64,000 nt of DNA from Anaerocolumna sedimenticola (GTDB lineage: Bacteria; Bacillota; Clostridia; Lachnospirales; Lachnospiraceae), in the NCBI RefSeq assembly GCF_009931695.1, contig NZ_CP048000.1, forward strand, positions 3,613,501-3,677,500, in the 5' to 3' direction. The position numbers and the translations under genes are program-made. Shown in pieces: positions 1 through 64,000 of this stretch. Each line of letters starts with the position of its first letter. Position 1 is the first letter of the stretch. A model generated the notes under the pieces. The model was not told the DNA's origin and did not search any database. It was given only the letters and a program-made list of their open reading frames with translations.

Positions 1-77
1 TGCAGAAAGCTGCAAATATGAGTATACCGTTAGAAGTGGAAGTAAAAACAGGTACAAACTGGTACGAAGCAAAATAA
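1..77 (+). CDS. polA: DNA polymerase I, C-terminal end only
   Basis: Only the last 24 codons are in the window, read in the frame beginning at base 3 and stopping at TAA 75-77. The tail ends in TNWYEAK, which resembles the C-terminus of bacterial family A DNA polymerases (Bacillus PolA ends in a similar WYDAK-type tail). The next gene is coaE, the usual polA neighbour in Firmicutes, which supports the call. The polymerase itself fills gaps in repair and removes RNA primers; no catalytic motif is visible in this fragment. Confidence 0.8.
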   Translation, partial: QKAANMSIPLEVEVKTGTNWYEAK

Positions 78-128
78 CGTATCTATGCTGAATGAAACGA
101 AATAACATCATTATACAGGAGACGGGAT

Positions 129-716
129 ATGAAAGTAATTGGTATTACCGGTGGAGTTGGCAGCGGTAAGTCCTTAATCGCAGGTATTATGAAAGAACAT
201 TATCATGCTTATTTAATAAATACGGATCAAATTGCACATGCACTGATGGAAAAAGGAAAGGTATCCTATAATCTCATAGTTAGTTATTTTGGTGAGGGAA
301 TTTTAAATTCATCCGGTGATATTGACCGGATGGTGTTAGGGAATATCGTATATCAAACACCGGATAAACTCTTAAAATTAAATTCTTTCACCCATCCCTA
401 TGTAATGGATTATGTGAAAGAACTAATTGATGAAAAAAGGAAAGAAAATGAAAAGCTGATTTGCGTGGAAACTGCATTACCGGTACAGGCGGGCTTAAAA
501 GAGTTCTGTGATGCAATTTGGTATGTTTTTGCTCCGGAAGACATTCGAAGAGACCGTCTGAAACAATCGAGAAATTATGATGAACATAAAATAGATAAAA
601 TATTCAAAAATCAAATCAGCGATTTGGATTACCGCAATAACAGCACCCATGTTATAATAAATGATTGCTCCAGGGAAAAAATACTGGAGCAAATCGAAGT
701 TTTACTAGAGAAATAG
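129..716 (+). CDS. coaE: Dephospho-CoA kinase
   Basis: Cytoplasmic enzyme that phosphorylates the 3'-OH of dephospho-CoA with ATP, the last step of CoA synthesis. The 195-residue protein is the normal family length. It starts MKVIGITGGVGSGKS, with the P-loop GGVGSGKS at residues 8-15, followed by the family's T-D (NTDQIAH) and late R-x-x-x-Q (DRLKQSR) segments. The start has an upstream purine-rich site (caggagacgggat). It lies 51 bases after polA, probably in the same transcript. Identification is secure. Confidence 0.95.
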   Translation: MKVIGITGGVGSGKSLIAGIMKEHYHAYLINTDQIAHALMEKGKVSYNLIVSYFGEGILNSSGDIDRMVLGNIVYQTPDKLLKLNSFTHPYVMDYVKELIDEKRKENEKLICVETALPVQAGLKEFCDAIWYVFAPEDIRRDRLKQSRNYDEHKIDKIFKNQISDLDYRNNSTHVIINDCSREKILEQIEVLLEK

Positions 717-727
717 CCAAAGTTATA

Positions 728-903
728 ATATAATGAGAACGGAGAGAGGAAAATACAAGCTTGCTTGTATTTTTCGAACGGAGTGACAAGAGCATGAACA
801 CGGTTTATGTTCATGATATAATGAGAACGGAGAGAGGAAAATACAAGCTTGCTTGTATTTTTCGAACGGAGTGACAAGAGCATGAACACGGTTTATGTTC
901 ATG
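728..903 (+). repeat. Tandem duplication of an 88-bp hairpin repeat
   Basis: Two adjacent copies, 728-815 and 816-903, appear identical over 88 bp. Each unit holds a palindromic core (tacaagcttgcttgta) and a second inverted repeat (catgaacac/gttcatg). The junction reads TGATATAAT, an extended -10-like sequence. A related pair with 87-bp period lies at 12960-13105. The stretch fills the coaE to FtsA-like gap. Confidence 0.85.
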
Positions 904-942
904 TTATAACCAATAATTTAGGCATACGTTTGGGGATTTTGT

Positions 943-3084
943 ATGGAAAACAAAAGATATCCGGAGCATTTAGTATTTGGATTAGATATCGGAACCAGAA
1001 GTATTGTTGGCACAGTAGGCTACCGGGAGAATAACCAAAATTTCATAGTAGTTGCCCAATGTGTAAGAGAGCATGATACCCGTGCTATGATGGACGGACA
1101 GATTCACGATATTCCTAAAGTTTCCGAAACAATACTTGAAGTGAAAAAAGAATTAGAAGCCCAGATTGGCAGAAAGCTGACCGATGTTTGTATTGCAGCC
1201 GCAGGCAGGGTGTTAAAAACAGTAACGGTAAGTGCAGAATATGAATTCCCAAGTGAAACAACTTTAAATGAAGAACATATACATTCCCTGGAATTGATTG
1301 GTGTGGAAAAAGCATACGATACTCTCAGGGAAGAGGTTAAGGAAGATAAAATTAATTTTTACTGTGTCGGTTATTCTGTGATCCGGTACTTTTTAAACGG
1401 ATATTCCATGATAAAGTTAGAGGGGCATAAAGCCAGTAAAATCGGAACGGAATTGTTAGCAACCTTTTTGCCGGATGAAGTTATTGATGGGTTGTATACA
1501 GCTGTAGAACGCGCCGGTCTGCAGGTTGCGAACCTGACTTTGGAGCCGATTGCAGCTATTAATGTAGCCATTCCTGAGAAATTCCGCCTATTGAATATAG
1601 CAATGATTGATGTGGGGGCAGGAACCTCGGATATATCCATAACCAAGGACGGAAGTATCATTGCCTACGGTATGATTCCTTATGCCGGCGATGAAATAAC
1701 AGAAGCGATTGTGCAAAAATATCTGGTGGAATTTAAAACGGCAGAAATAATGAAATTAGCCTGCTTAAGAAAGAAAAAAGTTACCTATAAGGATATTATG
1801 GGAATCAACCACAAGGTAACAACAGAAGAAATTATTGACTCTGTTTCCGAAGCAGTACATAGAATAACTAAATGCGTTGCGGAGAAAATTATTGAACTCA
1901 ATGGCGGAAAATCCGTCAGTGCTGTTTTTGTAGTAGGCGGTGGTGGGAAAATACCCGGATTTGTAACCAGTCTGGCGGAATATCTGAATCTACCGAATGA
2001 CAGGGTCGCTCTTCGGGGAGAAGAGGTGTTAGGAGATGTTACATTCCTGCAGGAAAATATTAAAAAGGATCCGCTTCTGGTAACACCTATCGGAATATGT
2101 CTTAATTTTTATGACCAGACCAATAATTTTATCTTTGTAAATGTGAACGGAGAGCGTGTAAAATTATACGATAATAATAAACTTACCATTGTGGATGCGG
2201 CAATACAGGTAGGTTTTCCTAATGAAAAATTATTTCCAAGAAGGGGAAAAGCAATTAATTTTACTTTAAATGGGAATAAGCGATTAGTCCGCGGCGAACT
2301 GGGTGAAGCAGCAGTGGTAAAATTAAACGGTGAATTGGTTGGTATCAGCCATAGTATCGTTCAAAACGATAAAATAGAAATAATAGAATCCACCGTGGGC
2401 GAAGACGCGGTTTATGAGGTAAGACAGCTCGCCGAATATAATGGTACGATATCATTTATATGCAACGGACAGAGTATTATTTGTCCTAAATTTGTTATGG
2501 CAAATGGAAAGCTGGTATCTGAATTTTATAGTATCCAGGACCAGGATGAAATTCAGATTTTAAATTATTATACGTTGCAGCAGGTATTGGAATTTATGGA
2601 TATAAAAACAAAAGGTACCATATATGTTAATAATATGCCTGCCAAAATGGAAGAAAAAGTTTATGAGAATTTTACGATTCAATGCGAATTAAAGAAAGAG
2701 CAGCCGGAAGAGAATACTGGTATTTTAGAGGAAGCATCGGAACAGTATGAGGGAGCAGAACAAGAGGAAACGAATCTAAATGTTGATAACAGTTTAAATA
2801 CTAAAACAGTGTCTGCTGTAGCTGTTAAAAATAACGAAACTGGAACTAGTATAATAAAAGAAGAAAATAACCGGAAGACGGATTTATATGTAATTATTAA
2901 TCTGGAACCGGTAAAGCTATCTAATAAAAGTAAATATATATTTGTCGATATCTTTGATTTCTATCCTTTTGATCTGAAAAAGGTTGGAGGTTCGGAACTG
3001 GTAGTGACCCTGAATGGAGAAAAAGCCGACTTTACGACTCCTTTAAAAGAAAGGGATGTTATCGAATTATATTGGAAGGAATAA
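943..3084 (+). CDS. FtsA-like actin-fold ATPase with long C-terminal extension
   Basis: A 713-residue protein. Its first ~400 residues look like the FtsA/SHS2 actin-type ATPase: phosphate-1 loop GLDIGTRS at residues 13-20, phosphate-2 segment DVGAGTSDISI near 223, and an adenosine-type glycine motif VVGGGGKIPGF near 330. Canonical FtsA is about 400-450 residues, so 300 residues are extra. That extension includes a Glu-rich linker around residues 585-625. No obvious C-terminal amphipathic FtsA membrane helix is seen. FtsA proteins tether FtsZ at the septum; this paralogue sits beside coaE rather than in a division cluster, so a role in division or another membrane assembly is inference. Start ATG follows GGGG at a suitable distance. 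Confidence 0.75.
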   Translation: MENKRYPEHLVFGLDIGTRSIVGTVGYRENNQNFIVVAQCVREHDTRAMMDGQIHDIPKVSETILEVKKELEAQIGRKLTDVCIAAAGRVLKTVTVSAEYEFPSETTLNEEHIHSLELIGVEKAYDTLREEVKEDKINFYCVGYSVIRYFLNGYSMIKLEGHKASKIGTELLATFLPDEVIDGLYTAVERAGLQVANLTLEPIAAINVAIPEKFRLLNIAMIDVGAGTSDISITKDGSIIAYGMIPYAGDEITEAIVQKYLVEFKTAEIMKLACLRKKKVTYKDIMGINHKVTTEEIIDSVSEAVHRITKCVAEKIIELNGGKSVSAVFVVGGGGKIPGFVTSLAEYLNLPNDRVALRGEEVLGDVTFLQENIKKDPLLVTPIGICLNFYDQTNNFIFVNVNGERVKLYDNNKLTIVDAAIQVGFPNEKLFPRRGKAINFTLNGNKRLVRGELGEAAVVKLNGELVGISHSIVQNDKIEIIESTVGEDAVYEVRQLAEYNGTISFICNGQSIICPKFVMANGKLVSEFYSIQDQDEIQILNYYTLQQVLEFMDIKTKGTIYVNNMPAKMEEKVYENFTIQCELKKEQPEENTGILEEASEQYEGAEQEETNLNVDNSLNTKTVSAVAVKNNETGTSIIKEENNRKTDLYVIINLEPVKLSNKSKYIFVDIFDFYPFDLKKVGGSELVVTLNGEKADFTTPLKERDVIELYWKE

Positions 3085-3165
3085 TTCTATTCATTCCAAC
3101 GGAAGCAGAGTAAACACAGAGAATTAGAAGGCAGATTTGCCCATGTAAAATATTATATTGACAAA

Positions 3166-3290
3166 TCCTCCGGAATAAGGGATACTTTTTCATGATGCGG
3201 TTAACATACATAGGCTGCATTACAGCGGTATAACAGTGATATAAGCAGTAATACATTAAATGGAATAACAGACATATAAGCAGTATTACT
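3166..3290 (+). repeat. Imperfect short direct repeats upstream of walJ
   Basis: The gap before walJ carries near-duplicate segments reading ataagcagtaatac and ataagcagtattac, spaced about 38 bases, plus a looser copy before them. They look like decayed tandem repeats. No promoter was recognised in this gap. Confidence 0.4.
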
Positions 3291-3343
3291 TTAATAGGAT
3301 ATTAATTTACAAAATTCATTGAAATCAGGTCAGGAGGGTACTT

Positions 3344-4141
3344 ATGAATTTATGCAGTATAGCAAGCGGCAGCAGTGGGAATTGTACCTTTGTAGGCAGT
3401 GAACATACGAAGCTGTTGGTGGATGCGGGAATCAGCGGAAAAAAAATTGAGAACGGTTTAAACAGTATAGATGTTTCACCGCAGGATATACAAGGAATAT
3501 TAATAACCCATGAGCATGCAGATCATATCCAGGGCCTGGGTGTGCTTGCCAGACGTTACCATACTCCGATTTATGGTACTGCGGAAACGATTAATTCCAT
3601 ACTTAGAATGAATAGTATCGGACGTATTTCGGATGAGTTACTGCATTATGTAGTACCGGATGAAACTTTCCGGATAAATGATATTACAGTGGAACCATTT
3701 TCCACATCTCATGATGCTTCAAATCCGGTCTGCTATACCTTTCAGGCAGACGGTCATAAAATCGGTATGGCTACGGATTTAGGAAAATATGATGATTATA
3801 TAATATCAAAATTAACCGAATCCGAGATTCTTTTGTTAGAAGCAAATCATGATGTGAATATGTTGATGGTAGGTGGTTATCCTTATTACTTAAAACAAAG
3901 AATTTTAGGCGACAGGGGACATTTATCCAATGAGAATTCCGCCAGGTTAATCTGCAGGCTTTTTCATGAAAAATTAAAATACATCACGTTGGCTCATTTA
4001 AGTAAGGAAAATAACTATGAAGAATTAGCTTATGAGACAGTTCGGGTAGAATTAAATCAGTATACCCAGGATAAAAGTTTAGAATCCATATTAAGTGTTG
4101 CCAAAAGAGACATGGTTTCTGAGATGCTGTCGGTCATATAG
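3344..4141 (+). CDS. walJ: MBL-fold metallohydrolase, WalJ/YycJ family
   Basis: A 265-residue protein of the metallo-beta-lactamase fold. It has the opening IASGSSGNCTFV typical of YycJ/WalJ and the metal-binding motif THEHADH at residues 55-61. Further conserved segments include TSHDASNPV and GHLSNENS. In Bacillus and Staphylococcus the gene accompanies the WalKR regulon and is thought to process DNA at replication or cell-wall checkpoints; here it stands apart from walKR. The start has a strong AGGAGG seven bases upstream. Confidence 0.88.
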   Translation: MNLCSIASGSSGNCTFVGSEHTKLLVDAGISGKKIENGLNSIDVSPQDIQGILITHEHADHIQGLGVLARRYHTPIYGTAETINSILRMNSIGRISDELLHYVVPDETFRINDITVEPFSTSHDASNPVCYTFQADGHKIGMATDLGKYDDYIISKLTESEILLLEANHDVNMLMVGGYPYYLKQRILGDRGHLSNENSARLICRLFHEKLKYITLAHLSKENNYEELAYETVRVELNQYTQDKSLESILSVAKRDMVSEMLSVI

Positions 4142-4163
4142 ATAAATTAGGATATCTTAAGGT

Positions 4164-4205
4164 GTCAGTTAGGATGATATTTGAAAGCGTCAGTTAGGAT
4201 GATAT
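4164..4205 (+). repeat. 17-bp direct repeat pair, 25-bp period
   Basis: gtcagttaggatgatat occurs at 4164-4180 and 4189-4205, with further partial similarity on either side. It lies between walJ and the ACT-domain gene. It could be a pair of regulator sites or a slippage duplication. Confidence 0.7.
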
Positions 4206-4254
4206 CTCAAATCGTTATTATAATTAATTAAATAGATTTATGGAGGATATAACA

Positions 4255-4527
4255 ATGAAAAAAACAATTATAACCGTTGTTGGAAAAGACTGCGTGGGAA
4301 TTATTGCAAAGGTATGTACATATCTTGCTAATAATAAAGTGAACATTTTAGATATTTCCCAAACCATTGTACAGGGTTATTTTAATATGATGATGATTGT
4401 GGATGCCAATGATGCTCCAAAGAATTTTGAAGATCTTGCAACGGAATTAGAGCAGATTGGTGAAGAAATTGGTGTTATCATTAAAGCGCAACATGAGGAT
4501 ATCTTTAATAAGATGCATCGTCTATAA
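4255..4527 (+). CDS. ACT-domain regulatory protein, UPF0237 family
   Basis: A 90-residue single ACT domain (KKTIITVVGKDCVGIIAKV, then DISQTIVQGYFNMMMIV), close to the UPF0237 family. ATG 4255 is preferred over ATG 4240 because the GGAGG site lies inside the earlier codon stretch. ACT domains bind amino acids or other small ligands. This gene commonly precedes a UPF0210 gene in Firmicutes and archaea, as it does here, so the pair probably forms one functional unit. The ligand is not known from sequence. Confidence 0.88.
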   Translation: MKKTIITVVGKDCVGIIAKVCTYLANNKVNILDISQTIVQGYFNMMMIVDANDAPKNFEDLATELEQIGEEIGVIIKAQHEDIFNKMHRL

Positions 4528-4530
4528 AAT

Positions 4531-4559
4531 AAGCCGGTAGGATATGTTTACCGGTTTTA
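4531..4559 (+). terminator. Hairpin after the ACT gene
   Basis: ccggta (4534-4539) pairs with taccgg (4549-4554) and is followed by a short T-rich tract. It would reduce read-through into the UPF0210 gene, leaving the downstream leader element on a partly independent transcript. Confidence 0.55.
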
Positions 4560-4610
4560 TCTGTAGAATATGCAGCAGCCCATGTATAACGGAAAGGCAA
4601 AGATAATAGT

Positions 4611-4721
4611 GTGAAAGAAAATATAATAAAAGAAAGGTATGCCACATATTACTTCTTTCACCCTTTTTATTAGTGGCAGTAACACATGTGTGAACAGATG
4701 TGTTATGCAATGGGTATTACT
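4611..4721 (+). ncRNA. Pseudoknot leader element, copy A (before UPF0210)
   Basis: Stem 1 is gtgaaagaa 4611-4619 with ttctttcac 4653-4661. Stem 2 is tgccac 4640-4645, inside the stem-1 loop, with gtggca 4673-4678, giving an H-type pseudoknot. Stem 3 is taacacat 4680-4687 with atgtgtta 4698-4705. The segment tgcaatgggt then leads to the start codon at 4722. The same architecture occurs at 6129, 30142 and 32789 with compensating changes, so this is a repeated structured element. Confidence 0.75.
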
Positions 4722-6086
4722 ATGATAAATATACAAGAAGTTATTGAAACCAATAAAATGATAGAACAGGAAAATCTGGATGTCCGGACGATTACATTAG
4801 GTATAAGCCTATTGGATTGTGCGGATAATAATTTAGATGAAGTAAACCGAAAAATATTTGAAAAAATTACTACCGTTGCAAAAGATTTAGTGGCAACCGG
4901 AAAAGCTATTGAAAGAGAATACGGTATTCCTATTGTAAATAAAAGAATCTCTGTTACTCCTATCTCCTTAGTTGGAGCAGCAGCATGTAAAAGCCCGGAA
5001 GATTATGTTACAATTGCACAGACGCTGGATGACGCTGCCAAGAAAGTAGGCGTTAATTTTATCGGAGGTTACTCCGCTTTAGTATCCAAAGGGATGACAA
5101 CCAGTGATTTGAACTTAATTAAATCCATTCCAAAAGCATTAGCTATTACGGAAAGGGTATGCAGTTCGGTAAATGTGGGGTCTACCAAAACAGGTATTGA
5201 CATGGACGCGGTAAAACTATTAGGTGAGATTATATTAGAGACCGCAGAGCTGACGAAAGAAAGAGATTCCCTGGGATGTGCCAAATTGGTTGTATTCTGT
5301 AATGCTCCGGATGATAACCCGTTTATGGCAGGAGCTTTCCACGGTATTACGGAAGGAGATTCTATTATCAATGTAGGAGTCAGCGGACCAGGAGTTGTAA
5401 AAACAGCTTTACAGAATGTCAGAGGTGCTGATTTTGGAACTTTATGCGAAACTATAAAGACCACTGCATTTAAAATAACCAGAGTCGGACAGTTAGTTGC
5501 CCAGGAAGCCTCCAGAAGACTAAATATACCTTTTGGGATTATAGATTTATCCTTAGCACCTACTCCGGCCGTCGGAGACAGTGTAGCTGAAATTTTCCAG
5601 GAAATCGGTTTGGAGCATGCAGGTGCTCCGGGTACGACTGCTGCGTTGGCACTGTTAAATGACCAGGTGAAAAAGGGCGGCGTTATGGCATCTTCTTATG
5701 TAGGAGGGTTAAGCGGTGCATTTATACCGGTAAGTGAAGATCAGGGTATGATTAATGCGGTACAGGCAGGAGCTCTTACTTTAGAGAAACTGGAAGCAAT
5801 GACTTGCGTATGTTCCGTTGGTCTGGATATGATAGCGATACCGGGAGATACCAAAGCTACAACAATATCCGGAATTATAGCGGATGAGATGGCAATTGGT
5901 ATGGTAAACCAGAAGACAACCGCAGTTCGTCTGATACCGGTTATCGGTAAGAAGGTTGGAGATATGGCCAGCTTTGGAGGTTTATTAGGATATGCTCCCG
6001 TTATGCCGGTAAATTCTTTTAGTTGTGATGCATTTATTAACCGAGGCGGAAGAATACCTGCACCTATTCATAGTTTTAAAAATTAA
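4722..6086 (+). CDS. UPF0210 (PFL-like) family protein
   Basis: A 454-residue protein starting [17 protein letters not shown], the standard N-terminus of the UPF0210/DUF711 family, which is also the usual length. In-frame ATGs further upstream fall inside the structured leader and are rejected. The family is related to pyruvate formate-lyase/glycyl-radical folds by structure, but its reaction is unknown. It is paired with the upstream ACT protein, so amino-acid-responsive function is an inference. A pseudoknot element ends directly at its start codon. Confidence 0.9.
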
Positions 6087-6128
6087 AAATATTAAAGGCG
6101 TTGTTCTTAAGCCATGTAATTTTTATAA

Positions 6129-6252
6129 GTGAAAGAAAATATAGACAGAAAGGATGCCACAAAAGTAATAATTCTTTCACCAGTGAAGCTTAATTCACAT
6201 TCTATGTTGTGGCAGTACCGCAAAAAGACACGCGGTATAAAGGGTTACCATT
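6129..6252 (+). ncRNA. Pseudoknot leader element, copy B (before pepD)
   Basis: Stem 1 is gtgaaagaa 6129-6137 with ttctttcac 6172-6180. Stem 2 is tgccacaa 6155-6162 with ttgtggca 6207-6214. Stem 3 is taccgc 6216-6221 with gcggta 6232-6237. An extra small hairpin (gtgaa/ttcac) sits between the stem-1 and stem-2 partners. The element runs up to the pepD start at 6253. Confidence 0.75.
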
Positions 6253-7703
6253 ATGAATCAACAATTACAAGAATTGGATTATAAGAAGGTATTTCATTTC
6301 TTCAGTGAAATATCAGCTGTTCCAAGAGGGTCAAGAAATAATACTGCAATCAGCAACTATTTAGCAGATTTTGCGAAAAGCCGTGACCTTAAATATGTTC
6401 AGGATGAATATGAAAATGTGGTAATTATAAAGGAAGCTACCCCGGGTTATGAAAATGTACCGGCCATTATTTTACAGGGACACATGGATATGGTTTGTGA
6501 AAAAACCAATGACTGTACACATGATTTCCTGACTCAGGGAATTGAACTATATGTGGATGGAGATTATATTCATGCAGACCGCACTACGTTAGGAGCAGAT
6601 AATGGTATAGCAGTGGCATATGCTTTGGCATTATTAGATGATGCGAGTTTAAAACACCCCAGAATTGAAGCTGTTTTTACCACAGATGAAGAAACCGGTA
6701 TGGATGGTGCAATCGGACTTGATGTTTCTGCACTGCAAGGGAAATATCTGTTAAATATTGATTCAGAGAATGAAGGTTCTTTATGGACCAGTTCAGCAGG
6801 CGGACTAACCAGTACCTGTGATTTGCCTGTTAACCGTATCTCTGATAAAGGAGTAAAAATTAATATAGCTATCAGTGATTTACAAGGCGGGCATTCCGGT
6901 GCAGAGATCCATAAGAACAGAACCAATGCAACCAAACTTATGAGCAGAATGTTGTTTGAGTTAAGAAATTATGTTCATTTTGGACTTATAGATATGATGG
7001 GCGGACTTAAAGATAATGCGATACCCAGAGATGCGGTTGCAAATCTGGTTTTACAACCGGAAGATTTAGAAGAGTTCAATTTAGGATTTGAAGAATTAGC
7101 AAAAAATATAAAAATGAACTAGTTTCCAGCGAACCTAATTTAGAAATTCATATGAGTAATTTAGGAGAGGGAGAGTTTAAATATCTGCATCCCACCTCCT
7201 TTGAAAAAGTATTATTCATGCTGTTGAATACACCGAACGGAGTACAGGTTATGAGTACCGATATTCCTGGATTGGTTGAAAGTTCTGTTAATTTAGGAGT
7301 TTTTCGTGTTGAAGAAGAGAAAGCAATGTTCTGTTTTTCTGTCCGAAGCTCCGTAAACAGCTACAAACAGTATTTATGCGATAAATTAAGTTATATGTCC
7401 CAGTTCCTTGGCGGAGAATTTTATGTGAGGGCACAGTATCCTGCCTGGGAGTATAAAAAAGAATCTCCTTTAAGAGAATACTTAATTAAAGTATTTAAGG
7501 AGCAATATGGTAGGGAACCTGAATTAGAAGCGATTCATGCCGGACTGGAATGCAGCTTTTTCGCAGAAAAAATTCCAGGAGTGGATATTGTGTCTCTGGG
7601 ACCTGATATGTTTGATATTCATACACCAAAAGAACGTCTAAGTATTTCTTCAGCGATTCGTGTTTATCAATACCTGGAGAAAGTAATTGAAGGATTGAAA
7701 TAA
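6253..7703 (+). pseudogene. pepD: Aminoacyl-histidine dipeptidase (PepD, M20), one frameshift
   Basis: Two reading frames together give the ~483 residues normal for PepD, a zinc dipeptidase that splits Xaa-His dipeptides. The first part carries the metal ligands in GHMDMV (H77, D79), GADNG (D116) and TTDEETG (E146/E147). It stops at 7120-7122. The second part continues the homology from EPNLEIHMSNLGEG to 7703. One extra A in the A-runs near 7098-7114 restores a single frame. This is either a sequencing or assembly contraction or a real slippage mutation; an in-phase A-AAA-AAT heptamer lies at the break. A pseudoknot element precedes the gene, and CapA follows two bases later. Confidence 0.85.
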
Positions 7704-7705
7704 TA

Positions 7706-8944
7706 ATGAGTAAAAAGAAGATGTATCGTCTATTGGCTTTTATTTTATTTACATTTGGCTTATTAGCTGTTGTAATAACGATAGAATTCAGCCGATATTC
7801 GAACCGTACAGAAGAACAATCGAATAATGGATTGCAAAGTACCAATGAAACCGTGAATACGGCTGATAAAGAAAATTTTAATGAAACAACAGATTCAGTT
7901 GATACTTCCACAGAGGATGAGAATCTTGACTCTGCCGTTTCTCCTGTACCGGTAGAAAATACGGTTGAGAACGAAAGGAAAGATACAAAAAAACCTTGGA
8001 AAGATATAAATTTGTTATTCAGCGGGGATATTTATTTGTCTGATTATGTTCTAAATCAGTATAAGCAGAATGGGATAGACGGTATACTTTCAAAAGACTT
8101 ACTGGATGAATTTCAGGTAGCTGATATTGCTATGGTAAATCAGGAGTTTGCCTTTACCAACCGGGGAATAAAAGCAGAGAATAAGCAATATACTTTTCGG
8201 GTGGATCCCCAAAATGTTCAGATTTTTAAGGATATGCAGATTGATATTGTTACCTTGGCAAATAATCATACCATGGATTTTGGAATAGAGGGATTAACCG
8301 ATTCTTTTGAAACTTTAAAAAGTGCCGGCATAAAATATGCCGGTGCGGGTAATGATTTATCAGAAGCCAGAAATATAAATTATTTTAATGTAAATGGCAA
8401 AAAGATTGCATATCTGGCTGCTTCCAGAGTTATTCCGGAACCAGGCTGGAATGCATATAAAACTAAGGCTGGTATGTTAACAACTTATGACCCGGCGTTT
8501 CTCCTTGAAGATATTAAAACGGCTAAATCGCAAAGTGATTTTGTTGTTGTTTATGTTCATTGGGGGTTGGAAAAACATGAGTTACCGGAAGAATATCAGC
8601 GTAACCTGGCAAAACAATACATAGATGCGGGGGCTGACTTGGTACTGGGAAGCCATCCCCATGTATTACAGGGGATTGAATATTATAACGGTAAACCAAT
8701 CGTATACAGTTTGGGAAACTTTATATTCTATAATTCCATAAATCAAACAGCCCTGCTTAAGGTAAGTCTGAACGAAAAAAATGAAGCAAAAATTCAATTA
8801 TTACCAGGAAAAGCTGAAAATTCCCGAACTATCGGGTTCGGCAACGATTCGGATAAAGCAGAATTTTATAACTATATGACGAATATTTCTTTCGGAATTC
8901 ATTTTGACGAAGAGGGTAATATCATTCCTCAATCGGAATATTGA
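7706..8944 (+). CDS. CapA-family metallophosphatase-like membrane protein
   Basis: A 412-residue protein with an N-terminal membrane segment (about residues 8-27), a Thr/Glu/Asn-rich linker to about 85, and a PGA_cap (CapA) domain. Visible motifs are LFSGDIYL, LANNHTMDFG, VYVHWGLEKHE and LGSHPHVLQG, matching metal-binding positions of calcineurin-like CapA proteins. The family is linked to poly-gamma-glutamate or other capsule export, but many members are of unknown function. No capB or capC is nearby, so a capsule role is not supported. It starts two bases after pepD and is probably cotranscribed. Confidence 0.88.
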   Translation: MSKKKMYRLLAFILFTFGLLAVVITIEFSRYSNRTEEQSNNGLQSTNETVNTADKENFNETTDSVDTSTEDENLDSAVSPVPVENTVENERKDTKKPWKDINLLFSGDIYLSDYVLNQYKQNGIDGILSKDLLDEFQVADIAMVNQEFAFTNRGIKAENKQYTFRVDPQNVQIFKDMQIDIVTLANNHTMDFGIEGLTDSFETLKSAGIKYAGAGNDLSEARNINYFNVNGKKIAYLAASRVIPEPGWNAYKTKAGMLTTYDPAFLLEDIKTAKSQSDFVVVYVHWGLEKHELPEEYQRNLAKQYIDAGADLVLGSHPHVLQGIEYYNGKPIVYSLGNFIFYNSINQTALLKVSLNEKNEAKIQLLPGKAENSRTIGFGNDSDKAEFYNYMTNISFGIHFDEEGNIIPQSEY

Positions 8945-9002
8945 TAGAAATATGGATAGAATTATTTTTACTCTGATAGATTTTTTTAAAAGTTAGATAA
9001 TC

Positions 9003-9060
9003 GGCTCCCTTATAATTTGAGACTAATAAAGTTAAACTCAAGTTATAAGGGAGCTTTTAT
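9003..9060 (+). terminator. Rho-independent terminator after capA-like gene
   Basis: gctcccttataa (9003-9014) pairs with ttataagggagc (9042-9053), extended by inner pairs, then a T-rich tail. A structured repeat begins immediately after the tail. Confidence 0.85.
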
Positions 9061-9061
9061 T

Positions 9062-9160
9062 TTGGCGAAAGCAAGTGAGAATTACAAGTTGCTTACAATA
9101 ATTCCAACGCGCAGGCGAACCGAAGAAACTCACAAAGCTTGTTTCTTCCGGTTATGTGTT
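9062..9160 (+). repeat. Hairpin repeat of the CAAGCTTGCTTG family
   Basis: About 95 bp, closely similar to 56967-57062. It contains gaattacaagttgcttacaa..aattc, a cgcg-flanked segment, and a terminal stem accgaagaaac/gtttcttccggt. It starts directly after a terminator, as does the 56967 copy. The gap 8945-9379 holds only this, the terminator and the promoter at 9296; a 77-codon open frame across it is not credible. Confidence 0.7.
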
Positions 9161-9295
9161 TTTTTGAATTGCCAGAGAGAGGATTTTGTATTTGCTCCAT
9201 TGAGGATTTTGTATCTGTTAAAACAAGTAAGTATTAGTTGGATAATATAATAAGATACAAAAGATTGAAGAAATTTACATTTATTTAAAAACAAT

Positions 9296-9324
9296 TTTAC
9301 ATTCTGAAGTAACCATGCTATAAT
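9296..9324 (+). promoter_or_regulatory. Sigma-A type promoter for the LCP gene
   Basis: TTTACA 9296-9301, a 17-base spacer, and TATAAT 9319-9324 with an extended TG upstream of the -10. It lies 55 bases before the start codon of the LCP gene. Confidence 0.8.
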
Positions 9325-9379
9325 ATTCCATGCCAGTATTTGGAAATTAAATTGTGAATGAATATGCGGGAGTTATTAT

Positions 9380-10717
9380 ATGAATAAGCAGAAACGAAAT
9401 AATCCAGAAGTGTCTAAGGATTCTACATTTGATAAAGGAAAAGCAGACAATTTTTCCGATGAACAATTTGATTATATGCAGTTTATTGATGAGTTAATAA
9501 CAGAAGAACCTATAGAGAAAGAAATCGTTATTAATAATGATGAAGAGATATTTGATAATTTAAATAAATCATTAAGCAGACAAGTCTTAAGTGAGATGGA
9601 ATTACAAAACGGGCTGAATCAAAACAAAACCAAAAAGGGAAAAACTTCTAAAATCAAATACACGCTTATCGGAGTAGGAACGATTTTAGGCATTTTTGTT
9701 TTTTTATTTTTAACCCCATTAGGCAGAAATTTTTTATGGCAGACAGCGGCAAATTATGCTTATGGTAAAATGAATTATGATGAAGGCTTAAATGTAGTTA
9801 CCCAGGAAGTTGTAGATGACGTAGAAGAAGCTTTGCCAGAATCCCCAGCCCAGCCTACGGAAACTCCGGTGCAATGGGATACCAATACAACGGACGACGG
9901 TGCCAGGATAGAAGAAGGAATAACCAATATCTTGTTATTAGGAGAAGAAGCGATAGATTCCGGCAGCGGTCGCGGACGCACTGACATAATGATGATTGCA
10001 ACTATGAACACCACGGATAAATCCTTTAAATTAACTTCTTTAATGAGAGATATGCTGGTACAGATACCGGGTAATAAAGATAATAAATTAAATACAGCCT
10101 ATGAGATTGGAGGAATCCCTTTACTTTATCAAACCATAGAATTGAATTTTGACATTAAATTAGATGGTTATGTTTTAGTAGGTTTCGATGATTTTGAAAA
10201 TGTCATCAACAAACTTGGCGGGGTTCGAATCACATTAACTGACGAGGAAGCAAATTATTTAAATACAACGAATTATATTTCAAAACCGGAATTCAGGAAT
10301 GTCGTGGGAGGCTCCCAAGTTCTGAATGGAAATCAGGCATTGGGATATTGCAGAGTCCGTTATGTGGCAACAGGGGATGAGCAGATTAATGATTTTGGAA
10401 GAACATCCAGACAGAGAACGGTTTTAAATGCCATCTTTGATCAGTATAAATCTAAAAGTATGCCGGAACTGGTATTATTAATGAATGATATCCTGCCGCT
10501 TATTACTACAGATATCAAACAAGATGATTTTGAGACTTATTTAAGGACAGCGATGTCTTTGGGGGTAACACAAATACAAAATTTAAGACTCCCTGCCGAT
10601 CATACCTTTGATGAGGGTTATGTACGGAAAATGTCCGTTTTAATTCCGGATCTTCAGGAGAATATTGAGATATTACATGAATTCATTTTTGGAAATGATT
10701 ACGCTTTAAAAAAATAA
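9380..10717 (+). CDS. LytR-CpsA-Psr (LCP) family glycopolymer transferase
   Basis: A 445-residue protein with an acidic cytoplasmic N-terminus of ~90 residues and one membrane segment (about 93-114, IGVGTILGIFVFLFL). An extracellular LCP domain follows. LCP hallmarks visible are NILLLGEE, GRGRTDIMMI, TSLMRDMLVQIPG and GNQALGYCRVRY, the last two carrying the conserved arginines that bind the pyrophosphate of the lipid carrier. The family attaches teichoic acid or other anionic polymers to peptidoglycan. It has its own promoter and no glycopolymer synthesis genes nearby. Confidence 0.92.
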   Translation: MNKQKRNNPEVSKDSTFDKGKADNFSDEQFDYMQFIDELITEEPIEKEIVINNDEEIFDNLNKSLSRQVLSEMELQNGLNQNKTKKGKTSKIKYTLIGVGTILGIFVFLFLTPLGRNFLWQTAANYAYGKMNYDEGLNVVTQEVVDDVEEALPESPAQPTETPVQWDTNTTDDGARIEEGITNILLLGEEAIDSGSGRGRTDIMMIATMNTTDKSFKLTSLMRDMLVQIPGNKDNKLNTAYEIGGIPLLYQTIELNFDIKLDGYVLVGFDDFENVINKLGGVRITLTDEEANYLNTTNYISKPEFRNVVGGSQVLNGNQALGYCRVRYVATGDEQINDFGRTSRQRTVLNAIFDQYKSKSMPELVLLMNDILPLITTDIKQDDFETYLRTAMSLGVTQIQNLRLPADHTFDEGYVRKMSVLIPDLQENIEILHEFIFGNDYALKK

Positions 10718-10797
10718 TAACTTTTACAAGCTTACTATTACCTTTGTGAGAGTTTATGAATTAGGTCATATCGCAAGCGGAAATGGGGTTAAATAAA

Positions 10798-11631
10798 ATG
10801 TCTATAGAGAAACAATATTTATCAGATTTTGAAGCAATATTATCACATCGATATGATAATGGAGCTGACTATTGGACTACATCTGACAAACGCCTGATAA
10901 AAGGAGCGCCGTTTTCCACTTTGGAATGTGTGTTTTATTTATTGGAATTAGGTTTGGAACCCACGGAGCCTTTGCTCAAAGAATGTGCTGATTTAATATT
11001 TGGCACATGGAGGGAAGATGGAAGTTTTAAGTTGTATCCGCAAGGCTCTGTTTATCCTTGTCACACCGTTAATGCAACCAATGTGCTTTGCCACATGGGT
11101 TATACTCTTGATACCAGACTTCAAAAAACTTTCCGGCACCTTTTAGATACCCAATATACAGATGGCGGCTGGCGCTGTAATAAGTTCAGTTTTGGAAAAG
11201 GGCCGGAGACTGAATATTCAAACCCATTTCCAACCCTTACTGCCCTGAATGCATTCCGGTTCAGTGATTATCTAAATAAAGAACCAATGCTTGACAGAGC
11301 CGTGGATTTCTTACTTGAACATTGGACAATCCGAAAACCAATCGGCCCATGCCATTATGGAATAGGTACCTTGTTCATGCAGGTCGAATATCCATTTCGT
11401 AACTATAATCTTTTTGTTTATGTCTATGTATTATCCTTTTATAACCGCGCGAAAGAGGATAAGCGTTTTCTTGAAGCTTTGGAAGCTTTGGAATCAAAAA
11501 TGGTGGATGGACAGGTTGTTGTCCAGCGTGTTGTTCCGAAACTGGCTGATTATTCTTTCTGTAAAAAAGGGGAACCAAGTACTTTGGCAACAAAACGTTA
11601 TCACGAGATCTTAAAAAACCGCAGAAAATGA
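10798..11631 (+). CDS. Alpha/alpha-toroid (prenyltransferase/squalene-cyclase-like) protein
   Basis: A 277-residue protein with repeated helix-pair segments of the terpenoid cyclase/prenyltransferase toroid type. The most recognisable is DTQYTDGGWRCNKFSFG, close to the QxxDGGW repeat motif, with similar GTWREDGSFK earlier. There is no DxDD or other cyclase acid motif, so catalysis is doubtful. Clostridial proteins of this type are usually annotated only as prenyltransferase-repeat proteins. ATG 10798 (MSIEKQYL) is chosen because GGGG lies eight bases upstream; ATG 10783 is possible. Confidence 0.7.
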   Translation: MSIEKQYLSDFEAILSHRYDNGADYWTTSDKRLIKGAPFSTLECVFYLLELGLEPTEPLLKECADLIFGTWREDGSFKLYPQGSVYPCHTVNATNVLCHMGYTLDTRLQKTFRHLLDTQYTDGGWRCNKFSFGKGPETEYSNPFPTLTALNAFRFSDYLNKEPMLDRAVDFLLEHWTIRKPIGPCHYGIGTLFMQVEYPFRNYNLFVYVYVLSFYNRAKEDKRFLEALEALESKMVDGQVVVQRVVPKLADYSFCKKGEPSTLATKRYHEILKNRRK

Positions 11632-11714
11632 TAAAACAAAGAGCATTTCTTAGAAGTTTATAAATAGAAATTTATTCTTATGTAATTTACTTCAAAATAT
11701 AGTAGTTTATAATA

Positions 11715-11797
11715 AAAGGGCGATTGCAAAATCTTTAGTTTACTTAACTTGAGCATTTACAAGTTTATACTATAAGAATTTTGTAATTGCCCTTTAT
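11715..11797 (+). terminator. Long inverted repeat in intergenic gap
   Basis: An outer stem of about 19 bp: aaaagggcgattgcaaaatc near 11715 pairs with gaattttgtaattgcccttt near 11777-11795, with a ~40-base loop. It ends in a T-containing tail and probably terminates the upstream gene. It is not a copy of the ~150-bp palindromic family. Confidence 0.5.
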
Positions 11798-11878
11798 GTT
11801 AAAATATGAGTTTTAAGCATATCTTTTTTTGGCAAACATATAATAATAAGGACGTCCAAACTATATCCGGAGATAATT

Positions 11879-12892
11879 ATGTTTTCTAGTAAGAATTTAT
11901 ATAAAAAAAGGAGATTACAGAATCATTATAGAACAAGAAACCAATATATAAACAGAGAGCTTAATCCTTATACTTATAATAGAAGTAACAGGAGTGATAC
12001 TTTCATTATTGGAAGACAACTTCGTTTTTATTTCCTGTTATTTATCATTACCACATTTATCGTGGGAATTACCTTAAACCGGATTGAGTTAAATATTGCA
12101 GTGGAACAGCTAAAGGAAGAAGGAATTGATTACGATTCCTTTCGTGAAATGCTAATACCGTCAAAGATGATAAAAGATATAAAAAGGAAAATGGATAAGG
12201 AATTAGAATCAAATGAAATAAACACAAAAAAGGGATCGCAGACTTATGATACGGCGGATTATATTACTTTAGCCATGCTGTTAAACAGATATAATTTAAA
12301 TAATGCCAGAAATATCGGTAAAAGCAACAGTAATTTTCTTATCAGTAATTTATCTCAAAACAAAAGTTTTATGGAATTAAAAGCTTATTATAAAGCCATA
12401 CTTGGAGATATCAAATGTTTTCCCGTAATTCCTAATTCTGATGGAGAGCTAAATGTTACTTTTATTGATACCTGGAATGCCTATCGAAGTTACGGCGGTA
12501 ACAGAAGGCATGAGGGTACGGATATTATGTCTAAGGAAAATTTAAGAGGGGTATATCCGATTGTCAGTATGACGGACGGAACCGTTGAAAAGATGGGATG
12601 GTTGGAACAGGGCGGCTATCGAATCGGAGTCCGCGGTACATATGGTGCATATTATTATTACGCACACTTGGAGTCGTATGCACCGGATTTAAAAATCGGT
12701 GACAGCATAAATGCAGGAGATTTCTTAGGTTACATGGGAGACAGCGGATACGGGGCAGAAGGAACCGTCGGTGAATTTGATGTACATTTGCATGTGGGAA
12801 TTTATGTTGAGACGGATTTTGGGGAATTAAGTGTAAATCCGTATTCTATTTTACTTTATTTAGAATCAATAAAGGGCAGTAAGGAGAAATAA
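11879..12892 (+). CDS. M23 family membrane-anchored peptidase
   Basis: A 337-residue protein with a basic N-terminus, a membrane segment (about residues 50-68, FYFLLFIITTFIVGI) and a C-terminal peptidase M23 (LytM-type) domain. Zinc motifs are RHEGTDI near residue 210 and HLHVGIY near 302. Such enzymes cut peptide cross-bridges in peptidoglycan. The middle region lacks a clear coiled coil. Similar proteins occur in sporulation (SpoIIQ/SpoIVFA-like) and growth; which applies here cannot be told from sequence. Confidence 0.85.
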   Translation: MFSSKNLYKKRRLQNHYRTRNQYINRELNPYTYNRSNRSDTFIIGRQLRFYFLLFIITTFIVGITLNRIELNIAVEQLKEEGIDYDSFREMLIPSKMIKDIKRKMDKELESNEINTKKGSQTYDTADYITLAMLLNRYNLNNARNIGKSNSNFLISNLSQNKSFMELKAYYKAILGDIKCFPVIPNSDGELNVTFIDTWNAYRSYGGNRRHEGTDIMSKENLRGVYPIVSMTDGTVEKMGWLEQGGYRIGVRGTYGAYYYYAHLESYAPDLKIGDSINAGDFLGYMGDSGYGAEGTVGEFDVHLHVGIYVETDFGELSVNPYSILLYLESIKGSKEK

Positions 12893-12959
12893 GTGGCTGG
12901 GTTTTGCACCAGGAATTGTGTAAATATAAAATATTTTCCACAAACAAATAGGTTTATGA

Positions 12960-13112
12960 TATAATGAAGCGGAATGAGGAATTACAAGCTTGCTTGTAAA
13001 ATCCGATTGGAGCAACAAGAGCATGAACACAGGTTTTCGTTCATGCTATAATGAAGCGGAATGAGGAATTGCAAGCTTGCTTGTAAAATCCGATTGGAGC
13101 AACATTCATGAT
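12960..13112 (+). repeat. Two-copy hairpin repeat, 87-bp period, second copy deleted
   Basis: Copy one is 12960-13046 and copy two starts at 13047. Both hold ttacaagcttgcttgtaa-type palindromes. Copy two lacks about 23 bases of the second hairpin but keeps the closing TTCATGATATAAT. The unit is clearly related to the 728-903 repeats. The closing TG-A-TATAAT resembles an extended -10 promoter element ahead of the alarmone synthetase gene. Confidence 0.8.
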
Positions 13113-13157
13113 ATAATAATATGAATTAATTATATGGGGGACAAGGAGTGAGGTTAG

Positions 13158-13961
13158 ATGGAGATACAATTATGGAGGGAAATACTGGATCCATACTTTT
13201 TGGCAGTAGATGAACTAGTTGTAAAATTTAATCATATTATTGAAGAATATCGGAAAACAGGGGATTATTCACCGATTGAACAGGTTAACGGACGGGTTAA
13301 AACAATTTCCAGTATATTGGAGAAAGCACAAAAGAAGCAGATAGCCTTAGAAGATATGGAAGAAAAAGTGGAAGATATTGCGGGAATCCGTATTATATGC
13401 CAATTTGTTGAAGATATTCAGAAAGTAGTGGAAATAATTAAAAAAAGAACTGATATGCGGATTAAAAGTGAAAAGGATTATATCACGAAGATGAAACCAA
13501 GCGGTTATCGAAGCTATCATATAATTATTTATTATACCGTTCAGACTCTAAAGGGAACAAAAGAATTGCAGGCGGAAATACAGATACGTACACTGGCTAT
13601 GAATTTCTGGTCTACCATAGAACATTCCCTGCAATATAAATATAAGCAGAATATGCCGGAACATATCCGGGACAGGCTGTCAAAAGCAGCAGATGCCGTT
13701 ATTATATTAGACCAGGAGATGTCTTCTGTCCGGGATGAAATTATGGATGCGCAAAATTCCTTTAAAATTAAAGCTAATATGGTTGCAGATATATTAACTA
13801 ATATCCAGAATCTATATAAAGTGGCGAATAAAAGAGAAGTTGTTAAGATACAGGATGAGTTTTTCCAAATCTACGAATCCGGCGATTTGGAACAGTTAGA
13901 ACGTTTTAATAAAGAATTGGATATTATATCAGAAGGATATCGGGCACAAAGCCTAAGATAA
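13158..13961 (+). CDS. Small alarmone synthetase (RelQ/YjbM-like GTP pyrophosphokinase)
   Basis: A 267-residue protein with a synthetase-only RelA/SpoT domain, lacking hydrolase and TGS/ACT domains. Recognisable segments are EDIAGIRIICQF, KPSGYRSYHIII and EIQIRTLAMNFWSTIEH, the last being the EIQIRT signature of the family. It makes (p)ppGpp or pGpp from ATP and GTP/GDP/GMP. Length is slightly above Bacillus RelQ (211), with a longer C-terminal helical tail. A tandem repeat with promoter-like ends precedes it. Confidence 0.9.
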   Translation: MEIQLWREILDPYFLAVDELVVKFNHIIEEYRKTGDYSPIEQVNGRVKTISSILEKAQKKQIALEDMEEKVEDIAGIRIICQFVEDIQKVVEIIKKRTDMRIKSEKDYITKMKPSGYRSYHIIIYYTVQTLKGTKELQAEIQIRTLAMNFWSTIEHSLQYKYKQNMPEHIRDRLSKAADAVIILDQEMSSVRDEIMDAQNSFKIKANMVADILTNIQNLYKVANKREVVKIQDEFFQIYESGDLEQLERFNKELDIISEGYRAQSLR

Positions 13962-13987
13962 GGAAAGTACAGTTTAAGGAGAAACCA

Positions 13988-15376
13988 ATGACATTACCAA
14001 AGCTTTTTGAAAACCGGATGAGGGAGTTATTAAGGGAGGAATATGAAGAATATATAAAATGCTTCCATGAGAAACATTACAGCGGCTTAAGGGTTAATAC
14101 CTTAAAAATAACACCGGAAGAATTTGAGAAAATTTGTCCTTATGAAATTAAACGAATTCCATGGATTGAAAACGGTTATTATTATGACGCAAAAGATCAG
14201 CCGGCAAGGCATCCCTATTATTATGCCGGTTTATATTATATACAGGAACCCAGTGCAATGACACCTGCTAATTTACTTCCGGTCAGCCCTGGAGATAAAG
14301 TGTTGGATTTATGTGCCGCTCCCGGCGGAAAAAGTACGGAATTAGCCGCAAAACTAAAAGGAGAAGGTGTATTAGTTGCAAATGATATCAGTAATTCCAG
14401 AGCAAAAGCGCTGTTAAAAAATATTGAGCTGTTTGGTGTGAAAAATGCAATTGTTGTCAGTGAAGCACCTGCGAAATTAGTAAACTATTTTGAAGGATAT
14501 TTTGATAAGATTTTGGTAGATGCTCCCTGTTCAGGCGAAGGAATGTTTCGAAAGACACCCTCCATTATGAAAAACTGGGAACAGTACGGGGTGGATTATT
14601 ATAATAAACTACAGAAAGAGATTATATTAAGTGCCGCAAAGATGTTAAAACCAGGAGGTAAAATGCTCTATTCTACCTGCACATTTTCACCGGAGGAAAA
14701 TGAAGGTACAATAAAGTTTTTGATGGAACAATATCCTGAATTCCGTGTGTTAAATCCGTTAAAGGAGGAAAGCACAAGCGGGGTTTCCTACGACGGATTT
14801 TCTTTTGGCAGGCCGGAATGGGTGGATGGACCGGAGGAATTAACCAACTGCATCCGGTTATGGCCTCACCGTATCCACGGGGAAGGACATTTTATAACTT
14901 TGTTGGAAAAAACCTCGGATGGCGCTGTTGCTGGCTCTTGTGCAGAGAACAAGGATAAAATAAGTTTGTCCGGGGAAGCGGTAGAATTCTTAAATCAACT
15001 TGAGCTGACCATAGATTATAAGAACCTAAATTTAAGAGAAGATAAACTTTACCTGTTACCTGGAGATATTCCAAGTATTAAGGGACTCCGTATACTAAGG
15101 CCAGGATTATTCCTGGGTGAAATAAAAAAGAACCGGTTTGAACCAAGTCAGGCTTTAGCCTGTACCTTAAAAAGCCAGGATTATTCTAAAATAATTAATT
15201 TAACGGCAGATAATCCGGATGTGGTAAAATATTTAAAATGTGAAACTATAACTGTGACAGGTGAATATCAGGAAGGGTGGAATCTGTTGTGCGTAGATGG
15301 ATATCCGCTGGGCTGGGGAAAGTTAAGCTCTAATGTTTTAAAAAATAAATATCTGCCTGGCTGGCGATGGATGTAA
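13988..15376 (+). CDS. rRNA cytosine-5 methyltransferase, RsmF/YebU type
   Basis: A 462-residue SAM-dependent m5C RNA methyltransferase. The SAM motif VLDLCAAPGGKST is near residue 107. The two catalytic cysteines lie in DAPCSGEGMF (near 177) and STCTFSPEENEGT (near 230). The C-terminal ~120 residues form the PUA-like RNA-binding tail of the RsmF subgroup. RsmF-type enzymes modify 16S rRNA, but clostridial homologues can have altered sites. It starts 26 bases after the alarmone synthetase and is likely in the same operon. Confidence 0.9.
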   Translation: MTLPKLFENRMRELLREEYEEYIKCFHEKHYSGLRVNTLKITPEEFEKICPYEIKRIPWIENGYYYDAKDQPARHPYYYAGLYYIQEPSAMTPANLLPVSPGDKVLDLCAAPGGKSTELAAKLKGEGVLVANDISNSRAKALLKNIELFGVKNAIVVSEAPAKLVNYFEGYFDKILVDAPCSGEGMFRKTPSIMKNWEQYGVDYYNKLQKEIILSAAKMLKPGGKMLYSTCTFSPEENEGTIKFLMEQYPEFRVLNPLKEESTSGVSYDGFSFGRPEWVDGPEELTNCIRLWPHRIHGEGHFITLLEKTSDGAVAGSCAENKDKISLSGEAVEFLNQLELTIDYKNLNLREDKLYLLPGDIPSIKGLRILRPGLFLGEIKKNRFEPSQALACTLKSQDYSKIINLTADNPDVVKYLKCETITVTGEYQEGWNLLCVDGYPLGWGKLSSNVLKNKYLPGWRWM

Positions 15377-15401
15377 ATGCAATTACCTAATATGATTATA
15401 C

Positions 15402-15550
15402 TTGGTAATTGTGAAACTATTTTGTTTTCAGAATATACCATATAATTAATACGAATTTCATAGCTTCAGTTGCCTTGAGGCAAGATTCAGCTCTGATATT
15501 GTATTAATTATATGGTATATCAATGAAATAATGATGTTTCGCAATTCCCT
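15402..15550 (+). mobile_element. Palindromic mobile-type element, copy 1
   Basis: About 149 bp with outer inverted arms (ggtaattgtgaaact / gtttcgcaattccc) and an inner near-palindrome (atataccatataattaatac / gtattaattatatggtatat) around an asymmetric centre. Direct repeats tatgattata occur at 15391-15400 and 15550-15559. A separate gcaattaccta just upstream (15379-15389) looks like the end of an older copy. Confidence 0.75.
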
Positions 15551-15580
15551 ATGATTATAAAATAAGAGAGGATGGCGGAT

Positions 15581-16303
15581 ATGAGTACACCGGTCCGATT
15601 AGATAAATATCTTGCTGATATGGGTATTGGCACCAGAAGCGAAGTAAAGAGTTATATCAGAAAAGGAAGAGTAGAAGTAAACGGAATTGTGGTAAAAGAA
15701 CCGGATATAAAGCTGGACACCGTAAAGTCCGAAGTATATTTTGATAAGGAACAGATAACATATGAGTCTACGGAATATTATATGCTAAATAAACCTGCCG
15801 GTGTGGTTTCTGCAACGGTTGATAACCATTGTGAGACAGTTGTAGAATTAATAAAAAGCAGTAAGAATAAAGATTTATTTCCGGTGGGCCGGTTGGATAA
15901 AGATACGGAAGGGTTATTGTTAATAACCAATGACGGTGATTTGGCACACCGGTTACTTTCTCCCAAAAAACATGTTCCCAAAGTATATTACGCCCAAATA
16001 AAAGGATTGGTCACTAAGGAAGATGTAGTAAAGTTTAAGGCGGGTATAAAATTGGAAGAAGACTTTATTACACTCCCGGCACAGCTGGAAATATTGGAAG
16101 CCGGTGAAGTATCGGTTATAAAAGTAACCATATATGAGGGTAAATTTCACCAGGTAAAGAGAATGTTTGAGGCTGTTTCTAAAGAGGTACTCTATTTAAA
16201 AAGATTAAGTATGGGTGAATTGGAACTGGACGAATCTCTGGCACCGGGAGAGTACCGCAAGCTTACTGAGAATGAATTAAATAAATTAAAAGGAAATGAA
16301 TAA
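15581..16303 (+). CDS. RsuA/RluB-family pseudouridine synthase
   Basis: A 240-residue protein with an N-terminal S4 RNA-binding domain (VRLDKYLADMGIGTRSEVK) and a pseudouridine synthase core containing the catalytic aspartate in GRLDKDTEGLLLITNDG. The closing GKFHQVKRMFEAV is typical of RsuA, the 16S U516 enzyme, and of its paralogues. ATG 15581 is preferred because AGAGAGG overlaps the earlier ATG at 15572. Its 5' flank is a palindromic mobile-type element. Confidence 0.9.
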   Translation: MSTPVRLDKYLADMGIGTRSEVKSYIRKGRVEVNGIVVKEPDIKLDTVKSEVYFDKEQITYESTEYYMLNKPAGVVSATVDNHCETVVELIKSSKNKDLFPVGRLDKDTEGLLLITNDGDLAHRLLSPKKHVPKVYYAQIKGLVTKEDVVKFKAGIKLEEDFITLPAQLEILEAGEVSVIKVTIYEGKFHQVKRMFEAVSKEVLYLKRLSMGELELDESLAPGEYRKLTENELNKLKGNE

Positions 16304-16305
16304 GT

Positions 16306-16360
16306 GTGAAAGAAAATTGCGTGTCACAGGCTGATCTTTGACATGTAACGGGTATAAAAT
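16306..16360 (+). ncRNA. Degenerate pseudoknot leader element (before HAD gene)
   Basis: It begins like copies A-D (gtgtgaaagaaaatt) three bases after the upstream stop codon and ends in gggtataaaat directly before the start codon. The stem-1 partner and stem 2 are missing or unrecognisable. Probably a decayed or partly deleted copy; chance similarity is possible. Confidence 0.35.
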
Positions 16361-17014
16361 ATGAATGGTATGTTTCAGGATATTAAGGCAGTGATATTTG
16401 ATCTGGATGGAACCTTGGTTGATTCCATGTGGATGTGGCGTGATATTGATATTGAGTTTTTAGGCAAATACGGGATAGAATTTCCTGAAAATCTGCAGAG
16501 TGAAATAGAAGGAATGAGTTTTTCGGAAACGGCAGTTTACTTTAAAACACGTTTTGCTATGAATTTAACCATAGAAGAGATCAAAGAGGAATGGAATCAG
16601 ATGGCATGGGATAAATATATGACACAGGTTCCGTTAAAAACAGGAGCTTTGAAGCTGCTGCAGTTTTTAAATGAAAATGGTATAAAAGCTGGGATAGCGA
16701 CCAGTAATTCAAGAGAATTGGTAGATTTAGTTATCGATAAGTTAAATGTAAAAGAGTATTTTTCGTCTATTCGCACTTCCTGTGAAGTGGAAAAAGGGAA
16801 ACCTGCTCCGGATATCTATCTGTTAGTTGCGAAAGATTTAAAAGTACCGGCGGATAAGTGTCTGGTATTTGAAGATGTTATTCAGGGAATTATGGCCGGT
16901 AAACATGCAGGTATGAAAGTTTGCGCTGTTTACGACCATTTTACCAAAGAAGATAACAATAAGAAACAGGAACTGGCAGATTATTATATAGAGTCTTTCA
17001 AAGAACTGTTTTGA
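16361..17014 (+). CDS. HAD-superfamily phosphatase, beta-phosphoglucomutase-like
   Basis: A 217-residue HAD hydrolase. Motif I is FDLDGTLVDSM (nucleophile and acid aspartates), motif II TSNSREL, motif III lysine in EVEKGKPAPD, and motif IV VFEDVIQGIMAG. The four-helix cap between motifs I and II places it in the PGMB-like subgroup that acts on small phosphorylated sugars or similar molecules. Specific substrate cannot be assigned. A degenerate leader element lies between it and the upstream pseudouridine synthase gene. Confidence 0.88.
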   Translation: MNGMFQDIKAVIFDLDGTLVDSMWMWRDIDIEFLGKYGIEFPENLQSEIEGMSFSETAVYFKTRFAMNLTIEEIKEEWNQMAWDKYMTQVPLKTGALKLLQFLNENGIKAGIATSNSRELVDLVIDKLNVKEYFSSIRTSCEVEKGKPAPDIYLLVAKDLKVPADKCLVFEDVIQGIMAGKHAGMKVCAVYDHFTKEDNNKKQELADYYIESFKELF

Positions 17015-17091
17015 GAGATCCATTCATTTAGGTTAAAAAAGTATAAATTATATTTTATACTATATTTTCGATAGGAACTGAGAGTAATTAT

Positions 17092-18054
17092 ATGAAAATA
17101 ATAAAAGTGGACAAAAACGAAGCCGGTCAGCGCCTGGATAAGCTTCTTCTGAAACAATTAAATAAGGCACCGAAAAGCTTCATCTATAAAATGCTCCGGA
17201 AAAAAAATATTACTTTAAACGGGAAAAAAGCGGATGGTTCTGAAAAAACTCAAATTAATGATGAAATTAAACTTTTTCTGTCCGATGAAACAATAGAAAA
17301 TTTCAGCGAATCATTTTGTACTACAATTGTAGATTATAATTTCACGGTTGTTTATGAGGATTCCAATATCCTTATAGTTAATAAACCTGCAGGATTATTA
17401 TCTCAAAAAGCAGAAAAAGATGACATATCATTAGTGGAACATATAATTTCCTATCTATTAGCACAAGGTAAGATAAATACAGAAGAACTGCAGACTTTTA
17501 AACCCGGAATCTGCAACCGATTAGATAGAAATACCAGCGGGCTGGTAGTCGCAGGCAAAACGCTCCTAGGCTTACAGACTATGTCGGAATTGTTTAGAAT
17601 AAGGACTTTGGATAAATATTATTTGTGTATTGTTAAAGGATCCATTAAAGAAGCCCAGAAAATAACCGGTTATTTAAGAAAAGATGAGAAAACGAATAAA
17701 GTTTCAATATCAGAAAAGTTTTCTGAGGGAAGCGAGCCGATTCAGACCGAATATCAGCCGGTTCAATACAATGATAAATATACCTTGTTAAAGGTTAAAC
17801 TGATTACGGGTAAAACACACCAGATACGTGCACATCTAGGCAGTATAGGGCATCCTATAGCAGGGGACGGCAAATATGGGAATAAAATGCTAAATACCGA
17901 GTTAAGAAAAGAGTTTGGATTAGAACATCAGTTGTTACATGCCTATCAGCTTATATTTCCGCATATGTACGGGGAATTTGAGCACTTGTCAGGGAAAGAA
18001 TTAATTGCCCAGGTGCCGGATTATTTTCTGAAGATACAGAACAAATTATTGTAG
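17092..18054 (+). CDS. RluA-family 23S rRNA pseudouridine synthase
   Basis: A 320-residue protein with an N-terminal S4 domain (GQRLDKLLLKQLNKAP) and the RluA catalytic motif CNRLDRNTSGLVVAGK, plus the later GKTHQIRAHLGSIGHPIAGD. RluC/RluD-type enzymes modify helix-loop uridines of 23S rRNA. Closest type appears to be RluC-like because of the short insert. The second pseudouridine synthase within 1.5 kb, and rsmF nearby, make this an rRNA-modification cluster. Confidence 0.9.
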   Translation: MKIIKVDKNEAGQRLDKLLLKQLNKAPKSFIYKMLRKKNITLNGKKADGSEKTQINDEIKLFLSDETIENFSESFCTTIVDYNFTVVYEDSNILIVNKPAGLLSQKAEKDDISLVEHIISYLLAQGKINTEELQTFKPGICNRLDRNTSGLVVAGKTLLGLQTMSELFRIRTLDKYYLCIVKGSIKEAQKITGYLRKDEKTNKVSISEKFSEGSEPIQTEYQPVQYNDKYTLLKVKLITGKTHQIRAHLGSIGHPIAGDGKYGNKMLNTELRKEFGLEHQLLHAYQLIFPHMYGEFEHLSGKELIAQVPDYFLKIQNKLL

Positions 18055-18063
18055 TATATTCAG

Positions 18064-18090
18064 AAAACTATAAAGTTTCACAATTACCTA
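18064..18090 (+). mobile_element. Solo arm of the palindromic element
   Basis: The stretch from aaaactataaagtttc to acaattaccta matches the right outer arm of copies 1-4, especially 52655-52682. The rest of the element is absent. It is probably a remnant left by deletion. Confidence 0.55.
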
Positions 18091-18119
18091 AATTATATTG
18101 TAAATGAAAGGAGAAAGCT

Positions 18120-18677
18120 ATGCCTTCATGGAATTCCAGAGGTCTTAGAGGTTCTGCACTGGAGGAATTAATCAATATAACCAATACCAGATACCGGGAA
18201 AAAAAGCTGGCGCTGATACAAAAAATTCCTACGCCAATAACACCAACGAATATTGATAAGGAGAAAAGGCATATTACACTTGCTTATTTTGAAGAGAAAA
18301 GTACGGTAGATTATATTGGCGTTGTACAGGGAGTGCCGGTATGTTTTGACGCGAAAGAATGTGCGACCGATACCTTCGCACTTCAGAATGTACATGAACA
18401 TCAGGTTAATTTTATGAGAGATTTCGAAGAACAGGGAGGGATTGCTTTCCTGTTGATTTATTATTCCAAGAGAAATTTTTATTATTATCTGCCTTTTAAA
18501 CAACTATCCCGGTTTTGGGATAGAGCAAAAAACGGCGGAAGAAAGAGCTTTCGTTTTGAGGAATTAGATTTGGATCATGAAATTTCATGTAAAAACAATT
18601 TATTTATACATTATCTTGAGAATATCGCTAAAGATATAGAGTGCCGGGATCCGGAACTTGGCGAATCAAAGAAATAA
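18120..18677 (+). CDS. recU: Holliday junction resolvase RecU
   Basis: A 185-residue protein. RecU cuts four-way junctions and modulates RecA in Firmicutes. Typical segments are NSRGLRGSALEELIN at the N-terminus (the arginine-rich stalk start), STVDYIGVVQGVPVCFDAKE with the PD-(D/E)xK-type catalytic D...DAKE residues, and HEHQVNFMRDFEEQGG. Strong AAAGGAGA site before the start. In Bacillus recU is paired with ponA; no penicillin-binding protein gene is adjacent here. Confidence 0.95.
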   Translation: MPSWNSRGLRGSALEELINITNTRYREKKLALIQKIPTPITPTNIDKEKRHITLAYFEEKSTVDYIGVVQGVPVCFDAKECATDTFALQNVHEHQVNFMRDFEEQGGIAFLLIYYSKRNFYYYLPFKQLSRFWDRAKNGGRKSFRFEELDLDHEISCKNNLFIHYLENIAKDIECRDPELGESKK

Positions 18678-18807
18678 CGAATCATTTGTTATAGTTCAGT
18701 TTGGTTCTGTGATTGTTTTTGAGAGTGGAGCGAAGCAAAATGCTCAGAAAACCCGAGACATGTATATCTGCAATTTGGCATAACTATTATAAAAAAGATT
18801 CAGACGG

Positions 18808-18836
18808 TTGACTTAATGAAAGGATTGTACTATAAT
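18808..18836 (+). promoter_or_regulatory. Sigma-A promoter of the his operon
   Basis: TTGACT 18808-18813, a 17-base spacer, TATAAT 18831-18836: near-consensus. It is 112 bases before hisZ. The leader contains a partial dyad (ggtagtga/tcacgttacc, 18853-18876) that could be an operator. No T-box specifier arrangement was found. Confidence 0.88.
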
Positions 18837-18948
18837 AGTTAACATTATTATGGTAGTGAATTATCACGTTACCACGGTAAAGAGTTTTAAACCGGAAGAA
18901 AACCTTAAAACTGAAGTTTGTTTATAAATTTAAAACTTGGAGGAAACT

Positions 18949-20208
18949 ATGATAGAAAAATTACTACATACACCGGAAGGGGTAAGAGATATCTATAATG
19001 CAGAATGTGAGAGAAAATTACAATTACAAAACCGTCTGCATCATGTTATGAAACTCCATGGTTTTAAAGATATACAGACACCAACCTTTGAATTCTTTGA
19101 TATATTCAGTAAAGAACGTGGTACGGTTGCTGCAAAGGACATGTATAAATTTTTTGACCGTGACGGTAATACTTTAGTACTTAGACCGGATATTACTCCA
19201 TCAATAGCAAGATGTGCTGCGAAATATTATAAAGAAGAGTCTTTTCCCATTCGGTTATCCTACATGGGAAGTACCTTTATCAACAACAGCAGTTATCAGG
19301 GAAAGCTAAAAGAATCTACCCAGTTAGGTGCGGAATTAATCAATGACAGTTCTACAGATGCCGATGCAGAGATGTTAGCTTTAACGATAGAATGTTTATT
19401 AGAAGCGGGTCTTAAAGAATTTCAGGTTGAAATCGGTGAGGCGGACTTTTTCCGAGGTCTGGTGGAAGAGGCTGGTTTTGATGAAGAAGAAGAGTATCAG
19501 CTGCGAATATTAATTGAAAAGAAAAATATGTTTGGGGTGGAAGAATTAATTTCAAGCAAAGAAATCAGTTCCGAATTAAAACATGTATTTCTTACTTTAC
19601 CAGAGTTATTTGGAACAATCGATAAACTGATCTCTGCAAAATCTTTAACAACAAACCTTAGAGCATTAAAAGCGATTGAACGTCTGGAACAATTATATAC
19701 AATTTTAACTGCATATGGGCTGGAGAAGTATATTACTTTTGACCTTGGTATGTTAAGCAAATATAATTATTATACAGGAATCATTTTTAGGGCTTATACC
19801 TACGGCACCGGGGATACCATTGCTAATGGAGGACGTTATGATAATCTTGTGGGTCAGTTTGGAAAAGACGCACCTGCAATCGGATTAGCCATTATGGTAG
19901 ACCAGCTTATGCTTGCCTTATCCAGACAGAAGATTGAAATAAAACCGGAAACAGAAAACACCTTGATTTTATATCACCATAACCTCTTGGAGAATGCCAT
20001 CGCTCTGGCCAACCATTTCAGAAATCAGGGAATGAATATTGAGTTATTACGTGTAAGAGATAACACATCCCTGGAAGAATATATAGCATATTCGAAACGT
20101 AATGGGAATGGAGGCATACTGTATTATGAAACTGCGGAACTGATTAAAGTAATTAATTCCGAAAGCAGTGAAATACAGGAGGCGAACATTAAGGATTTAA
20201 TAAGGTAA
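18949..20208 (+). CDS. hisZ: ATP phosphoribosyltransferase regulatory subunit
   Basis: A 419-residue protein resembling the class II histidyl-tRNA synthetase core ([36 protein letters not shown], then [12 protein letters not shown]). It lacks the anticodon-binding end of true HisRS. HisZ associates with the short HisG to give the active, histidine-sensitive enzyme. ATG 18949 is used since the GGAGG site sits four codons inside the longer frame that begins with TTG. It heads the his operon under the promoter at 18808. Confidence 0.93.
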
Positions 20209-20228
20209 GTTTTAGAAAAGGAGGTTTT

Positions 20229-20882
20229 ATGAGATATTTAACATTTGCTTTGGCTAAGGGCAGATTAGCAAAAAAGACCCTGGAGATATTAGAACAAATC
20301 GGTATTACCTGCGAAGAAATGAAAGATCCCAATTCCCGGAAATTAATCTTTGCTAATGAAGATTTGAAAATAAAAATTTTCCTTGCAAAAGCCAACGATG
20401 TACCTACCTATGTAGAGTATGGGGCTGCGGATATCGGAGTCGTTGGCAGGGACACCATATTGGAAGAAGGCCGTAAGTTATATGAGGTAATTGATTTAGG
20501 ACTTGGCAAATGCAGGATGTGTGTGGCAGGCCCTAAAGAAGCCGGAGAATTGTTGAGGCATGGTGAACTGATCCGCGTTGCAACGAAATACCCTAATATA
20601 GCGAAGGATTATTTTTATAATAAAAAACATCAGACGGTCGAAATTATTAAATTAAACGGTTCCATCGAATTAGCCCCTATCGTCGGTTTGTCTGAAGTAA
20701 TTGTTGATATCGTTGAAACTGGTTCTACACTTAAGGAGAATGGGTTGGAAGTTTTGGAGGAAATATGCCCGCTCTCCGCGCGTATGGTAGTAAACCAGGT
20801 AAGTATGAAGATGGAACATGAAAGGATAACCAAATTAATTACTAATTTAAAGGAAGTCCTACTAAGTACTAAGGAGGTCTAA
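20229..20882 (+). CDS. hisG: ATP phosphoribosyltransferase catalytic subunit, short form
   Basis: A 217-residue short-type HisG, which lacks the C-terminal regulatory domain and depends on HisZ. It joins ATP and PRPP as the first step of histidine synthesis. Visible features are [18 protein letters not shown] at the start, [14 protein letters not shown] and the PRPP-binding loop region [22 protein letters not shown] lies at ideal distance. The intergenic spacing to hisZ is 20 bases. Confidence 0.95.
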
Positions 20883-20886
20883 GTGT

Positions 20887-22179
20887 ATGAAGATAATTAA
20901 GTTGGATTCAGAATCTAAAAAAGATATTCTGGAAAACTTATTAAAAAGAAGTCCAGGCCAATATGAAAAATATGCGAAAACAGTAAATGAAATTATTAAC
21001 GAGGTTAAATCGCAAAAAGACCAGGCATTATCTTATTATACGAAACAATTTGATAAAGCAGATATAAACAGCGGAAATATCCGGGTTACCGAGGAAGAAA
21101 TTAAGGAAGCATACTCTTTAATTGATCCATCCGTATTGGAAGTAATCCGAAAAGCTGCATATAATATAGAAACATATCATACAAAACAGAAACAATATAG
21201 CTGGTTTGACAGTGAACCAAACGGTATTATTTTAGGGCAGAAAGTAACTGCTATCGGTTCTGTCGGAGTTTATGTTCCGGGAGGAAAGGCAGCCTATCCC
21301 TCTTCCGTATTAATGAACGTTATACCTGCCAAAGTTGCCGGTGTGAAGAGAATTGCAATGGTAACACCTCCGGATAAAGACGGTAAAGTATATTCCGGAA
21401 CTTTAGTTGCGGCCAAAGAAGCAGGAGTTACGGAAATATATAAAGTGGGCGGGGCACAAGCCATTGCAGCTTTAGCCCATGGAACAGAAAGTATTAAAAA
21501 AGTAGATAAAATTGTCGGACCGGGAAATATCTATGTAGCATTAGCTAAAAAAGCAGTATATGGACATGTAAGCATAGATTCAATAGCCGGTCCCAGTGAA
21601 ATATTAGTAATTGCAGATGAGACAGCGAATCCAAGATATGTCGCTGCAGACCTTTTGTCTCAGGCTGAACATGATGAGCTTGCGTCCGCCATATTAATCA
21701 CCACCAGCAAAGAAATAGCGGAACAAGTATCAATAGAAGCTGCTAAATTTACGGAACAGTTATCAAGAAGAGATATCATTCAGAAATCGTTAGATAATTA
21801 TGGTTATATTTTATTAGCGGATTCTATGGAGGATGCAATTGAAACAGCCAATGAAATAGCTTCCGAACATTTGGAGATTATAACCAGGGATCCGTTTTTA
21901 GTAATGACCAAAATTCAAAATGCCGGTGCTATTTTCTTAGGCGAATACAGCAGCGAACCATTAGGTGATTATTTTGCCGGTCCTAACCATGTTTTACCCA
22001 CAAATGGCACTGCTAAATTTTTCTCACCCCTAAGTGTGGATGATTTTATTAAAAAATCCAGTATTATTTCTTATTCAAAAGAGGCGCTTAAACCAATCTA
22101 CCCGGATATTGTTAAATTTGCCAAGGCGGAGGGTTTAACTGCCCATGCTAATTCCATATCCGTTCGCTTCGAATCATAA
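20887..22179 (+). CDS. hisD: Histidinol dehydrogenase
   Basis: A 430-residue zinc enzyme that oxidises histidinol to histidine in two NAD-dependent steps. The family segments GSVGVYVPGGKAAYPSSVLM, VDKIVGPGNIYVALAKK, DLLSQAEHDELASAIL and YFAGPNHVLPTNGTAKF are all intact. The start has AAGGAGG and lies five bases after hisG. Full length for the family. Confidence 0.96.
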   Translation: MKIIKLDSESKKDILENLLKRSPGQYEKYAKTVNEIINEVKSQKDQALSYYTKQFDKADINSGNIRVTEEEIKEAYSLIDPSVLEVIRKAAYNIETYHTKQKQYSWFDSEPNGIILGQKVTAIGSVGVYVPGGKAAYPSSVLMNVIPAKVAGVKRIAMVTPPDKDGKVYSGTLVAAKEAGVTEIYKVGGAQAIAALAHGTESIKKVDKIVGPGNIYVALAKKAVYGHVSIDSIAGPSEILVIADETANPRYVAADLLSQAEHDELASAILITTSKEIAEQVSIEAAKFTEQLSRRDIIQKSLDNYGYILLADSMEDAIETANEIASEHLEIITRDPFLVMTKIQNAGAIFLGEYSSEPLGDYFAGPNHVLPTNGTAKFFSPLSVDDFIKKSSIISYSKEALKPIYPDIVKFAKAEGLTAHANSISVRFES

Positions 22180-22195
22180 AAAGGGGGCAAAGAAA

Positions 22196-22786
22196 TTGGG
22201 AAGAACTGCGGAAATTCAAAGAAAAACAAATGAAACAAGTATTGTATTGCAGCTTAATTTAGATGGAACCGGAATATCGGATATTAATACAGGAATCGGT
22301 TTTTTTGACCATATGTTAAACAGCTTCGCAAGACATGGTTTTTTTGACTTAAAATTAAATGTTGTTGGAGATTTACACGTAGATGCTCATCATACCGTAG
22401 AAGATACGGGTATTGTATTAGGTCAGGCAATCAAGGCAGCGCTGGGAGATAAAAAAGGAATTAAAAGATACGGTGATTCCGTCCTTCCCATGGATGAAAC
22501 CCTGGTTTTGTGTGCCATTGATTTATCAGGCAGACCATATCTGGTTTATGATGTATCTTTAACCGTTGAACGTGTCGGTTATATGGATACGGAATTGGTA
22601 AAAGAATTTTTTTATGCCATAAGTTATGCGGCGGGAATGAATCTGCATTTAAAATTACTTCATGGTTCAAACAATCATCATATTATCGAAGCTTTATTTA
22701 AAGCGTTTGCAAGAGCACTCGATGAAGCAATCGGACAGGATACCCGGATTTCGGATGTCCTTTCAACGAAAGGTACGGTAGATTAG
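22196..22786 (+). CDS. hisB: Imidazoleglycerol-phosphate dehydratase
   Basis: A 196-residue monofunctional HisB, normal Firmicute length. The metal-binding motifs are FFDHMLNSFARHG and HVDAHHTVEDTGIVLG near the N-terminus, and HLKLLHGSNNHHIIEALFKA near the C-terminus. TTG 22196 (reading MGRTAEIQRKTNETS) is chosen: a GGGGGC site precedes it and the alternative ATG at 22145 would overlap hisD and add residues foreign to the family. Confidence 0.93.
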   Translation: MGRTAEIQRKTNETSIVLQLNLDGTGISDINTGIGFFDHMLNSFARHGFFDLKLNVVGDLHVDAHHTVEDTGIVLGQAIKAALGDKKGIKRYGDSVLPMDETLVLCAIDLSGRPYLVYDVSLTVERVGYMDTELVKEFFYAISYAAGMNLHLKLLHGSNNHHIIEALFKAFARALDEAIGQDTRISDVLSTKGTVD

Positions 22787-22800
22787 TAATAAAAATAGTA

Positions 22801-22951
22801 TAGGTAATTGCGAAACTATATAGTTTTTAGAATATACCATACAATCGATACGAATTTCATAGCTTCAGTTGCCCTCTGGGACAGATTTGGCTCTGAAATT
22901 GTATTAATTGCATGGTATATAGATACAATATTGGAGTTTCGCAATTGCCTA
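22801..22951 (+). mobile_element. Palindromic mobile-type element, copy 2 (inside his operon)
   Basis: Outer arms taggtaattgcgaaact / agtttcgcaattgccta; inner palindrome atataccatacaatcgatac / gtattaattgcatggtatat. A 9-bp direct repeat aaatagtat lies at 22793-22801 and 22956-22964. It separates hisB from hisIE without an obvious T-tail and may act as an RNA hairpin in the operon. Confidence 0.75.
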
Positions 22952-22979
22952 TTATAAATAGTATTTTGGAGGCGCAGCG

Positions 22980-24239
22980 TTGTATAAAAAAATTATTCCT
23001 TTTATAAATTGCGAAAATGAATTGCCGGTTAATGTTATTTCAGAGGCGGTCCAGTATGAAATCGGCGGAGCGGATGAATTATTTGTATATAATTATTCTA
23101 AGGATGAAGCATCCAGAGAGGAATTTTTAGGTGCGGTAAAAGAAATTACAAAACATATTGATATTCCTGTTTATATAGGATGTTATGTGGAACGATTTGA
23201 AGATGTTAAAAAAGCTTTGTATACCGGTGCTTCCTATGTAATGATAAAATACTCTTTGTTAAAAAACAACAACGTAGTGAAAGAAGCTTCCGAACGATTC
23301 GGTAATGATACGATCATTCTTGAATTAGAAGATTATAAGGATATTCATAATAAAGATTTTATTGATATAATCAAAGACTTGGGTGTTTATGCTTTATTGT
23401 TAAAACATGTTGAATTAACCAAAGACTTAACTGATTCAATTAATTCACTTGAGATTCCGGTTATTATACGCGACAGTCTGTCGAGTAATGATATAGCTTC
23501 TTTATTAGAACCGGTTACGGTACTTGGCATTTCAACGAATTATTATAAAAATAAAGACATGTTCAAAGTAAAATTATCTTTAAAAGCACAGAATATAGAG
23601 GTAAATACCTTTGACAGCAGTATTAAATTCAGTGAATTTAAATTAAATAATGACGGTTTGATTCCGGTAGTTGTTCAGGAATATAAGACCGGTGAAGTTT
23701 TGATGGTCGCATACATGAATGAAGAAGCTTTCAGAAAAACAATAGAAACCGGTAAGATGACTTATTACAGCAGAAGCCGAAGCACTTTATGGACTAAGGG
23801 CGAAACCTCCGGTCATTATCAATATGTCAAAGCTCTTATGTTAGACTGTGATAAGGATACCATCTTAGCGAAAGTCCTGCAGATAGGACCAGCCTGCCAT
23901 ACCGGCAATGGGTCCTGTTTTTATACGGAACTGGTTAAGAAAGAATATGATGATACCAATCCTCTGACAGTTTTTAATGAAGTGTTTAATGTAATTCTGG
24001 ACCGTAAAAAAAATCCAAAGGAAGGTTCCTATACCAATTACCTGTTTGAAAAAGGAATTGATAAGATATTAAAAAAATGCGGGGAAGAGGCTACAGAGAT
24101 AATTATTGCGGCTAAAAACCCGGATTCGGAAGAATTAAAGTATGAAATTTCAGACTTCCTCTACCATATGATGGTACTTATGGCAGAGTGTAATTTGGAT
24201 TGGTCCGATATTGTTAAGGAACTTGCACATAGAAGATAA
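22980..24239 (+). CDS. hisI: HisIE fused to a degenerate HisA/HisF-like domain
   Basis: A 419-residue protein with three parts. Residues 1-~215 resemble a HisF/HisA TIM barrel ([42 protein letters not shown]) but lack the catalytic Asp of the IPCLDV motif and the glycine-rich VGGGIR motif. Residues ~222-325 are phosphoribosyl-AMP cyclohydrolase, with LDCDKDT and [12 protein letters not shown] supplying metal-binding cysteines. Residues ~330-419 are phosphoribosyl-ATP pyrophosphohydrolase ([19 protein letters not shown]). It starts at TTG 22980 after TTGGAGG. The barrel is presumably structural or regulatory; this is inference. Confidence 0.9.
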
Positions 24240-24268
24240 GTAAAATGGAAATATTTTAATATTATGGC

Positions 24269-24297
24269 TTGCATAATAAAATAATTAGTGCTATAAT
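24269..24297 (+). promoter_or_regulatory. Promoter of the rimP-nusA-infB operon
   Basis: TTGCAT 24269-24274, 17-base spacer, TATAAT 24292-24297 with an extended TG at 24289-24290. It gives a leader of about 190 bases before rimP. Confidence 0.82.
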
Positions 24298-24330
24298 AAG
24301 CTAACGTAAGTATGATACAGTGACGAATGG

Positions 24331-24440
24331 GAGTGGACGAAAGTCCACTCTTTATATTTGTGTGAATAGACTCGTATAGAATATGCGGGCCAAAAGCTTC
24401 GGATACGAGGCTTGAAAAGAATGGCAAAAGGCGCTATTCT
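24331..24440 (+). ncRNA. Structured leader of the rimP operon
   Basis: Three hairpins follow the promoter: gagtggac-GAAA-gtccactc (24331-24350, perfect, with a GNRA loop), ctcgtat/atacgag (24371-24377 with 24403-24409), and agaatggc/gctattct (24418-24425 with 24433-24440). The end, gcaggttgtgagaaaggtttggtta, resembles the end of the leader at 38390-38420. Regulation by NusA or ribosome state is plausible but not shown. Confidence 0.6.
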
Positions 24441-24496
24441 TCAGGAATTATGTCCAAAGAGCATAAGCAGGTTGTGAGAAAGGTTTGGTTATTATA

Positions 24497-24964
24497 ATGA
24501 CTAAAAAAGAAGAATATGAACAGAAGACTGAAAAACTGTTAGAACCCATAATGCAAAAAAATAATTTTGAACTTGTTGATGTAGAATATGTAAAAGAAGG
24601 CGGTAACTGGTATCTCCGTGCCTTTATTGATAAAGAGGGCGGTATTACAGTTGATGATTGTGAATTAGCCAGCAGAGCATTGAGCGATTTATTGGATCAG
24701 CATGACTTTATACCGGATGCGTATATTCTTGAAGTCAGTTCACCTGGCTTAGGCAGGCAGTTAAAGAAAGAAAAGGATTATGCAAGGAGTATAAATAAAG
24801 AAGTTGAAATTAAACTTTATAAACCAATTAATAAACAGAAAGAAATCGTAGGTTTTCTGGTTGGTTACGATGATGAAAAATTCATAATTAAACTGGAAGA
24901 TGAAAGTACCATAGATATCCCGCGTTCCAATACGGCACTCATTCGTTTAGCTTTTGATTTTTAA
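24497..24964 (+). CDS. rimP: Ribosome maturation factor RimP
   Basis: A 155-residue protein, usual length. RimP assists late 30S assembly. Typical segments are FELVDVEYVKEGGNWYLRAF, GGITVDDCELASRALSDLLD and ILEVSSPGLGRQLKK. ATG 24497 (MTKKEEYEQ) is used in place of a TTG four codons earlier. It is the first gene of the conserved rimP-nusA-ylxR-ylxQ-infB operon. Confidence 0.95.
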   Translation: MTKKEEYEQKTEKLLEPIMQKNNFELVDVEYVKEGGNWYLRAFIDKEGGITVDDCELASRALSDLLDQHDFIPDAYILEVSSPGLGRQLKKEKDYARSINKEVEIKLYKPINKQKEIVGFLVGYDDEKFIIKLEDESTIDIPRSNTALIRLAFDF

Positions 24965-25018
24965 GACTTATTTTTAAGGGATAGAACTAAGAACATTTAT
25001 GAGGAGGATCAGCAGAAA

Positions 25019-26074
25019 ATGAATAACAACAAAGAGTTAATTGATGCATTAAATCAGATTGAAAGGGAAAAAGATATCAGCAAAGAAATATTATTGGAAG
25101 CTATGGAGAATTCCTTAGTAGCAGCCTGCAAAAATCATTTTGGCAAGGCAGATAATATCAGGGTAAATATTAACAGGGAAACCGGTGCGGTTGCTGTTTA
25201 TGCTGAAAGAGAAATCGTTGAAACCGTAGTGGACCCTGTAACACAAATCAATGCCCTGGAAGCAAAATTAAAATATCCAAAAAATAATATCGGTGATATC
25301 GTTAATGTTGAAGTAACTCCTAAAAATTTCGGACGTATTGCCGCCCAGAAAGCAAAACAGGTGGTAGTACAAAAAATCAGGGAAGAAGAAAGAAAAGTTT
25401 TATTTAATCAGTATTACAGTAAGGAAAAAGATGTAGTAACCGGTATTGTACAGCGTTATGTAGGTAATAATGTAAGTATCAATCTTGGTAAAGTAGATGC
25501 TGTTTTAACGGAAAATGAGCAAGTGAGAACAGAACATTTCAAACCTACGGATCGTATTAAGCTATATGTATTAGAAGTAAAAGATACCACAAAAGGTCCC
25601 AGAATCACTGTTTCAAGAACACATCCGGAATTGGTAAAACGGCTGTTTGAGGCAGAAGTAACCGAAGTAAAGGATGGTACTGTGGAAATTAAGAGTATTT
25701 CCAGAGAAGCAGGCTCCAGAACGAAAATGGCAGTATACTCCAATAATCCGGATGTAGATCCTGTTGGGGCTTGTGTTGGTATGAATGGTGCCAGAGTTAA
25801 TGCGATTGTGAATGAATTAAGGGGCGAGAAAATAGACATTATTAATTGGAGCGATGATCCGGTAGTTTTAATTGAGAATGCCTTAAGTCCTGCAAAAGTA
25901 GTATCCGTATATGTAGAAGAGGGCGAGAAAAGTGCCCGCGTTATCGTACCGGATTATCAATTATCCCTTGCTATCGGTAAAGAAGGACAGAATGCCAGAT
26001 TAGCAGCCAGACTTACCGGTTATAAAATAGATATTAAGAGCGAATCGCAAGCAGAAGGGTATGGATGGGAGTAG
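25019..26074 (+). CDS. nusA: Transcription termination/antitermination factor NusA
   Basis: A 351-residue NusA of the short Gram-positive type: N-terminal RNA-polymerase-binding domain to ~125, S1 domain (GIVQRYVGNNVSINLG) around 140-200, then two KH domains, with VGACVGMNGARVNAIVNEL and SLAIGKEGQNARLAARL as the GxxG loops. The acidic repeats found in proteobacteria are absent. The start has GAGGAGG about 12 bases upstream. Second gene of the operon. Confidence 0.96.
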   Translation: MNNNKELIDALNQIEREKDISKEILLEAMENSLVAACKNHFGKADNIRVNINRETGAVAVYAEREIVETVVDPVTQINALEAKLKYPKNNIGDIVNVEVTPKNFGRIAAQKAKQVVVQKIREEERKVLFNQYYSKEKDVVTGIVQRYVGNNVSINLGKVDAVLTENEQVRTEHFKPTDRIKLYVLEVKDTTKGPRITVSRTHPELVKRLFEAEVTEVKDGTVEIKSISREAGSRTKMAVYSNNPDVDPVGACVGMNGARVNAIVNELRGEKIDIINWSDDPVVLIENALSPAKVVSVYVEEGEKSARVIVPDYQLSLAIGKEGQNARLAARLTGYKIDIKSESQAEGYGWE

Positions 26075-26081
26075 GTAATTA

Positions 26082-26357
26082 ATGAGTGTTGCGAAAAAAA
26101 TTCCCCAAAGACAATGTATCGGATGCGGGGAAATGAAAAATAAAAAAGATATGATCAGGGTTATAAAAACACCGGAGGAGAATATCATTATTGACGCTAC
26201 CGGCAAGAAGAACGGAAGAGGAGCATACATATGCAAATCAACAGAATGTCTTCAGAAAGCCGCAAAAAGCCGTGGACTGGAACGTTCCTTAAAGGTGAGT
26301 ATTCCGCGAGAAGTCTATGAAGAATTAGAAAAGGAGCTGAGTGGACTTGAATTATGA
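26082..26357 (+). CDS. ylxR: YlxR family RNA-binding protein (RNase P modulator type)
   Basis: A 91-residue protein with the family start KIPQRQCIGCGEMKNKKDMIR, then GRGAYICKSTECL; four cysteines are placed as in YlxR. In Bacillus the YlxR protein (RnpM) binds RNase P RNA and affects its activity. It begins seven bases after nusA, and its 3' end overlaps ylxQ by 17 bases. Confidence 0.92.
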   Translation: MSVAKKIPQRQCIGCGEMKNKKDMIRVIKTPEENIIIDATGKKNGRGAYICKSTECLQKAAKSRGLERSLKVSIPREVYEELEKELSGLEL

Positions 26358-26727
26358 AAAGGATAATACCGGGCCCAGGCCTATTGCACAAAAAAAAGTA
26401 TTTTCTTATATTGGAATAGCAGCCAAAGCGGGTCATCTTTTAAGCGGCGAATTCATGGCAGAAAAAACCGTTAAGGAAGGCAGGGCTAAATTAGTAATTG
26501 TTGCTGAGGATGCATCAGATAATACGAAAAAAATGTTTACCAATATGTGTACTTACTATAAAGTGCCGATTTACTTTTTTGGTGAAAAAACAAATCTCGG
26601 CCACGCAATAGGAAAAGAATTCAGAGCATCTCTGGTTCTGTTAGACCAAGGCTTGGCTGATGCGGTAGAAAAGCAACTGAACACAATCAACAAGGATGGA
26701 AGTATGGACACATACACCAGGTCGTAA
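26341..26727 (+). CDS. ylxQ: L7Ae-like ribosomal/K-turn protein YlxQ
   Basis: A 128-residue L7Ae/L30e/S12e-fold protein, slightly long because of an N-terminal tail. The core SYIGIAAKAGHLLSGEF and KLVIVAEDASDNTKKMF are characteristic. YlxQ binds kink-turn RNA in related bacteria. Start GTG 26341 follows AAAGGAGCTGA at good spacing and lies inside the end of ylxR, indicating translational coupling. Confidence 0.88.
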   Translation: MDLNYEKDNTGPRPIAQKKVFSYIGIAAKAGHLLSGEFMAEKTVKEGRAKLVIVAEDASDNTKKMFTNMCTYYKVPIYFFGEKTNLGHAIGKEFRASLVLLDQGLADAVEKQLNTINKDGSMDTYTRS

Positions 26728-26745
26728 AAAGTGGAGGTAGTAAGT

Positions 26746-29700
26746 ATGGCAAAAATTAAAATATATGAATTAGCAAAGGAAATAGATAAACACAGTAAAG
26801 ATATTATAACTTTTTTAAATGAAAAAGGTATGGAAGTAAAAAGCCATATGAGCAGTATTGATGATAATACTGTTTCTATGGTTAGGAGTCATTTTGGGTC
26901 TAATGTGAAACCGGCTGAGGCTCAACCGGCAATTAAATCAGACAATGTTTCCAAGGCAGCTCAGGCTCCAACTACACCGGCTTCCAGTACTACAGTTCAT
27001 ACAGCTTCTGTTGCACAACAAAATAACAGACCTGCCGGAAACAGTTATACTGGGCAAAATAACCAAGGAAATACCAGATACAATCAAGGTAATACCGGTG
27101 ATCAAAGAACACCTGGACAATATAATCAAAATCGTCCTTATAATCAAAATGGGCAAGGACAAAACCGCCCTTATAACAGACCACAGGGTGATCAGCAAGG
27201 ACAAAGAACCGCCGGTGACAGTGGTATGAGGAATTCCGGTCAGGGTAATCAGCATTCATCCATGCAAAACCGTAACTATGGTCAGAATAACGGGCAGGGT
27301 CAGAACCGTCCTTATAACCAGAATCAAGGCGGACAGAACCGTCCGTATAATCAGAATGGTCAGGGGCAAAATCGTCCGTATAATCAGGATGGTCAGGGAC
27401 AATACCGTCCTTATAATCAAAATAGTCAGGGACAAAACCGTCCTTATAACCAGGGTGGTTCCTATGGTCAAGGAGGTCAGCAGGGTCAGAACCGCCCGGT
27501 TGGTCAAGGCAGCCAATCCGGTCAGAACCGCCCTTATGGACAGAATAATCAATCTAATGGACAATACCGTCAAAACCGTCCTTATAATCAGGATCAAAGC
27601 CGTCCAATGAATAATGGGCAGGGAAGACCGAATAGCTATAATAATGGAAATGACAGACCAAACCAAGGCGGTCGACCATATAATTCGCAAAATAACAGAC
27701 CGGGTCAAAACAGCGGTTATAATAACTATAACAGATCACAGAGTGGTTCAGAGAATTCCGGCGGTTACCAGAATAGAAACTTTGGTTCCGGCTTCGGCGG
27801 AATGAACAAAGACAAAGATGATTATAATAAAGACGGAGATGTAAGGAAAAGAACTCCTGGCAGATCAGATTCCAGAAGCAGTGATGCGAAGAAATTTGAC
27901 GCTCCGATAGGAATGTCAAGAAGTGATTCTGCCAACAATAGAAACAGCAGAGCCAATAAAAATACAAAAAACACAAAAACCAATTATACTCATAAGGAAA
28001 TTGATAATGACGGCATAGAGGAAATCAAAATACCGAAAAAAGGCCAGTTTATTAAACCAAAGCCTGTACAGATTCAGGAAACGAAAGAAGATGACGTTAA
28101 AACAATTACACTTCCGGATGTATTAACAATTAAAGAATTGGCAGACAAAATGAAATTGCCTGCATCTGCATTGGTAAAGAAGCTTTTCTTAGCAGGTAAA
28201 ATGGTATCCATTAACCAGGAGATATCATTCGAAGAAGCGGAAGAAATCGCAATTGAATTTGATATCATTGCAGAGCATGAAGTTAAAGTGGACGTAATCG
28301 AAGAATTACTTAAGGAAAAGGAAGAAGACGAAGAAAATTTAGTAAAACGCCCTCCTGTAGTTTGTGTTATGGGTCATGTCGATCACGGTAAAACATCTCT
28401 TTTGGATGCCATTCGTGAAACTAACGTAACCTCTCATGAAGCAGGCGGAATAACCCAGCATATCGGCGCTTATGTAGTTGAAGTTAATGGGGAAAAAATT
28501 ACATTTTTAGATACACCGGGTCATGAAGCATTTACTTCCATGAGAATGAGAGGAGCACAGTCTACGGATATTGCAATTTTAGTTGTCGCTGCCGACGACG
28601 GTGTTATGCCTCAGACCGTAGAAGCTATCAGCCATGCGAAAGCTGCCGGTATTCAGATAATCGTAGCAATCAATAAAATAGATAAACCAAGTGCAAATAT
28701 CGAACGTGTGAAACAGGAATTAACAGAATATGAACTGGTTGCGGAAGACTGGGGCGGTGATACGGTATTTGTTCCGGTTTCAGCCCACACTAAGGAAGGG
28801 ATTGATCAATTATTGGAAATGATCATACTTACAGCCGAAATGGTTGAATTAAAAGCCAATCCTAACCGTAATGCCAGAGGTATTGTTATCGAAGCGGAAC
28901 TAGACAAAGGCCGCGGTCCGGTTGCTACCATTCTTGTACAAAAGGGTACATTACATGTGGGTGATGCGATTGCCATCGGCTCCTCTTACGGTAAAGTAAG
29001 AGCAATGATGGATGATAAAGGAAGACGTGTAAAAGAAGCAACTCCATCCACTCCAGTGGAAATATTAGGTTTAAATGAAGTGCCTGATGCAGGTGAAATC
29101 TTTATTGCAACCGATAATGAAAAAGAAGCACGTTCCATTTCAGAAACTTATATATCACAGGGAAGGGAACGACTCTTAGCAGATACCAAAGCAAAATTAT
29201 CTTTAGACGGCTTATTCTCACAAATTAAAGCCGGTAACGTTAAAGAACTTAACCTGATTATTAAGGCCGATGTTCAGGGTTCTGTGGAAGCGGTTAAACA
29301 AAGTCTGGTTAAACTTAGTAATGAAGAAGTAGCGGTACGTATTATCCACGGTGGTGTAGGTACTATTAATGAATCTGACGTTTCACTGGCAAGTACCTCC
29401 AACGCGATTATTATTGGCTTTAATGTTCGTCCGGACAATACGGCTAAGGAGCTTGCAGACCGTGAAAAGGTAGATTTAAGACTTTATCGTGTAATTTATA
29501 ATGCGATTGAAGATGTGGAAGCAGCCATGAAAGGTATGCTTGATCCTACTTATGAGGAAAAAGTCATCGGTCATGCGGAAGTTAGGCAGGTATTTAAAGC
29601 TTCCGGCCTTGGAACTATTGCAGGTTCCTATGTACTAGACGGTAAAATTACGAGAGGTTGTTCCGCTAGAATAACAAGAGAGGGCGAACTCATATTTGAA

Positions 29701-29847
29701 GGTGCCCTGGCTTCCTTAAAGAGATTTAAAGATGACGTAAAAGAAGTGGCAGCAGGATATGAATGCGGTCTTGTATTTGAAAAATTTAATGACATTAAAG
29801 AATTTGATACCGTAGAATTGTATATTATGCAGGAAGTTCCCAGATAA
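26746..29847 (+). CDS. infB: Translation initiation factor IF-2 with long N/Q/G-rich linker
   Basis: A 1033-residue IF-2, longer than Bacillus IF-2 (~716). An IF2_N module opens the protein ([20 protein letters not shown]). Residues ~90-350 are an unusual linker built from repeats like [11 protein letters not shown], almost free of hydrophobic residues. A second IF2_N module lies near 460, then the G domain: GHVDHGKT at 543-550, DTPGHEAF near 588, NKID near 643. Domains II-IV follow and are full length. The factor delivers initiator tRNA to the 30S subunit. Start ATG 26746 follows GGAGG; the GTG at 26731 is rejected. Confidence 0.96.
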
Positions 29848-29896
29848 TAAGAACATGTGGAATCATTGTACCAATTTATAGTAAGTTAAAATATAT

Positions 29897-29937
29897 GCGC
29901 CATAAAAACGGACTGTTACTCAGTTCCGTTATGGCGC
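29897..29937 (+). terminator. Strong hairpin after infB
   Basis: gcgccata (29897-29904) pairs with tatggcgc (29930-29937), and acgga/tccgt pairs inside. No clear T-run follows, so it may be an mRNA-stabilising or partial termination structure. Confidence 0.45.
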
Positions 29938-29981
29938 TGCTATATTAATTGAGGCGGTTTTCTTGCGGTATGCAACGAAAT

Positions 29982-30032
29982 CCTCGGCCCAAACATGAGG
30001 CGCGTTGGAAATAACATGGCGGTTAGTGTGAA
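29982..30032 (+). repeat. 51-bp perfect repeat, copy 1
   Basis: From cctcggccc to gtgtgaa this 51-base stretch is identical to 38302-38352. It holds a small hairpin (cctc/gagg). Upstream, at about 29952-29973, ggcggttttcttgcggtatgc resembles the stem-3 end of the pseudoknot elements, suggesting a composite or decayed element. Together with the pseudoknot copy that follows, this accounts for most of the 402-base infB-rbfA gap. Confidence 0.85.
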
Positions 30033-30141
30033 GAAAAAGCATCTTCATTGAAAAGAATCTGGAAATAAGTACAGACGGGGCTTATTACCAGCTTCTTACC
30101 CATAATTTAGGATGCCGCAGGAGTGGCATCGGACGGGAAGG

Positions 30142-30249
30142 TTGAAAGAAAATATAGAAAGTGAAAGGATGCCACAAGATGGATTCTTTCAACCTGTTTA
30201 TTTTGAGGCAGTACCGCAAACCATTTTGCGGTATGCAATAGGTGTAAAA
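30142..30249 (+). ncRNA. Pseudoknot leader element, copy C (before rbfA)
   Basis: Stem 1 is ttgaaagaa 30142-30150 with ttctttcaa 30184-30192: the first pair changed from G-C to T-A relative to copies A, B and D, a compensating change. Stem 2 is tgccac 30170-30175 with gaggca 30205-30210 (one mismatch). Stem 3 is taccgcaaa 30212-30220 with tttgcggta 30225-30233. tgcaataggtg leads into the rbfA start at 30250. Confidence 0.75.
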
Positions 30250-30732
30250 ATGAGAAAAAACAGTATTAAAAATACAAGAATTAACGGAGAAGTTCAGCGG
30301 GAATTAAGTCAGCTTATCAGCAGAGAAATTAAAGATCCAAGGATCAATCCAATGACCTCAGTCGTTGCCGTTGAGGTAGCTCCGGATTTAAAACATGCTA
30401 AAGTTTATATCAGTGTTCTGGGTGATGAAGAATCACAGAAAAACACTTTGGCCGGTTTAAGAAGTGCAGCTCCTTATATGAGAGGGCAATTAGCCAGAAG
30501 TATCAATCTGCGTAACACACCGGAGCTTACCTTTATTTTGGATCAATCCATAGAATATGGTGTCAATATGTCCAGGTTAATTCATGAGGTAAATAAAGAT
30601 TTAGAGAATGAACAAACTGAGGATTCTTCTTTGGAAGAGGAAGATGATGGTTATGACTCTGAGGATAATTCGGAAGATGATGTAGAAGACGATATGAAAG
30701 TAATAAATGAAACAAAATTAGATCAAGAGTAA
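30250..30732 (+). CDS. rbfA: Ribosome-binding factor A with acidic tail
   Basis: A 160-residue protein. Residues 1-~115 are a standard RbfA KH-like domain (NTRINGEVQRELSQLISREIKD, VSVLGDEESQKNT-like strand, LTFILDQSIEYGVNMSRL). RbfA helps mature the 5' end of 16S rRNA. The last ~40 residues are very acidic (SLEEEDDGYDSEDNSEDD), longer than in most homologues. ATG 30250 is chosen: codons further upstream lie within the pseudoknot element. Confidence 0.93.
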   Translation: MRKNSIKNTRINGEVQRELSQLISREIKDPRINPMTSVVAVEVAPDLKHAKVYISVLGDEESQKNTLAGLRSAAPYMRGQLARSINLRNTPELTFILDQSIEYGVNMSRLIHEVNKDLENEQTEDSSLEEEDDGYDSEDNSEDDVEDDMKVINETKLDQE

Positions 30733-30864
30733 ATAATTTAAAATGGATAATGAAAAGTAGCCCGGAATGGTACAAACATGGTGGGATGCCTGTTAAAGCA
30801 GCATTAGTTTGAATAATCAAACGATATATTGCTTTACTGGCATTGTTTGTGTATGGAGGTTAGT

Positions 30865-31848
30865 ATGAAAAATGTATTAGATGAATTAAGAAATGCCAGA
30901 ACCATAGGAATTGCCGGTCACGTCAGACCAGACGGCGATTGCGTGGGGTCCTGTCTGGCATTATATCATTATTTGAAGAAAAATCTATCCGGGGATCCGG
31001 TTATCGATTTATATCTGGAGACAATACCGGAAAAATTTAAAATCATTGGAGATACCGAAGTAATTAAGCAGGAGAATATGGATAGTATTATTTATGATGC
31101 TTTTATATCATTAGACAGCAGCAGTTTAGACCGCTTAGGATTTGCTCAGGTTTATTTTGAACAAGCAAATAAAACCATAAATATAGATCATCATATCAGC
31201 AATTTGAAATTTGCGAACGCTAATCATGTGGAAGAAAAAGCAAGCTCAACCTGCGAAGTGCTTTTTGGTTTATTTGAAGAAGAAAAAATAGATATTACAA
31301 TAGCAAAAGCGTTATATCTCGGGATCATTCATGATACCGGAGTATTTAAGCATTCCAATACTTCGGAAAAAACCATGAATATAGCCGGAAAACTTATTTC
31401 CATAGGTGTTCCGTTTTCCCAGATGATTGATGAAACTTTTTATATTAAAAACTATCATCAGAACCAGATTTTAGGTAGATGTCTGTTAGAAAGCATGTTA
31501 ATTCTTGACGGTAAGTGTATTGTATCATCCGTTAGTAAAAAAATGCTGGAGTTTTATGATTCAACCTCTGCGGATTTGGATGGTATCATAGACCAACTCA
31601 GGATTACGAAAGGTGTGGAGGTAGCCATACTTCTTTATGAAACGGATTTTCATGAGTATAAGGTGAGTATGCGCGCTAACGGAGATGTTGATGTCAGAAA
31701 GATTGCGTCTTATTTTGGCGGAGGCGGACATATTAAGGCAGCCGGCTGTACGATGCACGGTACCATTCATGATGTAGTAAATAATCTGACCGGACATATA
31801 GAACACCAATTAGCGAATTTAACAAGTGAACAGGAGTCAGAATATTGA
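30865..31848 (+). CDS. nrnA: NrnA-type DHH nanoRNase / pAp phosphatase
   Basis: A 327-residue DHH-DHHA1 phosphoesterase. Motifs are GHVRPDGDCVGSC near residue 18, SLDSSSLDRLG, the DHH motif NIDHHISNL, HDTGVFKHSNT, and the DHHA1 motif YFGGGGHIKAAGC near the end. It degrades 2-5 nucleotide RNA and 3'-phosphoadenosine 5'-phosphate. ATG 30865 has a GGAGG site; the longer frame from 30829 is rejected. It ends four bases inside truB. Confidence 0.92.
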   Translation: MKNVLDELRNARTIGIAGHVRPDGDCVGSCLALYHYLKKNLSGDPVIDLYLETIPEKFKIIGDTEVIKQENMDSIIYDAFISLDSSSLDRLGFAQVYFEQANKTINIDHHISNLKFANANHVEEKASSTCEVLFGLFEEEKIDITIAKALYLGIIHDTGVFKHSNTSEKTMNIAGKLISIGVPFSQMIDETFYIKNYHQNQILGRCLLESMLILDGKCIVSSVSKKMLEFYDSTSADLDGIIDQLRITKGVEVAILLYETDFHEYKVSMRANGDVDVRKIASYFGGGGHIKAAGCTMHGTIHDVVNNLTGHIEHQLANLTSEQESEY

Positions 31849-32768
31849 TTAACGGAATCATCAATGTATATAAAGAAAAAGGATTTACTTCCCATGATGT
31901 TGTTGCTAAATTAAGAGGCATTATAAAGCAGAAAAAAATCGGTCATACCGGTACCCTGGATCCTGATGCGGAAGGGGTACTGCCTGTTTGCCTTGGAAAT
32001 GCAACAAAATTATGTGATATACTGACAGATAAGGATAAGATCTATGAAGCGGTTCTGTCACTTGGATTAACTACGGATACGCAGGACATAACCGGTACTG
32101 TAATAAGTACTTATGAAGTTACTGCAGACAGAGAGCAGATTGAGAAGGCTATTTTTAGTTTTATCGGAGATTACAATCAATTACCGCCCATGTATTCTGC
32201 CATAAAAGTAGGCGGAAAACGCTTGTATGAACTGGCCAGGGCGGGTAAGGAGATTGAAAGGGAGCCTAGAAAAGTAAGGATACATAATATCCGGATTCTT
32301 GAATTTAATGAAGAAAAGCATGAAATAAGAATGTCGGTGGAATGTTCAAAGGGTACTTATATCAGAACCTTATGTCATGATATCGGTGCCAGTTTAGGGT
32401 GCGGCGGTTGTATGAAAAGTTTGTTAAGAACTAAAGCAGGAGCCTTTACCTTGGAAAACAGTTTAAAATTGTCGGAAGTTCAAGCGGCTTTCATGCAGGA
32501 ACGTTTACAGGATTTTATTATAAAAGCGGATGATATGTTCCCTGATTACCCCAAAATTATTGTAGCAGAGGAATATACGAAATTAATATATAATGGCAAC
32601 AGTTTTCATATCGATCAGTTAAAAAAAGAAGCCGTTCCATGGTATAATAGTAATGTTAATGAAAATAACGGATTTGTACGGGTTTATGACTGGCAGAATC
32701 AATTTATCGGGATATATGAATATGTGTTAAAAGATAAAATTTATAAACCGGTAAAAATGTTTTTATAG
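31845..32768 (+). CDS. truB: tRNA pseudouridine-55 synthase
   Basis: A 307-residue TruB. Conserved: GIINVYKEKGFTSHDVV, GHTGTLDPDAEGVLPVCLG with the catalytic Asp, YSAIKVGGKRLYELARAG and CSKGTYIRTLCHDIG. It makes pseudouridine 55 in the T-loop of tRNAs. TTG start at 31845 overlaps nrnA by four bases (coupled). The C-terminal PUA-type domain is present. Confidence 0.95.
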   Translation: MINGIINVYKEKGFTSHDVVAKLRGIIKQKKIGHTGTLDPDAEGVLPVCLGNATKLCDILTDKDKIYEAVLSLGLTTDTQDITGTVISTYEVTADREQIEKAIFSFIGDYNQLPPMYSAIKVGGKRLYELARAGKEIEREPRKVRIHNIRILEFNEEKHEIRMSVECSKGTYIRTLCHDIGASLGCGGCMKSLLRTKAGAFTLENSLKLSEVQAAFMQERLQDFIIKADDMFPDYPKIIVAEEYTKLIYNGNSFHIDQLKKEAVPWYNSNVNENNGFVRVYDWQNQFIGIYEYVLKDKIYKPVKMFL

Positions 32769-32788
32769 ACATTAATAGGAGCATATAA

Positions 32789-32894
32789 GTGAAAGAAAAT
32801 TTAGTAAAAGAAAGATGCCACATGTAGATTCTTTCACTTTTTCTTATTTGTGGCACTATCGCAGGCATCCTGCGATATGCAATGGGTGGAAAAT
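32789..32894 (+). ncRNA. Pseudoknot leader element, copy D (before ribF)
   Basis: Stem 1 is gtgaaagaa 32789-32797 with ttctttcac 32829-32837. Stem 2 is tgccaca 32816-32822 with tgtggca 32849-32855. Stem 3 is tatcgcagg 32857-32865 with cctgcgata 32869-32877, a different sequence from A-C but fully paired. tgcaatgggtggaaaat precedes the ribF start at 32895. Confidence 0.78.
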
Positions 32895-33821
32895 ATGGAA
32901 TATATAACAGGAAGAACTGATTTTAAACTTCATAATTCAGCCGTATCTTTGGGAAAATTTGATGGAATACATCGCGGACATCAACTTTTGCTGAATAAGA
33001 TATTAGAGCAAAAAAGTAAAGGATATCAGGCTGTGATGTTTACTTTTATGTTTCATCCAAATAACCTGTTTTCAGATAAAGAAATTGACACTATTTATAC
33101 GGAAGAGGAAAAACGGTATTTGTTGGAACAAAGCGGTTTGGATGTTTTGGTCTCATATCCCTTTACGGAAGAAACTGCTTCCATGGAACCGGAGGATTTT
33201 ATTAAAGATGTTTTGATTAATAAACTGGATGCAAGGATGATAGTTGTCGGTTCGGACTTTCGTTTTGGACATAAGCGGAGAGGAAATGTAGCTTTACTTC
33301 AAAGTATGTCTGGTACTTATGGTTATGAGTTAGTTGTATTTGACAAAATGAAATTAGAAGATCAGGTAATCAGCAGTACTTATATCCGTAATGAACTTTT
33401 GGAAGGACATATAGAAAAGGCAAATTCCATGTTAGGCAGACCATTTTCCATAATAGGAGAGGTGCAGCATGGCAGAAAAATAGGGCGTACTTTAGGATTT
33501 CCTACTACAAACCTGATTCCGGCGGAACATAAATTACTGCCGCCAAATGGTGTTTATGCATCAATTACCATAATAAACGGTAAAAAATATCCCGGAGTAA
33601 CTAATATCGGATTTAATCCGACGGTGGGTACTACGCCGGAACCCAGGGTTGAAACGTATATAATTGATTTTGATTCTGATTTATATGGTACCACCATTGA
33701 AGTTTGTTTGTATAGCTTAGAGAGACGTGAGGTTAAATTTCATTCATTGGATGAATTGAAAGCACAGATGCAAAAAGACATAACATTCGGACGAGAATAT
33801 TTTGCAAAGGTAAGTTATTAA
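32895..33821 (+). CDS. ribF: Bifunctional riboflavin kinase / FAD synthetase
   Basis: A 308-residue RibF. The N-terminal FMN adenylyltransferase domain has VSLGKFDGIHRGHQ (HxGH-type motif) and VVGSDFRFGHKRRG. The C-terminal kinase domain has GRTLGFPTTNL, PPNGVYASI and NIGFNPTVG. It makes FMN and then FAD. ATG 32895 (MEYITG) is used; the in-frame GTG at 32850 lies within the leader element. Confidence 0.95.
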   Translation: MEYITGRTDFKLHNSAVSLGKFDGIHRGHQLLLNKILEQKSKGYQAVMFTFMFHPNNLFSDKEIDTIYTEEEKRYLLEQSGLDVLVSYPFTEETASMEPEDFIKDVLINKLDARMIVVGSDFRFGHKRRGNVALLQSMSGTYGYELVVFDKMKLEDQVISSTYIRNELLEGHIEKANSMLGRPFSIIGEVQHGRKIGRTLGFPTTNLIPAEHKLLPPNGVYASITIINGKKYPGVTNIGFNPTVGTTPEPRVETYIIDFDSDLYGTTIEVCLYSLERREVKFHSLDELKAQMQKDITFGREYFAKVSY

Positions 33822-33856
33822 AATAAAAACTTTTTGTAATAATAGGAGGAATGAGT

Positions 33857-34300
33857 ATGAAGATAATACGCGGTACTTTATTTATAGTGCATTTATTTGT
33901 TGGTTTTGGAGCTTTGGCAGGTGGTTTTGCAGCAATTACCAATCCGTGGAAGCCGCTTGGAATTACAGTCGATGCTTTAAAGTACTCCCCGTTTCATAAT
34001 TTTTTTATACCGGGATTGATCTTGTTTCTTGTTATGGGTTTTGGAAATATTTTTTGTGCTTTTCTGTTTCACTTTAAGACACGGTATCAAGGGTATGTAA
34101 GCGGTGTTTTTAGCGGGGCTTTAGTTATTTGGATTATTGTACAATGTATTATGCTTCAGGCTGTTGCTTCTCTTCATGTAATATTTTTTTTGATAGGATT
34201 TATTCAGGGAATTTTATCTTTGACTCTTTTATTTGAACAACGGTTATTTCCTGCAAATATAATTTTAGCTATATTAAAAGAGGTAAAATTAGTAAAATAA
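33857..34300 (+). CDS. Small four-helix membrane protein, unknown
   Basis: A 147-residue hydrophobic protein with about four membrane segments (near residues 7-27, 50-72, 83-104 and 110-130) and short basic loops. ATG 33857 is preferred as AGGAGG lies seven bases upstream; ATG 33851 is too close to it. I do not recognise a family. It follows ribF by 35 bases and ends before a convergent terminator. Confidence 0.65.
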   Translation: MKIIRGTLFIVHLFVGFGALAGGFAAITNPWKPLGITVDALKYSPFHNFFIPGLILFLVMGFGNIFCAFLFHFKTRYQGYVSGVFSGALVIWIIVQCIMLQAVASLHVIFFLIGFIQGILSLTLLFEQRLFPANIILAILKEVKLVK

Positions 34301-34482
34301 TATAGTTTTTTTATTTACATAACCAAGATATATCGGATGAGTGCTTTGAAAAATACATAACTTCTTTCGTATCCCATATCTTATCCAATATACCATTTTG
34401 AATACAATATAAATGAAACAAATAATGAAAAATTTTATAAATAATTTGATTAATTTTGGGATAGAATAATATTATAAAATAA

Positions 34483-34530
34483 TGCATAATGAAAGGGGAA
34501 TCTTATTCCCCCTTTCATTATGCACTTTTT
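34483..34530. terminator. Convergent bidirectional terminator
   Basis: A 16-bp stem, tgcataatgaaagggg (34483-34498) with its complement ending at 34524. T-run on the plus strand and A-run upstream allow termination in both directions, between the membrane protein gene and the minus-strand MocR gene. Confidence 0.85.
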
Positions 34531-34594
34531 TATTTTATAAAAAATTATGTCCTAAGAGATAAAAAACCTCCGGGCAGGATGCGCATGAATGCAG

Positions 34595-36008
34595 TCACGC
34601 CAGATACTCTTTTAGTGCTTCATATAAAGCATTAATTCCGTCAGGAATAGTTTCTTCCGGTACATTGGCGTATCCTAACAGAATTGAGGGTGCAGAAAGG
34701 GTATCCGGTTTTTTATATAATGTTCACTAAGTCCGTATAATTTAATGCCCTTTTTTCCAGCCGTTTCTATTATTTCATTTTCAGATACCTTACTGTTAAA
34801 ATTCAATACCAAATGTAAACCTCCGTTTTCTCCCTCAATAATTACTTTCTCCCGAAAGATTTTCAAACATTGAACGAGCAGGTCATGTTTACTTTTATAG
34901 ATTTTTCTCATTTTATTTAAATGCCGTTCGAAATATCCATCTGTAATAAAATGGGTAATTATGTTCTGATCCACTCGGGATACCGTAGAGGAGTAATAAT
35001 ATAAATTCTTTTTATACAATTCCAGAAGCCTTTTGGGTAACACCATATAACCTACACGGATAGCCGGTGCAACGGCTCTGGAAAAAGTTCCAAGATAAAT
35101 AACTTTACCGGAGGAATCAATACCCTGTAATGCAGGAATTGGTTTTCCTTTATATCGGAATTCACTGTCATGATCATCTTCAATAATATAACGGTCAGGA
35201 TCCTTATCGGCCCATTGCAATAATTCCATCCGGCGCTTAATTGGCATAACTATTCCCAACGGATATTGATGGGAGGGAGTTACGTATACTACATTAGCTT
35301 CCGACTCATATAAAGGCAGAATCTTAATTCCATTCTGGTCTAAGTCAATTGGCAATACGGAGTAATGCAGTCCGGTAAAAATTTTATAGGCCTGTTTATA
35401 AGTTGGATTCTCCATGGCTATATTTTTAATCGTATTTACATATTGAAAAAGTTGTGAAAGCAGCTGAAGCAGGTAATCCGCCCCGCTCCGACTATAATCT
35501 GCTCTTCACTGCAATTAACACCACGGGATTCAAAAAGATATCTGCTTATGGCACTTCGAAGACTTTCGTCACCCTGGTTATTGCCTAAGAGAAACATATC
35601 GTTATTATATTCATTCATGCAGTTTTTAGATAACTTACGCCAGATATTATAAGGAAAATTATTAATATCAATGGCAAAAGGTGAAAAATCGTACCTGTAC
35701 GGTAATTTGGCCTGCAAGGCTGGCTTTGTTATAGATGGACCACGCGGGTTTATGTGCATCAGGTCGGATACCATCGCTACATAATATCCGCTTTTTGGTA
35801 TAGATTCAATATAACCCTCCGAAACCAGTTGTGCATATGACATATCCACGGTATTCCGGCTTACCTGAAGATTCATCGCTAAGCTTCTGGTAGAAGGTAA
35901 TTTATAATGATAGGGAAGTGTACCGTCTTTTATCTCATTTTTTATATAATTATAAATCTGTTCATACATAGGCAGGGAGGAACGGGGATCAATATTTATG
36001 GTAAGCAT
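34595..36008 (-). pseudogene. MocR/PdxR-type GntR-aminotransferase regulator, two frameshifts
   Basis: Read on the minus strand from ATG 36006-36008 after TTAGGAGG. The N-terminal GntR winged helix (SSLPMYEQIYNYIKNEI, LPSTRSLAMNLQVSRNTVD) is followed by a class I aminotransferase-like domain (IIEDDHDSEFRY, the lysine region TFSRAVAPAIRVGYMVL). It is broken twice: a missing G in the GGGG run near 35480-35485, and a missing A near 34713-34718. With both restored the protein runs to TGA at 34595, about 470 residues, normal for MocR. Such regulators sense PLP or amino-acid derivatives. The target is unknown. Confidence 0.8.
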
Positions 36009-36144
36009 TCTGATACCTCCTAAATTGGTATGGCAATAAAATGATTTTCTTGATAATAGAAGCATACCAGTTGCTTTGTTATTTTGCAAGTAATGACCTG
36101 GCTGTTACCAAACATAAGCACCTATTTTTAGTTTCAATATAATT

Positions 36145-36522
36145 AGTTTTCACTGTCTATATGAAAAATTCCGATTTCCTTATAATGTTCTATTTTATAA
36201 TTAATAGTACTTAAACTGCTTTCTAATTGTTTCATCTGTGATAATATATTCTCTTTGTGTTTCAAGAGAATATTTTTCTTGTCTCGACTGTTTCGTTTCC
36301 TTGTAAGCACAAATTCATAAATTCTTTAATGTTGTCAATTGACATTCCTGAATTTTTTAAGCAGCAGATTAACCCTATCCAGTCAATATCGTTATCCGTA
36401 AACTTCCGTATCCCGCTTGGACTTCTTTTCACCAGAGGCAATAAACCCTCTTTATCATAATAACGTAAAGCGTATATGGAAAGTCCGGTTTTTTCTGAAA
36501 CCTGTTTAATCGTATATTCCAT
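36145..36522 (-). pseudogene. MerR-family regulator, one frameshift
   Basis: From ATG 36520-36522 (MEYTIKQVSEKTGLS, after GGAGGAAG) on the minus strand. A MerR helix-turn-helix is clear (IYALRYYDKEGLLPLVKRS, FTDNDIDWIGLI). The frame ends early near 36262, but adding one A to the A-run at about 36270 continues a coiled-coil dimerisation helix to TAA at 36145, about 126 residues in all, the usual length. It is divergent from the aldo/keto reductase gene, whose promoter has the MerR-type 19-base spacer, so it very likely regulates that gene. Confidence 0.8.
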
Positions 36523-36659
36523 GTTAACTTCCTCCATTGTCTCCTAAGTTTCCCCATCCTTTATAAAATAACACATTAAAAAAATTGTGTCAATTGGATT
36601 AAAAATCTTACTTTATCTCCTTTATTTTATGAAATCTTACGTGATCTTATGAAAAACCA

Positions 36660-36690
36660 TTGACCTAGAGTTAACTCTATGGATTATACT
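36660..36690 (+). promoter_or_regulatory. MerR-type promoter with 19-base spacer and operator
   Basis: TTGACC 36660-36665 and TATACT 36685-36690 are separated by 19 bases. The spacer contains the perfect palindrome tagagttaactcta (36666-36679). A long spacer with a central dyad is the hallmark of MerR-activated promoters. It faces the aldo/keto reductase gene. Confidence 0.85.
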
Positions 36691-36760
36691 CGTGTTATGT
36701 TTTGTACTATAGAAAAAAATTTGTTCCTATAGTCAGATGCACAGCGCAAAAGTAGCGCCT

Positions 36761-36793
36761 TCTATCAGAAGTTTAAAAGTAACTTCTGATAGA
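36761..36793 (+). promoter_or_regulatory. Leader hairpin before the aldo/keto reductase
   Basis: tctatcagaagtt (36761-36773) pairs with aacttctgataga (36781-36793), a 13-bp perfect stem with a short loop, 33 bases before the start codon. It may stabilise the mRNA or be a second regulator site. Confidence 0.6.
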
Positions 36794-36826
36794 TTTAATT
36801 ATGTATTGGTTTGAAAGGAGTTTATT

Positions 36827-37960
36827 ATGAATTACAGAAAATTTGGTAACACCGGTGAGGAAATATCAGCACTTGGATTTGGCTGCATGAGACTTCCGGA
36901 ATATGAAAAAGACGGTAAATGGTTTGTTGATCAGGATAAAGCGACTGAAATGCTGCTGCATGCCTATGAAAATGGAGTAAATTATTTTGATACTGCGCCA
37001 TATTATTGTCATTCTAACAGTGAAGAAGCAGTGGGAAAAGCCTTAAAGGGCATTCGCGATAAGGTAATGATATCTACAAAGATACCGGTAACCGATTGTA
37101 AATCAACCGGAGATTTCAGAAAATTCTTAGAAAATAGTCTTGCCAAATTAGATACACCTTATATTGATTTCTATCATTTCTGGGTATTAATAAGAAGTCC
37201 TTTGATGAGGGAATCATAGGAATGCATTTATTAGAAGAAGCTAAGAAAGCAAAAGACGAAGGTTTGATCCGTCATATTTCTTTTTCATTCCATGATGATG
37301 CGCAGAATATTAAGTATATTATTGATACTGCTGAAGAAAACGGTATTCCCATGGAAACTATGCTGGTACAATATAATCTGCTGGACAGAAGCAATGAAGA
37401 AATGATTAATTATGCAGGCTCAAAAGGCCTTGGTGTGGTAGCCATGGACCTGTTGGCGGAGGAAGGCTCGCTGCACCTACCGACCTTTATACCAAATTAA
37501 CCGGTAAACCCTCCATCGCTACCTATGAACTTGCTTTTAAATTTGTATTAGGTAATCCATATTTGAGCTGTGCTTTGTCCGGTATGCAGAATATCGATAT
37601 GGTGGAAAAAACCTGGCCATCGGCAGTGATAACACAATACTTTCCAAAGAAGAATGGACTCAATTAGGTGATGCGGTAGAGCAGCTTAAAAAATTCAGTG
37701 AATTATATTGCACCGGATGTTCATACTGCCAGCCATGTCCGGTAGGTATTAATATTCCTCATATTTTTAACCTGTATACTTACCATAATGTCTATGGATT
37801 AACCGATTATGCTAAATCAGAAATGAATAAGTACAAAGCGGAAGCCGGTAAAACAATTGAAAATTGTAAAAATTGCGGTCTCTGTGAAAAGAAATGTCCT
37901 CAGAAGCTTAAAATCCGTGAGGAATTAAGCCGTGTCGAGGGTATTTTAGCCGCTGTATAA
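36827..37960 (+). pseudogene. Ferredoxin-type aldo/keto reductase, three frameshifts
   Basis: Together the frames give a ~378-residue oxidoreductase. The N-terminal aldo/keto reductase barrel (MNYRKFGNTGEEISALGFGCMRLP, NYFDTAPYY with catalytic D and Y) is followed by two 4Fe-4S clusters (CTGCSYCQPCPVGI and CKNCGLCEKKCPQ). Breaks are explained by single missing bases in G-run 37181-37185, the ATGG near 37443, and the A-run near 37608. These enzymes use NAD(P)H and Fe-S centres on unknown carbonyls. The gene is under a MerR-type promoter. Confidence 0.85.
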
Positions 37961-38031
37961 TACAGAATAGCAGCTTTTACGTATAACTTTATTAAACGCT
38001 TTTAATCTTTCTATCATTATTAATTTTAAGC

Positions 38032-38080
38032 ATCAGCTTTCTTTGATTAAAAATAACATTAATCATGGAAAGCTGATTTT
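38032..38080 (+). terminator. Terminator after aldo/keto reductase
   Basis: atcagctttctttgattaa (38032-38050) pairs with ttaatcatggaaagctgat (38059-38077), followed by T's. A CAAGCTTGCTTG repeat follows directly. Confidence 0.8.
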
Positions 38081-38086
38081 ATTTCT

Positions 38087-38160
38087 GTGAAATCGAAGTT
38101 GGAATTAACAAGCTTGCTTGCAACGTGCACGTGAACCTGAGAAATTAGGGCGGTTTGTTC
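38087..38160 (+). repeat. CAAGCTTGCTTG-family repeat, partial
   Basis: gtgaaatcgaagttggaattaa, then caagcttgcttgcaacgtgcacgtgaacc, resembles the first two thirds of the 56967 copy. The final hairpin is degraded. As with two other copies it lies just after a terminator. Confidence 0.5.
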
Positions 38161-38246
38161 GTTTGGCTGTACTAAATCTGAGAAAATTTAACAATTTATG
38201 TGGTAATGATTTTTTTAAATGGTATAATGTTGAAATATAATAAGGG

Positions 38247-38400
38247 GTTAGTGTGAATTATTGAAAGGCATAATTCACACACATGTTTGTGCCTGCGAAA
38301 ACCTCGGCCCAAACATGAGGCGCGTTGGAAATAACATGGCGGTTAGTGTGAAAAATGAATTTTTCACACGCAACTTTGTGCCTGCGGCTCAAAGTTTGCA
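38247..38400 (+). repeat. Composite structured leader with 51-bp repeat, copy 2
   Basis: Two related modules, ggttagtgtgaa..ttcacac..tttgtgcctgcg, begin at 38247 and 38341. The 51-bp sequence 38302-38352, identical to 29982-30032, links them. In the first module the hairpin loop (aggca) can pair downstream (tgcct), a pseudoknot like copies A-D. In the second, aactttg/caaagtt and cctgc/gcagg interleave in the same way. The element leads into the start of the unknown gene at 38425. A TATAAT at 38223 may be its -10. Confidence 0.6.
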
Positions 38401-38424
38401 GGTTGAGAGAAAGGCATGGTTAGA

Positions 38425-39561
38425 ATGAAAAATAAGATTGATTTATGTTCACTTATACCTATAGGGCATATCGAAACTAAAACATCAGATAAAAATTTAT
38501 ATATGATGGCAACAAAAAGATTAACAACGAATTTTGATAAAGAAAATATGACTGCAGATTCGTATGTTGCCTTACCAGACAAGTTGCATATACCATTTCG
38601 AATTGATCTTACCGTAAAATTGGATGCACCAGGATTGTACTTATTATTAGGGAGGGGGCACATCAGTTTCGGAACCCTGCATTCTGATAACAGAAGATTG
38701 GATGATATGATAGAACCTAATTATAAACCCAGATTCTATCATAATCATATTCCGATGAACGAATTTGTTGACATATCCATTCTATACGCTAGTAAGGCAA
38801 TGCAGATATTAATTAACGGGGAAGAGCGTTTTTACTCGGAAAAAGAAAAATACATGAAAGCTAAAACGTTCAAAGAATATAACGATACAGGTTTTACACT
38901 AAAAATAACTGGGGAAAAATATACCAATATAGTTGTAAAATCGTTACTGATTACAGAGTATAATAATCAACCAGAAATAAAACATAATGCGGAAAACCTG
39001 CCAAAACCATTGATAATCAACGAGGCAACAGGAGCTGAACAAAAACCAACTTTTGATAATTGTATTTCTTTATTGCCAAAGGTGATTCAGGAAGAAATAA
39101 AAAAAACAGATAATTATCTCCGTTCCTTAAAACCTATGAAATTTAAACGGCAAATTGAGAAATATGGTAATAAAATCACTTATCTTGCCTCCGATTATGG
39201 TTTCTCTTATCAGATATATCCCAGCAATGATATGATGAATCACTCATTAAGCTGGTATATTATAACTGGCAGTAAACCGGAATTTTGGCATAGAAAAGAT
39301 GATAGGATGGAGATGACATTAAATAAGTTAATTATAGATTCTCCTGATTTAGCCGAAGGTTTATTTTCGAAGTTATCAGAATGTATTGGCTGCTGTAGCC
39401 AATGTATAGTAAAAACACCATATGAATTTAATGGGAAAAAGAAAATAACCTGCCACGGCAGAATGAAATTTAAAATGTGTCTTTCTGATTTTGACGAAGT
39501 AAGAACATTTATAAATGCGGTTAATGAATTAGTGAGTGAAGACAGCAGTAAAGTGTTATAA
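38425..39561 (+). CDS. Unrecognised protein with C-terminal cysteine cluster
   Basis: A 378-residue soluble protein, no signal peptide or membrane segment. The first ~190 residues have alternating strand-like hydrophobic patterns (IPFRIDLTVKLDAPGLYLLLGRG, FVDISILYASKAMQILING) suggesting a beta-sandwich or lectin-like fold. The last ~100 residues carry CIGCCSQCI and, 18 residues later, CHGRMKFKMC, a possible metal site. The family is not recognised. ATG 38425 is preferred over 38416 for spacing from GAGAAAGG. It sits upstream of CDP-alcohol transferase and GGDEF genes. Confidence 0.65.
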   Translation: MKNKIDLCSLIPIGHIETKTSDKNLYMMATKRLTTNFDKENMTADSYVALPDKLHIPFRIDLTVKLDAPGLYLLLGRGHISFGTLHSDNRRLDDMIEPNYKPRFYHNHIPMNEFVDISILYASKAMQILINGEERFYSEKEKYMKAKTFKEYNDTGFTLKITGEKYTNIVVKSLLITEYNNQPEIKHNAENLPKPLIINEATGAEQKPTFDNCISLLPKVIQEEIKKTDNYLRSLKPMKFKRQIEKYGNKITYLASDYGFSYQIYPSNDMMNHSLSWYIITGSKPEFWHRKDDRMEMTLNKLIIDSPDLAEGLFSKLSECIGCCSQCIVKTPYEFNGKKKITCHGRMKFKMCLSDFDEVRTFINAVNELVSEDSSKVL

Positions 39562-39598
39562 TTATAAAAGGAAGATAATAGGAGTGTAGAAAATAACA

Positions 39599-40162
39599 TT
39601 GAAATATATTGCCAACATGATTACAGCAACAAGAATTGTTTTATCCCTTATATTATTTTTTATGTTCCAGTATCCATGGATATTTATAACCTTATATATG
39701 ATTTGCGGTTTGAGTGATATTTTGGATGGATATATTGCACGTAAAACGAATACACAAACCGAACTTGGGGCAAAACTGGATACAATCGCCGACTTAATCT
39801 TTTTCACTATAATAGCGGCATTTGTTATACTATGGATGAGACAGGAACTAATCAGATTTATCCCATTCCTTATACTAATTATGATTATTCGCCTGATCAA
39901 TATAGGAATAGGAGTTTATAAATATCACACTTTCGTTATATTACATACCTGGGGTAACAAATTTACCGGATTACTTACCTTTATAACACCGATCATCAGT
40001 ATAATTCATCAGTATGAAGTATTGTGGTTAATCTGTGGTATAGCAGTTTTATCTGCCTTGGAAGAAACTCTAATACATATAACTTCCAAACATCTTAATA
40101 GGAACAGAGAAAGTATATTTATGAGTTTAAAGTCCCTTTTTCCGTATGTAAGGAAAAAGTAA
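39599..40162 (+). CDS. CDP-alcohol phosphatidyltransferase family membrane enzyme
   Basis: A 187-residue integral membrane protein with about five to six helices. The CDP-alcohol motif is complete: SDILDGYIARKTNTQ..GAKLDTIAD, i.e. D-x2-D-G-x2-A-R-x8-G-x3-D-x3-D near residues 40-63. It would transfer a phosphatidyl group from CDP-diacylglycerol to an alcohol, as in PgsA. It is too divergent to name the acceptor. Start TTG 39599 is weakly supported. Confidence 0.82.
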   Translation: MKYIANMITATRIVLSLILFFMFQYPWIFITLYMICGLSDILDGYIARKTNTQTELGAKLDTIADLIFFTIIAAFVILWMRQELIRFIPFLILIMIIRLINIGIGVYKYHTFVILHTWGNKFTGLLTFITPIISIIHQYEVLWLICGIAVLSALEETLIHITSKHLNRNRESIFMSLKSLFPYVRKK

Positions 40163-40292
40163 AGATTTATAGAATAAAATATGATATCATGGCAGTTATA
40201 GGAAGCATTTTTTAATAATTTTTCTATGATACCAGTTATTAATACTTATGAAACCTTATAGTAGCAATTATATATAAGTAAGGAGCAGAGAT

Positions 40293-41435
40293 ATGAATTT
40301 AGCCAGTAACATTGTTATAAACGTATATTCAATAGGGATTCTTTTAATCATCTATATCTTCTCAATAAAACATAATGATGAGAATTCCCTTCAGAATAAA
40401 CATTATAAATGGATGCTGAAGATTACCATATTTATGCTTTTAGTTGATATATTGAGCAGATTTGACGGTAAAACGGTAACTATTTACCCGGTTCTTAACC
40501 ATATAGGCAACTTTGCAATATTTTTGCTTAATCCAATGATATCATCCCTATGGCTGATTTATGTATATGACCAGATATACCCTAAAATAGAAAAACCTAA
40601 ATGCCTGCTAATACCAATATATGCTGCAAATTGTTTAAATTTGGTACTATTGATATTCACACAATTTTTCGGTTGGTATTACTATATTGACACTGATAAT
40701 ATTTATCATAGAGGACCACTTTTTTGGTTAGCAGCATTTATGACTACAGTTTTAATTCTTGTAGCTTTTATACTAACCCTTATCAACCGGAACAGAATTG
40801 ATAAGAAACATCTTTTTTCACTTATGTTTTTTGGTATTCCACCATTTGCCTGTGTAATAATACAGATTATATTCTATGGGTTATCCATAGTTTTAAATGG
40901 AATTGTTTTTTCTTTATTAATTGTTGCTTTGTATGTCCAAAACAATAATATATATACGGATTATCTTACGGGAGTATATAACCGTAAAAAACTCGAATTA
41001 TATTTAAAGCAGAAAATTAGTACAAGTACGAATGGTAAGACGTTTTCAGCTATAATGCTGGACTTGGATAACTTTAAATCAATTAATGATACATATGGAC
41101 ATGATACGGGTGACCGTGCTTTGCAAATATCTGTTAAATTATTAAGAGGCTGCTTACATGCAAATGATTTTATATCACGTTTCGGAGGGGATGAATTTTG
41201 CATCATTCTTGATATATCCGATATAACCGAACTAGAAGGGGTTGTATCTAAGATCAGAAGTGCGTTAGAAAAGTATAACAGTACCAATGATCAGCCTTTT
41301 ATACTAAGTTTCAGTATGGGATATTCTGTTTATGATTTACGTTCTAACCTAAGTATGGAAGACTTTAAAAAACAGATTGATAAATTTATGTATGATAATA
41401 AACAGATAAAGAAAGAATTGCTTAAACTGGAATAG
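40293..41435 (+). CDS. Membrane diguanylate cyclase (GGDEF)
   Basis: A 380-residue protein with seven or so N-terminal membrane helices (to ~residue 205), a sensor arrangement, then a GGDEF domain. The active-site motif FGGDEFCIIL is intact, with IMLDLDNFKSINDTYGHDTGD before it. The inhibitory RxxD site five residues before the motif reads HAND, so product inhibition is probably lost. It would make cyclic di-GMP from GTP at the membrane. Start follows AAGGAGCAG. Confidence 0.9.
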   Translation: MNLASNIVINVYSIGILLIIYIFSIKHNDENSLQNKHYKWMLKITIFMLLVDILSRFDGKTVTIYPVLNHIGNFAIFLLNPMISSLWLIYVYDQIYPKIEKPKCLLIPIYAANCLNLVLLIFTQFFGWYYYIDTDNIYHRGPLFWLAAFMTTVLILVAFILTLINRNRIDKKHLFSLMFFGIPPFACVIIQIIFYGLSIVLNGIVFSLLIVALYVQNNNIYTDYLTGVYNRKKLELYLKQKISTSTNGKTFSAIMLDLDNFKSINDTYGHDTGDRALQISVKLLRGCLHANDFISRFGGDEFCIILDISDITELEGVVSKIRSALEKYNSTNDQPFILSFSMGYSVYDLRSNLSMEDFKKQIDKFMYDNKQIKKELLKLE

Positions 41436-41530
41436 CCAAATTGGTATTGCAATTACACGGATAAAAGACTACAATAATATTAATTAAACTGCTTTTATAT
41501 CATTACTATCACAAAGCTGTGGGGGTAGAA

Positions 41531-42016
41531 ATGTCAGATTGTTATATTAGTTATGGTGATATTAAACGTAAAATCAGAAATCTAAAGAAAGTTGAACTTA
41601 AAATACGTTTTCATGTGATGGATTTCTCCGAAAGTAATAATAAATATACATTGTCTAAAATGAATAATACCAATCTAATCTGGGATGATTTCTTTGATCT
41701 TCATGAGAGCACTTCAAAATCTGTTAAATATCCGTTAAAACGATTAGCTAAAATGAATAAGGATGAACTAAAAAATATCATCAGTGAGTTTTATTATGGT
41801 GTTTATTATCAATTTTACAAAGATAACGGAATGCTGGATATGAGTTTTTACGATCCGGATATACTTGCTCAGTTAGGCCTGCCCTTTGATGCAGACATAT
41901 GTGCAATAAAGAAAAGATTTCGCGAACTGGCTAAAATCTATCATCCGGATGTGGGTGGGGATGGAACTAAGTTTATTGAATTACTTGAGCAATTTGAATC
42001 ATTGCATATAAAATAA
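41531..42016 (+). CDS. Small protein with C-terminal J domain
   Basis: A 161-residue protein. The last ~55 residues form a J domain with the HPD motif (AIKKRFRELAKIYHPDVGGDG), the part that stimulates DnaK ATPase. The first ~105 residues are not recognised and lack the G/F linker and zinc fingers of DnaJ. It is therefore a class III-type J protein, possibly directing DnaK to a specific client. ATG 41531 follows GGGGG. Confidence 0.8.
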   Translation: MSDCYISYGDIKRKIRNLKKVELKIRFHVMDFSESNNKYTLSKMNNTNLIWDDFFDLHESTSKSVKYPLKRLAKMNKDELKNIISEFYYGVYYQFYKDNGMLDMSFYDPDILAQLGLPFDADICAIKKRFRELAKIYHPDVGGDGTKFIELLEQFESLHIK

Positions 42017-42298
42017 TCAGGTTTCAAGCCTGATGGGATAAAGAATATTTTTTTTACGAATGATCCATTTGCACATGCTATGGGTCATATTTTCTTTATG
42101 GAACTTATCTGACAGGTTAAAGGAAAAGTTTACTTTTAACATGGAACATCCAGTATAATAATTCCATTTTTGTATCATTATAACATTATACGAAAACATT
42201 AAATATTCCGATTTGAAAGAAACAGATGACAATAAAACATATTATTGTTACTATGATAAAAGAAGAACATATCTGTTAATGAAAGAAAGGAAGTAAGA

Positions 42299-42958
42299 AT
42301 GAAACAATTCAAAAGACTGCCCCGGCATATTGGTATTATACCCGATGGAAATAGAAGATGGGCATTAGGCAACGGATTAAATAAGGAAGATGGATACGAG
42401 CATGGTATTAGCCCGGGTTTTGAATTATATAGGGAGTGTATTGAATTAGGTATTAAGGAAATGACTTTTTATGGGTTCACCCAGGACAATACCAAAAGGC
42501 CTGCCGTTCAGACGAAAGCATTTCAAAAAGCCTGTGTGGATTCTGTTATGCAGTTAACGGGACAGGATGCAAATTTACTGGTAGTGGGAAATTCAGGCTC
42601 TCCATTATTTCCTAAGGAACTGCTTCCTTTTACGAAAAGAGTAACCCTTGGAAAAGGTCTAATGAATGTGAACTTTCTGGTTAATTATGGATGGGACTGG
42701 GATTTAAGACAATCCATTAAAAACCCGCAGAATGATCAGAATGATAATTTTACCACAAGTATTGCTTCCTCAGATATTTCCAGGATTGATTTAATTATAA
42801 GATGGGGAGGCAGGAGGCGGTTAAGTGGATTTTTACCGATTCAGTCCATATATGCTGATTTTTATATAATAGATGATATGTGGCCGGAATTTAAAATCCA
42901 GCATTTATATGATGCCCTGGAGTGGTATCAGACCCAGGACGTTACTTTGGGAGGTTAA
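42299..42958 (+). CDS. Divergent cis-prenyltransferase (UppS-like paralogue)
   Basis: A 219-residue protein of the undecaprenyl diphosphate synthase family, which condenses isopentenyl units into the C55 carrier. HIGIIPDGNRRWA matches the substrate motif, with the catalytic Asp kept but the following Gly replaced by Arg. FTQDNTKRP replaces FSTENWKRP, and IIRWGGRRRLSGFLP replaces the usual RTGGExRxSNFL. About 25 residues shorter than typical UppS. Probably a second, specialised enzyme and not the housekeeping one. GAAAGGAAG precedes the start. Confidence 0.75.
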   Translation: MKQFKRLPRHIGIIPDGNRRWALGNGLNKEDGYEHGISPGFELYRECIELGIKEMTFYGFTQDNTKRPAVQTKAFQKACVDSVMQLTGQDANLLVVGNSGSPLFPKELLPFTKRVTLGKGLMNVNFLVNYGWDWDLRQSIKNPQNDQNDNFTTSIASSDISRIDLIIRWGGRRRLSGFLPIQSIYADFYIIDDMWPEFKIQHLYDALEWYQTQDVTLGG

Positions 42959-42992
42959 TACCAGAAGAAGCGGGACTTCTAATATATTTATA

Positions 42993-43143
42993 AGGCAATT
43001 GCGTAACTATATAGTTTTCTGAATATACCATACAATTAATACAATTTCATAGCTTCAGTTGCCTTTCAGGCAAGATTCAGCTCTGAAATTGTATTAATTG
43101 TATGGTATATAGATGCAATAAGCTAGTTTCGCAATTGCCTATT
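42993..43143 (+). mobile_element. Palindromic mobile-type element, copy 3
   Basis: Outer arms aggcaattgcgtaactat / tagtttcgcaattgcct, inner palindrome atataccatacaattaatac / gtattaattgtatggtatat. A 13-bp direct repeat taatatatttata sits immediately on both sides (42980-42992 and 43144-43156), the pattern of a target-site duplication. Best preserved copy. Confidence 0.82.
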
Positions 43144-43163
43144 TAATATATTTATATATGTAA

Positions 43164-43214
43164 GGGGATATCATGAATCATTTGAAAATTAATTCATATA
43201 TCCCCGTATTTTTC
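43164..43214 (+). terminator. Terminator following copy 3 element
   Basis: ggggatat-c-atgaat (43164-43178) pairs with attcatatatcccc (43192-43205), followed by gtattttt. It probably ends the cis-prenyltransferase transcript before the convergent dpaB gene. Confidence 0.7.
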
Positions 43215-43302
43215 ATTTTAACTTAATAACGGAAATTAATTTCATAAATTGTTTATCAGCTTTAATAAGATTATAGCATTAATCATATAAGGAAGATGGT
43301 TA

Positions 43303-43890
43303 TCAGAATGGACTTATAACAACCGGCTGTATCTGTTTGCCCTCCAAGGCACTTTCTATTGTTAATTTTAACAGGTGGGTATGGGCTATCATGGATTTTG
43401 GTTTATTGTCCGGGCTATCCTGACCAAATGGAACAAAGTAGATATTTTTAGTATTTAATAAAGTACCTATATTTTTTAGATTTAAACCGAGTGCGTCATT
43501 GGTAGCTACGGATATTACTAACGGCTTATTGTTACGGATATGAGCTTTTGCTGCCATTAAAACAGGCGTATCTGTAATTCCATTAGCCAGTTTTGCTAAT
43601 GTATTACCGGTGCAGGGAATAATAGCCATGATATCGAACATATTCTTTGGACCGATTGGCTCTGCATCTTCGATGGTAGTAATCGGTTCTTTACCGGTCA
43701 TTTGTTTTAATCTATCATAGAAATCGGCAGCTTTGCCGAAACGGCTGTTAATTTTTTGTGAGTTAAAGGAGAGGATTGGATAAACATTTACATTTTCAGC
43801 AAGAAGATGTTCAATTTCTTCAAATGCTTTATCAAAGGTACAGAAGGAACCAGTTAATGCAATTCCTATATTTTTATTATGCAAAGACAT
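43303..43890 (-). CDS. dpaB: Dipicolinate synthase subunit B
   Basis: A 195-residue flavoprotein-type subunit (SpoVFB). NKNIGIALTGSFCTFDKAFEEI at the start, IIPCTGNTLAKLANGITDTPVLMAAKAH in the middle and NIYFVPFGQDSP are characteristic. With subunit A it oxidises dihydrodipicolinate to dipicolinic acid for the spore core, made in the mother cell. It overlaps dpaA by 14 bases on the minus strand. ATG 43888-43890 is chosen. Confidence 0.93.
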   Translation of the reverse strand: MSLHNKNIGIALTGSFCTFDKAFEEIEHLLAENVNVYPILSFNSQKINSRFGKAADFYDRLKQMTGKEPITTIEDAEPIGPKNMFDIMAIIPCTGNTLAKLANGITDTPVLMAAKAHIRNNKPLVISVATNDALGLNLKNIGTLLNTKNIYFVPFGQDSPDNKPKSMIAHTHLLKLTIESALEGKQIQPVVISPF

Positions 43891-44767
43891 ATGAATCACT
43901 TCTTTCTAGATTAGTTAACAGGTAATTAGTTAAAAAAGCCGCAGAGGATTTCGGGGCATATTTACCCGGAAGCCCAAGACAAAGTTTGGCATTTCTGGAT
44001 AGTTCTTTTGCCGATGGAAAATCTATACCACCGGGAGCAGAGGAAATATCAATAATTACAACATCGGGATTTGTTTTAATTAGCAGTTCTCTTGTTACTA
44101 TTAAAGAGGGTATGGTATTAAAAATGTAATCATATTGGTCAATTTTCTCTTCCAGGGCGGAAAGAGCTACCGTACCAAAAGAAGCTGCATTTGCAGCAGC
44201 TAAAGCAAGGTGAGATCGGGCGGCTATATCAATATTACCGCACAGACCTTTTAGTTTTTCGGCTAAGGTTCTGGCACAGCGTCCAAATCCCAGGATAAGG
44301 CAGGAACTACCGTGAAGGTTAGTGGTACTTGAAAGAATTGCTTCAGCAATAGTACCCTCGGCAGTTGCAATTGTATTAAAGAGAATAACTTCTTCCTGCT
44401 CCATGAAATCATGATAATAGATACCTAAATTATCACACTGTTTTTTCATTTCTTTTGTAAGGCATCCACCATATAATTTTTGACCGGAGGAAAGTAAAGC
44501 GCACAATTGTGTTATGGTTAAATCCGGTTGTGCTGTTTGTGCAATTATATTCCGTCCATCCTTTGAGACAGGGATTGGGGTGATTATAATTTGACTGGAA
44601 TCTATAGCTTCTGCTAAGGAATCAGCAGTAGTACAGGATAAATCCAAAGATGGATCTGTAAGACCGTATACAATGACAGAGTAATTACGGGCGATTAAAT
44701 CATTTGCCATAAAAATCTGTCTCATATCTCCGCCTATAATTGCAAAATCATAATTAGTAGGATTCAT
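43877..44767 (-). CDS. dpaA: Dipicolinate synthase subunit A
   Basis: A 296-residue Rossmann-fold protein (SpoVFA). FAIIGGDMRQIFMANDLIARNY opens the protein, and the NAD(P)-binding SCLILGFGRCARTLAEKLK is central. It forms dipicolinate synthase with DpaB, transcribed together. In Bacillus these genes are next to asd-dapG-dapA and controlled by sigma-K; here no lysine genes follow. GGGAGG precedes ATG. Confidence 0.94.
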   Translation of the reverse strand: MNPTNYDFAIIGGDMRQIFMANDLIARNYSVIVYGLTDPSLDLSCTTADSLAEAIDSSQIIITPIPVSKDGRNIIAQTAQPDLTITQLCALLSSGQKLYGGCLTKEMKKQCDNLGIYYHDFMEQEEVILFNTIATAEGTIAEAILSSTTNLHGSSCLILGFGRCARTLAEKLKGLCGNIDIAARSHLALAAANAASFGTVALSALEEKIDQYDYIFNTIPSLIVTRELLIKTNPDVVIIDISSAPGGIDFPSAKELSRNAKLCLGLPGKYAPKSSAAFLTNYLLTNLERSDSYVFA

Positions 44768-44840
44768 AAAAAGCCTCCCAAATTTATTAAAGAAAAAGTT
44801 TTATGGAAAAACTCTTAAGTTAATAAGTATTGCATGCTTC

Positions 44841-44866
44841 AATATATGGTATTTTATTAAAAAAGT
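44841..44866 (-). promoter_or_regulatory. Possible sigma-K type promoter for dpaAB
   Basis: On the minus strand, AC (-35 like, 44865-44866) and CATATATT (-10 like, 44841-44848) are 16 bases apart, fitting the loose sigma-K pattern AC-N16-CATAnnnT. The location, 74 bases before dpaA, fits known mother-cell control of dpaAB. Short motif, so chance is possible. Confidence 0.4.
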
Positions 44867-45013
44867 TCTTGCTTAACCTATGCCTAATATGGATAACGAT
44901 TTTTTTATATGACAATACATGAGTATAATCTTGTTTGTTCAACGTATTATGAAAAAGGTGCAATCTGTAACTGGAAATTTAACGTATTTTTCGTACAATT
45001 ATTGAATTAACTG

Positions 45014-45042
45014 TTTACATTTTACCGATACTATGCTATGAT
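45014..45042 (+). promoter_or_regulatory. Sigma-A promoter of rpsO
   Basis: TTTACA 45014-45019, 17-base spacer, TATGAT 45037-45042. It lies 88 bases before the rpsO start. Confidence 0.82.
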
Positions 45043-45061
45043 AAAAAACGTCAACTAGCCA

Positions 45062-45100
45062 ATACTCAGAATAAGGACACTCCGACCTTTATCTTAGTAT
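45062..45100 (+). ncRNA. rpsO leader hairpin
   Basis: atactcagaataagg (45062-45076) pairs with cctttatcttagtat (45086-45100), 12 of 15 positions plus wobble. Located between the promoter and the AGGAGG site. S15 represses its own mRNA through leader structures in several bacteria; whether this hairpin does so is inference. Confidence 0.55.
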
Positions 45101-45130
45101 CAGGCGTTTAAAATTTAGGAGGAAAAAACC

Positions 45131-45397
45131 ATGATTAGTAAAGAAAAGAAACAAGAAATTATTGCAAGTTTTGGAAGAACACCGGAAGATACCGGTTCAC
45201 CAGAAGTACAGATCGCTCTTTTATCTGCAAGAATTAATGAATTAACAGAGCATTTAAAGAGTAATAAGAAAGATCATCACTCAAGAAGAGGTCTTCTTAA
45301 AATGGTTGGTCAAAGAAGAGGTTTATTGGAATACTTAAAGAATACGAACATTGAAGGATATCGTACTTTGATTGATCGTTTAGGATTAAGAAAATAA
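45131..45397 (+). CDS. rpsO: 30S ribosomal protein S15
   Basis: An 88-residue S15, typical length. Conserved: [37 protein letters not shown], with the 16S-binding H-D-x-x-S-R segment. Binds the central domain of 16S rRNA. AGGAGG is nine bases upstream. It has its own promoter and terminator. In Bacillus pnp follows directly, while here MATE and FAD genes intervene. Confidence 0.97.
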
Positions 45398-45480
45398 TTC
45401 AAAACTTTAGGATTCGTTCGTTGCTATATTTACAGCGACATAGATTATAACTTCGTGAACATTCTATTTTAAAAACCGGA

Positions 45481-45510
45481 AAGGGTGGATTTTATCCATC
45501 CTTTTTTTAT
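45481..45510 (+). terminator. rpsO terminator
   Basis: aagggtggat (45481-45490) pairs with atccatcctt (45494-45503), followed by a T-run. Confidence 0.85.
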
Positions 45511-45542
45511 CGGAGAAAATATAAAATGATTGGGTGTAAATA

Positions 45543-46922
45543 ATGTACATAACAAACCAAATGAAAATAATAGCTAAGGATAAACCTTTCCTTAGCAAAA
45601 CGATTGCTATTACGATACCTATAGCCCTGCAAGGTCTTTTAAATACTATCTTAAATTTTGTAGATATTTTAATGATAGGTAAATTGGGAGAAAGCACGAT
45701 AGCAGGTGTCGGATTGGCGAATAAAGTCTTTTTTGTATTTACGCTGCTGGTTTTTGGTATCGTCAGCGGTTCAGGTGTTCTGACAGCCCAGTACTGGGGG
45801 AAGCGGGATGTAGTAAATATCAGAAAAGTTTTGGGAATCTCCCTAATTTTAGCATTAAGTGCATCAATATTATTTGTCGTACCATGTATCATTAACCCGA
45901 AATTCGTCATGGGTATTTTTACAAATAGTGAAGAGACTATAAGAATCGGGGCAGTATATCTTTCAATTGTAGTTATCAGTTATCCATTTACTGCAATAAC
46001 CAATGCATATGTATCTCTTCTTCGCGGGGTAAATCAGGTAAAAGCACCGGTTATTATAAGTATAGCATCAATTTTAGTGAATGTTATATTTAACTACATA
46101 CTTATTTTTGGTAAATTTGGCTTTCCGGAATTGGGAGTAGCAGGAGCGGCCATTGCTACATTAATGGCAAGAGTTGTGGAAAGCAGTGTTTTACTTTTCA
46201 TAGTTTATAAGAATCACGGACCGGCTGCAGCTAAACTAAAAGAGTTATTATCATTTAATCTTGAATTTATCAAAAAGTATTTTGTTACAGTATCACCTGT
46301 AATTGCGAATGAGTTTATGTGGGGATTAGGAGTTACCTTATATTCTTTAGCTTATGGAAGAATGGGGGATTCTGCGGTAGCAGCAATCACCATAACACAG
46401 ACGGTGGAGCAGATTATGCAGGTTATTTTTATGAGCCTGAGTAATGCAGCAGCGGTTATCCTTGGAAATGAGATGGGAGCTGGGCATCTTAAGGATGCAG
46501 AAAAACACGCAAAAAATCTGATTTTTATTCAATTAACGTTAACAGTATTTGTGGGAATATTCTGCTTTTTTATAAGACAGCCAATTATTAATCTCTTTGA
46601 TGTAACCGATATTGTTGCCGGGTATGTTAAATTATGCTTTTTAGTATTTATTCTATATATGCCGTTTAAAATGTTTAATACGATTAATATCGTTGGAATT
46701 TTAAGAAGCGGAGGAGATACGAAAGCCTGCTTATTCTTAGATTGTACCGGAGTTTGGTTTATCGGCATTCCAATGGCTTTTATCGGCGGACTAGTTTTGC
46801 ATTTACCAATCTATACGGTATATGCCATGGTTTTAATCGAAGAAATATATAAATTTATTCTTGGAATTAAACGTTACCGCAAGAAAAAATGGTTGAGGAA
46901 TCTTGTGGCAACTGAATATTAA
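45543..46922 (+). CDS. MATE family multidrug/toxin efflux transporter
   Basis: A 459-residue membrane protein with about 12 helices in two homologous halves, as in MATE antiporters. Opening TIAITIPIALQGLLNTILNFVDILMIGKLGESTIAGVGLANKVFF-like first helices and the matching second-half start FVTVSPVIANEFMWGLGVTLY are typical. It would export cationic compounds with Na+ or H+. Substrate unknown. It follows rpsO by 145 bases with a terminator between. Confidence 0.9.
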   Translation: MYITNQMKIIAKDKPFLSKTIAITIPIALQGLLNTILNFVDILMIGKLGESTIAGVGLANKVFFVFTLLVFGIVSGSGVLTAQYWGKRDVVNIRKVLGISLILALSASILFVVPCIINPKFVMGIFTNSEETIRIGAVYLSIVVISYPFTAITNAYVSLLRGVNQVKAPVIISIASILVNVIFNYILIFGKFGFPELGVAGAAIATLMARVVESSVLLFIVYKNHGPAAAKLKELLSFNLEFIKKYFVTVSPVIANEFMWGLGVTLYSLAYGRMGDSAVAAITITQTVEQIMQVIFMSLSNAAAVILGNEMGAGHLKDAEKHAKNLIFIQLTLTVFVGIFCFFIRQPIINLFDVTDIVAGYVKLCFLVFILYMPFKMFNTINIVGILRSGGDTKACLFLDCTGVWFIGIPMAFIGGLVLHLPIYTVYAMVLIEEIYKFILGIKRYRKKKWLRNLVATEY

Positions 46923-47036
46923 TGAAAAATTAAGTATAAATTGAGCTCAATGATATATAAAGCCGGAGATACATAATGTTACGGTAACAGTTACTTAATA
47001 GTAATTGATAAAATCATAATAAATAAAAACACAAAT

Positions 47037-47080
47037 AAAAAATGTTTCCTGCCTGAAAGCTGCAGGAAACATTTTTATTT
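47037..47080. terminator. Bidirectional terminator between MATE and FAD genes
   Basis: aaaatgtttcctgc pairs with gcaggaaacatttt (47062-47075), followed by T's on plus and A's on minus. Serves two convergent genes. Confidence 0.85.
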
Positions 47081-47086
47081 TCCGGT

Positions 47087-48487
47087 TTACTGATTCATTT
47101 TTGCTAAAATACTTCTAGCAACACTGATTCCGTTGGCAGATGCCTGCTGTAATCCTCTGGTTACGGAAGCACCGTCACCGATTGCTCTAAGTCCGTTAAT
47201 ACTTGTTTCAAAATCTTTGTTAACAACTACTTTATTGGAATAGAATTTAACTTCCACGCCATAAAGCAGTGTCTCATCACTGGCAATACCAGGAGTCACC
47301 TTATCCAAGGCAAGAATCATCTCTTTAATATCCACCATAATTCTATGAGGGAAGACTAAGGATAAATCTCCGGGTACGGCATCCTTTAAAGTGGGAATAA
47401 GATTATTTCTACAGAGCCTTTCTTCGGTTGTTCTTCTGCCTCTTTGGAAATCCCCGAATGTCTGTACGAGAATCCTGCCGTCACATAACATGTTGCTTAA
47501 TTGTGCAATGTATTTACCGTATTCAATTGGAGTTTTAAATGGTTTGGTAAAATTCTTGGAAACAAGAACAGCAAAGTTTGTATTATTTGTTTTGTATTCT
47601 TTGGATTTATAAGCATGCCCATTAACTACCGCAAGACCATTCTCATAATATTCCGTTGCTACCTCACCGGATGGATTGGAGCAGAAAGTACGTACTTTAT
47701 CATCAAAAGTTGGTGTATAATAAACTAGTTTTGCTTCATAAAGATTTTTATTTAGAAATTCCATAACCTCATCACGGACTTCAACACGAACACCAATATC
47801 AACAGTACCTACTTTTGTTTCAATTCCGTGGGAAGCGCAGATATGGCTGAACCAGTCGGAACCCTCGCGGCCGATAGCAGATACGATTTCATCTGCGTAA
47901 TAAGTAGTTCCGTCGCCGATGATGATACCTTTTGCCAGCTGATCTTCTATTATAATGTCCTGAACCATGGTGTTAAATAACATCTCAACACCGGAAGCTA
48001 ACAGATGTTCCTGCAGGCGGGTATAAATTTTATAACCCTCCTCCGTACCCAGATGTCTGATGGGACATTCGATTAATTTAAGATTAGCGTTGATGGCACG
48101 TCTTCTGATTTCATGTATTTCATTTTCTTTATCTATTCCGTATACATTGGTGTCTGCACCAAATTTAAGATAGATGTCATCCGATTCTTTTAACAGTTCA
48201 ATGGTATTTTCATAACCTAAGATGTCAGGAAGATTTCCGCCAACGTCCGGGGATAAGGAAAGTTTACCGTCTGAAAATGCACCGGCACCTGCAAAACCGG
48301 TTGTTATCGAGCAGGGTTTGCAGCCTACGCATTGTTTTGTTGTCCTTTTAGGACACATTCTTTTTTCAATTGGGCGTCCCTTTTCTACCATTAAGATTTT
48401 TAAAGCTTTATTTTCTTTTATTAATTCATAAGCACAAAAAATACCGGATGGGCCGGCTCCTATAATAATTACATCATATCTTTGCAT
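47087..48487 (-). CDS. FAD-dependent dehydrogenase-like protein (COG2509 type)
   Basis: A 466-residue flavoprotein. The dinucleotide motif YDVIIIGAGPSGIFCAYEL is at the start. Later come a CVGCKPCSITTGFAGAGAFSDGKLSL segment and LRAIGDGASVTRGLQQASANG near the end, all typical of the COG2509 FAD group. Reaction unknown. ATG 48485-48487 after AAGAGG is chosen; an upstream frame extension of 48 codons lacks family similarity. Minus strand, convergent with MATE. Confidence 0.85.
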   Translation of the reverse strand: MQRYDVIIIGAGPSGIFCAYELIKENKALKILMVEKGRPIEKRMCPKRTTKQCVGCKPCSITTGFAGAGAFSDGKLSLSPDVGGNLPDILGYENTIELLKESDDIYLKFGADTNVYGIDKENEIHEIRRRAINANLKLIECPIRHLGTEEGYKIYTRLQEHLLASGVEMLFNTMVQDIIIEDQLAKGIIIGDGTTYYADEIVSAIGREGSDWFSHICASHGIETKVGTVDIGVRVEVRDEVMEFLNKNLYEAKLVYYTPTFDDKVRTFCSNPSGEVATEYYENGLAVVNGHAYKSKEYKTNNTNFAVLVSKNFTKPFKTPIEYGKYIAQLSNMLCDGRILVQTFGDFQRGRRTTEERLCRNNLIPTLKDAVPGDLSLVFPHRIMVDIKEMILALDKVTPGIASDETLLYGVEVKFYSNKVVVNKDFETSINGLRAIGDGASVTRGLQQASANGISVARSILAKMNQ

Positions 48488-48910
48488 AGTAACCTCTTTT
48501 CTGAATATCCTATGGAAAATTAGATATTCTTTAATACTAAGTCGAAAAATTGTATTCAACTTATATACCGTCTCGTGTATATGTCTTCTGATTGCCAACG
48601 AAATTCTAACATAGATTTCATAAATATGCAAGAAAATATGAATTTCATTAAATTAACTGTCCGGGCAGCGTTAATATGAACGGAAACGGTAATGGGATCT
48701 GCATAAAATGTTATAATAATGCTAAGTTAATTGAAGCTTTTTTTACAGGAAGTAACACCACTTACATAATCGAATGTATGTCATTCAACTTTTTTACAGA
48801 AAAATATTATCATATAAGTCCGTTTTATAATTTTCAAATAAGTAATTTAAAGTTATATAAAAATGGAACAGATTGATAGAAAAATTGAAAAATTTAGTAG
48901 TAATTTTATC
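48488..48910. other. Intergenic gap between FAD gene and pnp, no gene seen
   Basis: The divergent gap contains AT-rich DNA. A 66-codon open frame at 48676-48876 has no recognisable domain and no good ribosome site. No promoter for the FAD gene was firmly identified. Confidence 0.5.
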
Positions 48911-48917
48911 ATTTTAG

Positions 48918-48926
48918 TGCTATAAT
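48918..48926 (+). promoter_or_regulatory. Extended -10 promoter of pnp
   Basis: TGCTATAAT at 48918-48926 is a good extended -10. The -35 position is poor. It gives a leader of ~175 bases. Confidence 0.6.
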
Positions 48927-48966
48927 ATACTATTAGAGGGCCTTTTTACCCTTTTCAATCAGTGAA

Positions 48967-49080
48967 TGTTGGAGATATATCCCGAGACTTCTGAAAAGGT
49001 TATCGGAATAAAAGTATTCTTTTGAACTTTTTATTAATATAGATTCGGTGAATTTTTCAGTAGTTTCGGCATCTCCAACA
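48967..49080 (+). ncRNA. Long-stem leader of pnp
   Basis: tgttggagat (48967-48976) pairs with atctccaaca (49071-49080), and ccgagacttctgaaaa (48982-48997) pairs with the strand ending ttcagtagtttcgg (49056-49069), forming a ~26-bp imperfect duplex with a ~55-base loop. In E. coli, PNPase controls its own synthesis through an RNase III-cut leader duplex; a similar design here is inference. Confidence 0.65.
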
Positions 49081-49109
49081 AAAATTATTCTTTCAAAGGA
49101 GAGCAAAAT

Positions 49110-51197
49110 ATGTACAAAAGTTTTTCCATGGAGTTAGCCGGAAGAACTCTTACCGTTGATGTAGGTAGAGTTGCGGCACAGGCAAATGGTGCTGCATTTA
49201 TGCATTATGGAGATACGGTTGTTTTATCAACAGCAACTGCATCCGATAAACCAAGAGAGGGAATTGATTTCTTCCCATTAAGTGTTGAATATGAAGAAAA
49301 ATTATACGCAGTCGGTAAAATTCCGGGAGGGTTTATTAAAAGAGAAGGAAAAGCATCCGATAATGCCATCCTGACTTCCCGTGTAATTGACAGACCAATG
49401 AGACCGTTATTCCCAAAAGATTACCGTAACGATGTAACACTCAATAACCTGGTTATGTGTGTAGATCAGGACTGCAGCCCTGAATTAACAGCTATGCTGG
49501 GTTCTGCAATTGCAACTGCAATTTCTGATATTCCTTTCGATGGACCGACTGCTTCCACCATGGTTGGTATGGTTGATGGGGAATTCGTATTTAACCCGAC
49601 AAGTTCTCAAAGAGAAAAGTCAACTTTATCATTAACTGTAGCATCTACAAGAGATAAGGTTATCATGATAGAAGCCGGAGCCAATGAATTACCGGAAGAT
49701 AAGATGATTGAAGCTATCTTTGCTGCACATGATTTAAATAAGAAAATAATCGAATTCATTGATACAATCGTAGCCGAATGTGGTAAACCAAAACATGATT
49801 ATGTAAAATGTGATACACCGGATGAGTTATGGCAGGATATGGTTTCCTTTATTACACCGGAAGCAATGGAAGAAGCAGTTTTTACTGATGTTAAGCAGGT
49901 AAGAGAAGCCAATATCAGAGAAATCAAAGATAAATTAACAGCAAGATATGAAGAAACCAATCCCGATTGGATTCCGCTTATTGATGAAGCAGTATATAAA
50001 TTCCAGAAGAAGACAGTTCGTAAGATGATTTTAAAAGACAAGAAACGTCCGGATGGAAGAGACATTACTCAAATCAGACATTTAGCAGCAGAAGTGGATA
50101 TACTTCCCAGAACTCATGGATCTGCTATGTTTACCCGTGGTCAGACTCAGGTTCTTACCATAACAACCTTAGGTGCATTAGCTGAAATTCAAAAATTAGA
50201 CGGTATTGACGAGAATGAAACTTCTAAGAGATATATGCATCATTATAATTTCCCATCCTACTCCGTTGGTGAGACGAAACCATCAAGAGGTCCGGGAAGA
50301 CGTGAAATCGGCCATGGAGCTTTAGCAGAGAGGGCATTGGTTCCGGTGCTTCCTACAGAGGAAGAATTTCCTTATGCAATCCGTACCGTATCGGAAGTTC
50401 TTGAATCCAACGGTTCTACTTCCCAGGGTAGTATCTGTGCTTCCACACTTTCCTTAATGGCAGCAGGTGTACCGATTAAGCGAATGGTAGCCGGTATTTC
50501 CGTAGGTCTTGTTACCGGGGAAACGGATGATGATTATATCATATTAACTGATATTCAAGGTTTGGAAGATTTCTTTGGTGATATGGATTTTAAGGTGGCT
50601 GGTACCCACAAGGGTATTACAGCAATTCAGATGGATATCAAGATTCATGGTTTAACCAGAGAAATTATTGAAAAAGCCATCTATAGAACGAAAGAAGCCA
50701 GAACTTATATTTTAGATGATATTATGGCTCCTTGTATTGGCGAACCTCGTCCGGAAGTTGGACCATATTCACCTAAGATTGTTCAGATCAAGATTGATCC
50801 AACTAAGATTGGTGATGTAGTTGGTCAGAGAGGCAAGACAATTAATGCAATTATTGACCAAACCGGTGTTAAGATTGATATCACGGATGATGGTGCCGTA
50901 TCTGTTTGCGGTGTAGATGCGGATAGTATTCAAAAAGCCATCAAAATAATCCAGACTATCGTTACTGATTTTGAGGAAGGTCAAATCTTTGAAGGTAAAG
51001 TCGTAAGTATTAAAGAATTTGGTGCTTTCCTTGAGTTTGCACCCGGTAAAGAAGGTATGGTTCATATTTCAAAGATATCCAAAGAAAGAATTGACCGCGT
51101 TGAAGATGTTCTTACTTTGGGTGATGTTGTTAAAGTTGTATGCCTTGGAAAAGATAAAATGGGAAGAATCAGCTTCAGTATGAAAGATGTTAAATAA
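49110..51197 (+). CDS. pnp: Polyribonucleotide nucleotidyltransferase (PNPase)
   Basis: A 695-residue protein: two RNase PH domains with a helical linker, then KH (around 553-610, VGQRGKTINAIIDQTG) and S1 (around 622-693, GKVVSIKEFGAFLEFAPGKEGMVH). The second PH core holds the catalytic PSRGPGRREIGHG and SDGPTAS-like phosphate region. It degrades RNA 3' to 5' with phosphate. AAAGGAG precedes ATG. Full length. Confidence 0.97.
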   Translation: MYKSFSMELAGRTLTVDVGRVAAQANGAAFMHYGDTVVLSTATASDKPREGIDFFPLSVEYEEKLYAVGKIPGGFIKREGKASDNAILTSRVIDRPMRPLFPKDYRNDVTLNNLVMCVDQDCSPELTAMLGSAIATAISDIPFDGPTASTMVGMVDGEFVFNPTSSQREKSTLSLTVASTRDKVIMIEAGANELPEDKMIEAIFAAHDLNKKIIEFIDTIVAECGKPKHDYVKCDTPDELWQDMVSFITPEAMEEAVFTDVKQVREANIREIKDKLTARYEETNPDWIPLIDEAVYKFQKKTVRKMILKDKKRPDGRDITQIRHLAAEVDILPRTHGSAMFTRGQTQVLTITTLGALAEIQKLDGIDENETSKRYMHHYNFPSYSVGETKPSRGPGRREIGHGALAERALVPVLPTEEEFPYAIRTVSEVLESNGSTSQGSICASTLSLMAAGVPIKRMVAGISVGLVTGETDDDYIILTDIQGLEDFFGDMDFKVAGTHKGITAIQMDIKIHGLTREIIEKAIYRTKEARTYILDDIMAPCIGEPRPEVGPYSPKIVQIKIDPTKIGDVVGQRGKTINAIIDQTGVKIDITDDGAVSVCGVDADSIQKAIKIIQTIVTDFEEGQIFEGKVVSIKEFGAFLEFAPGKEGMVHISKISKERIDRVEDVLTLGDVVKVVCLGKDKMGRISFSMKDVK

Positions 51198-51244
51198 ATA
51201 TATAGTTTAAAGATATTAGAATATAATATATTAAAAATATAATT

Positions 51245-51297
51245 GGGGTAGTTACACAATAGCTTTTTAAAATGCTGTAGTGTGACTGCCCCTTTAT
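51245..51297 (+). terminator. pnp terminator
   Basis: ggggtagttacaca (51245-51258) pairs with tgtgactgcccc (51281-51292), followed by T-rich sequence. Confidence 0.8.
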
Positions 51298-51456
51298 TAT
51301 AATACTTCAGAACTATTCACTACAGGAAGCAGATGGTTTATTTCCTCTTGACTTTCTATTTTTAAACGGGTAAAATACAGAACATAAAATAAACGAAACA
51401 AATCAAAACATAACTATTTGATAAAACATTACATAACCAGAATAACATGATCAAGC

Positions 51457-51533
51457 TACCATAAGTCTCTCAGCTTCAATGAGTACTATGGTAAGACAAA
51501 GGTGTCTAAGACAATATGTCTTAGGCATTTTTT
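51457..51533 (+). promoter_or_regulatory. Riboswitch-like attenuator upstream of modA
   Basis: taccata (51457-51463) pairs with tatggta (51487-51493) around an inner ctca/tgag hairpin. Then comes a terminator, gtctaagac (51504-51512) with gtcttaggc (51518-51526), and a T-run. The agac at 51495-51498 can instead pair with gtct at 51504-51507, so alternative folds are possible. Location before molybdate genes suggests a metal- or cofactor-linked switch; the class is not recognised. Confidence 0.5.
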
Positions 51534-51556
51534 ATTGCCGAGAAAGCAATGTGGCC

Positions 51557-51614
51557 GATCATTAAGTTTGTTGATTGTAACGTGGTAGAGCGCATAGCAA
51601 GTAGTTTAACGATC
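51557..51614 (+). repeat. Imperfect inverted repeat before modA
   Basis: gatcattaagt near 51577 and gtttaacgatc near 51606 form a partial dyad of 10-11 bases, ahead of the modA ribosome site. Possible regulator site or leader hairpin. Confidence 0.35.
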
Positions 51615-51697
51615 AAAACGATTTCATAGGATTTTCTTTAGCAGAATCATTCTCGTTTTATTATTGATTTAGTTAACAGAAAGAAAGGAGACTTTAT

Positions 51698-52554
51698 ATG
51701 AAAAAAGGTAAATATGTATTATTTCTAATTATTTGCATGTCGGTAATGTTAACAGTTGGATGCGGTAAAAATAATACCGGTCAGGTCAGCGGTACAAAAG
51801 ACAGTAATACAGCTGCTAAGGGAACTGCCGGTTCTGCGGAAAACAGTGATTCCAATGAAACAGCTCCGGTTGAAATCCTTGTAGTAGCTGCAGCAAGTTT
51901 ACAAAATTCCATGGAAGAAATCGGTGAAAATTATCAAAAGGAAAACCCTGATGTTACAGTAATCTATACATTCGGCAGTTCAGGTACATTACAGGAACAA
52001 ATAGAACAAGGCGCTCCGGTGGATGTATTTATGTCTGCGGCATTAAAGCAAATGGAAACATTGGAGAAAGAAGGATTGATATTAGATGGAACAAAAAAGA
52101 ACTGTTAGAAAATAAGTTAGTATTAATAGTTCCGAAAGACAGTAAACTTGGTATTACTAGTTTTGAGGATATATTAAAAGCACCTGTGATTGCTTTAGGA
52201 GACCCGGAAAGTGTTCCGGTCGGACAATATGCCGAAGAAGTATTTACTTCCCTGAATAACTTAGACGATGTAAAAAAACAGGCAACCTACGGAAAAGATG
52301 TAACGGAAGTATTATCCTGGGTAAGTACCGGCAACGCAGACGCAGGGGTTGTATATGCCACGGATACCAAATCCTGTGATTCAGTTACAGTCGTAGCAGA
52401 AGCACCGGAGGGAAGTACTTCTAGGGTAATATATCCGGCTGCCGTTGTAAAAGATACGAAATCAGTCGAAGCTGCAAAAGCATTTGTAGAGTATCTGACT
52501 ACGGATGAAGCGCTGGGGGTTTTTGAAAAATACGGATTTACGGCTAATAAATAA
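51698..52554 (+). pseudogene. modA: Molybdate-binding lipoprotein ModA, one frameshift
   Basis: Starts with a lipoprotein signal (MKKGKYVLFLIICMSVMLTV, then GC as the lipobox cysteine). A Ser/Thr-rich linker follows, then ModA: LVVAAASLQNSMEEI, YTFGSSGTLQEQIEQGAPVDVFMSA. The frame stops at 52106-52108. The rest, LVLIVPKDSKLG through GVFEKYGFTANK, continues in another frame to 52554. One extra A in the A-run 52093-52098 joins them, giving ~285 residues. The break coincides with an in-phase A-AAA-AAG heptamer, a known -1 slippage site, so recoding is conceivable; a sequencing contraction is more likely. Confidence 0.85.
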
Positions 52555-52560
52555 AATTAT

Positions 52561-52682
52561 CTATATCCCATGCAATTGATACAATTTCAGAGCTGAATCT
52601 TGCCCATAAGGCAACTGAAGCTATAAAATCAGTATCAATTGTATGGGATATTCGGAAAACTATATAGTTTCGCAATTACCTA
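52561..52682 (-). mobile_element. Palindromic mobile-type element, copy 4, inverted and one-armed
   Basis: Inner palindrome atatcccatgcaattgatac (52563-52582) with gtatcaattgtatgggatat (52632-52651). The asymmetric centre (gagctgaatcttgcc..ggcaactgaagct) is the reverse of copies 1-3. Only the arm tatatagtttcgcaattacc is kept. Lies between modA and modB. Confidence 0.75.
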
Positions 52683-52719
52683 TGTACTATGTATATTTTA
52701 ATAAGAAAGGAGTAAAAGA

Positions 52720-53400
52720 ATGGACTGGTCACCTTTATTGATATCACTAAAAACTGCAATGGCAGCTACTATAATCACATTTTTTCTTGGCATTTATGCT
52801 GCTAACCAGATTCTGAAATTAAGGGGCAGGATAGCGTGGTTTCTGGACGGTTTATTTACCCTTCCCCTTGTATTACCACCTACCGTGGCAGGTTTTTTTC
52901 TGCTGGTATTGTTAGGAAAACATGGTCCTGCCGGTAAACTTTTATCCTATTTTGGCATACAGGTTATCTTTCATTGGTCTGCAACGGTAGTGGCAGCGGT
53001 TGTGATTGCCTTTCCTCTCATGTACCGATCCGCAAAGGCGGCCCTCGAGCAGATTGATATAAATTTACTATTTGCAGCCAGGACCCTTGGTTTATCGGAG
53101 TGGCATATATTCTGGAAGATTGCCATACCCCTTGCTCTTCCGGGAATTCTATCCGGCGGAATACTGGCATTTGCAAGAGCTTTGGGTGAATTCGGTGCGA
53201 CTCTTATGATAGCCGGTAATATACCAAAAGTCACCCAGACGATTCCCGTTGCAATCTATATGGCAGTGCAGGGAAACAGAATGGACCGGGCTGCTGTCTG
53301 GGTTATCCTTATAGTAATCATATCCTTTACCGTTGTTTTCTTTATGAATTATCTGCCAAACAGGAAGAGAAAATACGGAACCTGGGAGGGGAAGAAATGA
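52720..53400 (+). CDS. modB: Molybdate ABC transporter permease
   Basis: A 226-residue membrane permease with about five helices. FLDGLFTLPLVLPPTVAGFFLL and ARALGEFGATLMIAGN are typical ModB motifs, the latter containing the EAA-type contact for ModC. AGAAAGGAG precedes the start. It overlaps modC by four bases. Intact while both neighbours carry frameshifts. Confidence 0.94.
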   Translation: MDWSPLLISLKTAMAATIITFFLGIYAANQILKLRGRIAWFLDGLFTLPLVLPPTVAGFFLLVLLGKHGPAGKLLSYFGIQVIFHWSATVVAAVVIAFPLMYRSAKAALEQIDINLLFAARTLGLSEWHIFWKIAIPLALPGILSGGILAFARALGEFGATLMIAGNIPKVTQTIPVAIYMAVQGNRMDRAAVWVILIVIISFTVVFFMNYLPNRKRKYGTWEGKK

Positions 53401-54433
53401 GCTTATCGGTGAATATCAGAAAAAAATTAGGGAGCTTCTCCCTGAATGTTAATATGAATATGGATAAAGAAAGAATGGGGCTTTTGGGGGCTTCCGGATG
53501 CGGTAAAAGTATGACATTAAAATGTATCGCCGGAATAGAAACACCGGATGAGGGAAGTATTATTCTAAATGGCAGAGTATTATATGATTCAAAACAGAAG
53601 ATTGATTTACGGCCTCAGGAAAGAAAAGTCGGATATCTATTTCAAAATTATGCTCTTTTTCCCAATATGACAGTGGAAGAAAATATTGGTTGCGGATTAA
53701 AGGGTACTAAAAAATATAAAAAACCCAGAGTGGATCAAATGGTAGAATTTCTGCAGTTAAAAGGTTTAGAAAAAAGATACCCCATGCAGTTATCCGGCGG
53801 GCAGCAGCAGAGAGTAGCGTTAGCGAGAATACTGGCATATGAACCGGATGTGATTTTACTGGATGAACCTTTTTCAGCATTGGATTCTTATCTTAAGGAA
53901 TATCTTTGGCGGGAACTGTTAGAGATTCTAAAAGCATATCACGTGGATACTATTATGGTATCCCATAACAGGGATGAGATTTATGGTTTATGTGACAGCA
54001 TTGCTATCATGGATACCGGAAATCTGATATTAAGCGGTAACACGAAAGACCTCTTTGATAAACCCGGTAAGCTGACTGCCGCAAGACTGACGGGATGCAA
54101 AAATATATCGAGAATAAAAAACAGTCGGAGAATACAGTGGAAGCCTTAGATTGGGGAATATTATTAAAAACAGAAGAAGTTAGTGATAATATAAGTTATA
54201 TAGGAATCCGTGCTCATGATATCAGGCCTTCTGATGATAAAACAATTGAAAATACACTGCCCTGCAATTGTATTCGTATCACTGATAGCCCTTTTGAAAA
54301 AAACCTAATTATAAACAGTAATTCCAATGAATTATGGTGGAAAATCAGTAAATCCTATTGGATTAATACACTAAATGAGAAATTACCTGATTATATAAGG
54401 CTTCCCAAGGAGCATTTGATGTTACTGGAATAA
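53397..54433 (+). pseudogene. modC: Molybdate ABC transporter ATPase ModC, one frameshift
   Basis: ATPase domain intact: Walker A GASGCGKS, signature LSGGQQQR, Walker B VILLDEPFSALD, and switch His in MVSHNRDE. After about residue 240 the frame is broken at ATAAAAAAC near 54112-54120; one extra A continues the reading into a TOBE-like tail (ALDWGILLKTEEVS, IGIRAHDIRP) ending at 54433. Restored length is about 345 residues, normal for ModC. The site is an in-phase A-AAA-AAC heptamer. Confidence 0.85.
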
Positions 54434-54544
54434 GAACTTTTTGTTTAAAATTAAAGTGTTAAATTATGTATGCATAAGCGTTTAATTGCGCTGTTCGTTG
54501 GAATAGCAGAGCTGGATAAACATGATAGTTCTAATACTTAAATA

Positions 54545-54590
54545 AACCGGTTGAATTAGATGAGATACACATCTTTTCAACCGGTTTTTT
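54545..54590 (+). terminator. mod operon terminator
   Basis: aaaccggttgaa pairs with ttcaaccggttt followed by a T-run. The rest of the 54434-54815 gap is AT-rich with no gene or clear promoter. Confidence 0.88.
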
Positions 54591-54815
54591 CTGTTACTGC
54601 CAAGGCATATAAACGAGTAAAAAAGCATAGCAATAAAGGAGATTAATAAAGTCTTAAAACTTCATTAGAATTTACCGAAAGATGGAAAAATAAATATTTT
54701 AGTGTTAAAATAAAAATATTAGTATCAAAACAAAAGGTATCTAATAGTAGTAAAGAAAAGTTTCTTTTATACATAGAAAGAAATATCATTAAAAATATCA
54801 AGTTGGGAGTCAGGG

Positions 54816-55904
54816 ATGAATTTTGAATTTAATTTAGAAGAATATTTAAGCAATGGTGTGGAAAATATAATTAAAGGTGCTGTCAAAGCATCATTAAAGA
54901 ATCCAAAAGAAAGTGCATTTATTGCAAAATTCATGTTAGAAATAAGAAAATCCAGAAAAATCAGACAAAAGCAGGAAGCCGCAGGAGAACATATTCCTCC
55001 TTTTCTTATTGCAAGTATTACGAATTCCTGTAACCTTCATTGTAAAGGCTGTTATGCCAGAGCAAATAAATCCTGTACGGATAAAGGTACAGATAATCAG
55101 CTTACAGAAAAGGAATGGGATTTCATTTTTAAAGAAGCGGGTGAAATTGGTATTTCTTTCATTCTGCTAGCCGGTGGTGAACCCATGTTACGTAAAGAAG
55201 TGATACAAACAGCAGCGAAATATAAAAACATAGTATTCCCGATTTTTACAAATGGAACAATGTTAGACGAAGATTATATAACGTTATTAAATCATAACCG
55301 GAATTTAATCCCAGTCTTTAGTATCGAAGGTGATTCTTTAACTACGGATGAAAGAAGAGGAGCAGGTATTTATTCCAAATTATTGATGGGTATGAATGAA
55401 ATGAAGAATAGGGGAATTCTCTACGGGGTGTCAATTACTGTAAATAAAGAGAATTTGGGAGAAGTTACCGAAGAAAGTTTTATATCGAATCTTTATAATC
55501 TGGGATGCAAAGTAATTTTTTATGTAGAATATGTTCCCGTAACATCGGAAACCGCAGATATAGCACCCTCAGAGGTAGACAGATTGTATTTGGAGCAACA
55601 ATTATTAAGTTTAAGGAAAAACTATGATGATATGATTTTTATTTCATTCCCGGGAGACGAAAAGTCATCGGGAGGATGCCTGGCGGCTGGCAGAGGATTT
55701 TTTCACATTAATTATCAGGGCGGTGTGGAGCCTTGTCCTTTTTCTCCTTATTCGGATATTAATATAAAAACGGTAACATTAAAAGAAGCATTACATTCTC
55801 CATTCTTTCAAAAGTTAAGAAATAACAATATTTTATTGGGTGAACATCATGGTGGTTGTATTTTGTTTGAGAGAAAGGACATAGTAGAAACGTTAATTAA
55901 TTAG
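54816..55904 (+). CDS. Radical SAM protein
   Basis: A 362-residue enzyme with the radical SAM motif CNLHCKGC (C-x3-C-x2-C) near residue 71 and the SAM-contact ILLAGGEPML. The C-terminal half has GGCLAAGRGFFHINYQGGVEPCPF, resembling a SPASM-like auxiliary cluster region with few cysteines (C in GGC, EPCPF and GGCILF). No peptide precursor or other pathway gene is adjacent, so substrate is unknown. Weak GGGAG ribosome site. Confidence 0.85.
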   Translation: MNFEFNLEEYLSNGVENIIKGAVKASLKNPKESAFIAKFMLEIRKSRKIRQKQEAAGEHIPPFLIASITNSCNLHCKGCYARANKSCTDKGTDNQLTEKEWDFIFKEAGEIGISFILLAGGEPMLRKEVIQTAAKYKNIVFPIFTNGTMLDEDYITLLNHNRNLIPVFSIEGDSLTTDERRGAGIYSKLLMGMNEMKNRGILYGVSITVNKENLGEVTEESFISNLYNLGCKVIFYVEYVPVTSETADIAPSEVDRLYLEQQLLSLRKNYDDMIFISFPGDEKSSGGCLAAGRGFFHINYQGGVEPCPFSPYSDINIKTVTLKEALHSPFFQKLRNNNILLGEHHGGCILFERKDIVETLIN

Positions 55905-56005
55905 TAAGAACAAAATGCATCAATCGGTTTCTTTTGCATAGTCTTTCTCCAATTTGCTAATATTATTATCAATAACATGTATTTATTAGTACAGGAGGAA
56001 GTAAT

Positions 56006-56230
56006 ATGATGGACAAAATAGAGAATGGAAAAGATAAAGTTTTAGGTAAAATGAAAGAAACAGCAGGAAAATGGATGGATGATGAAGATCTTGAGTTTCA
56101 GGGTAAAGTCCAAGGTATGAAAGCTGCCATCGGTGAGAAAGCCGATGATATGAAAGATGCCGTATTGGGAAAAACAAATGATCTTTTGGATAAAGTTAAT
56201 GTAGTAATTGAAGATAAAAAGAAAAAGTAA
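56006..56230 (+). CDS. CsbD-like small stress protein
   Basis: A 74-residue hydrophilic, helical protein (KIENGKDKVLGKMKETAGKWMDDEDLEFQGKVQ), matching CsbD family features: high Lys/Asp/Glu, no cysteines. CsbD-like proteins are general-stress induced in Bacillus; function unknown. AGGAGG is seven bases upstream of the first of two adjacent ATGs. Confidence 0.8.
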   Translation: MMDKIENGKDKVLGKMKETAGKWMDDEDLEFQGKVQGMKAAIGEKADDMKDAVLGKTNDLLDKVNVVIEDKKKK

Positions 56231-56312
56231 ATTTTATATTGATAAATACGATTGGACAGCGTATAATGTTGAATATTGTCAAATAAGATTCAATAAAGGA
56301 TGGTTTTACATT

Positions 56313-56924
56313 ATGACGGATTTATCATTTAATAAAGATAACAGTGCGTTGTTGATCATTGATATGCAGAACGCATTCATTCATAAGGATGGATCATTAT
56401 CTAAAATGGGTCTTGATACATCAAGAACGTCCATAGTTATCGAACCTATTAAAAAAATAAAAAAAGAATTTAAAAAAATAGGTCGTCCGGTTATTTATAT
56501 TCAGCATACTCATCGTACCGATAAGGCAGATGCAGGACTCATTGCCAGTGTTTTTCCTCCGATTATGGATTTAGGCCATTGCTTTGAGGGGACTTGGGAT
56601 GGAGACTTCATTGAAGAATTAAAACCAGAAACGGGTGATTATATTCTTAAAAAGCACAGGTTCAGCGCTTTTTATAATACTCAGCTGGAAGATATACTAA
56701 AAGGTTTAGAAGTTAATAACTTAGTAATTACCGGAATAGCAACGAATGTATGTGTGGAATCAACGGTCAGAGACGCTTTTTATCGTGATTACAATGTATT
56801 TGTACCAAGAGAAACCACCGCATCTTTTACGGAAGAAGCTGAAGCCGGTTCTTTTGGCAATTTTGAATTCGCTTTTGCCAGGGTAATAACACTGGAAGAT
56901 ATGATATATCAATTAAATCAGTAA
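56313..56924 (+). CDS. Isochorismatase-family cysteine hydrolase
   Basis: A 203-residue hydrolase. Catalytic triad is visible: Asp in LLIIDMQNAF, Lys in ILKKHRFSAFYNT, Cys in GIATNVCVESTVRDA. The family acts on isochorismate, nicotinamide or related amides; the substrate is not clear. ATG 56313 after AAAGGA is chosen; the frame from 56208 overlaps csbD and its extension has no similarity. Followed directly by a strong terminator. Confidence 0.88.
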   Translation: MTDLSFNKDNSALLIIDMQNAFIHKDGSLSKMGLDTSRTSIVIEPIKKIKKEFKKIGRPVIYIQHTHRTDKADAGLIASVFPPIMDLGHCFEGTWDGDFIEELKPETGDYILKKHRFSAFYNTQLEDILKGLEVNNLVITGIATNVCVESTVRDAFYRDYNVFVPRETTASFTEEAEAGSFGNFEFAFARVITLEDMIYQLNQ

Positions 56925-56930
56925 ATTATT

Positions 56931-56966
56931 AAGCTTTCCCGGAATATTCCGGGAAGGCTTTTTTAT
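56931..56966 (+). terminator. Strong terminator
   Basis: agctttcccggaat pairs with attccgggaaggct, then a run of T's. Confidence 0.92.
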
Positions 56967-57062
56967 TTCCGCGAAAGCAAAGTGAGAATTAGCAAGCTTG
57001 CTTGCAATAATTCCAACGCGCACGCGAACCGAAGAAAGTCGCAAAGCATGTTTCTTCCGGTA
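56967..57062 (+). repeat. Hairpin repeat of the CAAGCTTGCTTG family
   Basis: Closely similar to 9062-9160 and again directly after a terminator. Contains gaattagcaagcttgcttgc..aattc, cgcgcacgcg, and accgaagaaa/tttcttccggt. The GCGA at its start may pair with TCGC in the last loop. Confidence 0.75.
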
Positions 57063-57370
57063 TTAATACGAGGAAAGTTCCCTGAACTTCCTCGTATAAA
57101 ATGAAAAACCTTCGGGTGGAAGCGGACTTGTTTACTTTATTCCAGAATCCGGGAAACATCTCCGGTTCGTAATAACCGATTATTCTTGATATTTTATAAA
57201 TATAATATTACAATATAAAGAACAGAAACTTTGTTCGGGTAATGAAGAGTTTATTCTATATTATTAACATAATACAATACAAAAATATTCCGAAAAGGAA
57301 ACATACCGGTTGAGAGAAAATAAATAAATGAAAACATCTGCTTCAGATGAGTTATATAATGGGGGCTAAT
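57063..57370. other. Intergenic gap with a hairpin, no gene
   Basis: A hairpin, tacgaggaaagttc with gaacttcctcgta (57067-57097), follows the repeat. The remainder is AT-rich; no gene and no good promoter were identified ahead of the WYL gene. Confidence 0.5.
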
Positions 57371-58288
57371 ATGAAAATTGACCGTTTACTTGGAATAACC
57401 ATTTATCTGTTAAATCATGGTGTGGTCAGTGCCAGGGTTCTGGCGAAAGAATTCGAAGTATCCATACGTACTATTTTAAGAGACATGGAAACTCTTAGCT
57501 TAGCCGGTATTCCGGTTACCTCCTTGTATGGTACCGAAGGGGGATATAAAATATTAGAAAATTATAAGTTAGACAGTAAACTTATGGATGCAGAAGATTA
57601 TTCCTATATTCTGACAGCATTACAGGGGCTTCAGTCCGGCTATAATAAGAAAGGTATCCGGGATACCTTTGAAAAAATACAACATAACGTACCGGATAAA
57701 AAGCTAAAACAGAATATATTCGTGGATTTATCCGTATGCCATGAGGGGAATCATATAGATGAATACATAAAGAGTATCGAAAAATCCATAACAGATAAAA
57801 AATGTATTCATTTTAACTATACAAATTCTAATAATAAAACATCGGGTAAAGAAGTAGAACCAATAGGGCTGCAATACAAATGGTATGCATGGTATTTACT
57901 CGCTTACTGTCATTTAAGTAAAAATTACCGGTGGTATAAACTGATACGTATGCGTGAACTGTCTGAAACCAATATACCATATTCCATAGAACATGAACCT
58001 TCTGATATATTGATGAAACGGATGGAGGAAGAAGATAACCAAAGCTATACTACTATAAAATTGAAATGTAAAAATGAAATAAAAATTCCTGTACAGGAGT
58101 ATTTAAGAGGAAAAATTTTAGAAGAAAATGAGGCGTATTTTATTTTGCAGATAGAGGAACCAACCCAGGAAAGAATGTGGTTTTCATTATTATTGGGCTT
58201 TGGCAATGACATTGAGGTTCAGGAACCGGATTCTCTAAAAGAGCGGATGAAAACTGTGGCAAGGGGGATTTACGACTTGTATTTATAA
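57371..58288 (+). CDS. WYL-domain transcriptional regulator (YafY/DeoR type)
   Basis: A 305-residue regulator. N-terminal helix-turn-helix (RLLGITIYLLNHGVVSARVLAKEFEVSIRTILRDM), then a WYL domain around residues 140-225 (VEPIGLQYKWYAWYLLAYCH, RWYKLIRMREL) and the C-terminal extension WCX. Such proteins respond to nucleic acid or small ligands. Target not known. ATG 57371 after GGGGG is preferred. Confidence 0.87.
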   Translation: MKIDRLLGITIYLLNHGVVSARVLAKEFEVSIRTILRDMETLSLAGIPVTSLYGTEGGYKILENYKLDSKLMDAEDYSYILTALQGLQSGYNKKGIRDTFEKIQHNVPDKKLKQNIFVDLSVCHEGNHIDEYIKSIEKSITDKKCIHFNYTNSNNKTSGKEVEPIGLQYKWYAWYLLAYCHLSKNYRWYKLIRMRELSETNIPYSIEHEPSDILMKRMEEEDNQSYTTIKLKCKNEIKIPVQEYLRGKILEENEAYFILQIEEPTQERMWFSLLLGFGNDIEVQEPDSLKERMKTVARGIYDLYL

Positions 58289-58427
58289 TATTAAAATAAA
58301 GATAAGTTTCTATAAGTCTGACATACTGATGTCGTATATCCCATGTTAACATATATCCAGGAATAACAACATAAGACTTTTATTACGTTTTGTTATTCAA
58401 ATATAAATGAATGAAAGGATTTTTACT

Positions 58428-58985
58428 ATGATAAAAGTGAATCCATTTGAACAATGTCCGGCTTTTGAAACTGCTAATTTCCTGTTAAGAAAGACAATAC
58501 CTGATGATGCCAAAGAACTGTTACAATGTTATTCGGACCAGGAAGCAGTTAAGTTTTTTAATGCAGATAATTGCCATACTGATTTTTATTTCCAGACACT
58601 GGAGAAGATGCAGGAATATATGAAAGTATGGGAAAGTGAATATCTGAATAAAGTATATGTTAGATTTAGTATTATGAATAAAAGCAATAATCAAGTGATT
58701 GGAACCATAGAATTTTGTCCTTGGTTGAAAAAAGCAGAGGGGTTTGGAAAATTAGCCGTACTTCGATTAGATCTCTGTTCTTCTTATGAAAAAGAAGAGA
58801 TCATATCAGAACTTTTGCAGGCAGTAGATGAGTATCTCTATGATTTATTTCAAGTAGATGAAGTATTTACAAAAGCAATTCCAACAGCATCAGAACGAAT
58901 ATCGGCACTTTTAAACTGCAGTTATTCTAAATTAGCGGATGGTTCTATTGTTCCGTACGGCAATTATTATATAAGACAGAAATAA
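58428..58985 (+). CDS. GNAT-family N-acetyltransferase
   Basis: A 185-residue acetyltransferase of the RimJ/RimL-like group (ETANFLLRKTIPDDAKELLQCYSDQEAVKFFN; VIGTIEFCPW). The later acetyl-CoA loop is divergent. Acceptor unknown. ATG 58428 after GAAAGG. Confidence 0.75.
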   Translation: MIKVNPFEQCPAFETANFLLRKTIPDDAKELLQCYSDQEAVKFFNADNCHTDFYFQTLEKMQEYMKVWESEYLNKVYVRFSIMNKSNNQVIGTIEFCPWLKKAEGFGKLAVLRLDLCSSYEKEEIISELLQAVDEYLYDLFQVDEVFTKAIPTASERISALLNCSYSKLADGSIVPYGNYYIRQK

Positions 58986-59219
58986 ATGAAAAAGTTATAA
59001 AAATATTAAGGTACTGTTACGACGTCATATTGATAATAGTCGGGACGGATTTGCATTATGATACGGACCAAGCAAGGAGGATAAAAGTGGATGTAAAACA
59101 AGTAGCTCGAAATATTTAGCAGAGTTTAAAATAATATTATTTTTCAATCATCGGTTGTGACAAAGTCGATATGAAACAAGCATCGATAAGTAACTGTGAT
59201 TGATTTTCAGGAGTATTAT

Positions 59220-60407
59220 ATGGAACAAATATTTCTAACAAATAAACAGGCACGAAGATTTATATTATTAAAGCAAGGTCTGATAGGCGGTTATAGGTTT
59301 TCCGGTAAACGTGGAATTTTAGAATTTATAAAACAGGCAGGCTGTATCCAATTTGATCCGATTGATATCTGCGGTAAAAATGCAGAATTGGTATTACAGG
59401 CAAGGATTAAAGAATTTTCCAAGCAGAAGCTTTATGAACTATTGTATAAAGAACGGTCATTAATTGATTACTATGATAAAAATCTTGCAATTATAGGAGT
59501 TGAGGACTGGATATATTTCGGACGAATAAGGGATTATTATAGAAATCACGGCAGAAATAAGGTTGAGATAGATGCGGTTGCCGATCAAATTAAAGATTTT
59601 ATATGGCGGAATGGACCGGTTTGCTCAAAAGATATAGATTTTGGACAAAAGATAGACTGGTACTGGGGGAACAGTACCAGTCTGTCAAGAGTGGCTTTGG
59701 AAACCATGTATTTTAGAGGTGAACTAATTATCCATCATAAAAAAGGCGCCATTAAATACTATGATTTGGCGGAAAATTATATCCCGGAACAGGTACTTAA
59801 AGCAGAAGAACCAAACAAAGACGATATAGAATACATGAAATGGAATGTTTTACGTAGAATTTCAGCAGTGGGGTTGTTATGGAATAAACCCTCAGATGCC
59901 TGGTTATTTATCCGGAATATGAAATCGAAGGAAAGAAATCAGGTGTTTGATGAATTGCTTCGGGAAGATAAAATAATCATAATTACCGTACAAGATATAA
60001 AAGAGAAGTTCTATTGCCTTAAATCAGACATGGGGTTGCTTCAGCTTATCTTAAGTAATCCGGTTCTAAAAAGACGTATGGAATTTATCGCTCCCCTGGA
60101 TAACATGATATGGGACAGAAGACTCATAAAAGCAATATTTAACTATGATTATAAATGGGAAATCTATACACCTCAGACAGAACGCAAATATGGTTATTAT
60201 GTACTGCCGGTTTTATACGGTGACACATTTATTGGAAGAATAGAGCTTGTAAATGACCGGAAAAACAAATGTCTTCAGGTTAAAAATATCTGGTTGGAAG
60301 AGGGTAGCAAACCTACTAAAAAATTAGAAGAAAACCTGAAGTCTGCAGTTAACAAATTTGCTGATTTTAATGGATGTCATACTATTCAGTATTCGATAGT
60401 ACTGTAA
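59220..60407 (+). CDS. Winged-helix protein of the YcaQ/AlkX type
   Basis: A 395-residue protein of the HTH_42 (DUF1006) family. Features: ARRFILLKQGL, then GCIQFDPIDICGKNAELVLQARI, WYWGNSTSLSRVALETMYFRGEL and APLDNMIWDRRLIKAIFNYDYKWEIYTP, where the family's QxD-type region becomes FDPID/APLDN. E. coli YcaQ unhooks DNA interstrand crosslinks; a repair role here is by family. ATG 59220 follows CAGGAG. Confidence 0.85.
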   Translation: MEQIFLTNKQARRFILLKQGLIGGYRFSGKRGILEFIKQAGCIQFDPIDICGKNAELVLQARIKEFSKQKLYELLYKERSLIDYYDKNLAIIGVEDWIYFGRIRDYYRNHGRNKVEIDAVADQIKDFIWRNGPVCSKDIDFGQKIDWYWGNSTSLSRVALETMYFRGELIIHHKKGAIKYYDLAENYIPEQVLKAEEPNKDDIEYMKWNVLRRISAVGLLWNKPSDAWLFIRNMKSKERNQVFDELLREDKIIIITVQDIKEKFYCLKSDMGLLQLILSNPVLKRRMEFIAPLDNMIWDRRLIKAIFNYDYKWEIYTPQTERKYGYYVLPVLYGDTFIGRIELVNDRKNKCLQVKNIWLEEGSKPTKKLEENLKSAVNKFADFNGCHTIQYSIVL

Positions 60408-60498
60408 AAGCGGAGAAGATCATAATCTTATTTGTGTTTATTTCGAAATAAAAGTTAGGGCTCCTGAGGGAATATCATTTCATTTAATACCGGATAGA

Positions 60499-60534
60499 AA
60501 GATTGGATTTGTATAAAATCCAGTCTTTTTTTAT
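60499..60534 (+). terminator. Terminator after ycaQ-like gene
   Basis: aagattggattt pairs with aaatccagtctt followed by a T-run. Confidence 0.85.
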
Positions 60535-60685
60535 AAATGGGAGATTGTATCCTATTATTTAAAATTGCCTGCTATGGATTTCCTAATTATTAAAGATAAT
60601 ATCGGTTACAATTAATCTTATATTGTATATTCGTATAGTTAGTGATACAATTTAGGCTATATGAAAAATAGAAAGGAAGTAATTC

Positions 60686-61936
60686 ATGGTTAACCGTAAA
60701 AAGTTATCAAATGGAATAACTGTAGTTTTAGAAACAATGCCTTATTTAAGGAGTGCTGCTTTTGGCGTTTGGGTCAAGGTAGGATCCTCCAATGAAAATG
60801 AAAAAAATAATGGAATTTCACATATAATTGAGCACATGCTGTTTAAGGGAACTAAAAATCGTACGGCAAAACAAATAGCTGATGATATGGCAAGAATCGG
60901 AGGAGATATTAATGCTTATACCAGTAAGGAATGTACTTCTTTCTATGCGGTTACTTTGGATGAACATCTGCCGATTGCAATCAATATCATCGGTGATATG
61001 TTAAATAATTCTCTAATTGATGAAAAGGCACTGGAGAAAGAAAAAGGCGTTATTATAGAAGAAATCGATATGTATGATGATTCGCCGGAAGATCTGGTTC
61101 ATGAAATGCTTCAAATGAAAATATGGGATAAACATCCTTTAGGGTACCAGATTTCCGGTAGTAAAAAAACAGTGAAAGCAATAACCAGACAAGAAATTCT
61201 TGACTTTATTGCGAGGTATTATGTTTCGGAAAATATAGTCATATCTCTAGCAGGAAATATTAACGAAGAGGAAGTAATGGATCTGTTAGAAGCTAACTTT
61301 TCCGGTATCCCTGCAGGGCCCAGACAGCCTGATTGTACGGTGCCAATTTATCATCCATCCATTTACACTAAGGAAAAAGATGTGGAACAGCTTCATTTAA
61401 ATATTGCTTTTGAGTCCGTTGTAGCAGATGCGGAAGAAAAATACGCTTTAACCATTTTAAATTCCGTTTTAGGCGGAAGCATTAATTCCAGGTTATTTCA
61501 GGTTATCCGGGAAAACCTCGGACTCACCTACACCATATATTCTTATGGAAGTTCTTATAAAAAAGCAGGTTTATTGCACATATACGGGGCAATGAACCCG
61601 AATCAGTTAGAACAGGTTTTCAAAAATTCTTTTGATGTTATTGAAGACTTAAAAGTGAATGGGTTAACGGATGACGAATTATCCATGTCAAAAGAACAGA
61701 TTAAAACAGAACTGATAATGGGAAATGAAAGTGCTAAGAACAGGATGAACAGCAATGGTAAATCCATTCTTCTGAAAAATTATATCATTCCGTTGGAAGA
61801 AACCATTGATAAGGTAAATGAAGTTACGAAAGATGAAATCATGGATTTTGCAAAAAAATATCTTGTGAAAGAAAATTGCAGCATCTCCTTAGTAGGAAAC
61901 TTAGAAAACATTGACAAACTTAAATTCTTTTCATAA
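60686..61936 (+). CDS. M16 zinc peptidase (processing-protease-like)
   Basis: A 416-residue pitrilysin-type peptidase. Inverted zinc motif HIIEHMLFKGT (HxxEH) near residue 49 and the downstream glutamate in EKGVIIEEIDMY. Similar to Bacillus MlpA/YmxG, whose gene follows pnp. Here it is 9.5 kb from pnp. GAAAGGAAG before ATG. It ends 36 bases before metY. Confidence 0.93.
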   Translation: MVNRKKLSNGITVVLETMPYLRSAAFGVWVKVGSSNENEKNNGISHIIEHMLFKGTKNRTAKQIADDMARIGGDINAYTSKECTSFYAVTLDEHLPIAINIIGDMLNNSLIDEKALEKEKGVIIEEIDMYDDSPEDLVHEMLQMKIWDKHPLGYQISGSKKTVKAITRQEILDFIARYYVSENIVISLAGNINEEEVMDLLEANFSGIPAGPRQPDCTVPIYHPSIYTKEKDVEQLHLNIAFESVVADAEEKYALTILNSVLGGSINSRLFQVIRENLGLTYTIYSYGSSYKKAGLLHIYGAMNPNQLEQVFKNSFDVIEDLKVNGLTDDELSMSKEQIKTELIMGNESAKNRMNSNGKSILLKNYIIPLEETIDKVNEVTKDEIMDFAKKYLVKENCSISLVGNLENIDKLKFFS

Positions 61937-61972
61937 AATATTCCATATAATGAACGAAAGAAAGGCATAAAA

Positions 61973-63247
61973 ATGAAGAATTATCATATTAATACCAAAT
62001 GTATCCAGGAAGGTTACGCCCCTAAGAACGGTGAATCCCGAGTACTGCCGATTTACCAAAGTACAACTTACAAGTATGATTCCAGTGAACATGTAGGAAA
62101 GTTATTTGATTTGGAAGAGGAAGGGTTTTTCTATACCAGATTAGCAAATCCTACGGTTGATTGTGTAGAGAGGAAAATTGCAGCATTAGAGGGTGGCATT
62201 GGTGCCATGTGTACCTCTTCAGGACAAGCTGCCAGTTTAATCGCCATATTGAACATCTGCGGTTCCGGTGACCATATGATATCATCTGCTGCGATTTATG
62301 GCGGTACAACAAATTTATTTGCAGTTACTTTAAAAAAGCTTGGAGTAGAAGTAACTTTTGTAGATCCGGAAGCTTCCGAAGAAGAATTACAGAAAGCATT
62401 TAAGGAGAATACCAAGTTAATTTTTGCTGAAACCCTTGCAAATCCGGCTTTAGTTGTAACGGATATTGAAAAGTTTGCAACCATTGCTCATAAGAACGGT
62501 GTACCTTTAATCATTGATAATACCTTTGCGACGCCGATTAATTGCCGGCCATTTGAATTTGGTGCGGATATTGTCGTACATTCTACTTCAAAATATATGG
62601 ATGGACATGCTGTTGCATTAGGCGGTGTTATTGTTGACAGCGGTAATTTTGACTGGGATAACGGTAAATTTCCAGGGTTGTCAACTCCGGATGAATCTTA
62701 CCACGGTATGATTTATACGCAAGCCTGCGGCAGAAGTGCTTATATAGTTAAAGCCAGAGTACAATTAATGCGGGATCTTGGTTCCTCTCCGTCACCTAAC
62801 AGCGCATTTTTATTAAATCTTGGTCTCGAGACCTTGCATTTAAGAATGGAGCGTCATTGCAGCAATGCTTTAACTGTAGCAAAATGGCTGGAGGCAAATG
62901 ACAAAATTGCCTGGGTGAACTATCCGGGACTAAAAAGTAATAAGTATTATAACCTGGCTCAGAAATATATGCCAAATGGTACCTGCGGTGTTATTTCTTT
63001 CGGAGTTAAGGGCGGAAGAGAAGCCGCGGTTAAATTAATGGATAATTTAAAATTAGCTGCTATCGTTGTTCATGTTGCTGATGCAAGAACCAGTGTTCTT
63101 CATCCGGCAAGTACTACTCACAGACAATTAACGGATGAACAATTGGTAAGTGCCGGCGTAGCACCGGATTTAATCCGTATGTCAATCGGTATTGAATATG
63201 TAGAGGATATCATAACCGATATAGAACAGGCTTTGGAACAATTATAA
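61973..63247 (+). CDS. metY: O-acetylhomoserine sulfhydrylase / Cys-Met PLP enzyme
   Basis: A 424-residue PLP enzyme of the gamma-family. Lys of the PLP site is in VVHSTSKYMDGH. Other motifs: YTRLANPTVDCVERKIAALEGG, TSSGQAASL, DNTFATPINCRPFEFGAD. Length above ~400 and the sequence type favour O-acetylhomoserine aminocarboxypropyltransferase (MetY) over MetB. It makes homocysteine (or Met) from sulfide. No SAM riboswitch or T-box in front. Confidence 0.92.
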   Translation: MKNYHINTKCIQEGYAPKNGESRVLPIYQSTTYKYDSSEHVGKLFDLEEEGFFYTRLANPTVDCVERKIAALEGGIGAMCTSSGQAASLIAILNICGSGDHMISSAAIYGGTTNLFAVTLKKLGVEVTFVDPEASEEELQKAFKENTKLIFAETLANPALVVTDIEKFATIAHKNGVPLIIDNTFATPINCRPFEFGADIVVHSTSKYMDGHAVALGGVIVDSGNFDWDNGKFPGLSTPDESYHGMIYTQACGRSAYIVKARVQLMRDLGSSPSPNSAFLLNLGLETLHLRMERHCSNALTVAKWLEANDKIAWVNYPGLKSNKYYNLAQKYMPNGTCGVISFGVKGGREAAVKLMDNLKLAAIVVHVADARTSVLHPASTTHRQLTDEQLVSAGVAPDLIRMSIGIEYVEDIITDIEQALEQL

Positions 63248-63264
63248 AATAGTATGATAAATGA

Positions 63265-63332
63265 TAAAAAAGGATTTTATGTTTAGCTTTAATTTTAGTA
63301 AATTCAAGGCTTGATGTAAGGTCCTTTTTTAA
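63265..63332 (+). terminator. Weak terminator after metY
   Basis: aaaaaaggatttta pairs (with wobbles) with gtaaggtccttttt, ending in a T-run. Loop is long. Confidence 0.45.
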
Positions 63333-63545
63333 AGCTTAATGGATAACTGATAAAATAATTCAATTAATTGATTATTATTTTACTGAATTAGTATACATTA
63401 TTTAATTATAAAATATTGAACTACATAGTTATGCATATAAAATCAGTATAAAAATGAAAAGTTAATCGTAATGAATTTTATGTAAGATTACTTTACTAAA
63501 AAATATTTATGTGTTATATTCTAATAAAAAACTGGTGGTGGAAAA

Positions 63546-64000
63546 ATGTCCCATATAGTAGGAAAATCAGCTTATAAAAGCTTAGAAGAAAGGATAAATA
63601 AATTCCCGCAAGGCGCGCCTCCCTCCAAAACTCTTTATAAGATTTTAAGTATACTTTTTAGTGAGAAGGAAGCGGCTTATGTGGCGCAGCTTCCTATTCG
63701 GCCATTTACTGTTAAAACAGCAGCTAAGGCATGGAAGATGGATGAAGTTAGTACCAGAAAGCTTTTAAAGCAGCTTGCAAGCCGGGCGTTACTTCTGGAT
63801 ATGGATAATCATGGTACGGAACAATTTATGCTGCCGCCTCCTATGGCGGGTTTTTTTGAATTTTCCATGATGAGAATCCGTGATGATATTGATCAGAAGT
63901 TACTTGGAGAATTGTTTTATCAGTATCTGAATGTGGAAGAAGATTTTGTAAAAGAATTATTTTTAAGTACGGAAACCAGGCTTGGCAGAGTATTTGTCCA
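63546..64000 (+). CDS. Partial gene, N-terminal part of a winged-helix-containing protein
   Basis: An open frame from ATG 63546 (after ctggtggaaaa) runs to the window edge, at least 151 codons. It reads MSHIVGKSAYKSLEERINKFPQ at the start, with a helix-turn-helix-like region (VKTAAKAWKMDEVSTRKLLKQLASRALL) and FFEFSMMRIRDDIDQ. The arrangement recalls clostridial proteins with an N-terminal HTH before 4Fe-4S ferredoxin modules, but no cysteine motif is in view. That identification is tentative. Confidence 0.6.
   Translation, partial: MSHIVGKSAYKSLEERINKFPQGAPPSKTLYKILSILFSEKEAAYVAQLPIRPFTVKTAAKAWKMDEVSTRKLLKQLASRALLLDMDNHGTEQFMLPPPMAGFFEFSMMRIRDDIDQKLLGELFYQYLNVEEDFVKELFLSTETRLGRVFV

Follow-up and report, generated by a model that had tools for sequence, protein, structure and literature searches.

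Small mobile repeats are described mostly between genes. In the stretch of Anaerocolumna sedimenticola DNA analysed here (64,000 nt, referred to as the window), an earlier note made from the sequence alone had described one structured repeat ending at four unrelated start codons. All four copies lie where they had been placed, and the start codons at 4722, 6253, 30250 and 32895, all ATG, were confirmed. The strand order 1-2-1′-2′ of an H-type pseudoknot, followed by a third hairpin, is likewise present in every copy. The copies and their parts are as follows, with gene names taken from the earlier note.

4606..4721, + strand: copy A, before ATG 4722 of a UPF0210 gene; 104.5 bits
4611-4619/4653-4661, 4640-4645/4673-4678 and 4680-4687/4698-4705, + strand: P1 core, P2 and P3 of copy A
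4631..4637, + strand: AGAAAGG in L1 of copy A; can pair with the 16S 3′ tail and may form the 5′ half of a split Shine-Dalgarno (SD)
6124..6252, + strand: copy B, before ATG 6253 of a pepD-like gene; 79.7 bits
6129-6137/6172-6180, 6155-6162/6207-6214 and 6216-6221/6232-6237, + strand: P1 core, P2 and P3 of copy B
6183-6198 and 6147-6154, + strand: additional hairpin in L3, and AGAAAGGA, of copy B
30023..30136, + strand: 5′ domain ahead of copy C, from ttagtgtgaagaaaaagcatcttc... to the hairpin gatgccgcaggagtggcatc; approximate boundaries
30137..30249, + strand: copy C, before ATG 30250 of rbfA; 119.6 bits
30139-30150/30184-30195, 30170-30176/30204-30210 and 30212-30220/30225-30233, + strand: P1, P2 (one mismatch) and P3 of copy C
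32777..32781, + strand: AGGAG, remnant of the native ribF SD, ~113 nt from the ATG; matches the AGGAG of the empty sites in genomes G010 and G006
32784..32894, + strand: copy D, before ATG 32895 of ribF; 114.9 bits
32787-32797/32829-32839, 32816-32822/32849-32855 and 32857-32865/32869-32877, + strand: P1, P2 and P3 of copy D
32809-32814, + strand: AGAAAG in L1 of copy D, one G fewer than the usual AGAAAGG
32878-32894, + strand: tail UGCAAUGGGUGGAAAAU of copy D

The compensating change described for the first stem of copy C is real (G-C to U-A), and the columns concerned, 8 and 62, hold GC in eight rows, UA in two and another combination in one (n=11). Copy A has a mismatch in the outer part of P1. 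The tail tgcaatgggt, thought to be common to all copies, is exact in A and D, but the sequence is tgcaataggt in C and tataaagggt in B. The extra 5′ domain of copy C resembles stretches that precede some other copies.

The covariance-model search that the earlier note had proposed found many further copies. The element is a folded RNA of about 105-110 nt, present at about 100 sites in the Anaerocolumna genome that contains the window (G000), mostly ahead of a gene, with 110 distinct matches at E≤0.01. Model R1 gave 126 matches at E≤1, and model R2, which ends short of the start codon, recovers copies A-D at an E-value of 1e-6 or better each (A, C and D are among its 43 training rows, B is not). 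An exact core pattern without the start codon matched the genome 14 times, against 0 for the reversed control, which together with the R1 and R2 searches excludes chance. The large-insert copies L001 and L007 were excluded from the first alignments, A1 (11 rows) also being without L002 and L009, and alignment A3 holds 43 of 60 listed references. The set of 110 rows, reached by removing one duplicate from 111, excludes a full-length copy (L034, 95.6 bits) and 11 weak matches (L185-L195, 24.9-31 bits); it includes an artefact on the antisense strand that overlaps a further copy (L007:1416-1529:-), and some weak matches (L179 and L180, for example) possibly due to chance.

Most matches lie at start codons. 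In G000, 93 of the 110 have a modelled start codon that begins an ORF of at least 60 aa (92 ATG and 1 TTG), and by the rule used the remaining 17 are off the start codon (6 within 20 nt, 6 further away, 5 without an ORF). A second species, G008, yielded 103 matches to a model without the start-codon end; among the best 70 of these, 65 have an ATG ORF of at least 50 aa beginning 3-18 nt after P3, compared with 228 of 4,000 random positions at 3-18 nt and 402 of 4,000 at 0-30 nt. Every match located at a start codon is in sense orientation. A GGNG-type motif, found in 84 of the 93 copies, has its end 4-6 nt upstream of the AUG in 76 of them. Some copies contain an in-frame AUG within UGCAAUGGG, which makes their true start codon uncertain.

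Compensatory changes occur in all three helices, P1, P3 and the pseudoknot-forming P2. Over the 110 distinct rows, 90.6% of cells are paired, compared with 39.6-48.1% when partners are slid, and 401 cells carry two-sided changes against 144.6 ± 13.7 in shuffled alignments, a value reached by none of 500 shuffles. This count leans towards P1 and P3, and not P2, because the model used for the alignment included the first two helices. For P2 alone covariation within G000 is modest: 17 two-sided cells were found where 5.3 were expected, but the counts of covarying pairs and of pair types do not exceed those in shuffles (matched by 134 and 333 of 500, respectively). Compensatory changes in P2 are seen between genera; among the long elements of other genera a script found no convincing P2 in L284, L288, L406, L416 and L282, in the last probably because its L3 exceeds the search window used. 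Nested-only folding of single sequences gave z-scores of -1.2, -2.5, -4.9 and -3.6 for copies A to D, and 22 of 200 shuffles of copy A fold equally well or better, so that folding energy alone is insufficient to prove this copy. None of the outcomes that the earlier note had set against its own proposal (no further matches, no covariation, matches away from start codons) occurred.

Traces of movement are found in the related strain AGMB13025 (G010), which has 53 matches; 11 reach at least 97% identity, and 5 of these 100%. In eight of these 11 young copies (L205 in, L201 out) the elements are identical at a mean of 0.984 (minimum 0.954), and their 100-nt flanks are unrelated (mean 0.29 on each side, maximum 0.46), a combination of dispersed, near-identical copies and unrelated flanks that marks miniature transposable elements (MITEs). 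Tandem arrays of 2-5 copies occur at seven places in G010. Furthermore, empty sites could be recognised. At the ribF site, which holds copy D in the window, 7 of 15 members of the genus are empty (G010, G006 and five more), 5 are filled, G000 among them, and 3 are ambiguous; the HPr site is empty in G007 and G000 and filled in G010. The view of the earlier note that this is a dispersed element is supported by copy number, start-codon position, covariation, empty sites and the small overlap of gene sets between species. Going beyond it, these comparisons show that the element is mobile and has recently been active.

The insertion point lies within the spacer between SD and ATG. A native SD is present in the 14 nt upstream of 8/8 young G010 copies (mean -9.94 kcal/mol), that is, of the 11 without L202, L204 and L205, which are preceded by another element or a remnant; SD-like complementarity also occurs in other upstream windows of these copies (4, 2, 2 and 1 of 8, a small sample). 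It is found upstream of 40% of the top 30 copies in G008 and of 31% of the 110 in G000, with control windows at 10-17% and 7-15%, respectively. Young copies retain the native SD directly 5′, and older copies are mostly without it. The SD-ATG spacer as a target, a point absent from the earlier note, is what these sequences indicate.

A further feature, also new, is that the pseudoknot loop has a sequence complementary to the 16S 3′ tail. With the tail read from G000 itself, complementarity to it in sliding 9-mers is strongest over L1, at -8.3 kcal/mol in the 53 copies 105-125 nt long. Of the 87 G000 copies that exceed 92 nt, 70 contain GAAAGG exactly and 17 do not, window copy D being among the variants. 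The arrangement of a split ribosome-binding site (RBS) of the T4 gene 25 type, with structure separating an SD-like sequence from the AUG, is present: L1 AGAAAGGA lies 5′ of P2 and P3 and the AUG 3′ of both. Other genera also carry a short form without the pseudoknot, which the earlier note had not foreseen. In these forms, from which L1 is missing, the downstream SD is stronger than in long forms (medians -6.9 for 31 short and -4.6 for 26 long; p 5e-6, with phylogenetically non-independent rows). Phage T4 offers a precedent: in genes 25 and 38 the gap between SD and AUG is closed by RNA structure (PMC3014915, in the excerpt available).

We consider it quite probable that this is a small mobile element which targets the SD-ATG spacer and carries its own folded RBS. 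Comparison of the genomes shows that the element is dispersed and has spread recently, where it inserts, that empty sites exist, that three helices carry compensatory changes and that the native SD decays along a gradient; recruitment of the 30S subunit by the fold itself is what we infer. An element of about 105-110 bp would insert between the SD of a gene and its start codon, and its RNA, transcribed with the gene, would fold into P1, an H-type pseudoknot in which P2 crosses P1, and the hairpin P3. Its 3′ end would be an SD-like GGGUG about 5 nt before the AUG. With this RBS brought along by the element, the gene would stay translatable, and the displaced native SD would then decay. The most likely route would be a split SD, in which the unpaired conserved L1 AGAAAGGA pairs with the 16S tail UCCUUUCU and GGGUG, as the 3′ half, pairs with CACC, while P2 and P3 would keep both parts of the SD close to each other. 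The proposal of the earlier note that the element installs a structured translation-initiation region is supported by the lines of evidence named above for its dispersal; the element presumably acts in translation initiation. Much more tentatively, and in our judgement rather improbably, the element might recognise start sites as RNA (the 16S tail or the 30S initiation complex) instead of DNA and copy itself there, its pseudoknot splitting the SD into two halves that the ribosome rejoins; every insertion would then be both a parasite and a working RBS.

The alternative closest to the mobile RBS is a MITE-like DNA repeat moved by some host transposase that prefers AGGAGG-like DNA, the fold being a by-product and only the GGGUG tail mattering. 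This we regard as possible, if doubtful. It would suit a dispersed sequence of about 108 bp with tandem arrays and with hairpins close to both ends, and pneumococcal BOX, RUP and SPRITE are of a similar sort (PMC3049150, accessible part). However, the ends (AAGGTTG...GTGTAA) are not inverted repeats, and no target-site duplication is evident at the filled and empty pairs of ribF and HPr, where the species are too divergent for duplications of 1-3 nt to be seen. A by-product would also leave unaccounted for the compensatory changes in three helices, including, between genera, the crossing P2, as well as the conservation of the unpaired AGAAAGGA and the exclusively sense orientation at start codons. 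As for candidate movers, a Y1 transposase (Y1_Tnp, PF01797), and with it an origin from IS200/IS605 of the REP or PATE type, was rejected, the profile being absent from both G000 and G010 and positive in 5 of 14 control genomes. A reverse transcriptase, as in a group II intron or other retroelement, was rejected on the absence of RVT_1 from G000; 4 of 6 tested genomes have it, and G009, a carrier like G000, lacks it too. Carriage by phages or plasmids was looked for with one exact pattern in viral_contigs and with one consensus by blastn in plasmids and phages, and gave no match.

A riboswitch, or another cis-regulator of a regulon answering one signal, is very unlikely, as the earlier note had argued. 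The pseudoknot of the element does adjoin the RBS, and the minimum free energy (MFE) fold of some copies pairs L3 with the GGGUG tail, but neither this SD-sequestering fold (0.612 paired, 0.604 in shuffles) nor a GCA/UGC extension of P3 likewise suggested by MFE (61/102, 62.2 in shuffles) covaries. Moreover, copy number is about 100 and the element-bearing genes of G000, judged from their N-termini, share no pathway. From the best 70 of the 103 matches in G008, 66 gave a protein, and only 2 of these 66 have an element-bearing homologue among the 103 in G000, so that the gene sets are nearly disjoint and a conserved regulon was rejected. This turnover also speaks against the view that the bacterium has spread a target for some global RNA-binding protein or sRNA over many genes, which is highly improbable: conserved unpaired stretches do occur in L1 and L3, but the 16S tail accounts for that in L1. 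Removal from the mRNA like an intron, restoring the native SD, spacer and AUG, is barely credible. It would explain why the element sits within the SD-ATG spacer, but not why the native SD decays in older copies, as it would not if restored, nor why tandem copies exist; known self-splicing introns are larger than ~110 nt, which also counts against it.

On the reading we prefer, a mobile element with its own RBS, the short stretch of a bacterial gene that is under the tightest constraint is occupied about 100 times in each of G000 and G008, the two genomes that were searched thoroughly, and most of these genes stay open. The element also precedes pyrH, cysS and pheS, which by reading of the sequence look essential. 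As a natural RBS cassette that spreads by itself, it would offer a test of how the 30S subunit deals with a structured or split SD, and it would represent a new way for translation signals to turn over in evolution. Finished genomes and named Anaerocolumna strains exist, which makes movement and initiation mechanism directly testable.

A literature search, thin in its coverage of subscription journals, found no description of the element; the following likenesses are drawn from the accessible parts of the papers cited. In T4 genes 25 and 38, as here, structure between SD and AUG shortens an overlong spacing, and the gene 25 arrangement is quoted as a "split RBS-SD"; unlike here, two phage genes with spacings of 22 and 27 nt and an undivided SD are concerned, and neither mobility nor a pseudoknot is described in that part (PMC3014915). 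BOX, RUP and SPRITE are small, dispersed, structured, multicopy, likely parasitic and cotranscribable, but are not described there within SD-ATG spacers or with an RBS, and the terminal inverted repeats of BOX and RUP resemble named IS elements (PMC3049150). Correia elements are MITEs mapped mainly immediately 5′ of genes; they supply promoters, whereas no RNA fold abutting a start codon is described in the text at hand (PMC10969869). BRE repeats of Bordetella and relatives (~90 bp) share variable-number tandem arrays and mobility features, but are mostly intergenic, some intragenic, with no start-codon position described in the accessible text (PMC3110155). Rickettsia palindromic elements are small repeats that spread without breaking translation of the gene, yet lie in frame within ORFs and not ahead of the start codon (same part of PMC10969869).

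The impression of the earlier note that this is not a named RNA family agrees with Rfam 15, which gave 0 matches in the window at the gathering threshold and, at a permissive threshold in 8 and 10 other loci, nothing on the element. Two sub-threshold matches fall outside it, RAGATH-35 on the opposite strand within a gene (L002) and SNORD18 about 1.1 kb away (L001).

All four copies of the element that the earlier note had placed in the window were present, each ending at the start codon named for it:

4606-4721, + strand: copy A, sequence read, abutting the ATG of the UPF0210 gene
6124-6252, + strand: copy B, sequence read, abutting the ATG of pepD
30137-30249, + strand: copy C, sequence read, abutting the ATG of rbfA
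32784-32894, + strand: copy D, sequence read, abutting the ATG of ribF

The view that this is not a named RNA family also held, as Rfam at gathering thresholds gave 0 matches in the window. The exact core, GATGCCACAN{3,30}ATTCTTTCA, was found at 14 places in the 5,500,435-bp genome (G000) and at none in a reversed control. The proposed model search of the genome, with a covariance model (R1) built from 11 copies, yielded at least 126 matches at E≤1 among the best 150 first-look candidates, the weakest of which may be chance. On 100 retrieved sources R1 gave 111 matches at E≤0.01, 110 of them distinct; one full-length copy (L034) and 11 weak copies, scored afterwards, stand outside the 110-copy counts.

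Covariation, the other check proposed, bears out the fold, which consists of helices P1, P2 (crossing P1 in a pseudoknot) and P3. The three helices are paired in 90.6% of cells over 110 distinct rows, and in 39.6-48.1% if slid by 1-3 columns. Changes on both sides are found at 25 of the 29 pairs; with kinship ignored, two-sided-change cells number 401 versus 144.6 expected from shuffles, and the covariation score is 0.342 versus 0.140, with none of 500 shuffles as high. The alignment was made by a model containing P1 and P3 and so favours these helices, P2 lying outside that model. P2 alone shows 17 two-sided cells versus 5.3 ± 2.2 expected (0/500 shuffles, kinship ignored); shuffles do as well in the number of pairs that covary and in the pair types. 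Both P2 strands are rewritten between genera (UGCCACA/UGUGGCA, CUGCCAUAU/AUAUGGCAG, AAUUGCCCA/UGGGCAGUU, UACCACAA/UUGUGGUA). Over 26 elements, the mean P2 pairing score is 16.23 for the true partners; exchanging partners lowers it to 14.00 ± 0.50, and none of 300 such swaps exceeds 15.50 (kinship ignored), a convincing P2 not being found by the script in five (L282, L284, L288, L406, L416).

The modelled start codon is itself the first codon (offset 0) of an ORF of ≥60 aa in 93/110 copies (92 ATG, 1 TTG); for the remaining 17 an ORF lies within 20 nt in six, farther in six, and is missing in five. Genes behind the G000 copies, read from their N-termini, include rbfA, ribF, leuD, pyrH, nusB, cysS, pheS, mnmE, miaA, nrdR, ispG, ispF, galE, flhA, along with many transporters. 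As the ATG is part of R1, we built a second model without it (R2, 43 copies cut at the end of P3) and ran it on the complete genome of a second species, G008, obtaining 103 matches at E≤0.001. In 65 of the best 70 of these 103, an ORF of ≥50 aa with ATG as its start codon begins 3-18 nt past P3 (20 of them at 3-4 nt, counting the AUG within UGCAAUGGG); of the other five, three have an ORF only farther off and two have none. Random positions in the same loci gave 228/4000 for 3-18 nt and 402/4000 for 0-30 nt. The stretch UGCAAUGGGUGUAAAAAUG (window 32878-32897 and many copies) contains an upstream AUG that shares the gene's reading frame in some copies (MGVKM...) but not in others, and gene callers may pick either AUG as the start.

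Comparison of empty and filled sites locates the insertion in the spacer between Shine-Dalgarno (SD) and ATG. Empty ribF sites read ...TTTTTATAATAATAGGAGTAATTCGT-ATG in Anaerocolumna sp. AGMB13025 (G010) and ...TTTTTGTAAATATTAGTAGGAGTAAAAAAT-ATG in the relative G006, and the filled site of the window genome reads ...TTTTTATAGACATTAATAGGAGCATATAAG[element]AAAAT-ATG. Among the 15 genus members the site is empty in seven (G010, G006, G001, G008, G004, G005, G003), filled in five (G000, G007, G011, G012, G014), and unclear in three, of which G009 holds apparent element remnants and G002 and G013 other sequence. In RibF identity the filled members, at 92-100% and 61-63%, flank the empty ones at 73-82%, and therefore at least two insertions, or losses, took place. 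Likewise, the HPr gene has the element after GAGGAGATT in G010 and a plain SD-spacer-ATG in G007 and G000.

Near-identical (young) copies of G010 show the junctions: native SD and ~2-5 nt, element AAGGTTG...GTGTAA, 2-3 nt, ATG. Anti-SD complementarity in the 14 nt 5′ of the element averages -9.94 kcal/mol in the eight young copies without another element directly upstream, all at -5 or better; it averages -4.73 in the G008 top 30 (40% at -5 or better) and -3.65 across all 110 from G000 (31%). The corresponding shares in control windows farther upstream were 10-17% (G008), 7-15% (G000), and 50, 25, 25 and 12% of the eight young copies. Judging from these sequences, the native SD appears to be lost once the element has inserted, and this speaks for a takeover by the signal that the element carries.

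A 110-nt copy found 53 matches in G010, five of them identical from end to end and 11 at 97% or better. Eight of those 11 have a mean element identity of 0.984 and a mean 100-nt flank identity of 0.29 per side, so what moved was the element itself and no larger stretch. At seven places 2 to 5 copies stand in tandem, usually repeating every 105-108 bp. The genes that carry the element differ between the two species: 2 of the 66 G008 element genes with a usable protein have an element-bearing homologue among 103 in G000 (first 150 aa; at least 45% identity over at least 50 aa, E≤1e-10). Copies at nrdR, UPF0210, pepD and ribF are also common to MB42-C2, and old insertions can therefore be inherited. 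No Y1 transposase was found in G000 or G010 and no reverse transcriptase in G000 or G009; therefore neither class can explain every carrier, unless acting from elsewhere or lost since.

The element probably works through a split SD. The 16S gene of G000 ends GGATCACCTCCTTTCTAAGG, relative to which we assume the position of the mature end. The best complement to this tail in the element's first 48 nt is AGAAAGGAU in loop L1, unpaired and immediately 5′ of P2 (mean -8.3 kcal/mol at this offset, 53 copies of 105-125 nt). GAAAGG is exact in 70/87 copies longer than 92 nt, and present in 79/87 allowing listed purine changes. A GGNG-type motif lies in the 3′ tail of 84/93 copies, ending 4-6 nt 5′ of the AUG in 76. 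AGAAAGG in L1 and GGGUG in the tail would together make up an extended SD, split in two by P2 and P3; the tail GGGUG may instead be a simple ribosome-binding site (RBS), L1 serving as a standby site. Short forms (~85 nt) of other genera are without L1 and P2 and carry a fuller SD past P3 (CAGGAGGUGUAAAAAUG and similar). Their downstream SD has a median of -6.9 (31 short) versus -4.6 kcal/mol (26 long; several rows per genome), and the direction is the same in G000 (-8.6, 3 short, versus -6.3, 90 long). T4 genes 25 and 38 offer a precedent for RNA structure that bridges an SD-AUG gap (PMC3014915).

The element is present in all 15 genus genomes examined (3 to 60 matches each, among at most the best 60 candidates per genome). 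Beyond the genus, a smaller sample had it in 1/22 genomes of other family genera and 0/24 of the order's other families; a larger family sample, in at least 18/348 genomes and 16/333 genera (E≤1e-5, best 10 candidates each). The exact pattern has one match in Robinsoniella peoriensis, and in the pattern scan named members of the genus were mostly Anaerocolumna (Lachnospiraceae).

BOX, RUP, SPRITE, Correia and BRE resemble it as dispersed structured repeats, and T4 split RBSs resemble the RBS half of its character. We know of no mobile element that targets the SD-ATG spacer with a body acting as RBS, and none came up in searches of openly licensed literature; on that basis it would be a new kind of mobile element.

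Several variants were seen. Some copies (window 30023-30136; ribF loci L261, L270, L272, L273) have an extra 5′ domain between native flank and P1; its hairpins include GAGNNC-AGAGG-GNNCUC and GAUGCCG..CGGCAUC. Five hairpin patterns of this domain each occur in 4-10 of 110 copies, up to 110 nt upstream (control window 0/110), and the domain may mark an extended version of the element. Elsewhere the P1 unit alone is repeated in tandem (period ~53 nt); every repeat carries GAAAGGATGCC or a similar sequence, and one P2′-P3 half follows the array. Loop L3 of several copies contains an insert, either an additional hairpin (ACAATAGAATGC...GCATTCTATTGT and the like) or GTGAAA..TTTCAC. The short form, without pseudoknot, lies mostly 5′ of a start codon in several other family genera and is in tandem in L294; G188 carries both short and long forms.

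Loci carrying element variants
Tandem P1-unit repeats: L114 3337-3437; also L079, L078, L105 (G010)
L3 insert: L007, L036, L124, L127, L135 (G000); L070, L101
Short form: L281, L286, L287, L289, L292, L294-L296, L383-L402, L417-L419

At L002 1236-1327 (+), a RAGATH-35 Rfam match below threshold (34.1 bits, cut-off 38.9) lies on the strand opposite to the element. At L001 1326-1553 (-), a copy 5′ of a deoB-like gene, by sequence reading, has ~110 nt of unrelated insert between P1′ and P2′.
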